Of a stretch of DNA of 64,000 nucleotides, positions 1 through 64,000 are shown piece after piece. Origin of the DNA: Phenylobacterium sp. Its GTDB lineage: Bacteria > Pseudomonadota > Alphaproteobacteria > Caulobacterales > Caulobacteraceae. The DNA is taken from contig NZ_JAKRSA010000012.1 in the NCBI RefSeq assembly GCF_022402485.1, forward strand, positions 124,001 to 188,000, written 5' to 3'. The notes under the pieces are model-generated. The model was given only the letters and a program-made list of their open reading frames with translations. It had not been told where the DNA came from and searched no databases. Position 1 is the stretch's first letter. Every line of letters starts with the position of its first letter. Made by a program: the position numbers and the translations under genes.

Positions 1-766
1 CATAGGCGCGCAGGAAGTGCTCGGCCCCCTCGGGCCCGACCACATAGCGCAGCTCCAGGGCGGTGCAGGCCACGTCAGAGAGCGGGTCGCCCACCGCCGC
101 GTCCTCCCAGTCCAGGATGCCCACCAGCTCCTGGCCCCGCCACAGGAGGTTGCCGGGCCAGAAGTCCCCGTGCAGCAGGGCGGGGGCGCCCTTGTGGCCA
201 GTATCCCCCAGACGGGAGAGCCCCTGGCGCAGGGCCTCGAACGCCGGGCCCTTGGGCAGGTAGTCAAAGACCTCGGGAAGCGGATCATCGCGGCTGGGCA
301 GGGCTGGCAGGCCGGTGACCCTCGCCGAATGAATCTGCGCCAGCGCCTCGGCGATCCGGACGATGCGGCTGTCGGCTGGGTCCGCCGGCGCCGCCGTCTC
401 GCCCTCAAGGTGATCCAGGAGCAGAAACCGATAGGGGATGAGCCCCAGGCTCTCGTCCAGGGCCAGGGCGCGGGGGGCGCAGATCCCGAGGCCGGTCACC
501 GCCTGGAGGATGCCGAACTCAAGGGCGGCCGGGTGGCCATTGTGGTGGGGGCCATGAATGCGCAGGACGAGGCTGCGGGTCGCCCCGCCTTCCGCCACGC
601 AGTCGAGCCGGTAGACCTCAGCCGAGACGCCGCCGGTCAGCCGGCTGGCCCGCTGGAACCTCGCCCCCGGCACATGGGCCGCGACCACGGCGGCGAAGGC
701 CTCGTCGGGCAAGTTCAGCTCGGCCCTGCCAGTGTTCGGGGCAGTGTTCGGGGCGGTGTTCGACAT
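1..766 (-). CDS. Aminoglycoside/choline-kinase-like phosphotransferase (APH family), 3' end outside window
   Basis: The reverse strand is open from ATG at 766 to the window edge, so the C-terminus is missing. The translation has a glycine-rich start of a kinase fold (LTGGVSAEVYRLD), then the APH catalytic loop HGDFWPGNLLW and the metal-binding ILDWEDAAVGDP. These are the Brenner-type motifs of the aminoglycoside phosphotransferase / homoserine kinase-like family, so the product should be a soluble small-molecule kinase; the substrate cannot be told. The N-terminus carries a short tandem repeat (NTAPNTAPNT), encoded by a repeated 12-bp unit just after the start. It faces away from the toxin-antitoxin pair and lies outside the proposed island. 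Confidence 0.8.
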   Translation of the reverse strand, partial: MSNTAPNTAPNTGRAELNLPDEAFAAVVAAHVPGARFQRASRLTGGVSAEVYRLDCVAEGGATRSLVLRIHGPHHNGHPAALEFGILQAVTGLGICAPRALALDESLGLIPYRFLLLDHLEGETAAPADPADSRIVRIAEALAQIHSARVTGLPALPSRDDPLPEVFDYLPKGPAFEALRQGLSRLGDTGHKGAPALLHGDFWPGNLLWRGQELVGILDWEDAAVGDPLSDVACTALELRYVVGPEGAEHFLRAY

Positions 767-921
767 GGTCCATCAGGCCCAGAGGGGTGGCGCGGTCGCG
801 TTGCTCCGACGCAAGCCACAGTCTGACCTCAACCTAGACGGAGGCGTCCCTGAGGCAAAGGTCGCCCTTGGGCGTCGGCGGTGCTGGTGGCAATCTGGTC
901 ACTCGGATGGAGCGTGATGCG

Positions 922-1191
922 ATGGCGACATCGACCAAAGTGCTGACCGCACATATTCCACTGGACCTGGCCGACAAGGTCGAGGCCGCAGCCCTCCGCC
1001 TCGACCGGTCGCGGGGCTGGATCATGAAACAGGCGCTGGCCGCGTGGGTTGATCAGGATGAGGCGCGTCATCGCATGACGCTGGAAGCCCTTGAGGACGT
1101 GGACGCGGGGCGGGTCATCGACCAGCAGGCGGTGCTGGCCTGGGCCGAGAGTCTGACCGCGGATGCGCCCCTGCCGCCTCCGACCAAATGA
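922..1191 (+). CDS. Ribbon-helix-helix antitoxin (ParD/CopG-like)
   Basis: An 89-residue protein, started here at ATG 922 because GGAG lies about 10 nt upstream and the ribbon-helix-helix begins immediately (KVLTAHIPLDLADKVEAA, then RSRGWIMKQALAAWV). An upstream in-frame start at 868 would add a non-conserved leader. The C-terminal half is acidic, as expected for the toxin-neutralising tail. The stop codon overlaps the start of the following parE-like gene (ATGA), the usual type II toxin-antitoxin arrangement. RHH antitoxins bind their own promoter, so autoregulation is likely. Confidence 0.8.
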   Translation: MATSTKVLTAHIPLDLADKVEAAALRLDRSRGWIMKQALAAWVDQDEARHRMTLEALEDVDAGRVIDQQAVLAWAESLTADAPLPPPTK

Positions 1192-1471
1192 AGGTCCAAT
1201 GGACCCGCAGCGCGGCCTCAGACCTGGCTCGCCAGCACGACTTCTTCTACCTGTGGCTCCAGAGGCTGCGGCACGGATCATCCAACGCCTCGCCCGGGCG
1301 CCTGATCGGCTGCGCGATCATCCGCAGATCGGTGAGAGGCTGGACGCCTACGGCCCACGGGATGTTCGCCGGATCATCGTCGGCGACTACGAGCTGCGAT
1401 ACGAAGTCACCCCCGAGGCGATCATCGTGCTGCGCATATGGCACGGTCGGGAGAACCGCGACCTATCCTGA
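1188..1471 (+). pseudogene. ParE/RelE-type toxin, frameshifted
   Basis: The reading frame opens at ATG 1188 with MKVQWTRSAASDLAR, a typical ParE beginning. Homology then continues in another frame from about 1250 (PVAPEAAARIIQRLARAP) to RRIIVGDYELRYEV and VLRIWHGRENR at the stop at 1469-1471. The break lies in about 1241-1250 and is explained by loss of one base in a CTTCTT run. Joined, the product would be about 95 residues, normal for ParE, an mRNA interferase-fold protein that typically poisons gyrase. A real frameshift would leave an orphan antitoxin; a single-base assembly error is equally possible. It ends 11 bp before the left island repeat. Confidence 0.7.
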
Positions 1472-1481
1472 AAAATGGAAA

Positions 1482-1495
1482 TGGCGCACCCGACA
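1482..1495. repeat. Left attachment-site-like repeat (copy of tRNA-Arg 3' end)
   Basis: The 14 bases TGGCGCACCCGACA are identical, in the same orientation, to 42,649-42,662, which are the reverse complement of the last 14 nt (CCA included) of the tRNA-Arg(CCG) gene. Bases on either side differ, so the match is exactly 14 bp. This copy lies 11 bp after the parE stop and 29 bp before the first degraded catabolic gene, where an att site of a tRNA-integrated island should be. A small palindrome (CAATGG/CCATTG) follows at 1,494-1,512. Confidence 0.75.
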
Positions 1496-1523
1496 ATGGG
1501 GTCAGACCATTGACGAAAGGCGT

Positions 1524-1811
1524 CTCCGGCGGGGCCAACCGTCCATTCAGCCCTAAAATCACTCTTCGGGCTTTGAAGGTCCCCGGCACGACCTCCAAGA
1601 CCCAGTCCTGGTTCTTGCCGACGTAGCCGACCCGCGAACCGGGCACGAGCCCCAGCCCGATCAGGCCGTTCGCAACCTAGCTGGCGCGCCTGTCAAGTTC
1701 GCCGAAACTGGTGGCGCGGTCTTTGAAATCGCTGGCGATGGCGTATGGCCGCTCACGCCCGTGTAGGCGGCTGACATTGGCCATGCGGGTGAGACACGCC
1801 ACGTCAGACAT
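1524..1811 (-). pseudogene. Acyl-CoA ligase N-terminal remnant with amber codon
   Basis: Read from ATG 1811, 96 codons match the N-terminus of AMP-forming acyl-CoA ligases: RATSFGELDRRAS, then ANGLIGLGLVPGSRVGYVGK, then LNGRLAPPE. Codon 45 (1677-1679) is TAG where CAG (Gln) would be expected, and homology stops after LAPPE at about 1524, so the ATP-binding and catalytic parts are gone. It starts 4 bp after the stop of the glutathione transferase gene at 1816, so it was apparently the fourth gene of that operon. The truncation falls at the left island end. Confidence 0.7.
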
Positions 1812-1815
1812 GGCC

Positions 1816-2811
1816 TCACCCTCCAGCCAGCCAGGGTTCGCAGCCGGTTTCCGCCAGGATCGCCGCTAGTTCCGGATCGGAAACCGCCGCGCGCTTGGCG
1901 CGGATGATCGCCAGGGATTTGGCGTGATACTTTTGCGGCGGCTGCACGTAGGCCTTGCCGGCGAGGTCCACCGTGAACGACTCCGCACCTTCGGCGAGCG
2001 CCGTTGCGTTGGCTGTTGTCCAGGGCAGGAAGTAGCGACCGATGTAGGCCAGAACGGGCTTCAGCGTGGGCGCCAAGGCCTCCCAGCTTTCGAATGGCCC
2101 GTCGTTTCGGGGCTCCAGCATGCGGTGGCACCAGGCCAACGTGTTCGGCCCGCGGCTCTTCAGGATGCTGCCGCAGGTGGGATCGACCGATGCTTCGTAG
2201 AGCTGCGCCGACAGACCGAAATCGCCGAACGCCGGTCGCCCGCCGAACAGGTACTTCCGGGTCTCGAAGTGCGGCTCCAGCAGGTCGAGCAACTCGTTGA
2301 GGTAAGCGCGGATCAAGTCCGCTGTTGCGGCGCTCGAGCCAACGAAATGGCCGCGGCCGGTCATGCGCTGGCGGATCATCTCGGTACGCTCGGCGACCGC
2401 CGGCTCATCGCCCCTCGGCATGGAGAGCCGCGCCAGGGTCTGGGCCGAAGCGGCGATATCGACCTCGTCCCACCAGCGGTGGTGGAACATCAGCTTGTTG
2501 CCCCACTCGTCCCCGAATTCCTCAATGAGTTCCGAGAGGAACCGCAGCGCCGGTTCGGTCGGATGGATCGAGGGTTCGGGGTGCGCGACCTCGACCTTCT
2601 CCAGGATCGGCGTAGAGTCCTGAAGGCCTTCGTCCTGCGGTGTCGCTACGGTGGGCACGATCGGCAGCTTGGCGAAGTGCTTATACGCTTCCTCGTTGGC
2701 CGGCCCGCGTGGGATCCACTGGTGGGGGATGCCTTTGAACCGGAAGTAGGACCTCACCTTCACCGAGTATGGCGACATCTCGGAGCCGAAGATGCGGTAG
2801 ACGGCGCTCAT
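1816..2811 (-). CDS. Glutathione S-transferase family protein, 331 aa
   Basis: The N-terminus is a thioredoxin-fold GST domain (SPYSVKVRSYFRFKGIP, cis-Pro region LPIVPTVATP, then QDSTPILEKVE) and the helical C-terminal domain carries RKYLFGGRPAFGDFGL. At 331 residues it is longer than classical GSTs (about 210-250). The start at 2811 is chosen because the GST fold begins there and its ATG overlaps the stop of the upstream YfcG-like gene (ATGA), implying translational coupling; the longer open frame is out-of-family. It is the third gene of a minus-strand three-GST operon. Glutathione conjugation, ether cleavage or isomerisation are all possible; the substrate is unknown. Confidence 0.85.
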   Translation of the reverse strand: MSAVYRIFGSEMSPYSVKVRSYFRFKGIPHQWIPRGPANEEAYKHFAKLPIVPTVATPQDEGLQDSTPILEKVEVAHPEPSIHPTEPALRFLSELIEEFGDEWGNKLMFHHRWWDEVDIAASAQTLARLSMPRGDEPAVAERTEMIRQRMTGRGHFVGSSAATADLIRAYLNELLDLLEPHFETRKYLFGGRPAFGDFGLSAQLYEASVDPTCGSILKSRGPNTLAWCHRMLEPRNDGPFESWEALAPTLKPVLAYIGRYFLPWTTANATALAEGAESFTVDLAGKAYVQPPQKYHAKSLAIIRAKRAAVSDPELAAILAETGCEPWLAGG

Positions 2812-3473
2812 CGTGCGACCTCCTGTTTGATCATCTTGCGTTGGCTCTCGGCGAAGGCGTCCTTGCCGATGGCCGATCCCCTTTGAACCGCCTCGCGCGC
2901 GCCGACTTGCTTGAACCAACGGTAGAAGTTGGGGAACTCGGCCGGGTCGATCCCAAGGCCCTTGTAACCCCGCGTCCAAGGCCAGATGGCCATGTCGGCA
3001 ATCGAGTATTCGCCGGCCACGTGCTCGGCCTCTGACAGACGCTTATCGAGCACGCCGTAGAGCCGCTTGGTCTCGTTCACGTAGCGGTTCAGCGCATAGT
3101 CGATGCGCTCCTCGCGGTAGCGGAAGTGCGCCGCCTGCCCGGCCATAGGCCCAAGCCCCGCGCACTGCCAGAACAGCCATTCCTCGACCTGGGTCCTGGC
3201 CCGCCGCTCCGGTGGGTAGAACGCGCCGGCCCTATCGCCGAGGTACTGCAGGATTGCGCCAGACTCGAAGATTCCGATTGGCTCGCCGCCCGGGCCTTCC
3301 GCGTCCACGATCGCCGGCATCCGGCCGTTCGGCGAGATCGCCCGGAACTCGGGCGTGTCCTGGCCGCCGCTGCCGATATCCACCGGAACCAGCCTGTATG
3401 GCAGGCCGGTCTCCTCCAGCATGATGGTGATTTTCCATCCGTTGGGCGTGGGCCAGAAGTGGAGATCGATCAT
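2808..3473 (-). CDS. YfcG/nu-class glutathione transferase (disulfide-bond reductase type)
   Basis: The 221-residue product begins MIDLHFWPTPNGWKITIMLE, which carries Thr9 and Asn11 of the TPNG motif that defines E. coli YfcG/YghU-type nu-class GSTs; ESGAI follows at residues 70-74 as the glutathione gamma-glutamyl contact. The C-terminal domain contains LFWQCAGLGPMAGQ and SIADMAIWPW, both family hallmarks. Nu-class enzymes bind two glutathiones or GSSG and reduce disulfides or organic peroxides in the cytosol. It is the middle gene of the GST operon, 12 bp after the 389-residue GST and overlapping the next gene by 4 bp. Confidence 0.88.
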   Translation of the reverse strand: MIDLHFWPTPNGWKITIMLEETGLPYRLVPVDIGSGGQDTPEFRAISPNGRMPAIVDAEGPGGEPIGIFESGAILQYLGDRAGAFYPPERRARTQVEEWLFWQCAGLGPMAGQAAHFRYREERIDYALNRYVNETKRLYGVLDKRLSEAEHVAGEYSIADMAIWPWTRGYKGLGIDPAEFPNFYRWFKQVGAREAVQRGSAIGKDAFAESQRKMIKQEVAR

Positions 3474-3485
3474 CGCGGGGCTCCT

Positions 3486-4655
3486 TCAGGCAACCGCTAA
3501 ACGGTTGCCGATGCGGGTCAGCGGACGGGCGAGCGTTACCGACAAGAGATCCGTAGCTCCGCAACTCGCAGCCAACGCATCAGCGGCGGCGCGGTCATCG
3601 GGCGGCAGCGCAGCCAACCAGTCCAGCGTCCGCTGCAGCACCCAGAGCGCATGTGCGGGCGAACCGGCAGTAATCCTGTGGCCCCTCAGGGAGGTGGTGA
3701 TCGGCCCGAGGTTTGGCTGGTCCTCGTCGACGTCCGAGATCAGCGATCCCGCCGGAAGGTCGGGCCGCGCTTCCATCCAGGCGTGATAGAGGCCGGCGGT
3801 GGCCTGGAAGATGGGCGTATTGTCCTGGCAGAACATGCGGATCAGCCGCACCACGGTGTCGGGCACCTCGTCGTCCGCGAGATAGCTCATAGGGGTGTCC
3901 CAGAACTCCGGCGATTGGATCTCTGGCGTGTTCATGTGCTCCACCCAGCGGAAGACCCGCGGCGCCCGTTTCTGCATCAGGTGCAAAGGCCAGGGATCAC
4001 GTCCGAGGTGCGCGAAGAGGGGGCCCATCAGCCCGAAGTCGCCGACACTCGGAAGGCCGCCGAACAGGTAAGGCGTCTCGGTGAAGTGCGCTTCCAGGGT
4101 ATCGAGGATGTCGAAGTAGATCTCCTCCATCACAGGATAAAGTTCGGGCGTGATGCCAAGTCGGGGGCGGTGACCATCCATCTGTGCCGCGACCACGTTC
4201 CCATAGTGGTCAAGGAGTTCGTCAGAGCCCCGTGGCTTGAAGCTGCGCCCGAATTCTCGGGTCACGAAGTGGAGATTCGGTTCCTTGAAATTCCAGCGAT
4301 AGTGCCAAGCGACTTTCAGTCCCTCGCTGGCGACCAGGTCGACGAGGTAGGCGGCCAGCCTCTGTCGCGGCGTTGACGGTAGCGCCGGCGGGTCAGGGAA
4401 GCGGCGCTCAAGGTAGTCGAAGATCGCCGTCGTATCCTGGATCACATGGCCCTCAGGCGTCTCCAGGATCGGGATACGCTTAGATCGCGCCGCCGGGCTG
4501 ACCTCTTCACGGAAGCGGGGGTGGCTGGGCAGGCGCTCGACGAAAGGAATACCCTTCTTGCGCAGATAGCTGCGGGTCTTGCCGGTATAGAACGATGCAT
4601 AGGCCCCGTAGAGTGCGAATGGGCCGTCGCAATGGCCCCTGAACCGCTCAGCCAT
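3486..4655 (-). CDS. Glutathione S-transferase family protein, 389 aa
   Basis: The start region reads FALYGAYASFYTGKTRSYLR, a GST N-terminal domain with Ser/Tyr near the usual active-site position, followed by IPILETPEGHVIQDTTAIFD and a helical domain with PYLFGGLPSVGDFGLMGPL. Length is well above typical GSTs, with a C-terminal extension of about 60 residues. It is first in the minus-strand operon GST-YfcG-GST, preceded by a candidate operator at 4,729-4,740. Its closest relatives in this window are the island GSTs at 1,816, 27,461 and 40,881, sharing the HYRW and GDFG motifs. Function beyond glutathione binding is inference. Confidence 0.82.
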   Translation of the reverse strand: MAERFRGHCDGPFALYGAYASFYTGKTRSYLRKKGIPFVERLPSHPRFREEVSPAARSKRIPILETPEGHVIQDTTAIFDYLERRFPDPPALPSTPRQRLAAYLVDLVASEGLKVAWHYRWNFKEPNLHFVTREFGRSFKPRGSDELLDHYGNVVAAQMDGHRPRLGITPELYPVMEEIYFDILDTLEAHFTETPYLFGGLPSVGDFGLMGPLFAHLGRDPWPLHLMQKRAPRVFRWVEHMNTPEIQSPEFWDTPMSYLADDEVPDTVVRLIRMFCQDNTPIFQATAGLYHAWMEARPDLPAGSLISDVDEDQPNLGPITTSLRGHRITAGSPAHALWVLQRTLDWLAALPPDDRAAADALAASCGATDLLSVTLARPLTRIGNRLAVA

Positions 4656-4726
4656 GTCGGTCAGGTCGGCGCTGTCGAGCGATAGGAGCAGTTCAGCCTC
4701 CTGCGATCATCCGAGCTTACGTAAAC

Positions 4727-4742
4727 CGGAACTTTGGTTCGC
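4727..4742. promoter_or_regulatory. Candidate TetR operator upstream of the GST operon
   Basis: GAAC-TTTG-GTTC at 4,729-4,740 is a perfect dyad with a 4-nt spacer and CGG before it. It lies about 75 bp upstream of the first GST start, between the GST operon and the tetR pseudogene. It fits the GAAY-N4-RTTC pattern seen at other island promoters but lacks the ATTCCG right half, so it is a weaker member. Confidence 0.4.
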
Positions 4743-4782
4743 TACAAGCTGCTTTGTGTGCGTTGCGTTCGCCGCGCGGAGG

Positions 4783-5442
4783 CTAGCGCTGCGTTTGCAG
4801 GACGACGCCAAGGTGGAGCACCAGCATTCGAGCCAGAGATTCCACGGCGTAGGTCGGAAAGCCGTAGGCGGGGTCCTGCTCAAGCACCACGCGATGCACC
4901 AGCGCGGACTGAACCGTCCGAAGGCCAAAGCTGCAGGCCTCGTCGAGGTCACCCTCTATGCCCGTGTGGTTTCGGTTCCGCAGAAACTCCGCGAGCTTGA
5001 GGCCTGAGTATTCGTCAGCGGCCACAAGCGCCAGCCGATAAAGATGGCCCGCGACGGCCAGTGTTCGTTGAAAGAGCGCGCGGAAGAAGCCTGGGTGCCG
5101 CTGAACCCGTCGCGCTGTGTTCTGCACCAGCACCCAGAGCACATGGTCCGTCGGTGCGTCACGCGACTATGGCATGGCGAAGAAGCGATCAATATTCTCG
5201 CGCGTCCGCGCAGCGAACTGGACATGCAGCGTCCGAAACAGCGCTTCCTTGTCGCGAAACCGACAATAGAAACTGCCGATCGAACAGCCTGTAGCCGCGG
5301 TGATGTCGCTGACGTGCGCCTCGTCGTAGCCCTTCTTCGCGAAGAACTGCTCTCCGACCTTGATCAAGCGGGCCTGAGCCTCGCGGCTGCGGGCCTGGTT
5401 GGCGGGGATGACGCCGTCTACCTCCTTAAGTTCGTGTTCCAA
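4783..5442 (-). pseudogene. TetR-family regulator with in-frame amber codon
   Basis: One continuous frame from ATG 5442 to the stop at 4783 spans 660 nt, exactly the length of the intact tetR at 30,252. It is interrupted only by TAG at 5,167-5,169, after FFAMP. The N-terminal half has the helix-turn-helix (VSDITAATGCSIGSFYCRF) and the downstream half continues in alignment with the paralogue (QRHPGFFRALFQRTL). The amber falls at the DNA-binding/ligand-domain junction, so only a 91-residue HTH fragment would be made. The paralogues share GVxPANQARSREAQARL near the start. A sequencing error is the alternative. Confidence 0.8.
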
Positions 5443-5759
5443 GCCGCCTCAACTCCGTGCCGGGGCCCTCTGGCGAGAGGGTTAGACGGGCGCGAAGCGC
5501 CAAACCTGAGGGGCGCTCGGTCCCCACGGCGACTCTATCGCCAACTGCGCACGACTTGACCACATCAATAGATCAGGGAACAAGACAGGAGAGAACTTCC
5601 GGTTCACAACGAGGACCTCTAGGCGGAGGAGGCCAAGGTCTGGCGGCTCATCTAAGGGCGGATAGGCCAACACTCAGCGCGGTGTTCGTACTCGCTTAGC
5701 GGACACCTGGGTCAAACTTACGTCGACCTCTACCCAGGCCGCCCGTCAAGTCGCCGCTG
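5443..5759. other. Intergenic region between tetR pseudogene and sulfatase
   Basis: No coding signal was found in these 317 bp. A segment at about 5,461-5,516 (CCCTCTGGCGAGAGGG, then GCGCGAAGCGCC and a GCCAAACCTGAGGGG-like tail) resembles a segment at about 10,102-10,135 and looks like a small dispersed palindromic intergenic repeat. A GAAC-N5-GTTC dyad at 5,593-5,605 is a weak operator look-alike. Confidence 0.35.
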
Positions 5760-7427
5760 CTAGTTGCCCCAGTAGACGTACTCGTCCGTCGGCCGCTGTG
5801 GGTCGATGAGCGAGTGGTCGAGCATGATGGCGGTCATGCCGAGTTCGGGCCAGAGGGGCTTCGCCTGCTCCGCGTCATGCTTGGCCAACAGCGCCTGCAG
5901 CTCCGCAAGTTTGTCGGGTCGCGACTCCGCGAGATTATTGCGTTCCGTCGGATCGGAAGCGAGGTCGTAGAGCCAGGCCTTAGCCGGAAGCTTCGTCATA
6001 TGCAGTTTCCAGTCGCCCGCGCGTACGACCCGATAGTCCCCCACACGCCAGAACAGCGCCTCGTGCGGTCGGCCAGTCTTCCTGCCCTGGACGAACGGCA
6101 GGAGGTCGACGCCATCCAACACCCGATCTCTCGGGAGGTTGGCTCGGCCCACTGCAGCCGCTGTAGTGAAGATGTCGAAGTGTGTCACCGGCGCGCGATA
6201 GTTTGTTCCCGGCGCGATGACCCCCGGCCAGCGCATTAGGAAGGGCGTGCGAATGCCCCCCTCGAAGAAGGTCTGCTTCCACCCCCGGAATGGCCGGTTG
6301 ATATCGGGCAGACCGATATAGTAGGCGCCGCCGTTGTCGCTGGTGAACATCACCAGCGTGTCCTTATCCAGGCCTTCTTCCTGCAGCTTCTGCAGCACGC
6401 GGCCGATGTTGCGATCCAGCCCCAGGATCATCGCGGCATAGACCCGCATCCGGTGATCGGCGATCTGTGGCAGGGCGTCGTAGTCTTCCTTCGTCGCCTG
6501 CAGCGGCGTGTGCGGCGCGTTATAGGACAGAAACATGAAGAACGGTCGGTTCCGGTTGGCCGTGATGGCGCTGAGGGCCTCATCGGTCAGGTAGTCGGTC
6601 ATGTGACGTTTGGGTTGAAACGCCGGCCCGCCGTCCTTGCGGACATAGAACTGCAGGATCGACCACAGGTTCATGTCGATCGGGTCAAAGCCCTGGAATG
6701 AGTTTACCCCCCTCGGATCGTTCCTCGGCAGGAACAACGCGCCTCCTCCATCGAAGCCTAGAGTCTCGTTGAACCCTCGGTTATGCGGTTGAAACTTTGG
6801 TGAATTACCTAGGTGCCACTTGCCGAACAGGACGGTGTGGTACCCTGCGTTCCTTAGAATCTCGGGCAACATCACCTGGTCGGTTGGAACCCCCATATCC
6901 GCGTAGGGGATCAGTTCGGACTCGCGGTCGCGGAAGTAGACCGGGTTGAAGATCCCATAGTGGAAGGCCCGCACCTGCCGCGCGAACGCCAATGGCGTCG
7001 GGGTGAACTCGAACCCATACCGAGTTGGGTAGCGCCCCGTCATCAGCGCCGCCCTCGAAGGCGCGCAGGTCCCGTGCCCGGTATAGCCCTGGGAGAAGCT
7101 CACGCCGTCGCGGCCAATAGAGTCGATGTTGGGCGTGGGGACCGCCCCGTCGGCCACGCCGCCACCGTTGAGCGTGATATCGTTGTAGCCCATGTCATCG
7201 ACCATGATGACGATGATGTTGGGTTGCTTGCGGCCCCTTGGCGGGGTCGCGGGGCCCTGCTGCCAGACGACGTCGCGGGGCGGACCGATTTCGAACTGAG
7301 GGCTGCGGAGCGTGACCCCCGGCGGAAGCGTGGAGTCCGCGGTCGGGGGCGGCGTTTGGGCGGCGGTTGGGGCTGCGAGCGCGATGCAGGCGGCGCAAGC
7401 CAGGAGGACGGACTTCAGTCGCATCAA
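5760..7427 (-). CDS. Periplasmic arylsulfatase-type sulfatase, 555 aa
   Basis: A cleavable signal peptide (LLACAACIALAAPTAAQ) precedes an alkaline-phosphatase-fold sulfatase. The metal site VMVDDMGYND-like motif is at about residues 74-81 and the formylglycine signature CAPSR starts at Cys121 (GTCAPSRAALMTGRYPTR). GKWHLG, FTSDNGG and DPTERNNLA follow in the usual order. Such enzymes hydrolyse sulfate esters after Cys oxidation to formylglycine; export of an unmodified precursor needs a maturase not seen here. It lies 75 bp downstream of a TonB-dependent receptor in the same orientation, suggesting uptake and desulfation of one substrate. A second full-length homologue is at 13,653. Confidence 0.9.
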   Translation of the reverse strand: MMRLKSVLLACAACIALAAPTAAQTPPPTADSTLPPGVTLRSPQFEIGPPRDVVWQQGPATPPRGRKQPNIIVIMVDDMGYNDITLNGGGVADGAVPTPNIDSIGRDGVSFSQGYTGHGTCAPSRAALMTGRYPTRYGFEFTPTPLAFARQVRAFHYGIFNPVYFRDRESELIPYADMGVPTDQVMLPEILRNAGYHTVLFGKWHLGNSPKFQPHNRGFNETLGFDGGGALFLPRNDPRGVNSFQGFDPIDMNLWSILQFYVRKDGGPAFQPKRHMTDYLTDEALSAITANRNRPFFMFLSYNAPHTPLQATKEDYDALPQIADHRMRVYAAMILGLDRNIGRVLQKLQEEGLDKDTLVMFTSDNGGAYYIGLPDINRPFRGWKQTFFEGGIRTPFLMRWPGVIAPGTNYRAPVTHFDIFTTAAAVGRANLPRDRVLDGVDLLPFVQGRKTGRPHEALFWRVGDYRVVRAGDWKLHMTKLPAKAWLYDLASDPTERNNLAESRPDKLAELQALLAKHDAEQAKPLWPELGMTAIMLDHSLIDPQRPTDEYVYWGN

Positions 7428-7502
7428 ATTACTCCGATCACCAAAATGGAGGGCCGCGACACAGACGACGCGGCCCCCAAGTCTAGGGCCAGGAAGGAGC
7501 CC

Positions 7503-9836
7503 CTAGAAGGTCATGGACGCCTCCACGCCCCAGGTGCGCGGCGGCGCGTACCAGCCGACAAAGCCCTGTGCCTGCGCGTTACCGCCCGCGGAGATGAACG
7601 CGTTGGCCGGCTGCAGTGTCTTCTGCACAAAGTAGGCTTCATCGGTAAGGTTCTTGCCGTAGGCCGAAATTCGCCAGCCGTTGGGCGAGCTGATCCCGGC
7701 GCGAAGGCCGAGCAAGGTCACGGAGGGCTGGAACGACCGCGGATCCAGTGTCGATTCCTGGAGCGTGGAGTCCGTGTAGCTGAGGTCACTGTTCACGAAC
7801 CAATCGAGACCGGTGTCCCCGATCGGGGCGTCCCATTGCGCCACGAGGCTGTAGGTCCATTCCGGGCTCTGCGATGGGGTGAGGCCAGTAAAGTTACAGG
7901 TCCCAGGTCGCGTGCCGACCGGCACCGAGCCCAGATTGTTGCACTGGCCGGCGCTGTAGTCCGTGAACTCGGCGTCCATGTAGGACAACGTCGCCTTCAG
8001 GGTCAGCGGCTGGATCGGACGAAGCGTCGCATCGGCCTCGACGCCCCGGACACGGCGGTCGCCCGCGTTTGAGACGATGAATCCCGACCCCGTCTGCGGG
8101 TTCAGCACCGAGTCCTGGAAGTCGCTGAGTTTCATCGAATAGATGTTGGCGTTGAGGATCAGCTTGCGATCGAACAGCACCGACTTGACGCCCAGCTCGT
8201 AGGTGAGCGAGGTCTCTGGACCGAACTCGACCGGAACGCCCGCGGCGGCCGATCGCGCGTTGAAGCCTCCGGTCTTGTAGCCGGACGCGGCCAGGGCATA
8301 GAGCATCACATCCGGGGCAACGTCGAACTGGGCGCCTGCCGACCAAGTGACCTTGTCCTCCTTGCGGGAGATGTCGCCCAGACGGTTGACCGGAAACACG
8401 GCCCGGGCCGCCGGCGTGGCCGTCGGGTTCACGTCGGCGATCAGGTAGCTGTCCTTGTTGTCCTTGGAGTAGCGAAGACCGCCCGTCAGGCGGAACACGT
8501 CGGTCACCCGGAATGTCCCCTGTCCAAACAGGGCGGCGCTTCGGGTGTCCTGGGTGTAGTAGAAGGTCGATACGTCGCCAACCTGGAAGCGGCGGCCAGG
8601 CGCGGGCGGGAGGACCCGGTTCGCGTGAGGACCCAGGGCGAGCCGGGTGGTGTAGGTGATCCCTTGGGAAAACAGGAACACCCCGGCGATGTAGCTGAAG
8701 CGTTGTTCCAGCGGAGAGGTGAGCCGGAACTCCTGGCTGTAGCCTTCTGAGCGCGCGAACTGCCGGCTGCCGAACGGAACCGTGGTGATCTGCGGCAGCA
8801 TGTCGGCCGCCAGATTTTTGATGTTGTCCTCGTAGCCGTTGAATGCCGTGATCGAGGTGAGCGTCAGGTCCATCGGCAGCTCGTAGTCGAACGCGATCGA
8901 CGCGCCGTAAACCTTGGTGGTGTTGTCGCCCGCTGCATCATCATCAACGATGTGATCTCTGTCGTCGAAGTTCCGGAAGGGCCGGCCTGTAGCCGCCGCC
9001 GCGGCCAGGAACCCAGCCGTCGCGATGCCGCCGACGCCGGTGGCGTCGAGGGTCTCGGCCGTGCAGCACGCCGAGTCGATGTGCGAATAGTAGGCGATAA
9101 AGTTCGCCTTCAGACGATCCGTCGGTTGCCATTTCACGCGCCCGCGGAATCCGTACTGGTCGATATTGTTGACCTCCGGCCCGGACAGGTTTTCCTCGTA
9201 CCCGTCGCGTCCCGAAGCCCAGGCCGACAGGCGGGCGGAAACGGTCTCCGAAATCCCGCCGCCGACATAACCGCCGATCGAACGGTCATCGTAGTTGCCC
9301 CCGCGAACGGTGACCATCGCTTCGAAGTCCTGGCTGGGCTCGCGCGAGGTGATATTGATCGCGCCGACCGGCGTATTGCGGCCGTACAGCGTGCCCTGCG
9401 GGCCGCGCAGGACTTCGACCATGGAGATGTCCTGCAGGTTGCTCTGGATCGGGCCGGCGGCCACGATGTAGACGCCGTCGATGAAGATGCCGACGCTGGA
9501 CTCAATGCCGGGGTTGGTGCCCGAAGTCCCGATGCCACGGACAAATATGGTCGAGTTCCGGTTGTTGTTCGACTGGGTGATGTTCACTGAAGGAATGAAG
9601 CGCGAGAGCTCGGTCACATTGCCGATCCCGGCCTTCTCAAGAAAGTCGCCGCTGACGGCGGACACCGACATCGGGACATCCTGAATGTTCTCCGCGCGCT
9701 TGTTTGCGGTGACGATCAGGGTCTCGACTTCCGCTGGCTCGTCCGCTGCATGGGTAGCAGACGCCGCCATTAGGGAAGCGACCAGAGCCAGGGCTGTGCT
9801 GGCGAACAGATTTTCGACCTTCGCTCGATAGGACAT
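7503..9836 (-). CDS. TonB-dependent outer-membrane receptor, 777 aa
   Basis: The start at 9836 is preferred over an upstream in-frame codon because GGGGAG lies about 6 nt before it and the signal peptide (ALALVASLMAASATHAAD) follows. A TonB-box-like segment (VETLIVTANKRAENIQDVP) and the plug domain (VRGIGTSGTNPGIES, VEVLRGPQGTLYGRNTP) precede a long beta-barrel ending in Phe (EASMTF). Such receptors import scarce large or hydrophobic compounds at the expense of the proton motive force. It shares plug motifs with the receptor at 36,172. Two operator-like palindromes lie 44-80 bp upstream, and the sulfatase gene follows directly. Confidence 0.92.
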   Translation of the reverse strand: MSYRAKVENLFASTALALVASLMAASATHAADEPAEVETLIVTANKRAENIQDVPMSVSAVSGDFLEKAGIGNVTELSRFIPSVNITQSNNNRNSTIFVRGIGTSGTNPGIESSVGIFIDGVYIVAAGPIQSNLQDISMVEVLRGPQGTLYGRNTPVGAINITSREPSQDFEAMVTVRGGNYDDRSIGGYVGGGISETVSARLSAWASGRDGYEENLSGPEVNNIDQYGFRGRVKWQPTDRLKANFIAYYSHIDSACCTAETLDATGVGGIATAGFLAAAAATGRPFRNFDDRDHIVDDDAAGDNTTKVYGASIAFDYELPMDLTLTSITAFNGYEDNIKNLAADMLPQITTVPFGSRQFARSEGYSQEFRLTSPLEQRFSYIAGVFLFSQGITYTTRLALGPHANRVLPPAPGRRFQVGDVSTFYYTQDTRSAALFGQGTFRVTDVFRLTGGLRYSKDNKDSYLIADVNPTATPAARAVFPVNRLGDISRKEDKVTWSAGAQFDVAPDVMLYALAASGYKTGGFNARSAAAGVPVEFGPETSLTYELGVKSVLFDRKLILNANIYSMKLSDFQDSVLNPQTGSGFIVSNAGDRRVRGVEADATLRPIQPLTLKATLSYMDAEFTDYSAGQCNNLGSVPVGTRPGTCNFTGLTPSQSPEWTYSLVAQWDAPIGDTGLDWFVNSDLSYTDSTLQESTLDPRSFQPSVTLLGLRAGISSPNGWRISAYGKNLTDEAYFVQKTLQPANAFISAGGNAQAQGFVGWYAPPRTWGVEASMTF

Positions 9837-9879
9837 CTCTACTCCCCGCTTTGACGTTTTTTGTTGAACTACGGTATGT

Positions 9880-9893
9880 GAATTTAAATTCCG
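9880..9893. promoter_or_regulatory. Candidate operator 1 upstream of TonB receptor
   Basis: GAAT-TTAA-ATTCCG forms a dyad with the GAAY-N4-ATTCCG consensus. It lies 44 bp upstream of the receptor start at 9,836 and 9 bp from a second copy, which would suit cooperative TetR binding over the promoter. Confidence 0.5.
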
Positions 9894-9902
9894 ATTCAAT
9901 CA

Positions 9903-9916
9903 GAACCATGATTCCT
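9903..9916. promoter_or_regulatory. Candidate operator 2 upstream of TonB receptor
   Basis: GAAC-CATG-ATTCCT is the second of two closely spaced dyads before the receptor gene. The same left half and right half occur upstream of the ligase at 25,949. Confidence 0.5.
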
Positions 9917-10067
9917 GTAGTGTCAATACCGGTCTGGAGAGATCCCTTGCGCGCCGCCCGATGTCGGTTCGGGCCTCGAACCGGACCGGATACGCTCGCC
10001 GCGACGAGCCTGGCCTCGAGATGGAGGACCGCCAATAGCGTCAGCATCCGGCAGCTGCAGCGGTGTT

Positions 10068-10095
10068 GGACCCCCAAAGACCTTATCGGGGGTCC
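10068..10095 (-). terminator. Possible hairpin terminator after the MDR gene
   Basis: GGACCCCC and GGGGGTCC form a perfect 8-bp stem with a 12-nt loop, in the 392-bp gap between the MDR gene (ends 10,229, minus strand) and the TonB receptor start. No clear U-run follows, so this may be a structure or repeat rather than an intrinsic terminator. The neighbouring 10,102-10,135 carries a CCCTCTCCCGGAAGGG repeat-like stretch; the rest of the gap shows nothing coding. Confidence 0.3.
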
Positions 10096-10228
10096 CCTCG
10101 CCCTCTCCCGGAAGGGTGCGCCAAACTGAAGGGGTAGAGGGTTTTCGGATGGCCGCCAGGCGACCCGCGCGCGCGGGCTGACCGATCGTACTGGAGCCAG
10201 GCCTGTGTTTGTGGCGCCCGGACGCTGC

Positions 10229-11365
10229 TTATGATCGCGCAGGATTGATCAGATACTTCTCGCCCGTGCGCTTGCGGTGATAGGCGGCGATCACCTCCGG
10301 ACGCAGTGCGTCGCGCAGGGATATTTCCGAGGTATAGTTACTGGCAAAGGTAGACGTCAGCTCGTCGACCACCCGTCGCCGCAAACTCTTTACACGATCC
10401 GGACCCGCCTTCGCCAGGAACCCCGTCAGGATCCAGCCTCCCACACCCCAGGCCATGCCGTAGTCACGGAGCAACTCCGTGGGCCCGGTCGCAAGACCGC
10501 CATAGATGTAGACTTGCTTATGGACACTTGATCCATAACGGCTGTAGGCGCCGCTGGCAGCCTGTGCCCGTTCCATCCCGGACAGTATCTGGCTTGTCAG
10601 ACGGCCTCCACCAACGGCGTCGAACGCAAGGGTTGCACCCGTCGCGGTCAGGGCTGCGACAAGGTCCTGCGTGAAGGTCGGACTTCCCGTATTCACAATA
10701 TGCCGCGCGCCGATTTGCCTCAAGAGGCCAGCCTGCGCGTCGCTGCGCACAATGTTCACCAGCTGGACATCATCGCGAAGGCAGATCCGGTTCAGTATCT
10801 GACCGAGGTTCGAGGCCGCCGCTGTATGCACCAGCGCCCGATGGCCTTCCATACGCATGGTCTCGATCATGCCGAGCGCAGTCATGGGGTTGGCAAAGCA
10901 AGAAGCGCCCTCGGAAGCCGCCGTTCCGTTTGGCAGGACCAGCACATCGGCCGTACGATGCACGCGATACTCGGCGAACATCGCCCCGCCAAAGACTGCC
11001 ACCATCCTTCCGACAAGCGCCTGGGAGGCCTCGTCATTCCCCGCCGCAATCACGGTCCCCGCGCCCTCGACGCCCACGGCGAGGGACTGGCCAATCCGCC
11101 CCCTGACTCCCGTCAGCAGCGAAGCCGGTATCGCCGCAGTCGTTTTGCCGACTGTAACCTTGAGCGTCGACAGATCCGCCGGGCCCAGCAGCAGGCCAAG
11201 GTCACCGGGGTTGATCGGCGCCGCCTGCACGCGAATGAGCACTTCGCCATCTCTAGGGGCCTGAACCGGAATATCCGCAAGCGAAAGCTCCAGGACCCCC
11301 TCCGCCGTGATCAGTGACCGGAGTTGCAGACCGGAGGCAGGTAGCGTTGAGGGCCGCATGCTCAT
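10229..11365 (-). CDS. Zinc-independent MDR-family alcohol dehydrogenase/quinone reductase-like protein
   Basis: The 378-residue product has a GroES-like N-terminal domain (VLIRVQAAPINPGDLGLLLG, VGVEGAGTV) and a Rossmann domain with a nucleotide-binding AAASNLGQ stretch, then FDAVGGGRL. No cysteine-rich structural zinc lobe or catalytic zinc ligands are apparent, so a quinone-oxidoreductase or enoyl-reductase type member of the medium-chain family is more likely than a zinc alcohol dehydrogenase. NADPH-dependent reduction of an unsaturated ketone or CoA-free intermediate is plausible. It follows the small secreted protein gene by 9 bp in the same direction. Confidence 0.8.
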   Translation of the reverse strand: MSMRPSTLPASGLQLRSLITAEGVLELSLADIPVQAPRDGEVLIRVQAAPINPGDLGLLLGPADLSTLKVTVGKTTAAIPASLLTGVRGRIGQSLAVGVEGAGTVIAAGNDEASQALVGRMVAVFGGAMFAEYRVHRTADVLVLPNGTAASEGASCFANPMTALGMIETMRMEGHRALVHTAAASNLGQILNRICLRDDVQLVNIVRSDAQAGLLRQIGARHIVNTGSPTFTQDLVAALTATGATLAFDAVGGGRLTSQILSGMERAQAASGAYSRYGSSVHKQVYIYGGLATGPTELLRDYGMAWGVGGWILTGFLAKAGPDRVKSLRRRVVDELTSTFASNYTSEISLRDALRPEVIAAYHRKRTGEKYLINPARS

Positions 11366-11374
11366 CGCCCGTGG

Positions 11375-11959
11375 CTATTCCGGACGGGTGTAGGAGTCGT
11401 TGGGTCCGCCGATGCGTTCGAGCCGCATCCTGCCATAGTCCGGCCGGGTCCAGATCATCAGGCCCTCAGGGTCAAGCCACCGTCGGACCTCGACACCGGG
11501 CTGGCTCTTGGGGCGCAGGATGAACACGCCGTTCTCATAGCTGGCGATGGCGAGGATCGGCGTCTTGAAGTCGCGCACCGAAACGTCGCGCACAGCGTTC
11601 TTCTCGGTCCCGTCGGCCCTGGCGTCGGCGATCTGGCCGCTACCCATATCGACAATACGGTCGCCGCATTGCTCGATCCGTTCGGCATAGTTGTAGAGGT
11701 GCTCACCCTTTTGGGGCGGCTTTCCATTGTGGTCGATGATACGCCAGATCCCCCGCAGGTCCGGCGCGCCGCTTACCAACGGCTCGGTACACGTGGCGAG
11801 CACCGGCGCCGGAAAGGTGCGCCCCCATCCGTTGGGTCCGGGTGGCGTATGGGCGACGGGAATGTCGCTCGCGAGTACAGGCTTTCCGGCAGGCTCCGCC
11901 ATGGCGCCAAAGGCGAGGGCAATGAAGGCTCCCGCGAGCATATAAGGTCGCAAAATCAT
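11375..11959 (-). CDS. Secreted protein of unknown function, 194 aa
   Basis: ATG 11959 is chosen because GGGAGGG lies about 6 nt upstream; a longer frame begins at 11,983. A signal peptide (YMLAGAFIALAFGAMA) is followed by a soluble domain with APDLRGIWRI, YAERIEQCGDRIVD and RPDYGRMRLERI. I do not recognise a named domain; the short beta-rich pattern with a GxW near its start recalls lipocalin-like periplasmic proteins. It is the first gene of a two-gene unit with the MDR reductase, 48 bp downstream of a candidate operator. Confidence 0.65.
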   Translation of the reverse strand: MILRPYMLAGAFIALAFGAMAEPAGKPVLASDIPVAHTPPGPNGWGRTFPAPVLATCTEPLVSGAPDLRGIWRIIDHNGKPPQKGEHLYNYAERIEQCGDRIVDMGSGQIADARADGTEKNAVRDVSVRDFKTPILAIASYENGVFILRPKSQPGVEVRRWLDPEGLMIWTRPDYGRMRLERIGGPNDSYTRPE

Positions 11960-12006
11960 GATTTCCCTCCCGGAGAACGCCAAACATCACAAGTAGCAAT
12001 AATTGC

Positions 12007-12020
12007 GAATCATTATCCCG
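12007..12020. promoter_or_regulatory. Candidate operator upstream of secreted protein/MDR unit
   Basis: GAAT-CATT-ATCCCG matches the island palindrome with one change in the right half. It lies 48 bp before the secreted-protein start at 11,959. Confidence 0.45.
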
Positions 12021-12077
12021 GTTTGATTTATTTTGCAAGTGTTTTCTGAATCCGCGTTGGCCGGTGCCTCAGCCGAC

Positions 12078-12149
12078 TTAGTAGACGTACTCGTCTTTCA
12101 GCGTCTGGGGTTCGGCGAGGGTATGGTCGAGCATGACCGGAGACTGGCC
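12078..12149 (-). pseudogene. C-terminal fragment of a sulfatase
   Basis: The last 23 codons and stop of a sulfatase are preserved: [15 protein letters not shown] and DEYVY, nearly the same as the end of the intact sulfatase at 15,299 ([20 protein letters not shown]). Upstream of this the homology stops abruptly at an istB fragment, so the rest of the gene was deleted in or after an insertion event. Confidence 0.75.
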
Positions 12150-12156
12150 CACCGTG

Positions 12157-12324
12157 TTCGGCGACCCCAAAGTGACCACCGCACTCCTCGAGCGGCTCAA
12201 CCACCACTGCGACATCGTCAAGACAGGCAACGATAGCTGGCGGCTCAGACACCGCAATATCAGCTCGCCCGCCAAGTTATCCAAAGATCCAAACTCACCC
12301 CACACCCCCACTTGGCGCAGCTAA
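12157..12324 (+). pseudogene. IS21-family istB ATPase, C-terminal remnant
   Basis: The frame contains [18 protein letters not shown] and [13 protein letters not shown], the conserved C-terminal end of IstB helper ATPases (GDP..TTALLDRL.HHC). The Walker motifs and the whole istA gene are missing. It abuts the sulfatase C-terminal fragment, marking an old IS21-type insertion followed by deletion. Confidence 0.7.
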
Positions 12325-12501
12325 ACTGCCTGTGGTCACCCAGTGGCGATGCTCTGCGCATGTTGATGCCGACGCGCCTCGCTGCTGATCCGTGCTTGAA
12401 AAAGAGAGGTCCTTAATGGGTGGCGAAAGGGGGTCCCAATTGCGCGGCGTTTAACATGCCAGCACCCCCCTGCACCTAACGGCCCGAAATATAGTAGCGG
12501 T

Positions 12502-12696
12502 CTAGCAGATCGGTCCATCTTCGGCGCCGACGTATAAAACGATAATCAGCGCGAGCTCTTCGTGCAGACGAGAGTCATCGAAGGAGTACGACCTCGGTCT
12601 ATGCAGCATGCTGGAAAGGGTATGAATATGCATCATGCGAATGGCCAGATGAGCCGCATCTCCGCTGCGAGGATCAACTTCGATCTCGCTCAACAT
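12502..12696 (-). other. Unrecognised 64-codon fragment, possibly truncated regulator
   Basis: From ATG 12696 the frame reads IEVDPRSGDAAHLAIRMMH then SFDDSRLHEELALIIVLYVG before TAG. The regular amphipathic pattern looks like the N-terminal helices of a winged-helix regulator, but no DNA-binding motif remains and I do not recognise the family. The start coincides with the broken end of the IS630 transposase. About 175 bp on its low-coordinate side shows no coding signal. Confidence 0.25.
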
Positions 12697-13183
12697 AGAG
12701 ACCGACGATGTCGCAGACCCTGGCGGCGAAAGTGGGGTCGTGGGACAGCTTGAAGGTGCGGATGCGGTAGGGTGGCAGGCCATGGGCACGCCAGATGCGC
12801 TGGACCGAGGTCAGGCTGACGCCGGCGACCTGAGCCATGACTAGGCCGGTCCAGTGGGTGGTCTCGCTAGGCGGCTCGCCCAGGTTCAGGGCGACGATCC
12901 CATCGGCCACCTCGTAGGCCAGCTTGGGTATCCGCGACGGTCGAGTCTTGTCGAGCAGCAGGCCCTCAACCCCAGCCTCCATGAACCGCACTCGCCAGCG
13001 CCAGACCGCCGTCTTGCTGACACCCGCCAGGGACATGATCTTCAACGTGCCCAGTCCATCGGCCGTCGCCAGCACGATCTTGGCGCGTCAGACATGCTTC
13101 TGGGGGTTGTTGCGGTCATCGACGATCGCCCGCAGGCGCTTGCGATCGGTCGGGCTCAGATGGACGGTGATGCCAGTGCGCAT
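12695..13183 (-). pseudogene. IS630-family transposase, nonsense-broken and 3'-truncated
   Basis: The frame starts at ATG 13183 (RTGITVHLSPTDRKRLRAIV), reaches TGA at 13,088-13,090 where KHVWRAK would need Trp, and continues with IVLATADGLGTL, then the helix-turn-helix SLAGVSKTAVWRWRVRFME and HGLPPYRIRTFKLSHDP. Homology ends at GLYVE, so the DDE catalytic domain is missing. IS630 elements insert at TA. This copy is dead by both a stop codon and truncation. Confidence 0.8.
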
Positions 13184-13542
13184 CGCAAATAATCGCACCG
13201 ACAAAGAGCCATTTGAATACCACAAAAGACTCTTATGGCACCTTCAATCCACTATTCATCAGAATATTCTGTTGCCTTTATTATTTCAGGCAGTAGATAT
13301 TTCCTACGGAAACGACGAAGTACGACGCTATGGATACATCTTCGGCAACGATCTATATCGACCGCTGATCAACATCATCGATTTAAAGCGAAAATTGAGC
13401 GCATTACACTGACAAAACTTGTCAAAGTGCATCTTAGGTTGTTCTGAGACACCATTTCGAGCTCTGATAGTATAACTTGGAGGCTGAGGCGGGCGGCGAT
13501 ATCGGCCCAGGCGAATAATCATACAACGCTTACATGTTGCAT
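13184..13542. other. AT-rich non-coding stretch
   Basis: About 360 bp between the IS630 fragment and the sulfatase promoter region are clearly richer in A+T than anything around them. Short open frames occur on both strands but none has a recognisable domain, a good ribosome binding site or the GC-rich third positions of the neighbours. It may be foreign DNA brought with the transposon. Confidence 0.4.
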
Positions 13543-13554
13543 GAATAAGAATTC
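13543..13554. promoter_or_regulatory. Candidate operator upstream of second sulfatase
   Basis: GAAT-AAGA-ATTC is a dyad of the island type without the CCG extension, about 100 bp before the sulfatase start; a further AATTC follows at once. It is a weaker match. Confidence 0.35.
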
Positions 13555-13652
13555 TAATTCACTTGTGACAGGGGCAGACCGTACTGTCACGGCCAATGGC
13601 AGGAGACCTGACGCCACGCCTGACCGATGGTGTTGCGATGGAAAGACCGAAC

Positions 13653-15299
13653 ATGGCTCTGACAATACGTCGATGGTCACTTGGGTTCGCCGGAATGGCG
13701 GCCTGCATCCTGACCGCCCTCGCCCTACCGGGGGCCATGGCCCAGGCTCCCGCGGGGGCGGCGGCCTTCGGCCCCCGGGTCGTGGGACCGACCATAGAGA
13801 ACACTTGGCAGCAGGGCCCTGAGAAGCGGCCACCTATTCGGCACCAGCCCAATATCGTCCTGATCGTCGCCGACGACCTTGGCTACAACGATCTGACGTT
13901 CGCGGACGGCGGCGTGGCGGGCGGGTCCGTCCCGACCACCAACATCGACTCCCTCGCCCGGGAAGGCGTCAACTTCGCCCAGGGCTACACCGGCCATGCC
14001 ACCTGCGCGCCCTCCCGGGCGGCGATCCTAACGGGCCGCTACCCCACGCGCTACGGCTTCGAGTTCACGCCTGCGCCGGCCAACCTCGGCAAGAGCATGC
14101 GCTCGTTCAACTACGGCATACGAAACGGCGTGTCGTTTCCAGAACGGGAGAAGGACAGCATACCATTCACGAAGATGGGGCTGCCGCAGAGTGAGATCAC
14201 CCTGGCCCAGGTGTTGCAGGGTGAGGGCTACCATACGCTGCATCTCGGAAAGTGGCACCTGGGCGAGTCGCCGGAGTTCGAGGCCACTCGACGCGGCTTC
14301 TCCGAAAGCCTGCTTACAAGTGGCTCGATTTACCTGCCTGCGGACGACCCCCGCGCCGTCAACTCCATGCAGCCGTTCGACCCCATTGACCGCTTCTTGT
14401 GGCAGTCGATGCCATTCTACGCCCAGAAGGACGGCGGCCCGGGTTTCCGGCCCCCGAGCTACCTCACCGACTACCTGACGGACGAGGCGGTCAAGGCCAT
14501 CCACGCCAATCGCAACCGCCCCTTCTTCCTCTATCTCGCCTACAACGCGCCGCACACGCCGCTGCAGGCCACCAAGGCTGACTACGACGCCCTGTCGCAC
14601 ATCACGGACCACCGCATGCGGGTCTACGCCGCCATGATCCGGGCCCTGGACCGAGGCGTCGGGCGCGTCCTGCAACAACTCGAGGAAGAGGGCCTTACCC
14701 AGGACACCCTGGTTATCTTCACCAGCGACAACGGCGGGGCCGGCTACCTGGGCCTTCCCGAGGTCAACAGGCCGTTCCGAGGCTGGAAGCTGACATTCTT
14801 CGAGGGCGGCGTCCGAACGCCCTATTTCATGCGCTGGCCTTCGACGATCCCGGCCGGGATCACCTACCGGGCACCCGTCTCGCACTTCGACATCTTCGCC
14901 ACAGCGGTGGCCGCGGCGAACGCGCGCCTGCCCGCTGGGCGCTTGATCGACGGGGTCGACCTGGTCCCCTACGTCAAGGGTCGCGCACGAGGTCGGCCGC
15001 ACGAGATGCTGTTCTGGAAGAACGCCAGCTACCAGGCCGTCCGGGCCGGGGACTGGAAGCTACAGGTGGCGGACCGGCCCGAGAAGGAGTGGCTCTACGA
15101 CCTCTCGGTGGACCCCACGGAGCGCGTGAACCTTGCATCGACAAGGCCCGACAAGGTCGCCGAGCTGAAGCGATATCTGGCCGCTCACAATGCGACGCAG
15201 GCCGAGCCGCTGTGGCCCCAGCTCGGCCAGTCGCCAGTTACGGTGGACCACACTCTGGCGGAGCCCCAGGAGGAGACCCAGGAGTACGTCTACTGGTGA
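13653..15299 (+). CDS. Periplasmic arylsulfatase-type sulfatase, 548 aa
   Basis: ATG 13653 is preferred (GGAAAG about 8 nt upstream, signal peptide GMAACILTALALPGAMAQA follows); ATG 13638 is possible. The metal motif IVADDLGYND is at about residues 71-80 and the formylglycine signature is Cys118 in CAPSRAAILTGRYPTR. GKWHLG, FTSDNGGAGY and DPTERVNLA complete the family pattern, so it should hydrolyse sulfate esters after Cys-to-formylglycine maturation. It is closely similar to the sulfatase at 5,760 throughout, and its C-terminus almost equals the fragment at 12,078. It stands alone, convergent with the broken yghU-like gene 41 bp downstream. Confidence 0.9.
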   Translation: MALTIRRWSLGFAGMAACILTALALPGAMAQAPAGAAAFGPRVVGPTIENTWQQGPEKRPPIRHQPNIVLIVADDLGYNDLTFADGGVAGGSVPTTNIDSLAREGVNFAQGYTGHATCAPSRAAILTGRYPTRYGFEFTPAPANLGKSMRSFNYGIRNGVSFPEREKDSIPFTKMGLPQSEITLAQVLQGEGYHTLHLGKWHLGESPEFEATRRGFSESLLTSGSIYLPADDPRAVNSMQPFDPIDRFLWQSMPFYAQKDGGPGFRPPSYLTDYLTDEAVKAIHANRNRPFFLYLAYNAPHTPLQATKADYDALSHITDHRMRVYAAMIRALDRGVGRVLQQLEEEGLTQDTLVIFTSDNGGAGYLGLPEVNRPFRGWKLTFFEGGVRTPYFMRWPSTIPAGITYRAPVSHFDIFATAVAAANARLPAGRLIDGVDLVPYVKGRARGRPHEMLFWKNASYQAVRAGDWKLQVADRPEKEWLYDLSVDPTERVNLASTRPDKVAELKRYLAAHNATQAEPLWPQLGQSPVTVDHTLAEPQEETQEYVYW

Positions 15300-15340
15300 C
15301 GCGAACCTGGCGACCTGGGGCGCGTCACGCCACCGCCGGC

Positions 15341-16187
15341 TCAGCCGGGCGCTACCAGCTTTTCCTGGGTCCTCAGCTCGAAGTCGCTGGCGTCGTGGCG
15401 CTCTCGCAACTGAGTGGAAGGCTCACCCCAGGTGCGGTTGACGATCCGCCCGCGCTTCTCCGCCGGCCGCTGAGCGATGGCGTCCACCCAGCGGACGACG
15501 TTCTTATACTCTTGACCTGCAGGAACGCCTCCGCCCCATAGAGCGAGCCCTTGGCCAAGCCTCCGTACCAAGGCCAGACGGAGATGTCGGCCACGGTGCA
15601 GTCCTCGCCGGCCAGGTACTCGCTCTCGGCGAGGCACCGCTTCACATACATGGCGTAGCGAGCGATAGCGTATTCGATCTTGCCGAGCGCATAGGCGTGG
15701 AAGCGGCCGAAGCCACACCCGAGGTAGGGGGCGGTGCCCATCTGCCAGAAGAGCCGGGAGAGGCATTCGGCGCGGGACGCAGGCTCGGTGAGCAGGAACG
15801 CCCAGTACTTTTCCGCCAGGTGCATCAGAATCGCGCCGGACTTGAACACCCGGACCGGAGTAGGGCCGCTGCGGTCCAGGAGGGCGGGGGTCTTTAAGTT
15901 GGGGTTCACCGCCACGAAGCCAGAGCCGAACTGGTCGCCCTCGTTGATGCGTATAAGCCATGCATCGTACTCCGCGCCGGTATGACCCTGGGCCAGCGAC
16001 TCTTCCAGCATGACCGTCGCGCGCCATTGGATGTGGCCAGGGAGTAGAGCTGCAGCGGGTGGCGTTCGTCGGGCAGGTCCTTGTCATGGGTCGGGCCGGC
16101 GAAGGGGCGGTTGATGTTGGCGAAGCGGCCTCCGCTCTCCTTGTTCCAGGTCCGGATCCAGGGTGGCGTGTAGGCGGGGTGGCTCAT
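15341..16187 (-). pseudogene. YghU-type glutathione transferase with two frameshifts
   Basis: The start at ATG 16187 (WIRTWNKESGGRFANINRPF, HPLQLYSLATSNG) changes frame at about 16,012-16,022. It continues with MLEESLAQGHTGAEYDAWLI and DISVWPWYGG, then shifts again at about 15,515-15,525 and ends EYKNVVRWVDAIAQRPAEKR and ERHDASDFE. The order and spacing are those of E. coli YghU, a nu-class GST/disulfide reductase of about 290 residues. Each shift is a net single base. It is part of a run of four decayed minus-strand genes downstream of the MFS transporter. Confidence 0.8.
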
Positions 16188-16241
16188 GATGTCTTCTCTT
16201 TCATCAGGGCTCGGCCGGCGCGGCAGGTCCATCTCGCCCCA

Positions 16242-17340
16242 TCAACCCCTGAACTGAAGCCGCCGACTTTCGGAAACGGCGGCGGCTGGCGGGGCCTCCC
16301 GCCCCCTGGCGCCTTGTTCCTCGGCGCGGCTGCGCGCCTCCGCATGGCGGGCGCCTCCCAACATCCCGCCCAGGGCGTAGTTCCCCTTGTGGCAGGCATA
16401 TTCGTAAAGCGGCCCAGGGATGGCCCTGAGGCTCATCTCTGCGCGCCAGACCGCCGTGAAGTGTACGGGGTTCTCCACCTCGAAAGCGTAGAAGATCTGC
16501 CTGGGCGAGACCCGCTGGAAACGTTCAGTGACCCGCTCCTCAGGCGAGAGGAAGATCGGGCCGAACCGAACCTGATGCGGATTGATGTGGGCGATCTCGA
16601 CAATCCACGAGTCGCCCGCCTAACAGCCCACGAAGTCTGCCAGTCAAGGCTGCAGAGCCGCGGCCCCACGGCTCTCCCGGGAGAGCGCCTTTCCGGTGTG
16701 GATCGGAATGGTCCGCACATCGTGGACTATCTCCACCACGATCACCAAGTTATCCGGCGTCTGGATGATCTGGTAGTTGAAATTGTAGATGTTGTTGAGC
16801 ATCCCCGGCCCACCGGAACCGCGGGAGCCGTTCAGGCAGCGGTCGTTGGGCGCCATGTGCTCTGGCCCGGCGGGATCCTGGCAGGCTCGCGTGGCGGCCG
16901 CCTCCTGCGAGCGCCGCAGGGCGGCCGTCGTGAGCGGCAGCGGGCCGGACGCGGGCCCTACGATCCAGGAGCTCCGGAGTTGACCCTGGACCCGCGCGAA
17001 CTGGTCGCCGGCTTTGATCCAGAACGCGTTAACGCCGATCTTAGCACCGCCTTCGGCAGGGGGGTACGTCGGCGGGATCGGTGTGCCTAGCGTCAGCCTT
17101 AGAACGGTGCAGAAGGGGGTTGGCCCGGGCAAGCGTAAGCGCCTCCGCCTCAGTGAAGATCAGGTTCGGGACCCCCGGCGGCCGGCTGAGCTGGGTGAGG
17201 GAGGCGTTTGTCCAGACGCCGGTCAAGTCCGGTCGAGCGCCGCCTAGGCCATGCGGACCCTCCGCGCGGGCCGCGCAGGGGAGAGCCATGAGCACCAGGG
17301 CCGATGCAAGCGCGACGGCCATCCTCATCATGTCGCGCAC
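16242..17340 (-). pseudogene. Secreted conserved hypothetical protein, broken
   Basis: A signal peptide (MAVALASALVLMALPCAARA) leads into RPDLTGVWTNASLTQLSRPP from the start at 17340. The frame shifts at about 17,060-17,100 and continues NAFWIKAGDQFARVQGQLRS, SGGPGMLNNIYNFNYQIIQ and VIVVEIVHD until a TGA at 16,644. After a further break it carries PIFLSPEERVTERFQRVSP and AIPGPLYEYACHKGNYAL. I recall proteins of this layout in Caulobacterales and sphingomonads without a known function. Three pieces in three frames show that it is not expressed as one protein. Confidence 0.65.
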
Positions 17341-17367
17341 TTTCCCATGAACGCGGCTGGCCGGAGG

Positions 17368-17964
17368 TCAGCACCGCAGGCGGGGTCCTGGGTTGATCGG
17401 TGTCGCATCGCTGCGCCCTAAGGTCCCGCTCAGCGGCTTGCGAACACTAGCGCGCTTCTCCACGAAGGCCTTGGCAGCGGCCTTGTGGTCCTCGGACATC
17501 ATGGTGCGGACGATGTGGATGGCCTCCTCGTCGAGCACGTCGGTGAGGCCCAGAGCCGCGGCCTGAGCGCCAGTGATCACGTCGGACAGTAGGTAGAGCT
17601 CTCGCGCCCTGGCCGCGCCCATCAGGTGGGTGAGGCGGCGGATGTAGGGCTGGTCCTTCGGATAGCCGCCATCGGTCCCCCGCTTCACCGGATCCAGCCG
17701 CGGCCACCGTAGCGGCAGACCCAGCCACTCGGCCTCACAGAAAACGTCTATCATGAAGTAGCTGACCCACAGCGGATCTCGCGGACCGAAGAACTCCGGG
17801 GTGCGCACCGCGATCGGATAGACCAGCCTCACGTTGCAGCGGACGTCGTGCTCCGACTCCAGCACCAGAAGCCTGGGCGTAAGGAGGTAGGAGTAGGGGG
17901 AACGGAAGGACCAATAGAGGTCGTAGGACAGGGTTATGGCGTGCTTTCCTGATGTAGATCTCAA
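17368..17964 (-). pseudogene. Chimeric fragment: HCCA-isomerase-like N-terminus fused to crotonase C-terminus
   Basis: The first part (YDLYWSFRSPYSYLLTPR, DQPYIRRLTHLM) matches DsbA-fold 2-hydroxychromene-2-carboxylate isomerase-like proteins. Without a break the frame changes into the end of an enoyl-CoA hydratase (GAARARELYLLSDVITGAQ, IHIVRTMMSEDHKAA, KAFVEKRASV), which parallels the intact crotonase at 34,062 but lacks about 40 residues in the middle. The junction falls where both families have an R..HL.GAA-like run, suggesting recombination. The probable original start is ATA at 17,935-17,937 behind AGGAAAG (ATG lost). It is unlikely to be functional. Confidence 0.6.
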
Positions 17965-17978
17965 ACGACAGCGACAGG

Positions 17979-18760
17979 CTAGCGGCCCTGGAATACGGGT
18001 CGCCGCTTCTTGAAGAAGGCCTTGCGGGCCGACTTGGCGTCTTCCTTGGCGAAGGCGATGCGGATGTTGGCGAGTTCATAGCGGAGTTGCTGCTCCAGCT
18101 CGGTGCTCTCCCGGGCCTTGAACATGCCGCGCTTCAGCAGCCACAGCATGATCGGCGACCACTGGCAAAGCTCTTAGCAGGAATGCGCGAGGCGCGCGCT
18201 GCAGGCGTCGTCGTCCACAACCTCGCCCGCCATGCCGAGCGCCACGGCCTCCTCCCCGATGACGGTGCGATTCTCCATCATGAACCGCATGGCCCGCTCA
18301 TAACCCATGGCCTGCAGAAGGGTCACCGTGAGCCCGGCGTCCAGGGAGCCGCCGATGCGGGTGTAGCCCGCCATCAACCGAGCGCTGCGCTTGATCAGGC
18401 GCACGTCGGTGGACATGGCGAGGCCGAGGCCAGCGCCCACGGCGACAGCGTTCACGCCGCCCACCACCAGCTTGTCGCAGCGCCTGCGCAGCGTCAGGAG
18501 GCGGCTGCTCACCCACCGCATGTCATCCAGCTGTGCGGCCTGCGGCGAGAGCGGCGTGGCGTGACTTTCCGGAGAGAGATCAAGGCCGGCGCAGAACGAG
18601 TGCCCGGTGCCGGTGAGGGCGAAAACCCGCACATTCTCGTCAGCCACGGAGGCCTCCACTGCCACGATCACCCCACCGGCGAGCTCGTCGCTGAGGGCGT
18701 TCTTCTTCTGGTGAAGCCCCGGATATACCTAGCGTCGGCGATCGTGACGACCTCGACCAA
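17979..18760 (-). pseudogene. Enoyl-CoA hydratase/isomerase (crotonase), frameshift and ochre codon
   Basis: The N-terminus (LVEVVTIADARYI from a TTG at 18,760, GAGAGGAG upstream) shifts frame at about 18,700 into KKNALSDELAGG, then GTGHSFCAGLDLS (oxyanion loop) and GGVNAVAVGAGLGLAM. TAA at 18,174-18,176 interrupts the frame after ARLAHSC, but homology continues in the same frame (QWSPIMLWLLKRGM, LRYELANIRIAFAKEDA) to KKRRPVFQGR and TAG. A crotonase of about 260 residues was therefore lost by two lesions. It directly follows the MFS gene. Confidence 0.78.
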
Positions 18761-18818
18761 GGTACTGCTCCTCTCGCCGTTCAGCCAGCGCGGCCGGTCG
18801 CGCGAAGCTGCGCCTGCG

Positions 18819-20147
18819 TCATGTGATCTTGAGCTCCCGGGTAAGGTGCCGGCTGGCAAGCCAGAAGAACAGCGCAGGTACGACCCCCAGGGCGGCGGCA
18901 CCCACCAGCACCCAGCGCACGCTCTGGTCGCCGGCGATCGGCTGGAAGGCGTCGGACAGCATCCCGAAGAACAGCGGGCCCAGCCCAAGGCCGACTAGGT
19001 TGATGGTGAAGAGGATGATCGCCGTGGCCATGGCGCGGGCTGGCGGGCTTACCAGCCGCTGGACGCAGGAGAAGGTGGGGCCATAGAACAGGGTGTTGGC
19101 CATGGACGGCAGGAAGATGAGCAGCAGGGCGACCCGCCAGTCCGGGTGCATGTAGCCCGCCATGAGCAAGGGCGCGCCGAAGAGCATGCCGATGATCGGC
19201 GCGGCCAGGATCCGCCGGGGGTCGCGGGCACCCAGACGATCGGCGAAGAACCCGCCCAGGAACATCCCGATGGAGCCGGCGATCCCGACGCTGATCCCCA
19301 GCCAGATGCCCACCTGACCCGGCGACAGGTCGTGGGTGCGGATGAAGAGGATCGCTTGCCAGACGGTCTTCCCATAGCTGAGGAAGGCGACGAACGAGGC
19401 GGCGACGGTGATCAGCACGAAAGCCCGGGACCCCATCACCTCCGCGATCGCTTCCCGGAACGACATGGAGGGTGCCGCCGGCGCGTTGCTGCGCAGGGCC
19501 TCCGCCGCAAACACCCGGCGCGGCTCCTTGAGGGTGTAGACCAGCAGGATCGCAAAGAGCAGGCCCGGCAGGCCCAGGACCAGGAAGGCCGATCGCCACC
19601 CGTAGAGGTCGGTGAGTACGCCCCCCAACACCATGCCCAGCAGCCCGCCAACGGGGATGCCGATCCCGTAAAAGGCTATGGCGGAGGCGTGCTTTTCAGG
19701 AGCGACCATGTCGGTTATCAGAGAATGGGCGGCGGGCGCGCAGCCCGCCTCCCCTACGCCGACCCCCACCCGGGCCAGCAGCAGCTGGGCGAAGTTCTGC
19801 GCCAGGCCACAGACCACTGTCATGCCGGACCAGAGCGCCAGGGATACGGCGATGATTGTCACTCGGCTGGACTTCTGGTTATCCGCCAGCCGGGCGATGG
19901 GAAGGCCGAGGAAGGTGTAGAAGAGGGCGAAGGCGAGACCCGTGAGCAAGCCGATCTGGGTGTCGCTCAGGTTTAGGTCCTGCTTGATCGACTCCGCCAG
20001 GATGTTGACCACCTGGCGATCGAGGTAGTTGAGCGTTGAGACGATCAGCAGGAGCCACAGCGCATAGCTCGTGTAGGTCCGGCTGAACGGCGCAGCTTGG
20101 GTCGGCTCCGGGGGTGCCGCGGCTGTCACGCTGGCATCTGAGCTCAT
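18819..20147 (-). CDS. MFS transporter, Spinster-like family, 442 aa
   Basis: The start at 20147 has GAGAGGG 6 nt upstream; an upstream in-frame codon would add 11 residues. About twelve hydrophobic segments are visible, with the MFS loop GLPIARLADNQKSSR between helices 2 and 3 and GVGEAGCAPAAHSL in helix 4 to 5, as in Spinster-type transporters of bacterial catabolic clusters. The first helix contains STLNYLDRQVVNIL, also typical. It is probably an inner-membrane proton-coupled importer or exporter of an organic acid or lipid-like compound. It heads the minus-strand unit whose downstream genes are all broken and is divergent from the CoA-transferase gene. Confidence 0.88.
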   Translation of the reverse strand: MSSDASVTAAAPPEPTQAAPFSRTYTSYALWLLLIVSTLNYLDRQVVNILAESIKQDLNLSDTQIGLLTGLAFALFYTFLGLPIARLADNQKSSRVTIIAVSLALWSGMTVVCGLAQNFAQLLLARVGVGVGEAGCAPAAHSLITDMVAPEKHASAIAFYGIGIPVGGLLGMVLGGVLTDLYGWRSAFLVLGLPGLLFAILLVYTLKEPRRVFAAEALRSNAPAAPSMSFREAIAEVMGSRAFVLITVAASFVAFLSYGKTVWQAILFIRTHDLSPGQVGIWLGISVGIAGSIGMFLGGFFADRLGARDPRRILAAPIIGMLFGAPLLMAGYMHPDWRVALLLIFLPSMANTLFYGPTFSCVQRLVSPPARAMATAIILFTINLVGLGLGPLFFGMLSDAFQPIAGDQSVRWVLVGAAALGVVPALFFWLASRHLTRELKIT

Positions 20148-20325
20148 CGGTTCCCTCTCCGTCCGTCCCGCCAACGCCACTTTGCTTGTTTTCTTGAAGC
20201 GGAACTCTTCTTCTCATTGAACCCGGGTCCGAGCGGGTGTCAAGCGGCCCTTGAATTGCTTGCCACCCTGTCGGCGCGCCGGTCGAAAGGCCTTTACACG
20301 CGGCTCCGCCGCGTTAAGCAAATCA

Positions 20326-20340
20326 GAACACTCATTCCGG
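20326..20340. promoter_or_regulatory. Candidate operator upstream of CoA-transferase
   Basis: GAAC-ACTC-ATTCCGG is one of the best matches to the island palindrome. It lies 17 bp before the CoA-transferase start and about 180 bp from the divergent MFS start, so it could control both. Confidence 0.5.
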
Positions 20341-20356
20341 ATGCAACGGAGAACCC

Positions 20357-21595
20357 GTGAGGCCGAGCATTCAGATCCTTCCCTCGACGGCCGTCGGGCG
20401 AGCGGGGACCCGCGTGGGCCCGCTGACCGGCGTCCGGGTCCTCGACTTCGGCCGCTACATCGCCGGACCCTACTGCGCCGCGCTGCTGGCGGAGTTCGGT
20501 GCCGACGTGATCCGGATCGAGAAGCGTGGCGGGAGCGAAGACCGCTTTGTCTCCCCCCTCGGAGAAGGCCTGGAAGGGGCCGTCTTCACCCAAATGAACC
20601 GCAACAAGCGCTCCATTACGCTTGATCCGATGAGCGAGGCCGGGCGCGGGGTGGTGAGACGCCTTTTATGTTCCGCCGACGTGGTAGTGGCGAACCTGCC
20701 CGGCCCCACCCTCACCGCCATGGGGCTGGACCAGACCAGCCTCTCCGCCCTGCGTCCGGACATCATCCTGGCCTCGACCTCGGCTTACGGCGACATCGGA
20801 CCGCTGCGCGACCAGGTCGGCTTCGACGGGATCGGCCAGGTCATGTCCGGTGCCGTCCACCTTACTGGGACGCCCGACCAGCCCTACCGAACTCCGGTGG
20901 CCTGGGTGGACTTCGGGACAGCGCTACACAGCGCCTTCGGGGTCGTTCTGGCGCTGCTGGAGCGTGAGCGCAGCGGCCGCGGTCAAACGGTGGCGACATC
21001 CCTTCTGGGGACCGCGCTCGCATTCATGGCCCCGACACTCATCGAACAGGCCGTGACTAACAGCGACCGCCAAGCCATCGGCAACAAGAGCCACGGCTCG
21101 GCACCCACAGATCTGTACCGGACGCGCGACGGCTGGATCCTGACACAGGTGATCGGCCAGCCCCTGTTCCGCCGCTGGGCGGAGCTGATGGGCGAGCCGT
21201 CCTGGCTCGAGGACCCGCAGTTCGCCAGCGACAAGTCCCGGGCCGAGAACAGCGGACCGATCACCGAGCGCATGTCCCGGTGGTGCGCCGAGCGAACAGA
21301 GGCCGAGGCGCTGGCGATCCTCGGGGCGGCGCGCATCCCGGCGGGCCCGGTGCTTCGTCCCCAGCAGGTGCTGGACCATCCTCAAGTCCAGGCCATGGGA
21401 CTGATGGCCGATACCCGGGCGCTGGGCGCGCCGCGGCCGGCACCGGCGTTCCGGGCACCCCTGCAGCTATCAGAGACGCCGGGCACGATCCAAAGCGGGC
21501 CGCCGCGGGTTGGCCAGCACACCGATGCCGTGCTGGAGGAGCTGGGCTATTCAGCCTGCGAGATCGCGGACCTACGGGCCGCCGGCGCGATCTAG
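20357..21595 (+). CDS. CaiB/BaiF family (class III) CoA-transferase, 412 aa
   Basis: GTG 20357 opens the frame. The product has the family N-terminus GVRVLDFGRYIAGPYCA, FGADVIRIEK, and the catalytic aspartate region VAWVDFGTALHSAFG (Asp185). ILDPQ-like and LDHPQVQAMGL motifs in the C-terminal part are also standard. Class III enzymes move CoA from a donor such as succinyl-CoA or another acyl-CoA to a carboxylic acid, here probably an intermediate or product of the pathway, in the cytosol. It is divergent from the MFS transporter and converges on the broken dehalogenase gene, overlapping its terminal frame by about 24 bp. Confidence 0.88.
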   Translation: MRPSIQILPSTAVGRAGTRVGPLTGVRVLDFGRYIAGPYCAALLAEFGADVIRIEKRGGSEDRFVSPLGEGLEGAVFTQMNRNKRSITLDPMSEAGRGVVRRLLCSADVVVANLPGPTLTAMGLDQTSLSALRPDIILASTSAYGDIGPLRDQVGFDGIGQVMSGAVHLTGTPDQPYRTPVAWVDFGTALHSAFGVVLALLERERSGRGQTVATSLLGTALAFMAPTLIEQAVTNSDRQAIGNKSHGSAPTDLYRTRDGWILTQVIGQPLFRRWAELMGEPSWLEDPQFASDKSRAENSGPITERMSRWCAERTEAEALAILGAARIPAGPVLRPQQVLDHPQVQAMGLMADTRALGAPRPAPAFRAPLQLSETPGTIQSGPPRVGQHTDAVLEELGYSACEIADLRAAGAI

Positions 21596-22245
21596 GCGCT
21601 GCCGGCGACCGCCGCGGGGGTCGCGGACCCGCAGTCCCTTCTGGAGCAGGTGCCACTTCAGCTTGTCGAAGCGCTCGGCGAGCTGTTCCGGCGTGAGCGG
21701 CTCCTGCCGCGTCAGACCAGGGATCGCCATCATGCCTCGGCCCGGCAGCGCCGTGTTCGACATCACCGCTCGGGCGAAGCGTTCGATGTACTCCGCCTGG
21801 ACCCGGCCGCCGATCAGCCCGCACCAGTCCTGGCCGAAGATTGTCACATGCTGCAGATCAAGTTTACGGACCAGGGCGGTGACCCAGCCGACATAGGCGG
21901 AATAGGTGTAGCGCGCCGGATCGACGTACTTGTCCGAGCGGCCAAAGCCGATCAGGTCCAGGACAATCAACCGGTAGCCGGCCTCGACGAAGGGGCCGAT
22001 CATCTTTCGGTAGAGGTAACCCCACATCGGCTGGCCGTGGAGCAGCAGCAGGGTCTCGCGAGCGTCACGCGGCCCGGCGTCCACATAGGCCATCCGCACG
22101 CCCGGCTCGACTTCCAGGTAGCTGGGCGGCTACGGATAGTCCTCGATCTCCGCAACTGGGCCTCTGCGGTGCGAAGGATCTCGCGGCGGCTGACGAGTTT
22201 GGCATCGTTGAGCTTCCCTGGGTCACTTGCTGTCGCGCCGGCCAT
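21572..22245 (-). pseudogene. Haloalkane-dehalogenase-like alpha/beta hydrolase, broken and truncated
   Basis: The ATG at 22245 overlaps the stop of the acyl-CoA dehydrogenase (TGATG) and reads DPGKLNDAKLVSRREILRT. It shifts frame at about 22,165 and meets TAG (22,130-22,132) where PYPPSY would need Tyr. It then runs on as LLLLHGQPMWGYLYRKMI, DLIGFGRSDKY and FGQDWCGLIGG, where Asp of QDW is the dehalogenase-type nucleophile. Homology ends at about 21,625, before the catalytic His. Full-length relatives have about 300 residues. It was the last gene of the ligase-NMO-dehydrogenase operon. Confidence 0.7.
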
Positions 22246-23444
22246 CACCGGTCGGGCAGGCCGAGGATGCGCTTGGAGACGATGTTGTTCTGCACCTCGA
22301 ACGAGCCGCCGAAGATGGTGGTGGCCTTGCCGGCTAGCCAGCCGCGGACCTTTGCCAACTCCGCATCATCAAAGGCGTCGCCGGCCCAGCCCAGGCCCTG
22401 AAAGCCCATGATCTCGACCATCAGCTCTGCGCGGTCCTGGCCGATCTGCGTGCCGGCGTTCTTGAGGATCGAAGTAGCCGCCGAGGGACCCTGATATGAC
22501 CGGGCCTCGGCCATCATCCGCTGCATCGTCAGCTGGAAGGCGCGGTGGTCCATCTCGTGGCGGGAGATGCGGCCGCGCAGGTCGAGGTCTTCGATGCGGC
22601 CCTTGTCGTCCCGGCCGATGCGGGTCACCGCCAATTCCGCGGGGGAGCCGTTGATCCCGAACACGCCGCCGCCTAGCGCGGCGGAACTGTCCCCCGACCG
22701 CTCATACTGCAGGAGCCTTTTGGCTATGGTCCAGCCGCCGTTCAACGGCCCCACAAGGTTCGCCTTGGGCACCTTCACGTCGGTGAAGAAGGTTTCGCAA
22801 AACGGCGATTCGCCCGCGATCAGCCGGATCGGCCGAACCTCCACCCCGGGATCACGCATGTCGATCAGCACGAAGGATATCCCCTCATGCTTGCGGCTGG
22901 TGTCGGTCCGTACCAGGCAAAAACACATGTCGGCCCACTGTCCGCCCGACGTCCACACCTTCTGGCCGTTCACCAGGAAGTGGTCGCCCACGTCGATGGC
23001 GCGGGTCTGTAGGGAGGCCAAGTCCGACCCGGAGCCAGGCTCGGAGAACCCTTGGCACCAGTTCACTTCCTGGCGCGCCAGCGGCGGCAGGTGCTCCTGC
23101 TTCTGGGCCTCGGTGCCATATTCCAGGAGCGTCGGACCTAACAGATCCTTGCCCAGGCCGCCGATTGGATTCCAGGCGCCGATGCGGTCCATTTCCTTTT
23201 GCAGCACCCGGGCTTCCGCCGCCGTGAGGCCACCGCCGCCATAGGCCTTCGGCCAGATCGGGGTCCCCCACCCCCGTTCGCCCATGGCCCGGGTCCAGGC
23301 GACGACGTCGGGCTCGGGTTCCCCAGGCGCCTCGTGAAGCGACCAGCCGCTCTTGCCCTTCAAGGATGGGACGAAGTGAGTCGCCAGCCACGCCCGCGCC
23401 TCAGCGCGGAAGGCCCGGAATTCGTCGAGGACCGGAGCGTTCAT
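22245..23444 (-). CDS. Acyl-CoA dehydrogenase, 399 aa
   Basis: An FAD-dependent acyl-CoA dehydrogenase. The sequence has the N-terminal helical domain (FRAFRAEARAWLATHF), the substrate/flavin segment WCQGFSEPGSGSDLASL and KVWTSGGQWADMCF, and the C-terminal MGFQGLGWAGDAF and GGSFEVQNNIVSKRILGL. It lacks a clear Glu in the GYEG-type position of short-chain enzymes; this subfamily is common in steroid, cyclic-acid and bile-acid clusters. ATG 23444 is preferred to GTG 23450. It follows the nitronate-monooxygenase gene by 6 bp and is paralogous to the gene at 26,193, so two desaturation steps or a heteromer are possible. Confidence 0.9.
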   Translation of the reverse strand: MNAPVLDEFRAFRAEARAWLATHFVPSLKGKSGWSLHEAPGEPEPDVVAWTRAMGERGWGTPIWPKAYGGGGLTAAEARVLQKEMDRIGAWNPIGGLGKDLLGPTLLEYGTEAQKQEHLPPLARQEVNWCQGFSEPGSGSDLASLQTRAIDVGDHFLVNGQKVWTSGGQWADMCFCLVRTDTSRKHEGISFVLIDMRDPGVEVRPIRLIAGESPFCETFFTDVKVPKANLVGPLNGGWTIAKRLLQYERSGDSSAALGGGVFGINGSPAELAVTRIGRDDKGRIEDLDLRGRISRHEMDHRAFQLTMQRMMAEARSYQGPSAATSILKNAGTQIGQDRAELMVEIMGFQGLGWAGDAFDDAELAKVRGWLAGKATTIFGGSFEVQNNIVSKRILGLPDR

Positions 23445-23450
23445 AGGCAC

Positions 23451-24428
23451 CTACGATGCAGCCAGACCCACGAGCCTCTGGCGGATCAGCGCCTCGGCCT
23501 CACTCATTATCCCGTCGATCAACGCTTTGCAGGTGGGGACGTCGTGGATCAGCCCCACCACCATGCCGCAAGACCACACGCCGGCGTCCATCTCGCCGTC
23601 ATTCATGATCTTCGGATACACCCCGCCCACTTCCTCCACGATGTCCTCGAATTTGAGGTTCGCCCCCAGGGCGCGCTCCTTCTCCAGCAGACGGTCGACG
23701 GCAGCGTTGGCCAGCACACGCTCTGTGTTGCGCAGCGGGCGCATGACCAAGCGGGTGTCCAGCTCGCTGGCCGCCACAATGGCCTGTTTCACGTTGTCGT
23801 GGATCGGGGCTTCCTTGGTGGCCATGAAGCGTGTGCCCATGTTGATGCCCTCGGCGCCAAGGGCCAGGGCGGCCACCAGTTGCCGGGCGTTAGCGACGCC
23901 CCCTGACGCCACGAACGGAATCTTCAGCTCCTCCGCCGCGCGCGGCAGCAGCACGAAGTTCGGTACGTCGTCCTCGCCGGGATGGCCACCGCACTCGAAG
24001 CCGTCGACGCTGACGGCGTCGCAGCCGATCGCCTCTGCCTTGAGCGAGTGGCGCACCGAGGTGCATTTGTGGATCACCTTGACGCCCGCCTCCTTGAGCG
24101 CCGGCAGCCACTTCTGCGGATTGTTGCCGGCGGTCTCGACCACCTTCACACCGCCGTCGATGATCGTCTTCACGAAGCCTGGGTAGTCGGGCGGGGTGAT
24201 CGCCGGCAGGAAGGTCAGATTCACGCCAAACGGCTTGTCGGTCATCTCCCGGCAACGCGCGATTTCCTTCGCGAGGTTCTCCGGAGTCCGTTGGGTCAGG
24301 CCGGTGATGATGCCAAGGCCGCCGGCATTGGACACCGCCGACGCCATCTCGGCCAGGCCGACGAAATGCATCCCCCCCTGGATGATCGGGTGCTGGATTC
24401 CGAACAGTTCGGTGATGCGGGTTTTCAT
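23451..24428 (-). CDS. Nitronate monooxygenase / 2-nitropropane dioxygenase-like flavoprotein, 325 aa
   Basis: A TIM-barrel FMN protein with the family beginning ITELFGIQHPIIQGGMHFVG, then KPFGVNLTF, CTSVRHSLKAEAIGCDAVSV, GFECGGHPGEDD and ASGGVANARQLVAALALGAE for phosphate binding, and GTRFMATKEAPIHDNVK. Members oxidise nitronates, but many act as flavin-dependent enoyl reductases or have unknown roles in degradation clusters. It is second in the ligase-NMO-dehydrogenase operon, 36 bp after the ligase. The paralogue at 38,607 has exactly the same length, 325 residues. Confidence 0.85.
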   Translation of the reverse strand: MKTRITELFGIQHPIIQGGMHFVGLAEMASAVSNAGGLGIITGLTQRTPENLAKEIARCREMTDKPFGVNLTFLPAITPPDYPGFVKTIIDGGVKVVETAGNNPQKWLPALKEAGVKVIHKCTSVRHSLKAEAIGCDAVSVDGFECGGHPGEDDVPNFVLLPRAAEELKIPFVASGGVANARQLVAALALGAEGINMGTRFMATKEAPIHDNVKQAIVAASELDTRLVMRPLRNTERVLANAAVDRLLEKERALGANLKFEDIVEEVGGVYPKIMNDGEMDAGVWSCGMVVGLIHDVPTCKALIDGIMSEAEALIRQRLVGLAAS

Positions 24429-24464
24429 GGGTCGCTCCTGGGTCGGTGATTGAATTGGGCGGCG

Positions 24465-25949
24465 TCAAGCGGCCGAGCTGGCCGTCTTCATTCGGGCGAT
24501 ACGTTCGTCACGCAGCGCCGTGCGACGCATCTTTCCGGCATCGTCGCGTAAGGGATGGTCGACAAACTCGTAGGACCTGGGCCGCTTGTAAGTGACCAGC
24601 CGGTCCGCGAGGAACGCCTTCAGCTCCTCGGCCGAGACCTCGCTCCGCGCCTGGATGATGGCGTGGACCTGATTGCCGAGATCGTGGTCCGGCAGTCCGA
24701 CGATGGCGCAGGACTGCACGGCCGGGTGCTCCTCCAGCGCCGCCTCGATCTCCGCCGGATACACATTGGCGCCGCCAACCAGGACCATGTCGGTCCGTCG
24801 GTCGGCGAGGTAGAGGAATCCGTCCCCGTCGAACCAGCCCATGTCGCCAAGACTCTCCCAGCCGTCGGGCAGCGTCCGAGCCTCGGCGCCGACGTAGTTG
24901 TAGGTCGGCGCCGCGCCCTGTGGTCGGCGCAGGTAGATCTCGCCGGTCTGCCCGACAGGCGCGGGCTGACCGGCCTCATCAAACACCTTCATCTCGCCCA
25001 TGATCACCCGGCCCACCGATCCTCGGTGCGCCAGCCATTCGACGCCGGTGATTTCGGCGATCGCCTGGGACTCGGCCCCGCCATAGCGTTCCATCACCGC
25101 GTCCGGGCCGAACCAGTGGATGAAGGCTTCTTTCAGCCAAGGCGGGCATGGCGCCGACAGGTGCCAGACCGTCTTGATGCTCGACACGTCATAGCGGTCT
25201 CGCACCGCCTCTGGCAGACGCCAGATCCTGCCCATCATAGTGGGCACCAGATAGACCCAGGCGGCACCGCGGGCGGCGATCTCGGCCAGCGTCCCCTCCG
25301 GATCGAACCGGGGCATGACCACCAGGTGCGCGCCGATGGTCAGGGCGTCCACCATCATCGCGAACCCGCTGGTGTGATAGAGCGGCGCGGGCACCAGCGA
25401 AACCTCGCCGGGGCGCATCCGCCAGAAGCTGACGGGGTCCATCGCCGCCGGGGCCAACCCGGCCCTGCCTGCCAGGATCAGCTTTGGCCGTCCGGTGGAG
25501 CCGCCCGATGTCAACGCCCGGTTCACGGGCGCGACACGATCCTCCAGATCCGACTCATCATCCGAACGAGCGGCGATGTCGGAGATGGTCAGGATGGGGC
25601 GGTCAATCTTGTGCTGAGCCTCGGCGATCACGACGGGGGGCGCCGCCAGTGCGATGATCGCCTCCAGTTCCCCCTTCGGCAGTCGGAATGAGACCGGCTG
25701 CGGCGTTGCGCCAAGCTTCCAGATCGCCCAGCACGCTTCGATGAACCCGATGTCGTTGGGCAGGCCCAGGGTGACCAGGTCGCCGGCCGTCACCCCATAG
25801 GTCGCAAGGCCGCGGGCGAGCCGATTCGTACGCCTATGAAGCTGTCGATAGGTAAGCGTCCTCGGTCCACAGCTGACGGCCGGCGCGTCAGGCTGGACCT
25901 CAGCCATCTTGCAGAGCTTAGCGCCGTAGGAGATGTCAGGCTGGGGCAT
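24465..25949 (-). CDS. Acyl-CoA ligase (bile-acid-CoA ligase-like AMP-binding enzyme), 494 aa
   Basis: GGAGGAG lies 8 nt before ATG 25949. The AMP/ATP-binding loop is TSGGSTGRPKLI, the A5-like motif is MERYGGAESQAIAEI, the hinge is DMVLVGGANVYPAEIE and the catalytic lysine region is DDAGKMRRTAL. The composition of the P-loop (SGGSTG) and length resemble BaiB-type and short CoA ligases of steroid or cyclic-acid catabolism. It would activate a carboxylic acid to its CoA thioester with ATP, leaving AMP and PPi. It is first in an operon with NMO, acyl-CoA dehydrogenase and a broken dehalogenase, and divergent from a second dehydrogenase. Confidence 0.88.
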   Translation of the reverse strand: MPQPDISYGAKLCKMAEVQPDAPAVSCGPRTLTYRQLHRRTNRLARGLATYGVTAGDLVTLGLPNDIGFIEACWAIWKLGATPQPVSFRLPKGELEAIIALAAPPVVIAEAQHKIDRPILTISDIAARSDDESDLEDRVAPVNRALTSGGSTGRPKLILAGRAGLAPAAMDPVSFWRMRPGEVSLVPAPLYHTSGFAMMVDALTIGAHLVVMPRFDPEGTLAEIAARGAAWVYLVPTMMGRIWRLPEAVRDRYDVSSIKTVWHLSAPCPPWLKEAFIHWFGPDAVMERYGGAESQAIAEITGVEWLAHRGSVGRVIMGEMKVFDEAGQPAPVGQTGEIYLRRPQGAAPTYNYVGAEARTLPDGWESLGDMGWFDGDGFLYLADRRTDMVLVGGANVYPAEIEAALEEHPAVQSCAIVGLPDHDLGNQVHAIIQARSEVSAEELKAFLADRLVTYKRPRSYEFVDHPLRDDAGKMRRTALRDERIARMKTASSAA

Positions 25950-25963
25950 GTCTGCTCTCCTCC

Positions 25964-25977
25964 AGAACCATCATTCC
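25964..25977. promoter_or_regulatory. Candidate operator between ligase and acyl-CoA dehydrogenase
   Basis: GAAC-CATC-ATTCCT lies 15 bp upstream of the ligase start on the minus strand and 216 bp upstream of the divergent dehydrogenase. It has the same half-sites as the copy at 9,903. Confidence 0.45.
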
Positions 25978-26192
25978 TATTCATGAAAGTGGATTTCGGG
26001 CAAGAGTCAATCCTCGGATCGCCCGCTCCGCACTCGTTCCGGGGAAGGATCCCTCCCGAGCGACCGGGTTAGCCGCGGAACATTCTCTTGCGGAACACGT
26101 ATTCTGGTTCATAGAGTTGTCGGCGCGGGCTGCGGGCCGCGTCTTGTTCGAACCTGGCTGCAACGGTCGGGCGCACGGAGGATTTTCTGGAC

Positions 26193-27410
26193 ATGCCTGT
26201 ATCGAGCGTCGAGGAGTCGGAGCGCTTTCGCAACCGGGTTCGCGCTTGGCTGGAAGCGAACCTGCCGCCGACTCTTCGGGCCCATCCGCGCCGCGTTTCG
26301 GAGGCCATGGTGGACGGCGCTGAAATCCCCGATGACGTGAAGACTTGGCGGGCACGCTTCGGGGCGACCGGCTGGGGGGTCCCGGCCTGGCCGAAGCGGT
26401 TCGGCGGCGGTGGACTGAGCCCCGACGAGATTGGCGTCCTGAACGAGGAGATGGCGCGGATCGATGCGCGCAATCCGATCGGCGGGCTGGGCGTAATGAT
26501 GTTCGGACCGACGCTGCTGGAATTCGGGAACGAGGAACAGCTCCAACAGCACATTCCACCGATCGCGCGTAACGAGATCCGCTGGTGTCAGGGTTTCAGC
26601 GAGCCGGGCGCCGGGTCCGACCTGGCCTCCCTGCGCATGGCCGCCGAGGACTGTGGGGACCACTTCCTCGTGACCGGCCAGAAGATATGGACAACGGGCG
26701 CCCAGTTCGCGGACTGGTGCTTCTGTCTGGTGCGCACGAAGAATAGCCCCAAGAAACACGACGGGATCAGTTTCCTGCTGGTCGATATGCGCTCGCCTGG
26801 GGTCGAGGTGCGGCCGATCCGGCTGATCAGCGGCGAATCGCAGTTCTGCGAGACCTTCTTCACGGAGGTAATGGTGCCCAAGGCGAACCTTGTGGGGCCG
26901 TTGAACGGCGGCTGGGCGATCGCCAAACGGCTCCTGCAGCATGAGCGCCAGGCCGCCAGCGGCGGGGCGAGCCCGCTGGGCGCGCCATCGACGCTGCGCC
27001 TAAGCGACCTCGCCCGCGAAACAGTGGGCGTCGACAGCGATGGACGGCTCACCGATCCCGATCTGCGGCGTCGGCTCACCGAGCACCTGATGGACGCGCG
27101 CGCCTTTGAGCTCACCCGGGCCCGCGGCGAGGCCGAGCGCCGTTCCAACAGCGACCCGTCCACCATCTCTTCGATCCTGAAGAACGCCGGCTCGCGCGTA
27201 AGTCAGCTCCGGGCGGAGCTGACCCTCGAGGTGCTGGGCCACCAGGGGCTGGGTTGGAGCGGCGAGGCTTTCGCGGCGAGCGAGCTCGCATCGGTTCGCA
27301 CCTGGCTGCTCGGCAAGTCGGGCTCGATCGCTGGGGGCTCGCACGAGGTTCAGAACAACATTATCGCGAAGCGAATCCTAGGCCTGCCGGATCCGGCAGG
27401 CTCCAGCTAG
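26193..27410 (+). CDS. Acyl-CoA dehydrogenase, 405 aa
   Basis: GGAGGA precedes ATG 26193 by about 10 nt. Family motifs are WCQGFSEPGAGSDLASL, KIWTTGAQFADWCFCLV, LVDMRSPGVEVRPIRLI, LGHQGLGWSGEAF and GGSHEVQNNIIAKRILGLPD. It aligns along its length with the dehydrogenase at 22,245 and shares the NPIGGLG and GPTLLE-G blocks, so the two are paralogues in the same divergent locus. It should introduce a double bond into an acyl-CoA, passing electrons to ETF. It converges on the GST gene at 27,461. Confidence 0.9.
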   Translation: MPVSSVEESERFRNRVRAWLEANLPPTLRAHPRRVSEAMVDGAEIPDDVKTWRARFGATGWGVPAWPKRFGGGGLSPDEIGVLNEEMARIDARNPIGGLGVMMFGPTLLEFGNEEQLQQHIPPIARNEIRWCQGFSEPGAGSDLASLRMAAEDCGDHFLVTGQKIWTTGAQFADWCFCLVRTKNSPKKHDGISFLLVDMRSPGVEVRPIRLISGESQFCETFFTEVMVPKANLVGPLNGGWAIAKRLLQHERQAASGGASPLGAPSTLRLSDLARETVGVDSDGRLTDPDLRRRLTEHLMDARAFELTRARGEAERRSNSDPSTISSILKNAGSRVSQLRAELTLEVLGHQGLGWSGEAFAASELASVRTWLLGKSGSIAGGSHEVQNNIIAKRILGLPDPAGSS

Positions 27411-27460
27411 GGGGACGGAAATCAGATCCTTGGCCCTGTCCGTGCCAAGTGCCACCGCAA

Positions 27461-28465
27461 TCACGGAACCGCCGCGAAGCCTGATGTCGGACTGAAGCCC
27501 TCCGCAAGGCCCGATTGCCGCAGCCAAGTCTCCACAGCCTCAGCTTCGGCGGACGTCAGCCGGCGTCGAATTCGGTCCTGAATCATCATTCGCGCCCGCT
27601 CCGGATAGGCGCGGGCAAGGTAGCTCGCCGGTTCGCCATAGGTAGAGATGTCAAAGGCTTTGCGGCCGTCAGCCAGGGCCTGGGCGTTAGCCAGAAGAAA
27701 CGGCGCGTAGTGCTGGGCCATTCCCTCCAGGAGGTGTCGGGCAAACAGGGTGGACTGCGGGAAAGGTGCCAGTCCCCCGCTGCCATCCCACCTGTCCGCC
27801 CGTTCATTCCAAGCCACCAGGCGCGGGAAGCGTTTGACCACCTTCGCGGGATCGGGATCGTGCAGCGTGTGGGCGCGGAAGCCGCCCAGGACCATGCAGT
27901 CCACAGCCGTCGGGCGGTCTCCAAGCAGGTACCTAGTTTTCATCAGCTGTTCGTCAGCGGCCTCAAGCAGCCGGACGTACTCCGCTTCGGCTGCCTGCTG
28001 GTGGAACTCGGTCTCGGTTCCGGTGGCGCGACAGGCGCGCGGCCCCCAGGACAAGACCGCTTCGGCCATGGCGGGCTCGGCGATAATGTTGGCCACGAAC
28101 CGGGCGCTGTCGGGATAGTGCCATCGATAGTGCACCATCACCCTCGCCGTCCACTCGTCCAGGTACTCCTCCGCCAGATGGGTCAGGACGCCCAGCGGTC
28201 CAGACGGAAACATCGCCCGGTCGGGAAACCGATGATCGAGCAGGTCGATGATCGGCGTGGTGTCCGCGATCATCCAGCCTTCGGGGGTGGCGAGGACGGG
28301 AACCTGATGGGTGCCAGCCCGAGCCTCAATCGCCTGACCGTCCGGTCGGCCCCGCTTCAGCATGAACTCGAAGGGCGCACCGTAGAAGATCAGGGCGGCC
28401 TCCAGCTTGCGGGTGAAGAGACTGGGTCCCGATCCGTAGAGGACATATCCTGAGGGGTTCGCCAT
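27461..28465 (-). CDS. Glutathione S-transferase family protein, 334 aa
   Basis: The GST N-terminal domain starts at ATG 28465 (YVLYGSGPSLFTRKLEAAL, VPVLATPEGWMIADTTPIID) and the helical domain holds HYRWHYPD, RYLLGDRPTAVDCMVLGGF and a long C-terminal extension. It is of the same large class as the genes at 1,816, 3,486 and 40,881. The start codon overlaps the stop of a 23-codon open frame (TGATG), which has the better ribosome binding site, so translation may depend on re-initiation. It is divergent from the ligase at 28,683. Confidence 0.82.
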   Translation of the reverse strand: MANPSGYVLYGSGPSLFTRKLEAALIFYGAPFEFMLKRGRPDGQAIEARAGTHQVPVLATPEGWMIADTTPIIDLLDHRFPDRAMFPSGPLGVLTHLAEEYLDEWTARVMVHYRWHYPDSARFVANIIAEPAMAEAVLSWGPRACRATGTETEFHQQAAEAEYVRLLEAADEQLMKTRYLLGDRPTAVDCMVLGGFRAHTLHDPDPAKVVKRFPRLVAWNERADRWDGSGGLAPFPQSTLFARHLLEGMAQHYAPFLLANAQALADGRKAFDISTYGEPASYLARAYPERARMMIQDRIRRRLTSAEAEAVETWLRQSGLAEGFSPTSGFAAVP

Positions 28466-28536
28466 CAGTCCACCGCCAGTCGGTTGCCGTCCTGGGTGCG
28501 TGGCCGGGCCAGATCGATGCCGTACAGCGTCAACAT
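28465..28536 (-). CDS. 23-codon leader ORF coupled to the GST gene
   Basis: ATG 28536 has GGAGGAAAC about 4-12 nt upstream, the strongest ribosome binding site in this intergenic region. It encodes MLTLYGIDLARPRT and nine more residues, and its TGA overlaps the GST ATG. The beginning resembles that of a GST N-terminal domain, so it may be the remnant of a lost GST gene or a translational-coupling leader. Confidence 0.4.
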   Translation of the reverse strand: MLTLYGIDLARPRTQDGNRLAVD

Positions 28537-28621
28537 TTCCGTTTCCTCCACAAATCACCTGGCGGTCAGGAAGGCTCCACCAAACCCATACCTCGCGGAT
28601 CGTCAGGCGAATTCTCTTGAC

Positions 28622-28639
28622 CGGAATAATTATTTCGGT
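28622..28639. promoter_or_regulatory. Candidate operator between GST and acyl-CoA ligase genes
   Basis: CCGGAAT-AATT-ATTTCGG (28,621-28,638) is an almost complete palindrome. It begins within a TTGACC (28,617-28,622) that could serve as a -35 box for the ligase, 45-60 bp upstream of its ATG 28,683, and lies 86 bp upstream of the divergent leader/GST start. Confidence 0.55.
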
Positions 28640-28682
28640 TCGCATACGCGGCAGCGAACAACGAAAAGCAAGAAGAAACCTA

Positions 28683-30227
28683 ATGGCCCAGGCTCAACTG
28701 TTCTCTGATGTCATCCGCACCCAGGCCTTGGAACGCCCCGAAAGCGTCGCCGCGACGTGCAACGGACTAAACCTCACCTATGGCGAACTGGACAACCGCG
28801 CGAACCGGGTGGCCCGGGGCCTCATCGCCGCGGGCTGTCGTCCCGACGCCCGTGTGGCGATCCTGTCGAAGAACTCCAACGAATATATCGAGATCCTTGG
28901 CGGCGCTTTGAAGGCGCGGGCGGTCCTCCTCGCGCTCAACTGGCGTCTGGCCGCATCGGAGCTGCGCTACATCCTGGACCATGGCGAGGCGCAGTTTCTG
29001 TTCGTCGAAGCCGAGTTCGCGGACCTTGCCGGGCAGGCCGCCGATGTCCTGCGGGAACCGGGCCAGGTGATCCTGATCGGCACAGGACAGGAGTACGAGA
29101 GCTGGCGCGACTCCCAGTCGAACGAGGATCCTCGGCTTGGAGGCGCTCTGTCTGACATCTTTGTGCAGATGTACACCAGCGGCACCACCGGACTGCCAAA
29201 GGGCGTTCAACTGACCCATGCCAGCTATGCGGCATCATTCGCGGCGATGGATGCCCTGGACTGGAACAGGACTGGTCCCGAGGACACGATTTTCGCTCCG
29301 GCGCCGTTCTTCCATGTGAACGGTCTCAATGGAATCCTGCGCTCGCTCCAGTCTGGAAGCCGGCTGTTGAGCGTCGATCAGTTCCGCCCGGCAGAGGTGG
29401 TTGCACTCTTCGAGAGCGAGCGGGTCACGCGGGGGGGCATGGCGCCGGCCATGGTGCAGATGTGCCTGGAAGTTCCCGGGATCGCTGAGCGGGACTTTTC
29501 AGCGCTCCGGCTGATCATGTACGGGGGCTCGCCCATCAGCGAGACCGTCATGAAGAAGGCGCGCGACGTGTTTGGCTGCGACTTCGCCCAGGCATACGGC
29601 ATGACCGAGACATCCGGTGCCCTGACGATGCTAACCCCCGCCGACCACCGGGATGACAGCCGCCTCCTGGCCTGTGGCCGCCCGCTTCTGGGCATAGAAC
29701 TGAAGGTGGTGCGCCCCGACGGAAGCACCTGTGACACGCGCGAGGTGGGCGAGGTCGTGACCCGGGGGGCAATGCTGACCCCCGGCTATTGGAAGGACTC
29801 CAAGGCGACCGCGGAGACTATTCGCGACGGCTGGCTTCACACTGGCGACGCAGGCTATTTCAACGAGGACGGCTATCTCCACATCCATGACCGGGTGAAG
29901 GAAATGATCGTCTCCGGAGGTGAGAACGTCTATCCGGCCGAGGTCGAGAATGCGCTCGCCAAGGATCCGGATATCTCTGATGTGGCGGTGATCGGGGTGC
30001 CTGACGAGAAATGGGGCGAGGCTGTCAAGGCGATCGTCGTGCTGCGACCAGGTGCCGCCGCCGATGGCCCTGCGATCATCGCCCGGGCGCGAACCCACAT
30101 CGCCGGCTACAAGGTCCCAAAGAGCATCGACTTCATCGACGTGATTCCTCGGAACCCCTCCGGCAAGATCCTCCGGCGCGACCTTCGCAAGCCTTACTGG
30201 GCGGACCGCACCCGCGCCGTGAACTGA
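28683..30227 (+). CDS. Acyl-CoA ligase (AMP-forming), 514 aa
   Basis: Start ATG 28683 (AAGAAG upstream) is supported by the typical beginning FSDVIRTQALERPESVAATC and LTYGELDNRANRVARGL. The P-loop is YTSGTTGLPKGVQLTH, followed by AYGMTETSGALT, GDAGYFNEDGYLHIHDRVKE, SGGENVYPAEVENAL and the catalytic lysine block NPSGKILRRDLRKPYW. It is a full-length medium/long-chain fatty-acid or aromatic-acid CoA ligase. Its C-terminus is close to the ligase remnant at 39,812, showing the remnant's family. It stands alone between a GST and the tetR gene. Confidence 0.9.
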   Translation: MAQAQLFSDVIRTQALERPESVAATCNGLNLTYGELDNRANRVARGLIAAGCRPDARVAILSKNSNEYIEILGGALKARAVLLALNWRLAASELRYILDHGEAQFLFVEAEFADLAGQAADVLREPGQVILIGTGQEYESWRDSQSNEDPRLGGALSDIFVQMYTSGTTGLPKGVQLTHASYAASFAAMDALDWNRTGPEDTIFAPAPFFHVNGLNGILRSLQSGSRLLSVDQFRPAEVVALFESERVTRGGMAPAMVQMCLEVPGIAERDFSALRLIMYGGSPISETVMKKARDVFGCDFAQAYGMTETSGALTMLTPADHRDDSRLLACGRPLLGIELKVVRPDGSTCDTREVGEVVTRGAMLTPGYWKDSKATAETIRDGWLHTGDAGYFNEDGYLHIHDRVKEMIVSGGENVYPAEVENALAKDPDISDVAVIGVPDEKWGEAVKAIVVLRPGAAADGPAIIARARTHIAGYKVPKSIDFIDVIPRNPSGKILRRDLRKPYWADRTRAVN

Positions 30228-30251
30228 GCCAGGATACTATGGTCCGTCCAG

Positions 30252-30911
30252 TCAGGATTCCTTGGGTAGCTCCAGATAGTTCATCATCAGCCGGGTGAGC
30301 TGATCGATGAGGCCCGGGTCGGTGATCGGGCCCGGCGCCTCGCCATGCAGCATCCTTTGGATCAGGACCGCCGACACCGACTGCAATGCGAATTTGCAAA
30401 GGGCTTCCGCATCGCCGAGGGGCGCAGCGTCCCGTGACCGAAGGAAGGCCGCGAGCCCGCGCGCTGCGTAGACGTCAGCATCGGCCAGGGCGGCGAAGTA
30501 CGGTGCCCCGACCCCTTCCAGGCTGCGCTGGAAGAGCGCGCGAAAGAACCCGGGGTGCCGTTCAATCTGGCGCGCCGTGTTCATCACCAGCGTCCGCAGC
30601 ACTTCTGAGACCGGCGCCGTCTTCCAAGCCGGCATCGAAAAGAAGCGGTCGATATTCTCTCGTCCGCGCAGCGCGAACTGAGTCTGCAGGGCGCGGAACA
30701 GCGCCTCCTTGTCGCGAAACCGGCGATAGAAACTGCCGATGGAGCAACCGGCTAACACCGAGATATCGCTGACCCTCGCCGCATCGTAACCGTGTTGCGC
30801 AAAGACCTGTTCACCGGCTTGCATCAGCCGGGCCTGCGCGTCCCGACTCCGGGCCTGGTTAGCCGGGAAAACGCCATCGATTTCCTCAAGGTTCAAGCTG
30901 ATCCGTTCCAA
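30252..30911 (-). CDS. TetR-family transcriptional regulator, 219 aa
   Basis: The N-terminus GVFPANQARSRDAQARLMQ and helix-turn-helix VSDISVLAGCSIGSFYRRFRD are followed by a ligand domain (ERHPGFFRALFQRSLEG, FALQSVSAVLIQRML). It is full-length and equal in size to the broken homologue at 4,783; a third homologue is at 35,400. TetR proteins are usually repressors released by a pathway metabolite, often an acyl-CoA in such clusters. It converges on the ligase gene (24 bp gap) and follows the thiolase by 388 bp. The shared recognition helix region suggests the three regulators bind similar operators. Confidence 0.88.
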   Translation of the reverse strand: MERISLNLEEIDGVFPANQARSRDAQARLMQAGEQVFAQHGYDAARVSDISVLAGCSIGSFYRRFRDKEALFRALQTQFALRGRENIDRFFSMPAWKTAPVSEVLRTLVMNTARQIERHPGFFRALFQRSLEGVGAPYFAALADADVYAARGLAAFLRSRDAAPLGDAEALCKFALQSVSAVLIQRMLHGEAPGPITDPGLIDQLTRLMMNYLELPKES

Positions 30912-31299
30912 GGCGAGTCCCGTTCTCGCCGCTCAAGTGACGATCCGCGAGCAGCGTGTAGGTGAATTGCCACATGAACCTCGAAAGACAAACAGTTGTT
31001 GGAGTCCTGGACGGCCGTGGCGCGCGATCCCGTCGAAGGCGCTGATTCTCGCGACTATCCTGCCTTGGAGCGGGGAAAGCATGACGTCTGAGCCCGGCAA
31101 GACCTTAGCTCGCCCCGGCCCGGATCGGCGCCTTCACGTCAGCAGAACGGCAATCGCCAGGACGAACCCTGGCGGTCCAACAACCACAAGGACCGTTTCC
31201 AAACAAGCACTTGGCGATCTCGCGGAAAAGCAGCGACGCAGCGAAGGCTGCCGGCGCCGCCGGCTTGGAACCCAGCGGCGCCCCAGGCGTGGAGACCTG
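30912..31299. other. Intergenic region between tetR and thiolase
   Basis: These 388 bp show no supportable gene on either strand. No transposon end, tRNA or convincing hairpin was found. It should hold the tetR promoter, but I see no clear copy of the island operator. Confidence 0.4.
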
Positions 31300-32472
31300 T
31301 CAGCTATAGATTTCGAACAGGCCCGCCCCGCCCTGGCCGCCGCCGATGCACATGGTCACGACACCCCATTTGGCCTTGCGCAGACGGCCTTCCTGCAGGA
31401 TGTGGCCGGTGAGCCGCGCACCGGTCATGCCGAAGGGGTGCCCGATGGCGATCGAGCCGCCATTCACATTATACTTCTCCGGATCAATGCCCATTCGGTC
31501 ACGGCTGTAGAGACACTGACTGGCGAAAGCCTCGTTCAACTCCCAAAGGTCGATGTCATCTACCGTCAGCCCCTGGCGCTTTAGCAGCTTCGGGATCGCA
31601 AACACTGGACCAATCCCCATCTCGTCCGGCTCGCAACCTGCGACGGCCCACGAGACGAAGCGGCCCAGGGGCTCGAGGCCTCGGCGTTCGGCTTCCTTGG
31701 CCTCCATGAGGACGACCGCCGCCGCACCGTCCGACAGCTGGCTCGCATTGCCTGCGGTTACAGACTTTCCGGAGCCCTTCACCGGGTCCAGCTTCTGGAG
31801 GCCCTCAAGCGTCGTGTCGGGGCGGTTGCACTCATCGCGCGAGACCGTGTAGGCGACCACGGATTCCGCCTTGGTATCCCTGTCCACTACCCGCATCTGG
31901 GTGGGCATGGGGACGATTTCGTCCCGAAACTTGTCGGCCTGTTGGGCGGCCGCCATGCGGCGCTGTGATTCTAACGAAAACGCATCCTGGGCCTCGCGGC
32001 TCACCTTGTAGCGTTCCGCCACGATGTCCGCCGTGTCGATCATCGCCATGAAGATGTCGGGCGCGCGGCGGATCAGGTCGGGGTCGATGGCTTCCTTCGG
32101 CATGCCTCCGCCGGGAATGGAGATGCTCTCGACGCCACCCGCGACGACACAGTCGGCGCCATCTCCGCGGATGTGATTGGCGGCCATGGCGATGGTCTGC
32201 AGGCCCGAGGAGCAGAACCGGTTTACCGTCACCCCGGCCGTTGTCACCGGCATGCCCGCCAGCAGCGCGACCTGGCGCCCGATATTGGCGGCACCATGGG
32301 CATTGTTGCCCATGTAGCAGTCCTCGACAAAGTCCGGCTCGACGCCTGAGCGCGCAACGGCATGCTTCACTGCATGGGCGCCCATAGACATTGGCGGCGT
32401 GATGTTGAATCCGCCTCGGCCGGACTTGGCCAGGCCGGTGCGGGCGTAGGAGACGATGACGGCTTCGCGCAT
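31300..32472 (-). CDS. Acetyl-CoA C-acyltransferase (thiolase), 390 aa
   Basis: Catalytic elements of a degradative thiolase are all present: nucleophile Cys87 in VNRFCSSGLQTIAMA, the His block GGSIAIGHPFGMTGAR and the final Cys in MCIGGGQGGAGLFE. NEAFA (ELNEAFASQ) and substrate-loop features are also standard. The enzyme cleaves 3-oxoacyl-CoA with CoA to acetyl-CoA and a shortened acyl-CoA in the cytosol. It lies 97 bp downstream of a crotonase gene in the same orientation, which together with the dehydrogenases and ligases gives a near-complete beta-oxidation set; a dedicated 3-hydroxyacyl-CoA dehydrogenase was not found. Confidence 0.93.
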   Translation of the reverse strand: MREAVIVSYARTGLAKSGRGGFNITPPMSMGAHAVKHAVARSGVEPDFVEDCYMGNNAHGAANIGRQVALLAGMPVTTAGVTVNRFCSSGLQTIAMAANHIRGDGADCVVAGGVESISIPGGGMPKEAIDPDLIRRAPDIFMAMIDTADIVAERYKVSREAQDAFSLESQRRMAAAQQADKFRDEIVPMPTQMRVVDRDTKAESVVAYTVSRDECNRPDTTLEGLQKLDPVKGSGKSVTAGNASQLSDGAAAVVLMEAKEAERRGLEPLGRFVSWAVAGCEPDEMGIGPVFAIPKLLKRQGLTVDDIDLWELNEAFASQCLYSRDRMGIDPEKYNVNGGSIAIGHPFGMTGARLTGHILQEGRLRKAKWGVVTMCIGGGQGGAGLFEIYS

Positions 32473-32568
32473 GAAGAGATTCCTTCGTTGTGAATGAGCG
32501 TTGGACGCCGGATTCGAGGGCGGCCTCGGCGGTAGGGTCGAACCTCCGCCACTCGGGGGCGGCGTCGC

Positions 32569-33432
32569 CTAGCGGCCGGTGAACACCGGAGGCCGCTTGG
32601 CCAGGTAACTTCCAACACCCTCCTTGAAATCTTCGGTTTGGGTGCACCGCCCCTGTTCGAGGTCAGCCGCCGCGAACGCAGCGTCGTATCCATTGTCGGC
32701 GGCCGTCCAAATCTGGGCCTTCATCGCCGCGAGGGCCCGAGGCGCCGCATTGGCGGCGATGGCGCGGGCGTAGACATCCACATGGGTCATCAGTCGATCA
32801 TCTTCGACCACCTCATTGACCAGCCCGATGCGCTCGGCCTCAGCCGCATCGACCCGCCGCGCCGTGTAGAGAAGATCGGCGGCCCGGGCGATCCCGATCA
32901 GCCGCGGCAACAACCAACCCATGCCCTTCTCCGCCGGAACGCCCAGGCGGGCGAATGTCGCGTTGAACACGGCCGAGCGCGCCGCGAAGCGAATGTCGCA
33001 GTGCAGGGCCAGGATGAAACCCCAGCCAAACGCCGGTCCGTTGATGGCCGCGATGGTTGGCTTTCGGCAGGTGATCAATCCGTTCCACCCGCGGGTGAAG
33101 TCGTGGCCAAGAGCGGGACCAACGTCATCGCCCCAATGGGGCTGCGGCGCATTATTGGTCCGGGCCGCTGCTGTCCTGTCCGCCGATAGGTTGGAGCCCC
33201 CTTCCGACGCCGCAGCGCTGATGGCGCCCAGGTCCAACCCGGCTGAGAAACCGCGCCCTGCGCCGGTAATGACAATAACGCGGACATCCGGATCGGCGCC
33301 CCACTGCGCGATGATCGCGAAGAAGTCCTCTAGCATAGCAGGGGTCAGCGCGTTCAGCTTCTCCGGCCGATTGAACGTCAGCGTCGCCACGCCGTCGGCG
33401 ATCACGGTGAGGAGCTTAGGTTCGTCGTCCAT
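32569..33432 (-). CDS. Enoyl-CoA hydratase/isomerase (crotonase), 287 aa
   Basis: Start ATG 33432 is placed where the crotonase fold begins (LLTVIADGVATLTFNRPEKL). Oxyanion loop residues are in AGRGFSAGLDLGAIS and AINGPAFGWGFILAL; ARLGVPAEKGMGWLLPRL carries the position of the catalytic acid, and the C-terminus ends LAKRPPVFTGR. It probably hydrates or isomerises an enoyl-CoA between dehydrogenase and thiolase steps. An insert of about 20 polar residues (residues 80-110) distinguishes it from the crotonase at 34,062. It lies upstream of the thiolase and is divergent from the DUF1330 gene. Confidence 0.9.
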   Translation of the reverse strand: MDDEPKLLTVIADGVATLTFNRPEKLNALTPAMLEDFFAIIAQWGADPDVRVIVITGAGRGFSAGLDLGAISAAASEGGSNLSADRTAAARTNNAPQPHWGDDVGPALGHDFTRGWNGLITCRKPTIAAINGPAFGWGFILALHCDIRFAARSAVFNATFARLGVPAEKGMGWLLPRLIGIARAADLLYTARRVDAAEAERIGLVNEVVEDDRLMTHVDVYARAIAANAAPRALAAMKAQIWTAADNGYDAAFAAADLEQGRCTQTEDFKEGVGSYLAKRPPVFTGR

Positions 33433-33520
33433 GTAGGGCCCCTTTGGACAGTCTTCCGCCCGCCTGTCCCCATCGGTCAGTTTGGGGTTCAAACGACAAT
33501 ACAGATTGCCAATGATGATG

Positions 33521-33536
33521 TGAATGATTATTCCGC
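33521..33536. promoter_or_regulatory. Candidate operator between crotonase and DUF1330 genes
   Basis: GAAT-GATT-ATTCCG (33,522-33,535) matches the full consensus. It lies 89 bp upstream of the crotonase start and 67 bp upstream of the divergent DUF1330 start, so it could control both. Confidence 0.55.
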
Positions 33537-33601
33537 TTTTGGTGTCAAAACGCGCGCCAGACTCTTGAAGCGCCGGCTGTTCGATCCTGGAAGGTGTAAC
33601 G

Positions 33602-34039
33602 ATGCAGGTGATCAACGCGGTGCAACCCGGCGGCGACCAAGCCAATGACTTCTTCAGCACGCCCGACGATGGCCCATTCGTGATGGTCAACCTGCTGAAG
33701 TTCAAGCCGTTCGCAGAGTACGCGGACGGTTCGGACGCCCACATCACCGGGGCCGAGGCCTATGCGCGCTACACGGCTGAAGTCCGCAAGCTCCTGGTCT
33801 CGTTCGGGGGTCGCCCACGGTTCTCTGGCACCGTGACGGGGATCCTGCTGGGCGAGGTAGGCGAGCTCTGGGACATGATCGCCCTGGCGGAATACCCCTC
33901 TCTGGCCGCCATGAGCGAGATGATGCGGTGCCCCGAAATGCAGGCCATTTCCCACCACCGCCGCGCCGGGCTCGCCGGTCAGCTGAACATCCGGACTCGG
34001 CCCCACGCCGATCATGAAGTTGTGACGGACGCCCCCTAG
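33602..34039 (+). CDS. DUF1330-like small protein, 145 aa
   Basis: GGAAGGTG lies about 6 nt before ATG 33602. The central PFVMVNLLKFKPFA, ARYTAEVRKLL and ALAEYPSLAAMSEMM follow the dimeric ferredoxin-like alpha-beta barrel of DUF1330 proteins. No catalytic role is established for the family; related barrels act as monooxygenases, isomerases or dehydratases. It sits between two crotonase genes and shares a candidate operator with one of them. Confidence 0.7.
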   Translation: MQVINAVQPGGDQANDFFSTPDDGPFVMVNLLKFKPFAEYADGSDAHITGAEAYARYTAEVRKLLVSFGGRPRFSGTVTGILLGEVGELWDMIALAEYPSLAAMSEMMRCPEMQAISHHRRAGLAGQLNIRTRPHADHEVVTDAP

Positions 34040-34061
34040 CGTCCGTCACAACGACGCCGGA

Positions 34062-34871
34062 TCAGCGGCCTTGAAACACAGGCGAGCGCTTCTCGACGAA
34101 GGCCTTTGACGCGGCCTTGTGGTCTTCGGTCATCATGGTGCGGATCATGTGGATGGCTTCGGAGTCGAGCACTTCGGTCAGAGTGCCGTGGTCGGCCACA
34201 TTAAGGTTCTTCTTCATGTGGCCGATGGCGATGGTCGGCAGGCTGGCCAGGCGTCGCGCCAGTTCGCCGGCGGCCTGGGCCAGTTCAGCGGCGGGGACCG
34301 CCCGATTGACGATTCCCAGCGCGGCCGCCTCGGCGCCGGTGATGACCTCGGCCATGAAGTAGAGCTCCCTGGCCTTGGCCGCGCCCACCAGATGGCTGAG
34401 GAAATAGCTGCCTCCATAGTCGCCCGACACGCCGACTTTCGCAAAGGCCGTGGTCAGCTTGGCCTCGCTCGCGGCGATGCGCAGGTCGCAGGCCAGCGCC
34501 ATGGAGAATCCCGCGCCGGCTGCGGCGCCCGGGATCACCGCCAGCGTCGGTTTGGGCATTTCGTGCAGCAGCCGGCTGAGCTCCATGCCAGTGCGCAGGC
34601 CATGTAGTTTCTGCTCGAAACTCACCCCGCCGGCTCCGCCCGGCCCACCTGGACTGTCGGCGGCGAACCCCTTGACGTCGCCGCCAGCACAGAAGGCACC
34701 GCCCGAGCCGGTGAGCACTAAAGCCCTGACCTTTGGATCGGCGGCAATTCGCAGGGCAGCCTCCGACAGGGCTGCAAGCATTTCACCCGAGAGCGCATTG
34801 CGGGCGTCGGGCCGATTCATGGTCAAGGTGGCGACGCCATCCTCAATCGTCTCGAGCAAATGGTCGGTCAT
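34062..34871 (-). CDS. Enoyl-CoA hydratase/isomerase (crotonase), 269 aa
   Basis: ATG 34871 is chosen because AAGGGAC lies upstream and LLETIEDGVATLTMNRPDAR follows immediately. The oxyanion loop is GSGGAFCAGGDVKGF and AVIPGAAAGAGFSMALA; the region of the catalytic glutamate reads FAKVGVSGDYGGSYFL, with Asp where hydratases often have Glu, as in isomerase or dehalogenase-type members. It ends MRTMM-like IRTMMTEDHKAASKAF and EKRSPVFQGR. It is the intact relative of the chimeric fragment at 17,368. It is convergent with DUF1330 and divergent from the tetR gene at 35,400. Confidence 0.9.
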   Translation of the reverse strand: MTDHLLETIEDGVATLTMNRPDARNALSGEMLAALSEAALRIAADPKVRALVLTGSGGAFCAGGDVKGFAADSPGGPGGAGGVSFEQKLHGLRTGMELSRLLHEMPKPTLAVIPGAAAGAGFSMALACDLRIAASEAKLTTAFAKVGVSGDYGGSYFLSHLVGAAKARELYFMAEVITGAEAAALGIVNRAVPAAELAQAAGELARRLASLPTIAIGHMKKNLNVADHGTLTEVLDSEAIHMIRTMMTEDHKAASKAFVEKRSPVFQGR

Positions 34872-34889
34872 GGCATGAAGTCCCTTTGT

Positions 34890-34903
34890 GATCATGATTT
34901 CCG
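34890..34903. promoter_or_regulatory. Weak operator-like dyad upstream of crotonase
   Basis: GATC-ATGA-TTTCCG has the right half of the island motif but a degenerate left half. It lies 19 bp before the crotonase start. Confidence 0.25.
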
Positions 34904-35059
34904 CTGTGCGGCTCGGCGTTGGGTCTCGCCCCGGCGACCCAGCTCAGCACGACGCATCGTACGCTTGCTGACGGCTCGCTTGGATTCGGAACCAGTATTC
35001 CCGTTCAAGAGATATTGTACGGCCCGATTGTCAAGCCGATCAGCGGGCAAGACCGAAAA

Positions 35060-35091
35060 TTCGGGTTGCCTCCACTTCGGGTTGCCTCCAC
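35060..35091. repeat. 16-bp tandem duplication
   Basis: TTCGGGTTGCCTCCAC occurs twice head-to-tail with no spacer in the 528-bp gap between the crotonase and tetR genes. Apart from this duplication and two operator-like dyads, that gap shows nothing coding. Confidence 0.8.
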
Positions 35092-35100
35092 CATGTATCC

Positions 35101-35116
35101 CGAACGATTATTCCGC
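35101..35116. promoter_or_regulatory. Candidate operator between crotonase and tetR genes
   Basis: GAAC-GATT-ATTCCG (35,102-35,115) matches the full consensus and is almost identical to the copy at 33,522. It lies 230 bp from the crotonase start and 284 bp from the tetR start. Confidence 0.5.
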
Positions 35117-35399
35117 TTCAATTATGGACGCGGCGCGGTGACTGTCACTTGCCGTGAGGTTTCTGGCAGAGCGCCGGTGGTACGGCCGGGCGTCCCGATA
35201 TTGGAGAAGATTCGGTGCGCCGCCTGAAGTCTCCGGTAGCGGCTCGAACGAAATACAGAACAAAACTGCCGCAAACGTGTACTTGGACTTCCGATCCGCG
35301 GTGAGTCCCCAGGGACAATCCGCAGGCGTTCGGCCATCATCGGCCGGGGCCACTCGGTTGTCCAAGGAACGTTGAGCAAAGTCGTACAACGAAGAGCAG

Positions 35400-36062
35400 A
35401 TGGTCGATCCTAGCACCTCAGACATCGACGGACTTGATGGCGTCTACCCTGCCAGGCAGGCGCGAAGCCGAATGGCCCGAGAGCGGCTGCTCGTTGCCGG
35501 AAACGCCGTCTTCGCGAGCAAGGGTTATGACGACACCCATGTGACGGAGATCGCCAGCGCGGCCGGATATTCGATCGGCACATTCTATGCGCGGTTCCGC
35601 GACAAGGATGCGCTGTTCGCCGCGCTGCAGCACCGCTTCACTCGTCGCGGCCGCGCAAACATCGAGAAGTTTTTTGACCTGAAGCGATGGGATGACGCTC
35701 CACCAGCGGAGGTCATAGAAGCCTATATCGAAGGCACCCTCAGGGTGCTGGCACGGCACTCGGGCTTCTTCCGGGCGCTCTACCAGAGAAGTTTGGTCGG
35801 CGACGAGACGGTCCATTGGCCCGAACTAAGAGCCGGGACTCAATTCGCTGCCTTGAAGATCGCCGAACTCATCCGGCGCAAAGCGCCTGAAGCGGACCGC
35901 CCCGACCTGAACGCGCTATGTGTTTTTTGCCTGCGCACATCAGAAGGAATGCTCATCCACCGCATTCTGAATTGGGAGATCAATGAGGAGTTTACGCAAG
36001 ATTATATCGTAAAGACCCTCACGCTCATGATCGCTTCCACTCTTAACATTCGCACGGTCTGA
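35400..36062 (+). CDS. TetR-family transcriptional regulator, 220 aa
   Basis: GVYPARQARSRMARERLLV followed by the helix-turn-helix VTEIASAAGYSIGTFYARF aligns with the other two island TetR proteins, and the ligand domain has RHSGFFRALYQRSLVGDE and SEGMLIHRILNWE. It is the most diverged of the three. It lies 109 bp upstream of the TonB receptor gene in the same direction and is likely to regulate it and nearby genes. TAG-free and full length, unlike the copy at 4,783. Confidence 0.88.
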   Translation: MVDPSTSDIDGLDGVYPARQARSRMARERLLVAGNAVFASKGYDDTHVTEIASAAGYSIGTFYARFRDKDALFAALQHRFTRRGRANIEKFFDLKRWDDAPPAEVIEAYIEGTLRVLARHSGFFRALYQRSLVGDETVHWPELRAGTQFAALKIAELIRRKAPEADRPDLNALCVFCLRTSEGMLIHRILNWEINEEFTQDYIVKTLTLMIASTLNIRTV

Positions 36063-36171
36063 GGCCCAGGCGAATCTTCCCACTGATTGGGCTTTAAAAG
36101 GCCCGGCGGCCGTGGCATTATCGGAACCAAGAATCTCATTCGCATTTTATGCAAATAGAGGGGCGGTTTCG

Positions 36172-38502
36172 ATGACATTGAATTGTACCTGCAAAAGTGC
36201 ATTGGCTTTAGGGAGCGTCATCACCGCTCTGAATTGGGGGTCACCGGCTCTCGCGCAGACGACAGGAGTCGAGCTCGAAGAATTAGTGGTCACCGCCCAG
36301 AAACGGGTCGAGAACGTTCAGGACGTGCCAATTTCCATCGTGGCGGTTAGCGGTGCCGAGATTGATCGGGCACATATCCAGAACTTTTCGCAGTTGACCT
36401 CCGTTGTTCCGAGCCTGCAGTTCAGCACCTCGAACAACTTCCGGAACGCGACGATCTCACTGCGAGGCATCGGCCAGTCGGGCGCTAATCCCGGTATCGA
36501 GTCCAGCGTCGGCGTCTTCATCGATGGCGCCTATGTGCCAGGGTCCAGCGCCCTGATTGCAGACCTGACGGACATCCAGTCGGTAGAGGTGCTGAGCGGC
36601 CCGCAGGGTACGCTTTATGGCCGCAACACGCCTCTGGGCGCGGTCAATATCGTCACGCGCGAACCGCAGGTCGATCTGGAAGCCATGTTGACCGCAGGCT
36701 ACGGCAACTACGATCAGACGTCCGTGAAGGGCTATGTGGGCGGGGCGCTGGCGACCAATGTGGCCTCGCGCGCCTCGTTCTGGGCCCGCGATCGAAGTGG
36801 CTTTGCCTACAACCTTGCGACCGGGAAACACGTCAATGACTTCGCGGGCGCAGGCGGACGCCTCCGCACAGTCTGGAAGCCCTCTGACGCCCTCAAGCTC
36901 GACCTCGCGACCTACTACTCCAACGTATCGGCCAATGACGGGGTCTCCGATGTCATCGACGCGGCGGGACCCACTGGGGTGGCGACGCCCGGCTACCTCG
37001 CGGCGACGGCGGCGCTGGGATATACGTTTCAGAACTACGGAAACCGCGACTTCGTCGTCCAGACCCAGGATCTAACCAACTCCAAGGCGATCGCGTATGG
37101 TTCCAGTCTGACCGTAAACTACGCGTTCGGTAACGGCTACACGCTGACCGCGATCACCGCGGGTGACTACAACAAGGGCGGCGGAAATCCCTACGCCAAC
37201 GCGGCGTTGCCTCAGAAAATCCTGATCCTTACGGAGCAGGGGATCATCAAGTCCTCAAGCCAGGAGCTGCGCCTAGCCTCACCGGCGGGCCGCCGGCTAG
37301 AATACATCGCGGGACTTTACGCCTATCGCCAGACCTATGACTTTAACTCGACGGTGACGATCGGTCCCGATGCCAATCGATTGTTGCCGCTGCCGGCTGC
37401 GGCGGGCGGGCCGACCCGGTTCAAGGCCGGCGACACGGAAGTTACCAACGTCAAACTGAACACCGAAAGTGAAGCGGTGTTCGGAACAGCCTGGTTCAAT
37501 CTCACCGACACCTGGAAGATCCAGGCGGGGGCGCGCTATGTGTGGGAGCACAAGGACGGCACCATCTTCCATGTGAACCTTCCCGGCGCCAACGCCGCCT
37601 TCCGGGCAGCCTTTGGTCCGAATCCGGTCGGACCAGTCTCGCGCACAGAGAACAATTTCACCTGGCTGTTGAGCACTCAATACAAGATCACACCCGACAT
37701 CATGGTCTTCGCCACCGTCTCGACCGGCTGGAAATCCGGGGGGTTCAACGCCCGACTGACCCCCGTCGGCGTGCCCGTGGAGTTCGAATCCGAATCCTCG
37801 ACCGACTATGCGGTGGGGATCAAATCCGAACTGTTCGACCGCCGGTTCCGGCTCAATGTGACGGCCTTCGACATCGAGTTGAAGAACTTCCAGTCCTCGA
37901 TCCTGAACCCTGTAACCCGCTCCGGGTTCATCACCGGAAACGCCGGTGCCCGCGAAACCCGGGGCGTCGAGGCCGACTTCGTAGCGGTCCTTTCGGAACA
38001 TGTGCGGCTGAACGGCGGCATCACCTATCTGGCGGCCGAATACACCGACTATGCCAACGGTCCTTGCTACAGCGGAAGACCGTCGGACGGTGCCGCGCCC
38101 GGAACCTGCACCTTCAACGGTCTGCGGCCCGACAGGTCACCGAAGGTCAAGCTGAACATTGCGGCGAACTACGTCACCCCGATCAGCGACCATCTGTCGT
38201 TGGACGCCCGTTTGGAAGTGCAGCACACCAGCTCGCAGACCTATGATGCGGCTCTGGACCCCAACACCCGGGAACCGGCGGTCACCCTGCTGAACGGCAA
38301 CATCGCCCTCAAGCCAAAGGAGGGGCGCTGGGCGTTGGGTCTGTGGGCTCGGAATCTTACCGACGAGCACCACTTCCAGTTCATTAGCGCCACCCCAGCA
38401 ACCACGCTTGTGAGCACCGGTGGGGTAGCTGGCGGACGAGGCTACAGCGGCTACTATGCCGAGCCTCGCACCTATGGCGTCGAGCTGACGATCCGCTACT
38501 AG
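36172..38502 (+). CDS. TonB-dependent outer-membrane receptor, 776 aa
   Basis: ATG 36172 (GAGGGG upstream) opens a signal peptide (ALALGSVITALNWGSPALAQ), a TonB-box-like LEELVVTAQKRVENVQDVP and the plug (LRGIGQSGANPGIESSVG, VEVLSGPQGTLYGRNTP). The barrel ends with aromatic YGVELTIRY. Many blocks match the receptor at 7,503 (for example NPGIESSVG.FIDG), so the two are paralogues for similar ligands. It is followed 104 bp later by an NMO-like gene. A GAAT-N3-ATTC dyad at 36,131-36,141 lies in front of the start but has a 3-nt spacer. Confidence 0.92.
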   Translation: MTLNCTCKSALALGSVITALNWGSPALAQTTGVELEELVVTAQKRVENVQDVPISIVAVSGAEIDRAHIQNFSQLTSVVPSLQFSTSNNFRNATISLRGIGQSGANPGIESSVGVFIDGAYVPGSSALIADLTDIQSVEVLSGPQGTLYGRNTPLGAVNIVTREPQVDLEAMLTAGYGNYDQTSVKGYVGGALATNVASRASFWARDRSGFAYNLATGKHVNDFAGAGGRLRTVWKPSDALKLDLATYYSNVSANDGVSDVIDAAGPTGVATPGYLAATAALGYTFQNYGNRDFVVQTQDLTNSKAIAYGSSLTVNYAFGNGYTLTAITAGDYNKGGGNPYANAALPQKILILTEQGIIKSSSQELRLASPAGRRLEYIAGLYAYRQTYDFNSTVTIGPDANRLLPLPAAAGGPTRFKAGDTEVTNVKLNTESEAVFGTAWFNLTDTWKIQAGARYVWEHKDGTIFHVNLPGANAAFRAAFGPNPVGPVSRTENNFTWLLSTQYKITPDIMVFATVSTGWKSGGFNARLTPVGVPVEFESESSTDYAVGIKSELFDRRFRLNVTAFDIELKNFQSSILNPVTRSGFITGNAGARETRGVEADFVAVLSEHVRLNGGITYLAAEYTDYANGPCYSGRPSDGAAPGTCTFNGLRPDRSPKVKLNIAANYVTPISDHLSLDARLEVQHTSSQTYDAALDPNTREPAVTLLNGNIALKPKEGRWALGLWARNLTDEHHFQFISATPATTLVSTGGVAGGRGYSGYYAEPRTYGVELTIRY

Positions 38503-38606
38503 CCGCCCGACCTGGGCTCCGAACATCCAAACCCTTGATACCGGCGACCCCCGCGGGCCGCCGGCCACTTGACCCCACGCGGGTCGCAACTCACGGACTA
38601 GCAAGT

Positions 38607-39584
38607 ATGATCAAGACACGCATCACCGAGATGTTCGGCGTGGAGACTCCCCTCGTGATGGGTGGGATGACCGGGGTGAGCTATGCGCCCCTGGTGGCGG
38701 CGGTGGCGGAGGCGGGGGCTCTGGGGTTCCTGGTGGCACACCTTTACCCCACGGCTGAGGCGCTGATGGAAGCGATCCAGCAGATTCGTGACAAGACCGA
38801 CAAGCCGTTCGGGGTGAACCTGACCATCCTGCCGTCGCTGAACCCGATCCCCTATGATGAGTATCGCCGGGCGATCATCGAGAGCGGGGTGAAGATCGTG
38901 GAGACCGCCGGGCGCAACCCGGTGGCCCACATGCCGGACTTCAAGGAGGCTGGGGTCAAGGTGATCCACAAATGCACCTCGGTGCGTCATGCAGTGACCG
39001 CCGCCGCCCTGGGCGTGGACGTGATCAGCATCGATGGCTTTGAGTGCGCCGGTCACCCCGGTGAGGACGACATCGGCCTGGTGGTGCTGCTGCCGGCCAC
39101 GGTGGACAAGCTGGACATTCCGGTGATCGCCTCCGGCGGCATGGCCGATGGCCGCAGCCTAGTGGCGGCCCTGGCCCTGGGCGCCGAGGGGGTCAACATG
39201 GGCACACGGTTCATGGCCACCCGCGAGGCGGAGATCCATGAGAATGTGAAGAAGAAGATCGTCGAGAACACTGAACGCGACACCATCCTCACCAACCGCA
39301 CCTTGCAGAATACAGCCCGCGTGGCGCGAAACGCTGTGTCGAAGGAGGTCGTCGAGATTCAACGCGACCCCACAAAGACTATCGAGGACGTGCGCCATCT
39401 GGTCGCGGGTATCCGCGGGCGCACAAACGTCATGCAGGCCGGCGACATGGATGGCGGCATTTGGACCGTTGGTCAGAGCCAGGGGCTGATCCACGACATT
39501 CCCACGTGCGCCGAACTGGTGCGCAACATCATGGCCCAGGCCGAAGATGTCTTGGCCTACAACGCCGCCCGACGCGTGGCGTGA
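38607..39584 (+). CDS. Nitronate monooxygenase / 2-nitropropane dioxygenase-like flavoprotein, 325 aa
   Basis: The FMN TIM-barrel family motifs are TRITEMFGVETPLVMGGMTG, KPFGVNLTILP, CTSVRHAVTAAALGVDVIS, GFECAGHPGEDD and GTRFMATREAEIHENVKKK. Length equals that of the paralogue at 23,451 and the two align end to end. It would use O2 and FMN to oxidise nitronates or act as a related flavin reductase. ATG 38607 is chosen because the family N-terminus starts there. It follows the TonB receptor, and only remnants lie downstream. Confidence 0.85.
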   Translation: MIKTRITEMFGVETPLVMGGMTGVSYAPLVAAVAEAGALGFLVAHLYPTAEALMEAIQQIRDKTDKPFGVNLTILPSLNPIPYDEYRRAIIESGVKIVETAGRNPVAHMPDFKEAGVKVIHKCTSVRHAVTAAALGVDVISIDGFECAGHPGEDDIGLVVLLPATVDKLDIPVIASGGMADGRSLVAALALGAEGVNMGTRFMATREAEIHENVKKKIVENTERDTILTNRTLQNTARVARNAVSKEVVEIQRDPTKTIEDVRHLVAGIRGRTNVMQAGDMDGGIWTVGQSQGLIHDIPTCAELVRNIMAQAEDVLAYNAARRVA

Positions 39585-39667
39585 GGGCCGACCGAATCAG
39601 GTCGAGGAACTCCAGAATCGCTGCGATAAACGCGACGCTTGCCGAAGGGGCAGATAATCGGTGTCGG

Positions 39668-39784
39668 CACCGGGGCACCCTGCTGCTCGCTGCGACCGCG
39701 GCCGTAACGGCCGTGGCCCAGGCCCCCACCCCGCCTACCTTCGGTCCCGACAAGGTCGGACCGCCCGTAGATATCGCTATGTAG
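39668..39784 (+). pseudogene. N-terminal fragment of a sulfatase
   Basis: A signal-peptide-like stretch (LLLAATAAVTAVAQAPTPP) followed by TFGPDKVGPPVDIAM parallels the start of the intact sulfatase at 13,653 (AQAPAGAAAFGPRVVGP). The frame then meets TAG at 39,782-39,784, where an intact relative has Gln. Nothing of the catalytic domain remains; ligase sequence follows at once. Confidence 0.5.
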
Positions 39785-39811
39785 CTGAACGAGGAGGTTC
39801 ACTTCAAAGGG

Positions 39812-39997
39812 GTCAAAGAAGTCAAGGCGATCATCGCGACGAAGTCCGGCACAAGCATTGAGCCCGCCGGGACCGTCGCCTTCGGGCGCCAGCAGATCGC
39901 CGGCTACAAGCTGCCTAAGACGGTAGACTTCGTCGATGCGATCGCGCTCAACGCCTCGGGAAAAATCCTGCGCCGCGATCCGCGCAAGGCCTTTTGA
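39812..39997 (+). pseudogene. C-terminal fragment of an acyl-CoA ligase
   Basis: The frame reads VKEVKAIIATKSG, QQIAGYKLPKTVDFVDAI and ASGKILRRDPRKAF then TGA. This is the mobile C-terminal domain of AMP-forming ligases with the catalytic lysine, close to the end of the ligase at 28,683. The rest of the gene is absent; the sulfatase fragment lies directly before it, so two truncated genes have been joined. The intact IS5 element starts 15 bp later. Confidence 0.75.
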
Positions 39998-40011
39998 GAA
40001 GACCGCGAAAG

Positions 40012-40852
40012 CTAGGCTCAGGACTCATTGGTCATAGCCAGAAGATGACGGTTGCGGCGATGGCGGGCATGAAGGTTTGGGCGCATCGGTCGTAGCGGGT
40101 GTGGATACGTCGCCAGTCCTTGAGCCTGCCGAACATGTTCTCGATCCTGTGGCGCTGGCGACAGAGGGTCCAGTCGTGATCGGTGTGGACCTTTCGGTTG
40201 GCCTTTGACGGGATGCACGAGGTGATGCCCCGCTGGATCAGCGCGGCCCGGAACCAGTCGGCGTCGTAGCCCCGGTCGCCCAGCATGGCCTTGGCTTTGG
40301 GCAGGGCGTCGATCATCAGGGCGGCCCCCTTGTAGTCACTCATCTGCCCATCGGAGAGCAACAGGACCAGCAGACGCCCGTGGCCGTCGCACACGGCGTG
40401 GAGCTTGGAGTTCAGCCCGCCCTTGGTGCGCCCGATACGTCGGGCAACAGCCCCTTTATGAGCAGACTAGCCGCCGTCTGATGGGCCTTCAGGTGGGTGG
40501 CGTCGATCATCAATCGCTCGGGCCGAGGCCCCTTGGCCGACAGTTCAGCGAAGATCCGGTTGAACACGCCCAAACGGCTCCAGCGGATGAACCGGCTGTA
40601 GATCGTCTTCTGCGGCCCGTAATCCCTCGGCGCATCACGCCAGCGCAAGCCGCTGCGGATCACGAAGATGATGCCACTCAGCACTCGCTTCTCGTCCAAC
40701 CGTGGATTGCCGTGCGACTGGGGGAAACACGGCTCTATCCGCCGCGTCCGCTTATCCGTCAGCCAGAACAGATCACTCATGACAGGCTCTCCGCCACAAG
40801 TGAATGAGATCGAATACGCCCTGCGTGTCCCTTTAGCGGGTCCTGAGCCTAG
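40012..40852 (-). mobile_element. Intact IS5-family insertion sequence
   Basis: A perfect 13-bp inverted repeat (CTAGGCTCAGGAC at 40,012-40,024 and its complement at 40,840-40,852) encloses the transposase gene. The outer CTAG on each side is also a direct repeat of 4 bp, the target duplication expected for IS5 (YTAR). The element is therefore about 833 bp between the duplications. It is inserted among gene fragments and is the only complete transposon in the window. Confidence 0.8.
40032..40780 (-). CDS. IS5-family transposase, two overlapping frames joined by -1 frameshift
   Basis: The first frame from ATG 40780 (LFWLTDKRTRRIEPCFP, DAPRDYGPQKTIYSRFIRW, LMIDATHLKAHQTAA) contains the first catalytic Asp. 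The second frame (GRTKGGLNSKLHAVCDG, MLGDRGYDADW, RQRHRIENMFGRLKDW) has the second Asp and the Glu of the DDE triad and stops at 40,032. Homology crosses between frames at A-AAG-GGG (40,451-40,457), a good -1 slippery heptamer. IS427-type IS5 elements are known to make transposase this way, so the gene is probably functional, giving about 250 residues. Confidence 0.82.
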
Positions 40853-40856
40853 GAAG

Positions 40857-40891
40857 TGACAGCTTGAAGTGGTTTCTACTTCAAGCTGTCA
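40857..40891. terminator. Perfect 14-bp hairpin at the 3' end of a GST gene
   Basis: TGACAGCTTGAAGT and its reverse complement form a 14-bp stem around a 7-nt loop. The right arm includes the last codons and stop of the GST gene (ends 40,881). There is no U-run on either strand, so it may act as a stability or attenuation structure rather than an intrinsic terminator. It lies 5 bp outside the IS5 element. Confidence 0.5.
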
Positions 40892-41924
40892 TGGGTGAGC
40901 CGAACAGCACCTCGCAACCTGTTCCGGCCAGGGCGGCGTCGGCCCGTTTGCGGTCTGCGGGCGCGAGGGCGGTATATTCTTGACGTAGCCACATCAGACA
41001 TTTGGCCTGGTAGGTGAACGGCTGTTGCACCCACCTCTGGCCGTCGATCTCGGTGACTACTTCCGCTGCTCCCGCTTGCACCGCCTTCGCGTTGGCCAGC
41101 AGCAGGGGCGCATAGACCCGGCCCACTTCCTTGAGGATTGCGGTCAAGGTGGACGGCAGGGCGGTGATGTCGAACCAGTCGGCATCGGTGGGTTCGAGAC
41201 CCGTCAAATCCTCCGCAGCGCTCGTCCAGGCGAAGACGCGGGGTGCCTTGACAGCTGTTATAGCCATGGGCGTTGGGTCGAACAGAGCTAGTTGGGTGAG
41301 TTGGCCCAGGCAGCCGAAGTCGCCGGCACCAGGCCGTTCGCCGAGCAGGAACCTGTGCACGGTCAGGTGCGCCTCCATGGCTTCCAGAAAACGCAGGTAG
41401 CTGGCTTCGATCAGCCCCCAGGTTGACTCGTTCGAGCCCACATAGCGCAGTCGCGGGATCTGCCGGCCGGAAATGGTTTCGCCCGCCTCCTTCAACGCCG
41501 CGTCGGGCATGAGCCCACGGGTCCACGCTGGCAGAATGGCTGCAGCGTGGGCGATATCATCAGCGTAGTGCCAGCGATAATGGAACATCGCCTTAGTCAG
41601 CCATTCGTCACCGTAGTCCTCCAGCAGCGCGTCCAGTAGGGCCAGAGCCGGGTCGGCGGGCCGCACCGATCGCCCAGCGAACATCTTCTCCAGGTGCCGG
41701 ATGATCGGGGTGGAGTCGGTCATCGCCTGCAGTTGGCCCTCGGCATCGGGGAAGTAGAACGTGGGTAGCAAGCCCACCTTGGCTCGCGGCAGGCCCTGGA
41801 CCTCATGCGAGGCCAGGATCAAACGATATGCGATCCGCCGGTAGCGGAGCACAGCCAGCATCTTGCGGGTGTAGGGCGAGCCCGGCACCCCGTGCAACGC
41901 CACCAGATCATGCACGACAGCCAT
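40881..41924 (-). CDS. Glutathione S-transferase family protein, 347 aa
   Basis: The GST N-terminal domain is LVALHGVPGSPYTRKMLAVL with Ser/Tyr at the usual active-site loop, then QAMTDSTPIIRHLEKMF. The helical domain has FHYRWHYADD and HRFLLGERPGAGDFGCLGQL, followed by a C-terminal extension (FTYQAKCLMWLRQEY). It is the fifth intact GST of the island and belongs to the same long class as those at 1,816, 3,486 and 27,461. A strong operator candidate lies 41 bp upstream. The IS5 element sits just after its 3' end. The substrate is unknown. Confidence 0.83.
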   Translation of the reverse strand: MAVVHDLVALHGVPGSPYTRKMLAVLRYRRIAYRLILASHEVQGLPRAKVGLLPTFYFPDAEGQLQAMTDSTPIIRHLEKMFAGRSVRPADPALALLDALLEDYGDEWLTKAMFHYRWHYADDIAHAAAILPAWTRGLMPDAALKEAGETISGRQIPRLRYVGSNESTWGLIEASYLRFLEAMEAHLTVHRFLLGERPGAGDFGCLGQLTQLALFDPTPMAITAVKAPRVFAWTSAAEDLTGLEPTDADWFDITALPSTLTAILKEVGRVYAPLLLANAKAVQAGAAEVVTEIDGQRWVQQPFTYQAKCLMWLRQEYTALAPADRKRADAALAGTGCEVLFGSPMTA

Positions 41925-41964
41925 CTCAACTCTCTCGCATTTTAATCATTGGAATTTAGTAGAA

Positions 41965-41980
41965 CCGAAATTATAGTTCC
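41965..41980. promoter_or_regulatory. Candidate operator upstream of GST gene
   Basis: On the minus strand the site reads GGAAC-TATA-ATTTCGG, close to the consensus. An additional inverted pair ATTCC-N5-GGAAT lies at 41,982-41,996. The AT-rich surroundings are promoter-like. Confidence 0.5.
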
Positions 41981-42059
41981 TAATTCCACATTGGAATAGC
42001 TGAATCAAGCTAAATTTATACTCGCATTGGGGGTACCCGCCGCGCCTAAGGTTCGCCGC

Positions 42060-42501
42060 CGTCGTTCTTGGGCAGCCCCTCGCGACTCGCGATTGATAGG
42101 GAGCGCGCTCGGTGGGGTCGCTGGCTCGGTTGTAGAGCTAGAACTTCCTGCAAGGCCCGCAGCTCTGTAGCTTCCAGTCGCCGTCGATCACGCGGTTGCT
42201 AGGCGGCGGCGCGCCACTGCGGCGGTCGAGAAGATGTCTATGCCGCAGCCCTGATTGGGATAGACCGTGTCGAACGGGATGCCGCTGGGCCACCGAATAA
42301 CGTAGGGCGCGCGCCGCCTTCGAAGAAGGTCATCTTCCAGCTTCAGAAGGGCATGCTGATTTCGGGGAGGCCAATGTACCCGGCGGCACCGGTGTCGGTA
42401 GTGAAGATCACAAGGGTGTTCTGATCGAAGCCTTCGTCCTTCAAAGCTTGGAGGATGCGCCCGACGTTGTTGTCGAGATTGCGGACCATGGCACCGACGA
42501 C
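42060..42501 (-). pseudogene. Degenerate sulfatase fragment (C-terminal half)
   Basis: From 42,501 the minus strand reads VVGAMVRNLDNNVGRIL, TLVIFTTDTGAAGYIGLPEI, then in shifted frames MTFFEGGA, GDWKLQS and LYNRASDPTERA, in the order found in the intact sulfatases. TAG replaces Trp before LYN (aligned with EWLYD), and at least two frameshifts occur. The N-terminal half with the formylglycine site is absent. It lies at the right end of the island, 148 bp from the tRNA gene; the 42,502-42,648 gap shows only a TTGCTCG/CGAGCAA hairpin at 42,602-42,625. Confidence 0.75.
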
Positions 42502-42648
42502 GCTAGGTTCCAGTGCTTTCCGGGGAAGTAGGTCTGGGCCAAATCGAATGCTTCCGCCCTGTGACAACCAGGTCCATATTGGCTCAGGTTATGGTTCAGA
42601 TTTGCTCGTACAATTTTTCGAGCAATTTCAGCGCCTTAACTAGGCCGT

Positions 42649-42725
42649 TGGCGCACCCGACACGATTCGAACGTGTGACCTTTGCCTTCGGAGGGCAACG
42701 CTCTATCCAGCTGAGCTACGGGTGC
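42649..42725 (-). tRNA. tRNA-Arg(CCG)
   Basis: The reverse complement folds as a complete cloverleaf: acceptor GCACCCG/CGGGTGC, D-stem GCTC/GAGC, anticodon stem TTGCC/GGCAA with loop CTCCGAA (anticodon CCG, decoding CGG), T-stem ACACG/CGTGT with loop TTCGAAT, discriminator G and encoded CCA. The 3' end faces the island, and its last 14 nt are duplicated at 1,482-1,495, marking it as the integration site. Confidence 0.95.
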
Positions 42726-42805
42726 TTGTCGCCCTGGGGCGGAGCGGGTTTCTAGCCGAAAGGGGCCGGGACCGCAAACGGGTTTGGGCTGTGTTTTACC
42801 CCGCC

Positions 42806-43756
42806 TTACGCCACCTGCGGGGTCTTGTCGGTGGTGAGGTCGACGAACACGTCCTCCAGGCTCGGATCCTCGGTGGCGATGTCTTTGATGCGCAGGCCTG
42901 CGGCGCGGACGGCGGCCAGCACCTGTTCGACGCTGGACTGGCCTGTGCGGTAGGTGACGCTGAAGGCGCCGCCGGGGCGCAGCTTGGCCTCAAAGCCGGC
43001 CAGGACCGGGGCGGACTCCACCGGAATTTCCGGGGTGAGCACCACGCTGCGGGTGTCCAGGCGCGACAGCAGCTTGGCGGTGGACTCGCACGCCACCACC
43101 TGGCCTTTGTTGACGATGGCGATCTGGTCGCACAGGGCCTGGGCCTCCTCCAGATAGTGGGTGGTGAGCACGATGGTCACGCCCTGGCGGTTCAGCTCGA
43201 CCACATAGTTCCAGAGCTGGCGGCGCAGCTCCACGTCGACGCCGGCGGTGGGCTCATCGAGGATCAGTACCGGGGGATTGTGCACCATGGCCTTGGCCAC
43301 CATCAGCCGGCGCTTCATGCCCCCTGAGAGCTGACGCACATAGGCATTGGCCTTGTCGGCGAGACCCAGGGCGGCCAGCAGCTCGTCGGTGCGGCGCTCC
43401 TTGCGGGGCACCGCATACATCCCGGCCTGGACCTCCAGGGATTCCCGCGGCGTGAAGAAGGGATCGGCGGCGATCTCCTGGGGCACCACGCCGATGGCCG
43501 CACGGGCGTCCCTGGGATGGGTGTCGATGTCCCGGCCCCAGATCTTCACCGTGCCGGAGGTCTTCTTGGTCAGGCCGGCCAGGGTGTTGATGAAGGTGGA
43601 CTTGCCCGCCCCATTGGGGCCCAGCAGGCCAAAGATCGACCCCCGGGGAATGGCCAGGTCGATGCCGCGCAGGGCCTTCATCTCCGGAGTGGTCTTGGTG
43701 GCCGGATAGGTCTTGACCAGGCCCTGGGCCTCGATGGCGAATTCCGGAAGGTCCAT
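42806..43756 (-). CDS. ABC transporter ATP-binding protein, 316 aa
   Basis: Walker A GLLGPNGAGKSTFIN, Q-loop VVPQEIA, signature RQLSGGMKRRLMVAK, Walker B PVLILDEPTAGVD and the H-loop LTTHYLEEA are all present. The type is that of ABC-2 exporters of drugs or lipids (DrrA/NodI-like), with a C-terminal regulatory extension. Such ATPases need a membrane partner, but no permease lies next to it: the tRNA gene and the island follow, and the gene upstream is divergent. The partner may be elsewhere or have been separated. Confidence 0.92.
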   Translation of the reverse strand: MDLPEFAIEAQGLVKTYPATKTTPEMKALRGIDLAIPRGSIFGLLGPNGAGKSTFINTLAGLTKKTSGTVKIWGRDIDTHPRDARAAIGVVPQEIAADPFFTPRESLEVQAGMYAVPRKERRTDELLAALGLADKANAYVRQLSGGMKRRLMVAKAMVHNPPVLILDEPTAGVDVELRRQLWNYVVELNRQGVTIVLTTHYLEEAQALCDQIAIVNKGQVVACESTAKLLSRLDTRSVVLTPEIPVESAPVLAGFEAKLRPGGAFSVTYRTGQSSVEQVLAAVRAAGLRIKDIATEDPSLEDVFVDLTTDKTPQVA

Positions 43757-43879
43757 GCAGTCCCCTTAGACGCGCGCGCAGGCGGGGGGTTCGTCGGCGC
43801 GATCATTGACGGGCCAAGCCCGCCTCGCATACCTAGGCCGCAGCGGCGCTCGCGCCAAGCTACCGACCGGAGATTTCCC

Positions 43880-44197
43880 ATGGCCCGTGCGACCAAACCC
43901 CAGGGCGTCAAGGCGCAGACCGCCCCCGAGCCCATGCCGGCCAAGCCGGCGGTCACCGCCCTCACCGCCCAGGGGGGACCTGCGCCAGAGGTGGTCTATG
44001 TGCGCTCCCACCGGATCGCCTGTGATGGGGTTGGCGGCGCGCTCGGCCACCCCCGGGTCTGGCTGGAAATGGGCGGGGCCGGGTTTGTCGAATGCCCCTA
44101 TTGCGACCGCCGCTTCGAACAGGCCCCCGAAGCCGGGGCAGACGCCGCCCCCGAGGCCCTGGTGCCCGGCGTCTATGAAGGCTCCCACGGGCACTAA
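43880..44197 (+). CDS. Zinc-finger (zf-CHCC) domain protein, 105 aa
   Basis: After a Pro/Ala-rich N-terminus of about 40 residues, the C-terminal part has HRIACDGVGGALGHPRVWLE and FVECPYCDRRFE, the Cys-His-Cys-Cys zinc site of the zf-CHCC family (related to the complex I subunit NDUFS6). Small proteins of this type are widespread in alphaproteobacteria next to core genes. It is divergent from the ABC ATPase (123 bp apart). Confidence 0.8.
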   Translation: MARATKPQGVKAQTAPEPMPAKPAVTALTAQGGPAPEVVYVRSHRIACDGVGGALGHPRVWLEMGGAGFVECPYCDRRFEQAPEAGADAAPEALVPGVYEGSHGH

Positions 44198-44245
44198 CAT
44201 CTTCTGGCTGAGCACCCGCACGCCGCAGGCGCTCAAAGATTGAAC

Positions 44246-44299
44246 CACAAAGGGCACAAAGCCCACGAAGGTCAGCGCGGCCTCTTTGTGCCCTTTGTG
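44246..44299. repeat. Inverted repeat between convergent genes
   Basis: CACAAAGGGCACAAAG (44,246-44,261) and its exact complement (44,284-44,299) enclose a 22-nt loop, and the flanks extend the pairing imperfectly (CCACGAAGG-like). It sits between the convergent zf-CHCC and RarD genes and probably ends transcription from both sides; similar CACAAAG arrays occur as dispersed repeats in many genomes. Confidence 0.6.
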
Positions 44300-44337
44300 T
44301 CCTTCGTGGTGGTGCTCTTTGGCTGCGCTGCGCGCGG

Positions 44338-45273
44338 CTAGACCACCGGCGCTGGCAATCTGCGCGACGCCCGCCAGAGGCCGTAGGCGAAGACCCCGAC
44401 CCCGGCCCAGATGAAGGCGAAGGCGGCGATCTTGGTGAGGCCAAGCGCTTCGCCCTGAACCACGCCGAGCACAAACGTCATGGACGGCGCCAGGAACTGC
44501 ATGAAGCCCATGGCCGAGAGCGGCAGACGCCGGGCGGCCCAGGCAAACAGCACCAGCGGAATGGCTGTGGCCGCGCCGGAAAAGATCAGCCAGGCGGCCG
44601 GGGCGACCCCTTGGGTGAAGTGGTCCCCCCCGGTCTGCGCCAGCCAGAGGGCGAACACCGCGCCGGGCACGCCCAGCAGCAGGCACTCGATGAACAGGCC
44701 GGTCTGGGCGTCGGCCTCCACCTGCTTGCGCACGATGGCATAGCCGCAGAAGCTGGCCGCCAGGGTCAGGGACACCCAGGGCAGGCCGCCGATGGCCACG
44801 GCCTGGAACACCACGCCAACGGCGGCGAGGCCGATGGCCGCCTGGGCGATACGGTCCAGCCGCTCTCGGAAGAAGATCGCCCCAGCCGCCATGCTGAGCA
44901 GGGGATTGATGAAATAGCCCAGGCTGGTCTGCAGCACCTTGCCGTTGTTCACCGCCCAGATGAACACCAGCCAGTTCACCGCGATCAGCAGGGCCGACAG
45001 GGCCAGCAGGGCCAGGACCTTGGGCCTGCGGAACACCGCCAGGGCCTGGGCGCTCTGACCGGCCATCCAGACAAACAGCCACGCCACCGGAATGGCCCAG
45101 AAGGTCCGGTGGGCGAGTGTCTCCCAGGGGCCGATCCCGTAGCTGCCGATTACCTGGAAGACCAGGGGGATGACGCCCCAGATCAGATAGGCGCTGAGGC
45201 CGGCGGCAAACGCGATCGGCGGCGGCGAGACCGAGGCGGACAGGATCGGCGGGGAGAGCGGCGTCTGGGCCAC
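44338..45273 (-). CDS. rarD: RarD-type EamA/DMT transporter, 311 aa
   Basis: Ten hydrophobic helices are visible, with the RarD N-terminal block AAGLSAYLIWGVIPLVFQVI, the HRTFWAIPVAW motif, NWLVFIWAVNNGKVLQTSLG and YFINPLLSMAAGAIFFRERL. These define the RarD branch of the drug/metabolite transporter superfamily, inner-membrane proteins with poorly known substrates (chloramphenicol sensitivity and amino-acid related compounds are reported). It is upstream of nothing on its strand except asd 89 bp before; both are core genes. Confidence 0.88.
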   Translation of the reverse strand: MAQTPLSPPILSASVSPPPIAFAAGLSAYLIWGVIPLVFQVIGSYGIGPWETLAHRTFWAIPVAWLFVWMAGQSAQALAVFRRPKVLALLALSALLIAVNWLVFIWAVNNGKVLQTSLGYFINPLLSMAAGAIFFRERLDRIAQAAIGLAAVGVVFQAVAIGGLPWVSLTLAASFCGYAIVRKQVEADAQTGLFIECLLLGVPGAVFALWLAQTGGDHFTQGVAPAAWLIFSGAATAIPLVLFAWAARRLPLSAMGFMQFLAPSMTFVLGVVQGEALGLTKIAAFAFIWAGVGVFAYGLWRASRRLPAPVV

Positions 45274-45361
45274 GGGTCGGGCTTTCAGCTTGCGGAGCCC
45301 CTACCTAGACCTTCGCGGGGGCTTCACAAGCACTGATCGCGGCAGACCGGGACCCGGTCGG

Positions 45362-46393
45362 TCAGGCGAGGGCCTTGGTCCCGATCAGGCCACGCTCGTC
45401 CAAGAGCTGGGCGATCTGGATGGCGTTGAGTGCCGCGCCCTTGCGCAGATTGTCAGCCACCACCCACAGGTTCAGGCCATGCTCGACGGTGGGGTCGTTG
45501 CGGATGCGGCTGACAAAGACCGGGAACTCGCCCTGGGCCTCCTTGGGCGTCATGTAGCCGGTGTCTTCGCGCTTATCGATGACCACCAGGCCGGGGCTTT
45601 CCCGCAGCAGGTCGCGGGCCTCGTCGGCGTCCAGGGGCTCGTGGAACTCGATGTTCACCGCTTCGGAATGGCCGACCATCACGGGGACCCGGACGCAGGT
45701 GACCGTCAGCTTGATGGCCGGGTCGATCATCTTGTGGGTCTCGTTCCACATCTTGGCCTCTTCGTCGGTGTAGCCGTCCTCGTTGAAGGCGCCGATGAAG
45801 GGGATGACGTTGAAGGCGATCTGCTTGGGGAACTTCTTGGGCGGCGGCGCGCCCAGGACAAAGACGCCCTTGGTCTGATCCCAGAGCTCGTCCATGCCCT
45901 CCTTGCCGGCGCCGGACACCGACTGATAGGTCGAGACCACCACCCGCTTGATCTTCGCCCGGTCATGCAGGGGCTTCAGCGCCACCACCAGCTGGGCCGT
46001 CGAGCAATTGGGATTGGCGATGATGTTCTTCTTGTGGGCGAAGGAAACGTCGTCCGGGTTCACCTCCGGCACGATCAGCGGCACATCCGGGTCCATCCGG
46101 AAGGCCGAGGAATTGTCGATGACGATGGGGCCGGCCGCGCCGATCTTCGGCGACCATTCCTTGGAGAAGGACCCCGACACGCTCATCAGCACCAGGTCGA
46201 CGGTGGAGAAGTCAAACTGGGCGATATCCTCGCAGGCCACCGTCTGGTCGCCGAAGGACACCTTCACGCCGATGGATTTCCGCGAGGCGATCGCGTGAAT
46301 CTTGTCCACGGGGAATTCCACTTCCTCGAGGATATTCAGCATCTCACGGCCCACATTGCCCGTGGCGCCGACGACGGCCACCCGGTAACCCAT
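45362..46393 (-). CDS. asd: Aspartate-semialdehyde dehydrogenase
   Basis: The NADP-binding start is RVAVVGATGNVGREMLNIL at ATG 46393; the active-site cysteine is in NPNCSTAQLVVALKPLHD and the substrate-binding block is VSTYQSVSGAGKEGM. The catalytic His region is RVPVMVGHSEAVNIEF. At 343 residues it is a normal Asd, converting aspartyl phosphate to aspartate semialdehyde for lysine/diaminopimelate, threonine and methionine synthesis. A longer open frame upstream is not homologous. Divergent from the PaaI gene. Confidence 0.96.
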   Translation of the reverse strand: MGYRVAVVGATGNVGREMLNILEEVEFPVDKIHAIASRKSIGVKVSFGDQTVACEDIAQFDFSTVDLVLMSVSGSFSKEWSPKIGAAGPIVIDNSSAFRMDPDVPLIVPEVNPDDVSFAHKKNIIANPNCSTAQLVVALKPLHDRAKIKRVVVSTYQSVSGAGKEGMDELWDQTKGVFVLGAPPPKKFPKQIAFNVIPFIGAFNEDGYTDEEAKMWNETHKMIDPAIKLTVTCVRVPVMVGHSEAVNIEFHEPLDADEARDLLRESPGLVVIDKREDTGYMTPKEAQGEFPVFVSRIRNDPTVEHGLNLWVVADNLRKGAALNAIQIAQLLDERGLIGTKALA

Positions 46394-46575
46394 CGAACTC
46401 TCTCCTGAATGTCTTAAGGCGGAGCGTTCCGTTACGCCGCCGCTGGCATGGGCGCAAGCCGCCCGCCGCAGGGGCCTCGCGGCCACCGCTTCGTGACCCC
46501 TCACCTAGGGGCTAGGATCGGAAGGCGCAACCCGTCAGACTTGCGCCCTCAGCGCCCTGCAAGGAACCCGATCCC

Positions 46576-46983
46576 ATGAGCCAGCCCCCCACCGGCATGC
46601 CCTTTGCGGACCTGATGGGCGTCCAGATCCTGGAACGGGCCAGGGACAAGGTGGTCGGCCAGCTTCAGGTGCGCGAGGACCTCTGCACCGCCGGCGGCAT
46701 CCTGCACGGGGGTGCCTTCATGGCCTTTGCCGACGCGCTCGGCGCCATTGGCGGCTTCCTGAACCTGCCGGCCGGCACCCGCACCACCACCCTGGAAAGC
46801 AAGACCAACTTCCTGGGCTCGGCCAAGGTGGGGACCACGGTCACCGGCGAGGCGATCCCCTTGCACATCGGCCGCCGCTCCAGCGTCTGGCAGACCCGCA
46901 TCACCGCTGAAGACGGCAAGCTCCTGGCCCTGGTCCTCCAGACCCAGATGACGGTGGAGTTGGGCCCGGCGCCTAAATCCTGA
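46576..46983 (+). CDS. PaaI-family thioesterase (hotdog fold), 135 aa
   Basis: The hotdog-fold pattern includes GILHGGAFMAFADALGAIGG, with the conserved HGG and acidic residue of PaaI-type thioesterases, then TTTLESKTNFLGSAKVG and HIGRRSSVWQTRI. Such enzymes hydrolyse acyl- or aryl-CoA esters in the cytosol. It is monocistronic, divergent from asd. Confidence 0.88.
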   Translation: MSQPPTGMPFADLMGVQILERARDKVVGQLQVREDLCTAGGILHGGAFMAFADALGAIGGFLNLPAGTRTTTLESKTNFLGSAKVGTTVTGEAIPLHIGRRSSVWQTRITAEDGKLLALVLQTQMTVELGPAPKS

Positions 46984-47174
46984 TCACCGGCGCCCGATCC
47001 TCCCGCAGCGCAACACTGGTATGCTGCGTCGCAAAATTGTGGCTTGCGGCCCTGAGGAAAGCGCCGCTACACCTGTCCTCACGGCGGTCGACAACGACGC
47101 AAATTGACGACGAAGGCCGCCAGAGGAACGCCCCGAAAAGTGGTTGTCATCAACCCCTCTCCGGGATCGAAAAA

Positions 47175-47456
47175 ATGATTGCTCGTATCGCTGTTCTCGC
47201 CGCCGTCGCGGCTGTGTCTCTCTCGGCGCCGGCCTTCGCAGGCGTCAAGGTCTCCCTCGCCGGCAAGTCCGCCGAGCAGGTCCACGCCGACATCGTCAGC
47301 GCCGCCCGTACGGTGTGCCTGCGCGAAACCACCACCGAAACCTTCCGCGCCTCAGCCCAGGCCCGTTGCGTGAAGTCCACCGTGGAAGCCACCCTGGAAA
47401 AGGTCGGCGACGCTGACCTGGCCGCCGTGGCCGGCATGGAGCTGGCCCAGCGCTAA
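47175..47456 (+). CDS. UrcA family secreted protein, 93 aa
   Basis: A signal peptide (IAVLAAVAAVSLSAPAFA) is followed by VKVSLAGKSAEQVHADI and a two-cysteine core (ARTVCLRETTTE, AQARCVKSTVEATL). This is the UrcA pattern of small periplasmic proteins, frequent in Caulobacterales and Sphingomonadales, of unknown function. ATG 47175 follows GGGATCG; the longer frame upstream has no homology. A terminator hairpin lies 48 bp after its stop. Confidence 0.75.
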   Translation: MIARIAVLAAVAAVSLSAPAFAGVKVSLAGKSAEQVHADIVSAARTVCLRETTTETFRASAQARCVKSTVEATLEKVGDADLAAVAGMELAQR

Positions 47457-47504
47457 GCTCACCCCATCCCGGGTCAGAACGGCCCGATCGGGACCAACGG
47501 GAGA

Positions 47505-47530
47505 GGCCGGCGGCGACGCCGGCCTTTCTT
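47505..47530 (+). terminator. Intrinsic terminator after urcA
   Basis: GGCCGGCG-GCGA-CGCCGGCC is an 8-bp GC stem with a 4-nt loop, followed by TTTCTTG. Confidence 0.75.
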
Positions 47531-47662
47531 GCGTCTGGGGCTCTGAACAGCGGCACACCGCCCCCGGTCCGCGAAAACACGCGCATGCCGATTAGTGTTG
47601 GCGCCTGAACACAACCTATTATAGATATCCCCGGCTGTTGCTGTTTTGTTCGGGGGTGAACC

Positions 47663-50455
47663 TTGCGGTTTTGGTGGGCGGCGTCCGCGCTGGCGGCGAT
47701 AGCGGTGCTTGGCGCTGGCGTGAAGACCGAGGCTGCGGAAGCCCTCCAGGAGGCTCACCCCGATCTGGTGACAGGGACCCTCTCCAATGGGCTCGACTAT
47801 CTGATCCTGCCACAGCCCGGTCAGACGGGCGTGTCCTTCCGGCTGTTGGTCTGGGTGGGCAGCCAGGCTGAGACCCCACAGTCCCGCGGCATCGCCCACT
47901 TCGTCGAACACATGGCCTTCCGGTCGACCCGCAGCTTCGCCGATGGGGAGGTCGAGGCGGCCATGGCCGAGGCCGGCGCGGCGCTCGGGCAGGACCACAA
48001 CGCCTATACCAGCCGCTGGTCCACCGCCTATCAGCTGGACTTGCCCACCGCAGACGCCGCGGCCCTCACCCGAGGGCTCACCTGGTTGCGGGACGTGGGC
48101 GACGGCATTCTTTTCCGTCCCGAAGAGGTCGCCGCCGAGCGGGGGGTGGTGCTGGCCGAGCGCCTGGAGCGCCAGCGATCAGGCGACGCCAATGACGACC
48201 TGGAGACCGCCTTCCATTTCCGGCCGGAGGACGCCCTCAGCCCCGGGGGCGAGGCCGCCACCTTGAGCGCCCTGACGCCGGACGACCTTAAGGCCTTCCA
48301 CGCCAAATGGTACCGCCCCGACCGCAGCGAGCTGGTGGTCACCGGCAATGTGTCGCCAGACAAAATCGTCGCCCAGCTGGAGACCCACCTCGGCGGATGG
48401 GCCGGCGCCGGGGCACGACCCCGCATGGCCGAGACCCTGGCCCCGGACCCCCCGGGGGCGTCAACCGCCCTGATCCTGGCCCCGGCGCGCCTGCCGGCGC
48501 AGAGCATGGCCTGCCGCAACACCCCCACCCCCGTCGAGGGCCGCGATCCACCGGCCGGCACGCTGGATGAGGACGTGCTTTACGAGATCCTCAACCGACG
48601 GCTGGCATGGGCCGCCGCCCATTCCGCGGGGATTTATCAGCTGCAGTTTGCCGCGGCCGGCCAGTACGAAACCCGGCAGGTGAGCTGCGTGCGCGCCGTC
48701 CACGCCCCAGGTGCCGGACCCGTCGCCATCGGGATAGCCCAGGCGACCTTGCGCACCTTCGCCGCCCAGGGTCCGACCCAGACGGAGATCGATGCGGCGG
48801 TGGCCCGCGAAAGAGCCAAGGCCCGGGGCGCTCTCACCGAGCTTTCCAGCGCCACCCCCGCGGAGATCGCTGACGAGCTGCTTTACGCCACGACCTATGG
48901 CCGCCCCTTCCTGCACCCGCACCAGACCATGCGCCAGATCAGCCGGCGGGCACCGCAGCTTTCGCCCCAGGATCTGACCAGGGCTTTCCAGGCGATCTGG
49001 CCGGCGGAGAGCCCCCCCACCCTGTCCTTCGAAGACAGTGCGGTCTCTGCTGAGACGGCGCTGGCCCTGTGGCAGGCGGGAGAAGCCGCCCCCCTGGCAG
49101 AGCCCCTGCCGCCACCCAGGCCCCTCGCCTATGACTTTGGCCAGCCCGGACGGGTGCTGCGGCGCAAAGATCTGGGCGGCGGCGTCACGGCGCTGACCTT
49201 CGCCAACGGGCTGGTGCTCAAGCACAAGGCCAGCGACCTGGCGCCGGGCTGGGTGGAGATCATCATCCGCATGGGCCCGAGCGCCCGAAGCCTCCGTCAG
49301 CGGGGCGACGTCGCCGCCCCAGTCGCCGCCGCTGTCGCCGCCCAGATCCTGCCCATGGCCGGTCTGGAAACCCACACCTATGGGGCGCTGCAGGAGCTGT
49401 TCCCGGACTGGGACTGGGCCTTTACGGCCGTTCTGACCGACGATGGAGTGGTCATCCGCAATCAGAGCTTCGCCGTCCATGTGACGCCGCAGCTGGGCAT
49501 GATCACGGCCCATCTGGCGACACCTGGTTTCAATGCGCAAATGGCCGACAATCTGGCGCTGGTGGCGGCCCATCTGGAGCAGGAAAACCGCCTGAATCCG
49601 GTGAGCGCCGTCGATTTCGCCGTCGGCCGGGCGATCTGGCCCGACACCCACGGGGCGGCCCTGGATCCCGACACCTATCGTCGCCTGACCCCAGAAGCCC
49701 TGCGCCAAGCCCTGTGGCCCTATCTGGTCACCGGCCCTGTCGAGCTCATCCTGGTGGGCGACATCACCGAGGCGCAGGCGATCGAGGCCGCCGCCCGAAC
49801 CCTGGGCGCTAGACCCCCTCGTCCCCTGTCAAGTCAAGGGCTGGCCCAGGCCCCGGTCGAGCTTGCCCCAGCCCGTCCCGATCGGATCGAGGTCACCCAT
49901 CAGGGTCCGGCCGAGCGGGGCGCTGCCCGGCTCTCCTGGGCCCATCCGCCCATGGGGGAGTTCAAGACCCAGGCTGCGGCCCTGGCCCTGAGCAGTCTCC
50001 TGGAGACGGCCGTGATCGATGAGACCCGCCGGCGTCGGGGGCACACCTATTCCCCCACCGCAGAGCTGTCGAACCCCTTGGATGGCCCCGATCCCGTCTG
50101 GCTCCACATGGCGCTGAGCCCAGAGGCCCGCAACCTCGATGAGGTCACCGAGGCCGTGCGCCTGACGGCCCATCAGCTGGCCGCCGCGCCCCCAACTCCG
50201 GAGGCCCTGGAGCATATCCGCCGCCCGCTCCTGGCGGAGCTGGAGGCCATGGCGCGGTCAGACGCCTACTGGGCCCACCTCCTGGCCAGCTCCGAGCCCT
50301 GGGAGACCAGGCGAACCGAGCTCGACGACCTTCGTCGAGCCGTTACCGCCCTGACCCCCGGTGACCTGCACGACCTCGCCCGGGCCTGGCTGTCGCAGCC
50401 GCCCTTCATTGTCCTGGCCCGCCCCGCGGCGGCGCCCATGGGAGACACCCCGTGA
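47663..50455 (+). CDS. M16 family metallopeptidase (insulinase/pitrilysin-like), 930 aa
   Basis: TTG 47663 with GGGGGTGA upstream is the likely start; a signal peptide (AASALAAIAVLGAGV) follows. The inverted zinc motif HFVEH is at residues 79-83, the third ligand Glu is in the EEVAAERGVVLAE region, and the second half is a catalytically silent M16 C-domain with RRRRG-like DETRRRRGHTYSP. Such two-halved proteins form a clam-shell that degrades peptides in the periplasm. Its stop overlaps the GTG of the following TPR gene (GTGA), so the two are co-translated and probably work together. Confidence 0.9.
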   Translation: MRFWWAASALAAIAVLGAGVKTEAAEALQEAHPDLVTGTLSNGLDYLILPQPGQTGVSFRLLVWVGSQAETPQSRGIAHFVEHMAFRSTRSFADGEVEAAMAEAGAALGQDHNAYTSRWSTAYQLDLPTADAAALTRGLTWLRDVGDGILFRPEEVAAERGVVLAERLERQRSGDANDDLETAFHFRPEDALSPGGEAATLSALTPDDLKAFHAKWYRPDRSELVVTGNVSPDKIVAQLETHLGGWAGAGARPRMAETLAPDPPGASTALILAPARLPAQSMACRNTPTPVEGRDPPAGTLDEDVLYEILNRRLAWAAAHSAGIYQLQFAAAGQYETRQVSCVRAVHAPGAGPVAIGIAQATLRTFAAQGPTQTEIDAAVARERAKARGALTELSSATPAEIADELLYATTYGRPFLHPHQTMRQISRRAPQLSPQDLTRAFQAIWPAESPPTLSFEDSAVSAETALALWQAGEAAPLAEPLPPPRPLAYDFGQPGRVLRRKDLGGGVTALTFANGLVLKHKASDLAPGWVEIIIRMGPSARSLRQRGDVAAPVAAAVAAQILPMAGLETHTYGALQELFPDWDWAFTAVLTDDGVVIRNQSFAVHVTPQLGMITAHLATPGFNAQMADNLALVAAHLEQENRLNPVSAVDFAVGRAIWPDTHGAALDPDTYRRLTPEALRQALWPYLVTGPVELILVGDITEAQAIEAAARTLGARPPRPLSSQGLAQAPVELAPARPDRIEVTHQGPAERGAARLSWAHPPMGEFKTQAAALALSSLLETAVIDETRRRRGHTYSPTAELSNPLDGPDPVWLHMALSPEARNLDEVTEAVRLTAHQLAAAPPTPEALEHIRRPLLAELEAMARSDAYWAHLLASSEPWETRRTELDDLRRAVTALTPGDLHDLARAWLSQPPFIVLARPAAAPMGDTP

Positions 50456-52203
50456 CTGTGAAATCTTCAATCTCGCCCAAGGCCCCGGCCGCAGGGGTGC
50501 TGATGCTCTGCCTCTTGGCCGGGCCCCTTGGCGCCCAGACCCCCACCCCCCAGGAGCTCCCGCCGCAGCTGCAGGCCTGCCTGGAGTCCCCTGCCAACAC
50601 CGACCCAGAGGCCGCGATTGCCCTCTGTCAGGCCGCCCTGATGGTGGCCGTGAACGATACTGACCGCGCCCTCAGCCACTTCGGCATCGCGCATGCGGCC
50701 ATGGCGGCGGGGAGCTATGACCAGGCCATGACGGCCGCCGATCACGCGGCAGGCCTCCTGCCTGCCCCTGAGACCCTCGGCCTCCAAGCCAGTTTGCGCT
50801 TTCTGGTCAATCGCCATGACGAAGCCCTCGCCATCGCCGAGGCCGGTCTTGGCCAGTTCCCCGGAGACACAGGGCTGCAGCGCACCCGCCTGTTAAGCCA
50901 CTCGGCCCTGGGGCGAGGCAGCGAGGTCATCCCGGACCTGGAGCGCCTGCACCGGGTCCTGCCTGAGGACCATGAGGTGACCTTAGCCCTGGTCGTCGCC
51001 CTGCAGGAGGTCGGCCAGACCCGGCGCCGCGACCAGATTCTCGACCGCGCCATCATCCGAAGCCCGGAGGCATCAGATCTCCGGCTGGCCCGGGCGGTCA
51101 TTGAGCTTCCGAGCCGCCCTTCCCAAGCCCTCGGCGACCTGGACGTGGTGATCACCCAGACACCGACCCAGAACGCCTACGCCCTCCGGGGCTTTGCCCG
51201 GCTCGCCAGCGGCGACGTGGAAGGTGCCCGTGCGGACATGGCCGCCCTCACCGATCCCGCCGCGCTGGAAAGCACGGCCCTTGTCTATGCCTCCTCCGCC
51301 GCCGAGGCCCTGGGAGACCAGGCTGGAGCTCTGATCTTTGCCGAGCAATTGGTGGCGACCGCTTCCCCCGCTGATCTTCCGTACAGTCTGACGCGGCGGG
51401 GTGATCTAAGGCTCGCGAAGGGGGAGCGAGACCTGGCCAAGGCCGATTTCGAGCGCGCCGCCCTCCTGAATCCCGAGGAAGCGAGCGCCTGGGCCGGGCT
51501 GGGTGCCCTGACCCTGCAAACCGATCCGGCTGAGGCCTTGGTCTTCTATCGCCGGGCCCACAGCCTCGCACCGGACGACTCCGGCTACGAATTTGGCCTG
51601 GCCGAGGCCCTCTATTGGACGGGTGACTACGCCAATGCCGCAGACGCCTTTGCCCGCCTTGTGAAACGCTTTCCAGATGACGCCGAACTCCATGCGTCCC
51701 TGGCCGCCAGCTTGAGAGACCTCGACCAACTCGAGGCGGCGGAGACCCCCAGTCGCCGGGCCGTGGAACTGGCCCCGGACGAGCCCAGCTATAGGATCAT
51801 CCGCGGCGAGGTGCTGTTTATGCTCGGCGACCTCGAGGGCGCCTTGGAACAGCTCGAGCGACTTCCCGCAGACGCCCACAGCGCCAACACCCGCTACATG
51901 GCCACCTTCATTCACCGGGTCCAGGAGAACTATGAGGCCGCCCTTCGGGAGGCGAACGCTGGCTTGGCCCTGGACCCTGAGAACACCGACCTGATGGAGG
52001 AGAAGGGCGGGGTCTACTACTTGCTCGACGATCCCCTCAGCGCCCGGGAATGGCTGGAGAAGGCCCTGGCGATCAATCCCCGATTGGGGAGCGCCCTCTT
52101 TTTGAGGGGCCTGGTCCGCGCTGAGCTGGGCGACGCCGATGGGGCCGCCGCTGATCAGGCCGCCGCCATCGCTATAGACCCCGCCTTGGCCAATGACCTC
52201 TAG
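50452..52203 (+). CDS. Secreted tetratricopeptide-repeat protein, 583 aa
   Basis: GTG 50452 overlaps the M16 stop. A signal peptide (GVLMLCLLAGPLGAQ) precedes a chain of TPR helices across the whole protein, for example YDQAMTAADHAAGLLP, DLAKADFERAALLNPEEA, YANAADAFARLVKRFPDD and SAREWLEKALAINPRLGS. TPR solenoids hold other proteins; coupling to the peptidase suggests a scaffold or substrate adaptor for it in the periplasm. No enzymatic domain is seen. Confidence 0.85.
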   Translation: MTVKSSISPKAPAAGVLMLCLLAGPLGAQTPTPQELPPQLQACLESPANTDPEAAIALCQAALMVAVNDTDRALSHFGIAHAAMAAGSYDQAMTAADHAAGLLPAPETLGLQASLRFLVNRHDEALAIAEAGLGQFPGDTGLQRTRLLSHSALGRGSEVIPDLERLHRVLPEDHEVTLALVVALQEVGQTRRRDQILDRAIIRSPEASDLRLARAVIELPSRPSQALGDLDVVITQTPTQNAYALRGFARLASGDVEGARADMAALTDPAALESTALVYASSAAEALGDQAGALIFAEQLVATASPADLPYSLTRRGDLRLAKGERDLAKADFERAALLNPEEASAWAGLGALTLQTDPAEALVFYRRAHSLAPDDSGYEFGLAEALYWTGDYANAADAFARLVKRFPDDAELHASLAASLRDLDQLEAAETPSRRAVELAPDEPSYRIIRGEVLFMLGDLEGALEQLERLPADAHSANTRYMATFIHRVQENYEAALREANAGLALDPENTDLMEEKGGVYYLLDDPLSAREWLEKALAINPRLGSALFLRGLVRAELGDADGAAADQAAAIAIDPALANDL

Positions 52204-52236
52204 AGGTGTGGTCTATCCCGTCGACGAAACCAGGCC

Positions 52237-53292
52237 TTAGGCCAGCGCGGCGAGAACCGCATCGCCCATCTGGACGGTGGTCAGGTTGCCGCCAAGATCA
52301 CGGGTGCGCGCCCCGTCTTCCAGCGCCTTGATCACCGCGGCCTTCAGCTGATCGGCGGCCTCGGGGCGGTCCAGCGACCAGCGCAGCGCCATCTCGAAGG
52401 ACAGGATGGCGGCCAGGGGATTGGCCACCCCCTGGCCCGCGATATCGGGGGCCGAGCCATGGATGGGTTCATAGAGGCCAGGCTTGCCCGGTGCCCCCAG
52501 GGCTGCCGAGGGCAGCATGCCCAGCGAGCCGGTCAGCTGGGCTGCAGCGTCCGACAGGATGTCCCCGAACAGGTTGTCGGTGACCATCACGTCGAACTGC
52601 TTGGGATTCTTGACGATCTGCATGGCCGCATTGTCGGCCAGGATATGCTCCAGCTCGACATCGGCAAATTCCCGGGCGTGCAAGTCGGTGACCACCTGAC
52701 GCCAGAGCAGGCCGGAATCCATCACATTGGATTTTTCGGCCGAATGGACCTTGTTGCGCCGGCCCCGAGCCAGCTCGAAGGCCACCCGGGCCACCCGCTC
52801 GATCTCGGCGGTGGTATAGACCTGGGTGTCCACGGCGCGCTTGCCGCCGCCCGGCAGGTCCTCGATGAAGCGCGGCTCCCCGAAATAGATGCCCCCGGTC
52901 AGTTCGCGGACGATCATGAAGTCCAGCCCCTCCACCAGCTCACGCTTGAGGGACGAGGCATCGGCCAGGGGCCCAAAGCACAGCGCCGGGCGGAGGTTGG
53001 CGAACACCTCCATGCCCGCCCGCAGGCCGAGCAGACCGGCCTCAGGGCGCCTGTCCCTGGGCACATTAGCCCACTTCGGGCCGCCAACGGCACCCATCAG
53101 CACAGCCTTGGCGGCCTTGGCCAGGGCCAGGGTCTCATCGGTCAGGGGGACGCCGGTCTGGTCATAGCTGATCCCGCCGAAGGGCCGCTCCTCAACCACC
53201 AGGTCCGGGGTCAGGGCGGCGATCACCCGGCGGACCTGCGCAGTGACTTCCGGGCCGATGCCATCGCCGGGCAGGAGGAGAAGGTCGGTCAT
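52237..53292 (-). CDS. leuB: 3-isopropylmalate dehydrogenase
   Basis: The frame from ATG 53292 starts [17 protein letters not shown]. Diagnostic blocks are [17 protein letters not shown], the metal-binding [16 protein letters not shown] and the NAD site [19 protein letters not shown]. The enzyme oxidatively decarboxylates 3-isopropylmalate in leucine synthesis. It is last in the minus-strand operon leuC-VOC-leuD-ABM-leuB, 37 bp from the ABM gene. The C-terminal longer frame upstream of the ATG is non-homologous. Confidence 0.97.
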
Positions 53293-53329
53293 GGTGGTCG
53301 CCCCGTCACTGATCGTCTTCGGCGGAGAT

Positions 53330-53632
53330 CTAGACCGCCCTTTGCGAGGCGACCTCGTAGGCGATGAGACGGCGATCGGAAACCCCGAATTCCGGCCAGG
53401 CCGCCCGCCAGGCCGCCAGGTGCGGCATCTGGAAATGGGCCTCCAGGGCGCCCTGATCGCGCCAGACCTCAAACACCCGGATCAGGCCAGCCTCCGCCAC
53501 ATCCTCAGCATAGCTGTAAACCAGACAGCCATCCTCGGCCCGGCTGGCCTCCAGCATGGCCCGCATATGCGGCCTGAAGGCCTCCAGCCGGTCGGGCGGG
53601 ACGCAGATCGTCCCGGCGATGACCAGGGTCAT
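53330..53632 (-). CDS. Antibiotic-biosynthesis-monooxygenase (ABM) domain protein, 100 aa
   Basis: [34 protein letters not shown] and [20 protein letters not shown] follow the dimeric alpha-beta barrel ABM/YgiN pattern, with the conserved E-W-D and HFQ-P positions. Members oxidise quinol-type compounds or act as small dioxygen-using enzymes, many are of unknown role. Its ATG overlaps the leuD stop (ATGA), placing it inside the leucine operon. Confidence 0.85.
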
Positions 53633-54240
53633 GCCCGCTCCAGCCAGGGGGTATCCAGCGCCCGGGCACTTTCATAGACGTCGATATCGGGTGCCTTCTG
53701 CAGGGTCTCACCGATGGCGTCGAGGCCATGCAACATCTTGTGCTTGCGGCTGGGATCGATCTCGAAGCCATAGACGCGACCGTCGGGGGCCGTGACCGTC
53801 TGGGCGTCCAGATCGACGCTGATCACATGGTTGCCGCCCTTGGCCTGGCCCATCAGGTCCTCGACCGCCTGCGCCGGCAGCACCACCGGCAACAGGCCGT
53901 TCTGGAAGCAGTTATTGTAGAAGATGTCGGCGAAGCTGGTGGAGATCACGCAGCTGATCCCGAAATCCAGCAGGGCCCAGGGGGCGTGCTCGCGCGAGGA
54001 GCCGCAGCCGAAATTGTCCCCCGCGATCAGGACGCCAGCGTCCTTATAGGCCGCCTGGTTGAGCACGAAGTCCGGCTTTTCGACGCCGGCCTCATCGAAG
54101 CGGAAATCGTAGAACAGACCCTTGGACAGGCCGACCCGGTCCACGGTCTTCAGGAACTGCTTGGGGATGATCTGGTCAGTATCAATGTTGGAGAGCGCCA
54201 GGGGAGCGGCCTTGGCGTCGATGCGGGTAAAGGGCTTCAT
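53629..54240 (-). CDS. leuD: 3-isopropylmalate dehydratase small subunit
   Basis: [20 protein letters not shown], the swivelling-domain loop [20 protein letters not shown] and [19 protein letters not shown] identify LeuD. At 203 residues the length is normal. With LeuC it isomerises 2- to 3-isopropylmalate. Start and stop codons overlap those of neighbouring genes (TGATG with VOC, ATGA with ABM), so it is translationally coupled. Confidence 0.97.
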
Positions 54241-55115
54241 CAGGCGGTCTCTGGCGGTGTGGGTCGCTCGGTCTGCTGGATCATCAAGGTCGGAAGCCCC
54301 GGGGCACCCGACCGCACGGTGAAGACCTGGGTGCCCGGCTTGCGGCCCTGGCGCAGGTCAGACACGTCCCATCCGTCGGCGCTCAGGCGGGCATGTACCG
54401 CAGCGGGATCATCCACCCGCCAGGCGAGACCGCCGCAGGTGTCTGGCGCGTCAGATGCCGGCGCCTTGAGGCTCGCGCCAAATTCCACCAGGGCTTGCCC
54501 ACAGCGGAAGAACAGCTGGCGGGCGCCCCAGTCGGGATTGGAGCGGTCCAGGCGCAGATCCAGGCCAAGCTTGGCCCCATAGATGGCCAGGGCCCGGTCG
54601 GGATTGGGGGTGCGAACCACCACATGATCCAGGGCACTGACCGCGGCGGCCTCCCCATGGGTGGCCTCCGAAAGCGGCCAGGGCTTTCCGTCCCGGGGCG
54701 GGGCAGCCAGCAGAATATTGAGCCCCCCGGTGGTGGCCGCATCCAGGGTCGAGGTGGTCCAGTAGCGCTTGCGTCCGTCCGCATGGATGGTGCGCACCGT
54801 GCCGGGATCAGTGGCCGCGATCCCCCGCCGACGCAGCAGGCCGATGGCGGCCTCAAGGTCGGGGGTCGTGAAGGCCAGGGCCCAGACCCCTTCCCCGTGG
54901 GCATCAATATGGGCCTTGATCAGGTCGCCAAAGCCCCCCTCGCCGTCCGGGGCAATGACATCCAGGGCCATGTTGGGCAGCTGGAACCAGGCCTGGCGGA
55001 TGCCGCCCTCGGCTCCGATCCAGTTGGGGGTGCGGCCCAGCAGCCGGGTATAGGCCTCGATTGCCTGATCGAGGTCGCTGACCACCAGGGCCACATGGTC
55101 AAGACCGCTGATCAT
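54240..55115 (-). CDS. VOC-family (glyoxalase-like) protein, 291 aa
   Basis: A Glyoxalase-type domain starts [19 protein letters not shown], with a second half [20 protein letters not shown], so there are two VOC modules; LDHVA/LDHVV give the metal-ligand histidines. The substrate is unknown. Its start overlaps the leuC stop and its stop overlaps the leuD start by one base (TGATG at both), so it is firmly embedded in the leucine operon, an unusual place for a VOC protein. Confidence 0.85.
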
Positions 55116-56539
55116 CAGATATAGGCCCGCACGTCGGTGAGATGGCCCGCAATGGCCGCAGCTGCTGCCATGGCCGGGCTAAGCAGGTGGGTGCGACCGC
55201 CCCGGCCCTGCCGGCCCTCGAAATTGCGGTTGGAGGTCGAGGCGCAGCGTTCGCCCGGCGCCAGGCGGTCGGGGTTCATGCCCAGGCACATGGAACAGCC
55301 CGGCTCCCGCCAGTCGAAGCCAGAGGCCTTGAAGATGGCGTCCAGGCCCTCGGCCTCAGCCTGTTCTTTCACCAGGCCTGAGCCTGGCACCACCATGGCC
55401 CGCACATGGGGTGCCACCAGCCGGCCCTCCAGGAAGGCCTGCTGGACGACGGCGGCGGCGGCGCGAAGGTCCTCGATCCGGCTGTTGGTGCAGGACCCGA
55501 TGAACACCCGGTCGATCTTCGCCTCGGTGATCAACTGACCGGCGGCAAGGCCCATATAGTCCAGGGCCCGCTCGGCCGAGGCCCGCTTGTCAGGGGTCGC
55601 AAAGCTGGCCGGATCGGGCACCCGCCCATCGATGGGCATCACGTCTTCGGGGCTGGTGCCCCAGGTGACCAGCGGCGCGATCTGGGCCGCATCAAGAACG
55701 ATCTCCCGGTCGAAAACCGCGTCCTCGTCGGTGAAGAAGGTTTTCCAGTGGGCCAGGGCCATGTCCCAGGCTGCACCCTTGGGGGCTGCGGGCCGACCAC
55801 AGATATAGTCGAAGGTGGTCTGGTCCGGGGCCACCAGACCCGCCCGGGCTCCCGCCTCGATGGTCAGGTTGCACAGGGTCATACGCCCTTCCATCGACAG
55901 GGCGCGGATGGCGTCGCCGGCATATTCGATCACATGGCCGGTGCCCCCGGCCGTGCCGATGGCGCCGATCACGGCCAGGGCGAAATCCTTGGCGCCAACG
56001 CCGGGTGCCGGCGTCCCCTTGATGGTGACGCGCATGTTTTTCGACTTGGCCTGGCGCAGGGTCTGGGTGGCCAGGACATGCTCGACCTCAGAGGTACCGA
56101 TTCCCTGGGCCAGGGCCCCGAAGGCGCCATGGGTCGAGGTGTGGGAGTCGCCGCACACGATGGTCATGCCCGGCTGGGTGCGGCCCTGCTCGGGGCCCAC
56201 CACATGGACGATGCCGTTCCGCAGATCCCCCATGGGGAAGTATTCGATGCCGTTCTCGGCCACATTGCGCTCCAGGGTCAGGAGCTGCAGGCGGGCCTCC
56301 TCATCTGCCACGGCGCCGGCGCCCAGGGCCTGACCCTCGGTGGGCACATTGTGGTCGGCCACCGCCAGGGTGCGGTCAGGCCGGCGAACCGGGCGCCCGG
56401 CCGCCCGCAAGCCCGCAAAGGCCTGGGGTGTGGTCACCTCATGGATCAGGTGCAGGTCGATATAGAGGATCGACTCCCCGTCGCCTTGCGCAACGAGGTG
56501 AGCGTCCCAGATTTTGTCATAGAGCGTCTTGGCGGCCAT
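55115..56539 (-). CDS. leuC: 3-isopropylmalate dehydratase large subunit
   Basis: The 474-residue aconitase-superfamily protein has [20 protein letters not shown], the first [4Fe-4S] cysteine in [17 protein letters not shown] and the other two in [19 protein letters not shown]. It is the first gene of the leuC-VOC-leuD-ABM-leuB operon and is divergent from a LysR-type gene 303 bp away, the probable regulator. Confidence 0.97.
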
Positions 56540-56842
56540 GGGCGGCTATGTAGGTGCGCAAAGGCCATCACGTAAAGGTCGCAAGCGGCCTGGCAAGCCC
56601 GTTCAATGCGACGACATCTTGGAATTGCGCCTCGGCGAAGTCCCTTTGCAGAGCGATGATCCCCAAGGGTCCCAGGCCGATCTGGTCGGTCAGAATGGGG
56701 TTCTGGGGGCTGCAGCGGCCGGTACGTGGGGCCGCAGGTTAGGCCGTCTCCAGGGGGCAAAGCCTTCTCCCGACGCTCCGAGACAGACCCTCGCGGCGCG
56801 TCGAACATTGTGTGGCGCCCCGTCAGCCCCCATCATCGACCC
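56540..56842. promoter_or_regulatory. Divergent promoter region between leuC and lysR
   Basis: These 303 bp separate two divergent starts. No gene is supported here. LysR regulators usually bind T-N11-A sites in such regions, but I see no single convincing site and no leader peptide rich in leucine. Confidence 0.35.
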
Positions 56843-57745
56843 ATGCCCGCCAATGCCGCGACCGACTGGGACCTGTTCCAAAGCCTGCACGCCGTGCTGG
56901 AGACCGGAAGCCTGTCGGCGGCCGCCCGGACCCGTGGCGTCTCCCAGCCCACCATCGGGCGCCATATCGAGGCCCTGGAGTCCCGACTGGGGGCGCCACT
57001 TTTTTTGCGCTCCCCCCGAGGCCTGCAGCCTACGGAACTGGCGCTGGAGCTTCGGCCACGGCTGGAGGATATGGCCGCGGCGGCGGCGGCTGCCTTACGC
57101 GATGTGGCCGGGGCCGCAGCCCAGACGGGCGGCACGGTGCGCGTGACCGCCAGCGAGTTGGTCGGCTGCGAAATCCTGCCACCGATCCTGGCCACCTTTC
57201 ATGCCGCCCACCCGATGATCGAGGTCGAGCTCACCCTCTCCAACGAACAGGCCGATCTCAGCCGCCGGGACGCTGACATCGCGCTCCGCATGACCAGGCC
57301 CACCCAGAACACCCTGGTCGGACGGCGCGTCGGGGTGGTTCAGATGGGTCTCTTCGCCGCGCCGTCCTATGTGGCCCGGCGGGGACTTCCCACCGATGTC
57401 GAGGCCCTGGAGCGCCACGCGATGATCGGCTTTGACCGAAAGACCCCCAAGCGCGCCGTCGATGTCGACATTGGCCGGCCAGTGACCCGCGAGGTGTTCG
57501 CCTTTCGTAGCGACAGCGACATGGCCCAACTGTCGACCTTGAGGGCGGGGCTGGGGATCGGCATTTGCCCCCTGCCGATTGGCCTGCGCGATGGTCTCGT
57601 GCCCATCCTGCCAGACCGGGTGTCGCTGGATCTGGAAATGTGGGTCTGCATGCCGGAGGGCCTGCGTACCACCCGGCGGATGCGGCTGATGTTCGACCAT
57701 CTGGTCGCCGCCCTGACGGAAGATCTTCGGCCACCACGGGCCTGA
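56843..57745 (+). CDS. LysR-family transcriptional regulator, 300 aa
   Basis: ATG 56843 is chosen because the winged HTH starts at once (LFQSLHAVLETGSLSAAAR, VSQPTIGRHIEALESRLGAP, FLRSPRGLQPTELA). The effector domain follows (GGTVRVTASELVGCEILPP, RRDADIALRMTRPTQ). It may control the adjacent leucine operon, but sequence alone does not show this; the gene faces away from leuC. It ends at a shared terminator with rplS. Confidence 0.88.
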   Translation: MPANAATDWDLFQSLHAVLETGSLSAAARTRGVSQPTIGRHIEALESRLGAPLFLRSPRGLQPTELALELRPRLEDMAAAAAAALRDVAGAAAQTGGTVRVTASELVGCEILPPILATFHAAHPMIEVELTLSNEQADLSRRDADIALRMTRPTQNTLVGRRVGVVQMGLFAAPSYVARRGLPTDVEALERHAMIGFDRKTPKRAVDVDIGRPVTREVFAFRSDSDMAQLSTLRAGLGIGICPLPIGLRDGLVPILPDRVSLDLEMWVCMPEGLRTTRRMRLMFDHLVAALTEDLRPPRA

Positions 57746-57763
57746 ACGACGGTCCGAAGTGAA

Positions 57764-57795
57764 AAGGGCGGCTGCAGGAGTCTGCAGCCGCCCTT
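57764..57795. terminator. Terminator between lysR and rplS
   Basis: AAGGGCGGCTGCAG-GAGT-CTGCAGCCGCCCTT is a perfect 14-bp stem with a 4-nt loop. On the minus strand it is followed by TTTTC, so it ends the rplS transcript; lysR converges on the other side, so it may serve both. Confidence 0.85.
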
Positions 57796-57820
57796 CATGT
57801 CAGGGTCCGCGAAAGACGAT

Positions 57821-58276
57821 CTAGTCTTCAGCGTCCTTTTTCTTGGGGGCGTTGGCGGCGGCTGAGGCCTCCGCACGGGCGGTGCGTTCAGCCTTGTCGG
57901 CCTCGCGCTCGGCCGGGGTCATCTGGCGTTCGGCGATCCGCGCCGACTTTCCGCGACGATCACGCAGGTAATAGAGCTTGGCGCGGCGCACGACACCGCG
58001 GCGCTTGACCTCGACGGACTCGATCATCGGCGACAGCAGCGGGAAGACCCGCTCCACACCCTCGCCGAAGGAAATCTTGCGGACCGTGAAGTTCTCGTCC
58101 ACGCCCTCGCCCGACCGGGCGATGCAGACGCCTTCATAGGCCTGGACGCGCTCGCGCTCGCCTTCCTTGATCTTGACGTTGACGCGGACGGTGTCGCCCG
58201 GACGGAAGTCGGGGAAGTTGCGGGCGGTCTTGAGGCGGTCGGCCTCTTCCTTGCGCAGCTGCTGGATCACGTTCAT
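57821..58276 (-). CDS. rplS: 50S ribosomal protein L19
   Basis: From ATG 58276 the sequence reads [47 protein letters not shown] and [20 protein letters not shown], standard L19. It has a C-terminal Lys/Ala/Glu-rich extension of about 30 residues, usual in alphaproteobacteria. It is last in the minus-strand ffh-rpsP-rimM-trmD-rplS order. Confidence 0.97.
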
Positions 58277-58302
58277 CGGTTCAGTTCCTGTGTCACTGGG
58301 CT

Positions 58303-59013
58303 TTAAGCGCCCTTTGCCTGTTGATTGGCGAGATGCTGCGCCCAGAGGTCTGGCCGCCGCGCCCGCGTGGTCTCTTCCCGCTGCTCTGCCCGCCATTTGG
58401 CGACCTCAGCGTGGTGCCCTGAAAGCAGCACCGGCGGGATATCGCGCCCCTCGAACGTCCGCGGTCTCGTATACTGCGGATGCTCCAGGAGCCCGTCTTC
58501 AAAGCTCTCTTCACTCAAACTCAGCGCCTGACCCAATACGCCGGGCACCAGACGTACACACGCCTCGATGGTCAGCATGGCCGCTACCTCGCCACCGGCG
58601 AGAACAGCGTCACCCACGGCGACCTCCTCGAACCCCCGGGCGTCGAGCACCCGCTGGTCCACCCCCTCGAACCGACCGGCCAGGACGATGACGCCCGGAC
58701 CGCTGGCCCATGTCTTGACCCGCGCCTGGGTCAGGGGCTGACCCCGGGCGCTCATATACAAAAGCGGCCGCCCTCGCCGCTCCACGCTGTCCAGCGCTGA
58801 AGCGATGACGTCCGCTCGCATCACCTGTCCCGGACCGCCCCCCGCAGGGGTGTCGTCGAGGAAGCCGCGCTTATCCTTGGAAAAGCTGCGAATGTCCACT
58901 GTTTCCAACGTCCATAGCCCCTGCTCGCGCCAGGCGGTTCCGATCAGGGAAACCCCCAGCGGGCCGGGAAAAGCCTCGGGAAACATGGTCAGGACGGTGG
59001 CGTCGAAGGACAT
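58303..59013 (-). CDS. trmD: tRNA (guanine-37-N1)-methyltransferase
   Basis: TrmD motifs include [17 protein letters not shown] and the trefoil-knot SAM site [15 protein letters not shown] with [17 protein letters not shown]. It methylates G37 of tRNAs and is essential in bacteria. It lies 26 bp upstream of rplS and is separated from rimM by an opposite-strand thioesterase gene. Confidence 0.96.
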
Positions 59014-59132
59014 GGCCCCATCTGCACCAGCCGGCAGGCAAAAGCCAAGACCCTGGCGGCGGCTTGCCCCTGTGCGCGGCAGGGGTTAAGCCCTGGCGCT
59101 TTCGCACCTGCAACATACGATAAGTCATTCCC

Positions 59133-59996
59133 ATGGACAGCCCCGAGATCCTGCCTGACACCCTGGCGCTGGAACGCATCGAACAGAATCTGTTCCGCGG
59201 CGTGAGTCCGCAGGGGGGACCCCCGCGCATCTTTGGCGGCCAGGTCATCGCCCAGTCGCTGCTGGCAGCCTATGAAACCGTCGAAGAGCGCATGTGCCAT
59301 TCCCTGCACTGCTACTTCATTCGCCCTGGTGACCCGCGCATCCCGATCCTGTTCGAGGTCGACCGCTCCCGGGACGGGGGCACCTTCACCACCCGGCGGG
59401 TGGTGGCGATCCAGAACGGCAAGCAGATCTTCAACCTCGCCGCCTCCTTCCAGGTGGTGGAAGAGGGCTTTGAGCACCAGTCGCCCATGCCCAGCGTCCC
59501 GGGCCCCGACGACCTGCCCTCAGATGCAGAGTCCATGAAGAAGGCCATGGAAAAGGCCCCGCCGGAGGTGCGCAAGATGATGTCGCGGCCCCGGCCCATC
59601 GAGATGCGCGGCCGCGATGCCTTTGGCTTCGCCGGCTACAGCACCCCGCGGGAGGGCAAGTCCGATGTCTGGATCCGCGCCACCGGTGCCATTGGCGATG
59701 ACCCGCGTATGCACCAGGTCATCCTGGCCTATGCCTCGGACATGAACCTGCTGTCTACCGCCATGCGGCCCCATGGGGTGGTCTGGCAGACGCCGGGCCT
59801 GCAGTCGGCGAGCCTGGACCACGCCATGTGGTTCCATAAGCCGTCCAACTTCAACGACTGGCACCTCTATACCCAGGACAGCCCCTCGGCGTCCGGCGGA
59901 CGTGGCTTTGTGCGTGGTGCCCTCTATGCCCAGGACGGAACCCTGGTGGCCTCAGTGGCCCAGGAAGGTCTGATGCGGCTGCGCCAGGGGGACTGA
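59133..59996 (+). CDS. tesB: Acyl-CoA thioesterase II (TesB-type), 287 aa
   Basis: Two hotdog domains: ALERIEQNLFRGVSPQ, IFGGQVIAQSLLAAYETV and HSLHCYFIRPGDP in the first; AYASDMNLLSTAMRPHG (catalytic Asp region), LDHAMWFHKPSNFNDWHLY in the second, then GRGFVRGALYAQDGTLVASV. It hydrolyses acyl-CoA to free acid. It runs against the ribosomal operon, between trmD (119 bp) and rimM (28 bp). Confidence 0.93.
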   Translation: MDSPEILPDTLALERIEQNLFRGVSPQGGPPRIFGGQVIAQSLLAAYETVEERMCHSLHCYFIRPGDPRIPILFEVDRSRDGGTFTTRRVVAIQNGKQIFNLAASFQVVEEGFEHQSPMPSVPGPDDLPSDAESMKKAMEKAPPEVRKMMSRPRPIEMRGRDAFGFAGYSTPREGKSDVWIRATGAIGDDPRMHQVILAYASDMNLLSTAMRPHGVVWQTPGLQSASLDHAMWFHKPSNFNDWHLYTQDSPSASGGRGFVRGALYAQDGTLVASVAQEGLMRLRQGD

Positions 59997-60024
59997 GGGG
60001 CCGGGCGGCGGCAGGGCTGTCGCC

Positions 60025-60528
60025 CTACTCCGTCTCTTCCGGCGGGATAGCGATCAGTCGGCCCTCGGCGAGCTTCACCTCGGGCACCGCCTCGCGGGTA
60101 AAGGGCAGCCACCAGGAGGGGCCGCTTGTGGGCTGAACCTCAAGCAGATCCCCAGCCCCGAAATCCTGCACGGACTTCACCTCCCCCAGGCGTTCGCCAC
60201 CGGGCGTCTCCACGACGGCCCCGATCAGGTCGGTGAGATAGAACTCGTCCTCCTCCGGGGGCGGCAGGGCCTCACGGGGAATGAACAGGCTTAGCCCCCG
60301 GGCGGCCTCAGCCTGCTCGCGGGTCTCAATTTCCTTGGCACGCGCCACCACCCCACCCTTGACCGGCCGGGCGCCGCTCAAGGTCAGTCCGACAGACCCG
60401 TCCTTACGCAGCAGGGCCTTGAACGCCGCCACGGACATGGGGTCTTCGGTGAAGGTGGTGATGCGGAGTTCGCCGCGGACGCCAAAGGCCCCCGCCACCC
60501 GGGCCACCTGAATCAGCTTATCGGGCAT
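60025..60528 (-). CDS. rimM: 16S rRNA processing protein RimM
   Basis: ATG 60528 is preferred (GAAGG upstream); a GTG start at 60561 would add 11 residues. The RimM N-domain is QVARVAGAFGVRGELRITTF and the PRC barrel has DLLEVQPTSGPSWWLPFT and REAVPEVKLAEGRLIAI. It binds S19 and assists 30S maturation. Confidence 0.95.
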   Translation of the reverse strand: MPDKLIQVARVAGAFGVRGELRITTFTEDPMSVAAFKALLRKDGSVGLTLSGARPVKGGVVARAKEIETREQAEAARGLSLFIPREALPPPEEDEFYLTDLIGAVVETPGGERLGEVKSVQDFGAGDLLEVQPTSGPSWWLPFTREAVPEVKLAEGRLIAIPPEETE

Positions 60529-60629
60529 CGCAACCTTCGCGGCAGGAGGTCTTGTCACCAAACGCGCTCATCGTCTGCCCCCCTCGGGCGCGGCCCAAGG
60601 GTGACAGACGAGACGTCAGGCGCAGGCTC

Positions 60630-61124
60630 TTAGCCTTCCTTGGTGTCTTCCGCAGCAGGTTCAGCCGCGGCCTCTTCAGCAACGGGGGCGGCCTCGGCGG
60701 CTTCGGCGGCGGGCTCTTCAGCAACGGGGGCCTCGGGCTCGGGCTCAGGGGCGGGCTGGGCGGCAGCCTCGGCCTCGGCGGCGACGCGGTCGGCCTCGCG
60801 CTGGGCGCGCTCTTCAGCCCGCTCCTTGGCCTTGCGGCCCGGCTCGGCCTTCTGCGGGTTGTTGCCGTGCTCCCACTTCACCAGCCCCTGCTGGGACAGG
60901 AAACGGGCCACGCGGTCGGTGGGCTGGGCGCCCTTCTTGACCCACTCCTCGATGCGCTCGATCTTCAGGACGACGCGGTTGGGGTCATCCTTCTTGAGCA
61001 GCGGGTTGTAGGCGCCAACCTTCTCAATGAAGCGGCCATCGCGGGGCGCGCGGCTGTCAGCGACGACGATCGAGTAGTAGGGGCGCTTCTTGGCGCCACC
61101 GCGGGACAGGCGAATCTTGAGCAT
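60630..61124 (-). CDS. rpsP: 30S ribosomal protein S16 with long acidic tail
   Basis: [35 protein letters not shown] and [20 protein letters not shown] are S16. After about 90 residues the protein continues with a low-complexity Ala/Glu/Pro tail to residue 164; such extensions are common in alphaproteobacterial S16. It lies 18 bp downstream of ffh. Confidence 0.97.
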
Positions 61125-61142
61125 GAATGTTCCTTGTGAGCT

Positions 61143-62687
61143 CTAGGATTTCTTGAAGGGATTGATTCCTGGGGGCAGACCGCCACCCAGACCGGGAAGT
61201 TTGGGGAGACCGCCCATGCCCGGACCACCAAGACCGGGACCACCAAGACCGGCAAGGCGCGCCTTGGCCTCCTCGATCTCCTGTGGGGTAGGGGCCTTGC
61301 CGCCCCCCATGGCCTTCAGGCGCGCCATATCGGCCCCGCCTGCGCCACCAGTGAGCATGCCCGCCATCTTGGCAAAGCCCTTGCCCCCGTCGCGGCTCAT
61401 CATCTTGAAGGCGTCGGCCATCTGGCGATGCTGCTTCAGCAGCCGGTTGACTTCGGCCACCTCGACGCCGGCGCCCTTGGCGATGCGGCGCTTGCGCGAG
61501 GCCTGAAGAATATCGGGCTTCTTGCGCTCGGCCTTGGTCATGGACGAGATGATCGCGGCCTGTCGGTCCAGGGACTTGTCCGAAACATTGGCCTCGGCCA
61601 TCTGCTTCTTGACCTTCTGGACCCCGGGCAGGAAGCCCATCAGCCCTTCCATGCCCCCCATCTTCTTCATCTGGGCAAACTGGTCGGCCATCATGTCCAG
61701 GTCGAACTGACCCTTGGCCAGCTTCTTGGCCATGACCTCGGCCTTGGCCTGGTCAAAATCCTGCGCGGCCTTTTCCACCAGGGCGACCACGTCGCCTTGG
61801 CCGAGAATACGGCCCGCCACTCGGCGGGCGTCGAACACGTCCAGGCCGTCGATCTTCTCCGAAATGCCCAGGAACTTGATGGGCAGGCCGGTGACCGCGC
61901 GCATGGAGAGCGCCGCCCCGCCGCGGCCGTCGCCGTCCGAACGGGTCAGCACCAGGCCGGTGAGCGGCAGGCGCTCGTGGAAGGCTGTGGCCGTGCGCAC
62001 GGCGTCCTGGCCGGTGAGCGCATCGGCCACCAGCAGGGTTTCAGAAGGATTGGCGATCCTGGCGATCTCGGCCGCCTCGGCCATCATCGCCTCGTCCAGG
62101 GTCGTGCGACCGGCGGTGTCGAGGATCAGGACGTCATAGCCCTGCAGCTTGGCGGCTGAGAGCGCGCGCCGGGCGATATCGGGCGCCGACTGGCCTGCGA
62201 CGATGGGCAGGCTGTCGACCCCGGCCTGGGTGGCCAGGGTGGCCAGCTGTTCCATGGCGGCCGGCCGCCGGGTGTCGAGGGAGGCCAGCAGGACCTTCTT
62301 GCGCTCCCGGACCAGGCGATGGGCGAGACGTCCGGCGGTGGTGGTCTTACCCGAGCCCTGCAGACCGGCCATCATCATGACCGTCGGGGGATTGAGCGAG
62401 AGGTTGAGCCCCTCGACGTTTTCGCCGCCGAGCATCTCCACCAGGCCGTCATAGGTGATCTTGATCACCTGATCGGTGGGGCGAACCGAACGCAGCACCT
62501 CTTCGCCGGAGGCCCGCTCCTTGGCCTTGGCGATGAACTCGCGGACCACCGGCAGGGCCACATCGGCCTCCAGCAGGGCGATTCGGACCTCGCGCAGGGC
62601 CTCGTCGATGTGCTTTTCAGACAGCACACCGTGGCCCGACAGACGGTCGAATACCCCAGACAGCCGTTCAGAAAGTGCGTCGAACAT
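61143..62687 (-). CDS. ffh: Signal recognition particle protein Ffh
   Basis: ATG 62687 has GGGAGA upstream; an upstream in-frame start adds four residues. GTPase motifs are GLQGSGKTTTAGRLA (G1), LDTAGRTTLD (G3) and TRSDGDGRGGAA (G4); the M domain contains FDLDMMADQFAQMKKMGGM and GSRKRRIAKG-like SRKRRIAKGAG for 4.5S RNA. The C-terminus is a Gly/Pro/Leu-rich tail. It targets inner-membrane proteins co-translationally. Confidence 0.97.
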   Translation of the reverse strand: MFDALSERLSGVFDRLSGHGVLSEKHIDEALREVRIALLEADVALPVVREFIAKAKERASGEEVLRSVRPTDQVIKITYDGLVEMLGGENVEGLNLSLNPPTVMMMAGLQGSGKTTTAGRLAHRLVRERKKVLLASLDTRRPAAMEQLATLATQAGVDSLPIVAGQSAPDIARRALSAAKLQGYDVLILDTAGRTTLDEAMMAEAAEIARIANPSETLLVADALTGQDAVRTATAFHERLPLTGLVLTRSDGDGRGGAALSMRAVTGLPIKFLGISEKIDGLDVFDARRVAGRILGQGDVVALVEKAAQDFDQAKAEVMAKKLAKGQFDLDMMADQFAQMKKMGGMEGLMGFLPGVQKVKKQMAEANVSDKSLDRQAAIISSMTKAERKKPDILQASRKRRIAKGAGVEVAEVNRLLKQHRQMADAFKMMSRDGGKGFAKMAGMLTGGAGGADMARLKAMGGGKAPTPQEIEEAKARLAGLGGPGLGGPGMGGLPKLPGLGGGLPPGINPFKKS

Positions 62688-62909
62688 CGGTTCTCCCATG
62701 ACGTGACCGCGTCACGCCCGCTGCCTTCCGTTGGTCTTGGCCCCCCGCGAACAGGGAAGCCAGGAGCCCAAACGCGATCGACCCCCGTGGACGATCACGT
62801 CGACGGGGGGCCTCGCCGCCCTCGTCCCATATGGTGATGGGGGTCGTGGCGGAGGAGGGCGCTGACCGAGGTTGCGCCGGAAGGGCGGGCTTATGCGCCT
62901 GTGGATGCT

Positions 62910-63551
62910 TTAGGTCAAGGTCAGCGGCGCGGCGCGGCGGCGCGGCAGGTCAGCCGCAGCCCTGGCCAGCCCGGTGATCGTCGCCCAGTCTCCAGCGGCC
63001 ACTGCAGCCTTAGGCGCTACCCAGGAGCCCCCGATACAGGCCACATTGGGCTCGTTCAGATATTCCGCCGCCCGGGCCGCATCGATGCCGCCTGTGGGGC
63101 AGAACACCGCCTGGGGGAAGGGGCTGGCGAAGGCCCGCAGCAGGGGCACGCCCCCCACCACGCTGGCCGGGAACAGCTTGAACGCGGTGAAGCCCCGCTC
63201 CAGCCCAGCCATCAGCTCGCTGGCCGTGGCGACCCCAGGCAGCAGGGGGATCGGCCCCTCCAGCCCTTCACCGGGGATCAGGCCTGGACTGACGGCAAAC
63301 CGGGCGCCGGCCCGGGCCGCGGCCTGACGGGCGGCGGCTGAGGTAATGGTGCCGGCCCCGACCACGGCGTCCTCGACCTCGCCGGCGATGGCGGCGATGG
63401 CCTCCAGGGCGGCGGGGGTGCGCAGGGTGACCTCCAGGGCCCGCAGGCCGCCCTGGGTGAGCGCCCGGGCCAGGGGGACCGCGTCGGCCACATCATCGAT
63501 GATCAGCACCGGCACCACCGGGGCCAGGGCCATGATGTCGTCCAGGGTCAC
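62910..63551 (-). CDS. eda: 2-dehydro-3-deoxy-phosphogluconate aldolase (KDPG aldolase)
   Basis: The start is GTG 63551, overlapping the glk stop (GTGA). VPVLIIDDVADAVPLARAL, LRALEVTLRTPAALEAI and the Schiff-base lysine in AFKLFPASVVGG with CPTGGIDAARAAEYL identify the Entner-Doudoroff aldolase. It cleaves KDPG to pyruvate and glyceraldehyde 3-phosphate. Confidence 0.96.
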   Translation of the reverse strand: MTLDDIMALAPVVPVLIIDDVADAVPLARALTQGGLRALEVTLRTPAALEAIAAIAGEVEDAVVGAGTITSAAARQAAARAGARFAVSPGLIPGEGLEGPIPLLPGVATASELMAGLERGFTAFKLFPASVVGGVPLLRAFASPFPQAVFCPTGGIDAARAAEYLNEPNVACIGGSWVAPKAAVAAGDWATITGLARAAADLPRRRAAPLTLT

Positions 63552-64000
63552 AGGCGTACGCCTTCCAACTGGGCCAGTTCCCGGGCGCAGCCCACCAGGG
63601 CCGGGAACGGATGGGTAATGAGAAAGGTGGGAATGTCCCGGACATAGGGTGCCAGCCGCCCCTTGGCCTCGAACCGGGCGCGGAACCCCCCGGACATGAG
63701 CCGCTCAACCAGGCGGGGGGGAATGCCGCCCCCCACATAGACCCCGCCCCGGGCGCCATAGGTGAGGGCCAGGTCCCCGGCCACGCCCCCCAGGATGGCA
63801 CAGAACCGGTCCAGGGCCGCCCCGGCTCCGACATCACCCGCCGCGCCGGCCTCGATCAGCCGCCGCTCATCGGCCAGGCTTGGCGTCCGGCCAGCCATGT
63901 CCTCCAGGGCCACATAGAGATCATACAAGCCCTGACCTGACAGGACCCGCTCCACCGACACCCGCCCATGGACAGCCTGCAGTCGCCGCCAGACCTCGGC
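63548..64000 (-). CDS. glk: Glucokinase, 5' end outside window
   Basis: The reverse frame is open to the right window edge. It has AEVWRRLQAVHGRVSVERVL, SGQGLYDLYVALEDMAG, FCAILGGVAGDLALTYGARG and GVYVGGGIPPRLVERLMSGG, the C-terminal half of a Glk-type (ROK-unrelated) glucokinase. It phosphorylates glucose for the Entner-Doudoroff pathway and is co-translated with eda. The N-terminal ATP and glucose sites are outside the window. Confidence 0.9.
   Translation of the reverse strand, partial: AEVWRRLQAVHGRVSVERVLSGQGLYDLYVALEDMAGRTPSLADERRLIEAGAAGDVGAGAALDRFCAILGGVAGDLALTYGARGGVYVGGGIPPRLVERLMSGGFRARFEAKGRLAPYVRDIPTFLITHPFPALVGCARELAQLEGVRL

Follow-up and report, generated by a model that had tools for sequence, protein, structure and literature searches.

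The window analyzed here, a 64,000-nucleotide stretch of a Phenylobacterium sp. contig (NZ_JAKRSA010000012.1), carries a real genomic island that is anchored at a tRNA gene, is devoid of an integrase and is decaying. A preliminary description made from the sequence alone had read the region as a 41-kb catabolic island at tRNA-Arg(CCG), and this reading is supported by the repeat at its ends, by empty sites in related genomes and by its foreign content. The tRNA-Arg(CCG) gene is intact and occupies positions 42649–42725 on the minus strand (ARAGORN; Rfam RF00005, 67.7 bits), with a sequence identical to the copies at the empty sites. The plus-strand reading of its last 14 nt, TGGCGCACCCGACA, is found within the tRNA gene (42649–42662) and again at 1482–1495, in both cases exact and on the plus strand; the direct repeats described earlier as exact and equally oriented are thus an intact tRNA plus its displaced 3′ end, the latter on the correct side.

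The insertion can be read from relatives in which the site is uninterrupted. The left chromosomal flank (828–1481, plus strand), which encodes a ParD-like (868–1191; Pfam RHH_1) and a ParE-like protein (1163–1471; ParE_toxin), matches contigs G001:C4, G018:C40, and G054:C86 from position 828 or 914 to 1495, at 91, 82, and 86% identity, respectively, and the tRNA side, from 42649 on, is 87–91% identical to those contigs. In each contig the two flank matches share exactly 14 bp, and the junction there consists of the ParDE-side flank, one 14-mer, and the remainder of an intact tRNA-Arg. The row of parE side, single 14-bp core and tRNA-Arg that had been predicted for an empty site is therefore present in all three relatives where both flanks were found. 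The ABC transporter ATPase gene on the tRNA side (42806–43756, minus strand; PF00005) is contiguous with the tRNA in these genomes and in G005. In G085, the same left flank (90%) runs into 17 nt of the tRNA and on into other sequence, with the contig ending nine bases later; the arrangement resembles a further insertion at this site. An assembly artefact is argued against by relatives, not by reads: the left flank of G085 continues for 17 bp of tRNA before breaking off, and three relatives are uninterrupted.

The two island ends hold the only exact copies of the 14-mer in the 3.08-Mb assembly (reversed control: none), with an expectation of ∼0.0008 exact same-orientation copies per 64 kb under independent bases. 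When two mismatches are allowed, shuffled sequences give a mean of 1.16 matches, and two are reached in 33 of 100; this count is therefore on its own no proof, and it is the exactness that is informative. By a hand count, the 14 bp comprise the CCA, the discriminator, the acceptor 3′ strand, and three T-stem bases; a fragment of this extent would fit a crossover of the T-stem/acceptor junction (J) type.

Pfam scans of the open reading frames (ORFs) bore out the shift in gene content described at both repeat points, and the island has the foreign gene content of a tRNA-integrated genomic island. We searched the island, leaving out 21401–22699, in 101 genomes of the genus. Among the matches listed, the best for G001, G005, G018, and G054 are single genes at 73–79%; in G001, G018, and G054, the genes behind them are the YghU-like region, nitronate monooxygenase 1, and CoA-ligase A. 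Island positions 7487–12149 (4.7 kb) are 89% identical to G109 and positions 23468–26138 (2.7 kb) are 95% identical to G108, whereas the right flank (42800–62700) has length-weighted means, summed by hand, of ∼76% to G109 (13 matches, 66–84%) and ∼74% to G108 (11 matches, 68–81%). The chromosome is thus much less similar to G109 and G108 than these two segments are. The remaining segments match the same two genomes at only 68–82%, making the island a mosaic. In 2-kb steps, its G+C content is 0.58–0.67, compared with 0.66–0.71 to the right of it. A near-mode search for a plasmid copy, with a 24.5-kb query (1482–26000), returned only short matches in six plasmid records, none exceeding 4% of the query.

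The catabolic character that had been ascribed to the cargo was confirmed by the Pfam content of 36 island ORFs, some of which are overlapping alternatives: five glutathione-S-transferase (GST)-family genes, two sulfatases, two TonB-dependent receptors, two CoA-ligases, two acyl-CoA dehydrogenases, two nitronate monooxygenase-like genes, a family III CoA-transferase, a thiolase, two enoyl-CoA hydratases, an alcohol dehydrogenase-like gene, an MFS transporter, and two TetR regulators. From the left, the minus strand encodes three GST-family genes (1816–2979, 2808–3473, and 3486–4655), sulfatase 1 (5760–7427; PF00884, E 2.5e-60), TonB-dependent receptor 1 (7503–9899; PF00593 and PF07715), which lies within the segment shared with G109, and the alcohol dehydrogenase-like gene (10229–11365; PF08240). 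Sulfatase 2 (13596–15299, plus; PF00884, E 5.7e-55), the MFS transporter (18819–20180, minus; PF07690) and the family III CoA-transferase (20357–21595, plus; PF02515) follow, and then, on the minus strand, an acyl-CoA dehydrogenase (22245–23450), a nitronate monooxygenase-like gene (23451–24428), and CoA-ligase A (24465–25949; PF00501), the last within the segment shared with G108. Further on are acyl-CoA dehydrogenase 2 (26193–27410, plus), a GST-family gene (27461–28645, minus), CoA-ligase B (28500–30227, plus; PF00501), a TetR regulator (30252–30911, minus; PF00440), the thiolase (31300–32472) and two enoyl-CoA hydratases (32569–33747 and 34062–34895), all three on the minus strand, and a plus-strand group of a TetR regulator, TonB-dependent receptor 2, and a second nitronate monooxygenase-like gene (35400–39584). 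The right end holds, on the minus strand, an IS4/5-type transposase in two frames (40032–40780; PF13340 and PF13586) and a 347-aa GST-family gene (40881–41924) that adjoins the ligase in relatives.

The pathway predicted from these families would import a sulfated, hydrophobic compound via the TonB receptors, cleave off its sulfate, alter it with GST-type enzymes, and then couple it to CoA for shortening by beta-oxidation; comparison of the proteins tried with Pfam, NCBIfam, and PDB sequences points to no specific compound, and a literature search that combined gene and genus terms yielded no paper. Parts of the cluster are also encoded in G048, G002, G109, G077, G049, G012, G062, and G056, with no tRNA near them in the stretches examined; co-occurrence counts, inflated by cross-hits to paralogues, were set aside. 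Relaxase and type IV secretion genes gave no Pfam match in the 36 ORFs, so that the island is not an integrative conjugative element, and the ORFs scanned include no insertion sequence (IS) copies at the ends, which sets it apart from a composite transposon. A transposon origin was discarded, as the one IS gene lies away from the ends.

No integrase had been noticed in the window, and searches by profile and by protein agree. Across the whole genome at E values up to 1, PF00589 was found at seven places and PF13356 at two above the cut-off plus one weak, in neither case within the window, and tblastn with 16 ORFs from integrase loci (including a few antisense frames) found nothing in the window at E 1e-4. 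The remnant search by profiles proposed earlier has thus been run, with neither an integrase nor an arm domain in the window. With no integrase inside, the island is not of the Islander type, which is putatively active. Given this and several broken genes, the view that it is probably fixed is reasonable. The claim of truncated genes at both ends holds for a CoA-ligase N-terminus (1506–1811) and a sulfatase piece (∼42200–42501), both just inside the island; it does not hold for ParE (1163–1471), which is whole. The sulfatase piece (minus strand) is 60–61% identical over 65–69 aa to both island sulfatases, with a weaker second stretch.

Other genomes of the genus show what has entered at the same tRNA. 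At least one copy of the 14-mer occurs in 88 of the 101 genomes; the reversed control gave two matches in total, and a few of these 14-mers are accordingly chance. Fragments of 45–59 bp from the tRNA 3′ end are present in 13 of 101 genomes, a count that leaves out G106, where the copy is cut by a contig end. Five of the 11 searched (G057, G066, G048, G080, and G016) have an integrase within ∼1 kb of the fragment; in G077 one lies between tRNA and fragment, in G023 one lies by the 5′ half of a split tRNA, and in G015, G062, G056, and G013 none is among the integrases listed on the fragment's contig. Short fragments also occur. G097 has a 14-bp fragment with an Arm-DNA-bind_3 N-terminus ∼190 bp inside, its integrase being cut by the contig end, and G115 has 14 bp followed by an integrase-like start resembling that of G097 and then an IstB-like frame (both by eye); this start of 24 aa has no Pfam match. 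Elsewhere the fragments measure 17 bp (G085) and 20 bp (G090). As tRNA-Arg(CCG) was not seen in the assemblies of G085, G097, and G115, their fragments are unpaired with a tRNA, which tells somewhat against entry by the 3′-end route and in favour of an anticodon-loop route. Matches of 14–16 bp in G074, G116:C64, and G056:C20 draw no support from their surroundings and could be coincidental, and that in G116:C114 is a contig end. The window fits the short (14–20 bp) type among these insertions. The insertions in G057, G066, G048, G080, G016, G023, and G097 share the target tRNA sequence with the window but differ from it in that an integrase, or part of one, lies close to the tRNA fragment (for G023, close to the 5′ half); their fragments are 45–49 bp long, with G097 as the exception.

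The sequence inside the left repeat indicates how an integrase may have been lost. The 14-mer is followed by 16 bp (1496–1511, plus strand; ATGGGGTCAGACCATT) and then, in reverse, by the ∼100 first codons of a CoA-ligase with one internal stop (1506–1811, minus strand; 76% to the G048 ligase, 40% to ligase B). Over 14 columns, the 16-bp stretch shares 13 matches, with one gap, with the sequence beside the 14-bp fragment of G115 (P ∼0.0006 per random 60-mer, this being the best of three arms compared; those of G097 and G090 score low), and it is possibly a remnant of the attachment arm of the original element. A REP-like repeat at 1496–1508 was considered and dropped, these first 13 bp occurring nowhere else in the genome. 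The C-terminal remnant of a CoA-ligase lies at 39794–39994 on the plus strand (64% to the G048 ligase and 50% to ligase B, over 58 aa) and likely derives from the same gene as the left-end N-terminus; ligase start and end are thus 38 kb apart and on opposite strands. For each piece the nearest match is the ligase that is whole in G048, G002, G109, and G077, and the order GST389–GSTb–GSTa–ligase–GST347, with the ligase labelled by its match to ligase B, is found in these same four of the eight relatives compared. It is likely that an inversion, with one breakpoint next to the attachment site, cut this ligase in two and eliminated the integrase, and the left truncation, beyond what the preliminary description could see, is then likely half of an inversion-split gene. 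It should be noted that ∼360 ligase codons are missing, so that the inversion would not be a clean one, and a duplicated cluster would fit too. Near the ligase C-terminus, a place where an integrase relic might persist under an inversion, none was recognised in six frames by eye.

We consider it likely that a tyrosine integrase, recombining site-specifically at the tRNA-Arg(CCG) 3′ end, brought in the 41.2 kb between the repeats, and that the integrase gene was later lost in an internal inversion. The crossover would have been of the 3′-end (T-stem/acceptor junction) type, and the integrase would have stood just inside position 1496, as in G097; the enzyme itself is inferred from other genomes, as no integrase gene or fragment is left. 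An inversion spanning ∼38 kb (∼1512 to 39.8 kb), accompanied by terminal deletions, would have split the ligase and taken out the integrase, and the remaining block would be unable to excise by itself. The 14 bp could also be the stump of a longer tRNA fragment.

Such a stump is what would result if the element had been brought in by an anticodon-loop integrase, like those of G057, G066, and G048, and a fragment of 45–49 bp had later been cut to 14 bp by rearrangement. The 45–59-bp fragments in 13 of 101 genomes, the nearby integrases in five of the 11 searched, and the closeness of a rearrangement breakpoint to the repeat speak for this route; we regard it as improbable, however, since the 14-bp fragment beside an integrase N-terminus in G097 makes truncation unnecessary and the 16 bp past the repeat resemble the G115 arm. 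Somewhat less improbable, though still unlikely, is an origin of the left ligase piece and the right ligase–GST–sulfatase piece from two copies of the cluster, by repeated insertion and then deletion, with no inversion. A counterpart of the sulfatase fragment beside the 347-aa GST occurs in G012, the loss of ∼360 ligase codons is consistent with this scheme, and a large internal deletion would also have taken out the integrase; yet two insertions and a deletion are required, whereas the opposite strands of the ligase pieces follow from a single inversion, and both pieces are nearest to the same ligase group.

That the repeat is a chance match, with the region acquired by homologous recombination or transposition, is barely credible. 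The missing integrase, the IS4/5-type gene inside and the ease with which shuffled sequence yields two matches at two mismatches would all suit it, but we reject it because exact copies of the repeat are confined to the two ends and coincide with a tRNA 3′ end, and because the empty sites join at exactly those 14 bp; nor do the ORFs scanned include a transposase at either end.

Entry by an integrase at the tRNA, followed by its loss, places the island beside several known kinds of element. Cis-mobilizable elements have att-like repeats at both ends without genes for recombination or conjugation, and are moved by an incoming element that shares their att sites. The island resembles them in its att-like end repeats and in that the ORFs scanned include no genes for recombination or conjugation, but differs in that loss of genes by rearrangement, not movement by an incoming element, is proposed for it. 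For tRNA islands, the Islander authors list anticodon-loop, T-loop, and T-acceptor-junction crossover sites (PMC4383910). Compared with Islander islands, the present one is alike in the intact tRNA at one end and the same-orientation displaced 3′ fragment at the other, in a length within 2–200 kb and in a fragment that fits the J class; it is unlike them in being internally rearranged and integrase-less, and would fail the Islander integrase filter (PMC4383910). A flexible genomic island of the Methylophilaceae is bordered by repeats that correspond to the final 20 bp of tRNA-Lys (PMC10872708); short tRNA 3′-end repeats bound metabolic cargo in both cases, but the tRNA and the genus are different and the repeats are 20 bp long (PMC10872708).

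The kind of island is thus already known, and the new details are a crowded target and a likely inversion. A tRNA island without an integrase, which an integrase filter would reject, is provable by genome comparison, and the empty sites turn an inference from raw sequence into a demonstrated insertion. The GST–sulfatase–TonB catabolic cluster is placed on DNA with segments that species of the genus have in common, and in this genus tRNA-Arg(CCG) is a recurrent landing site. Tentatively, a single inversion beside the att site may have both erased the integrase and frozen the catabolic pathway at tRNA-Arg(CCG), a lock-in by inversion that would make it a permanent part of the lineage, at a target that may be common to at least two kinds of integrase, with some elements breaking the host tRNA and bringing their own.

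In five of the 101 relatives compared, tRNA-Arg(CCG) is broken near the anticodon loop: G048 (contig C45, loci L127/L128), G080 (C1, L129/L130), G023 (C2, L132/L133), G108 (C51, L134) and G069 (C168, L135). The 5' half of the split gene was found in all five genomes and the 3' half in G048, G080 and G023. A complete tRNA-Arg(CCG), 86-91% identical, lies ~120-260 bp from a split end, and the tRNA comparison of the 101 genomes revealed no closer full copy in any of the five. The element at this site apparently disrupts the tRNA gene of its host and brings its own copy, rather than rebuilding the 3' end.

Contig C25 of G085 (locus L225) carries the chromosomal left flank of the island, with its ParD-like and ParE-like genes (828-1481 in the window), followed by 17 nt of the tRNA and then by foreign sequence at the contig end; this is probably a further insertion at the window's own spot. 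On contig C63 of G115 (locus L227), a 14-bp tRNA fragment precedes an integrase-like start, which is cut off ahead of an IstB-like frame (both identified by eye), perhaps indicating a second route of integrase loss at tRNA-Arg(CCG).

Within the island, positions 12674-13075 encode HTH domains of the kind seen in IS481 transposases and are probably an IS remnant; the surrounding stretch, 12001-14000, is low in G+C (0.58). Between sulfatase 2 (13596-15299, plus strand) and the MFS gene (18819-20180, minus strand), YghU-like GST and enoyl-CoA hydratase-like frames, recognized by eye at 15300-18850, suggest decayed genes. The 389-aa GST-family protein of the island's GST trio has relatives in distant bacteria, including Myxococcota, Pseudomonadales and others (loci L137-L188); sulfatase matches were found in 18-19 of the 52 loci with such relatives, counts that include paralogue cross-hits, which gives a hint of a wider catabolic module.
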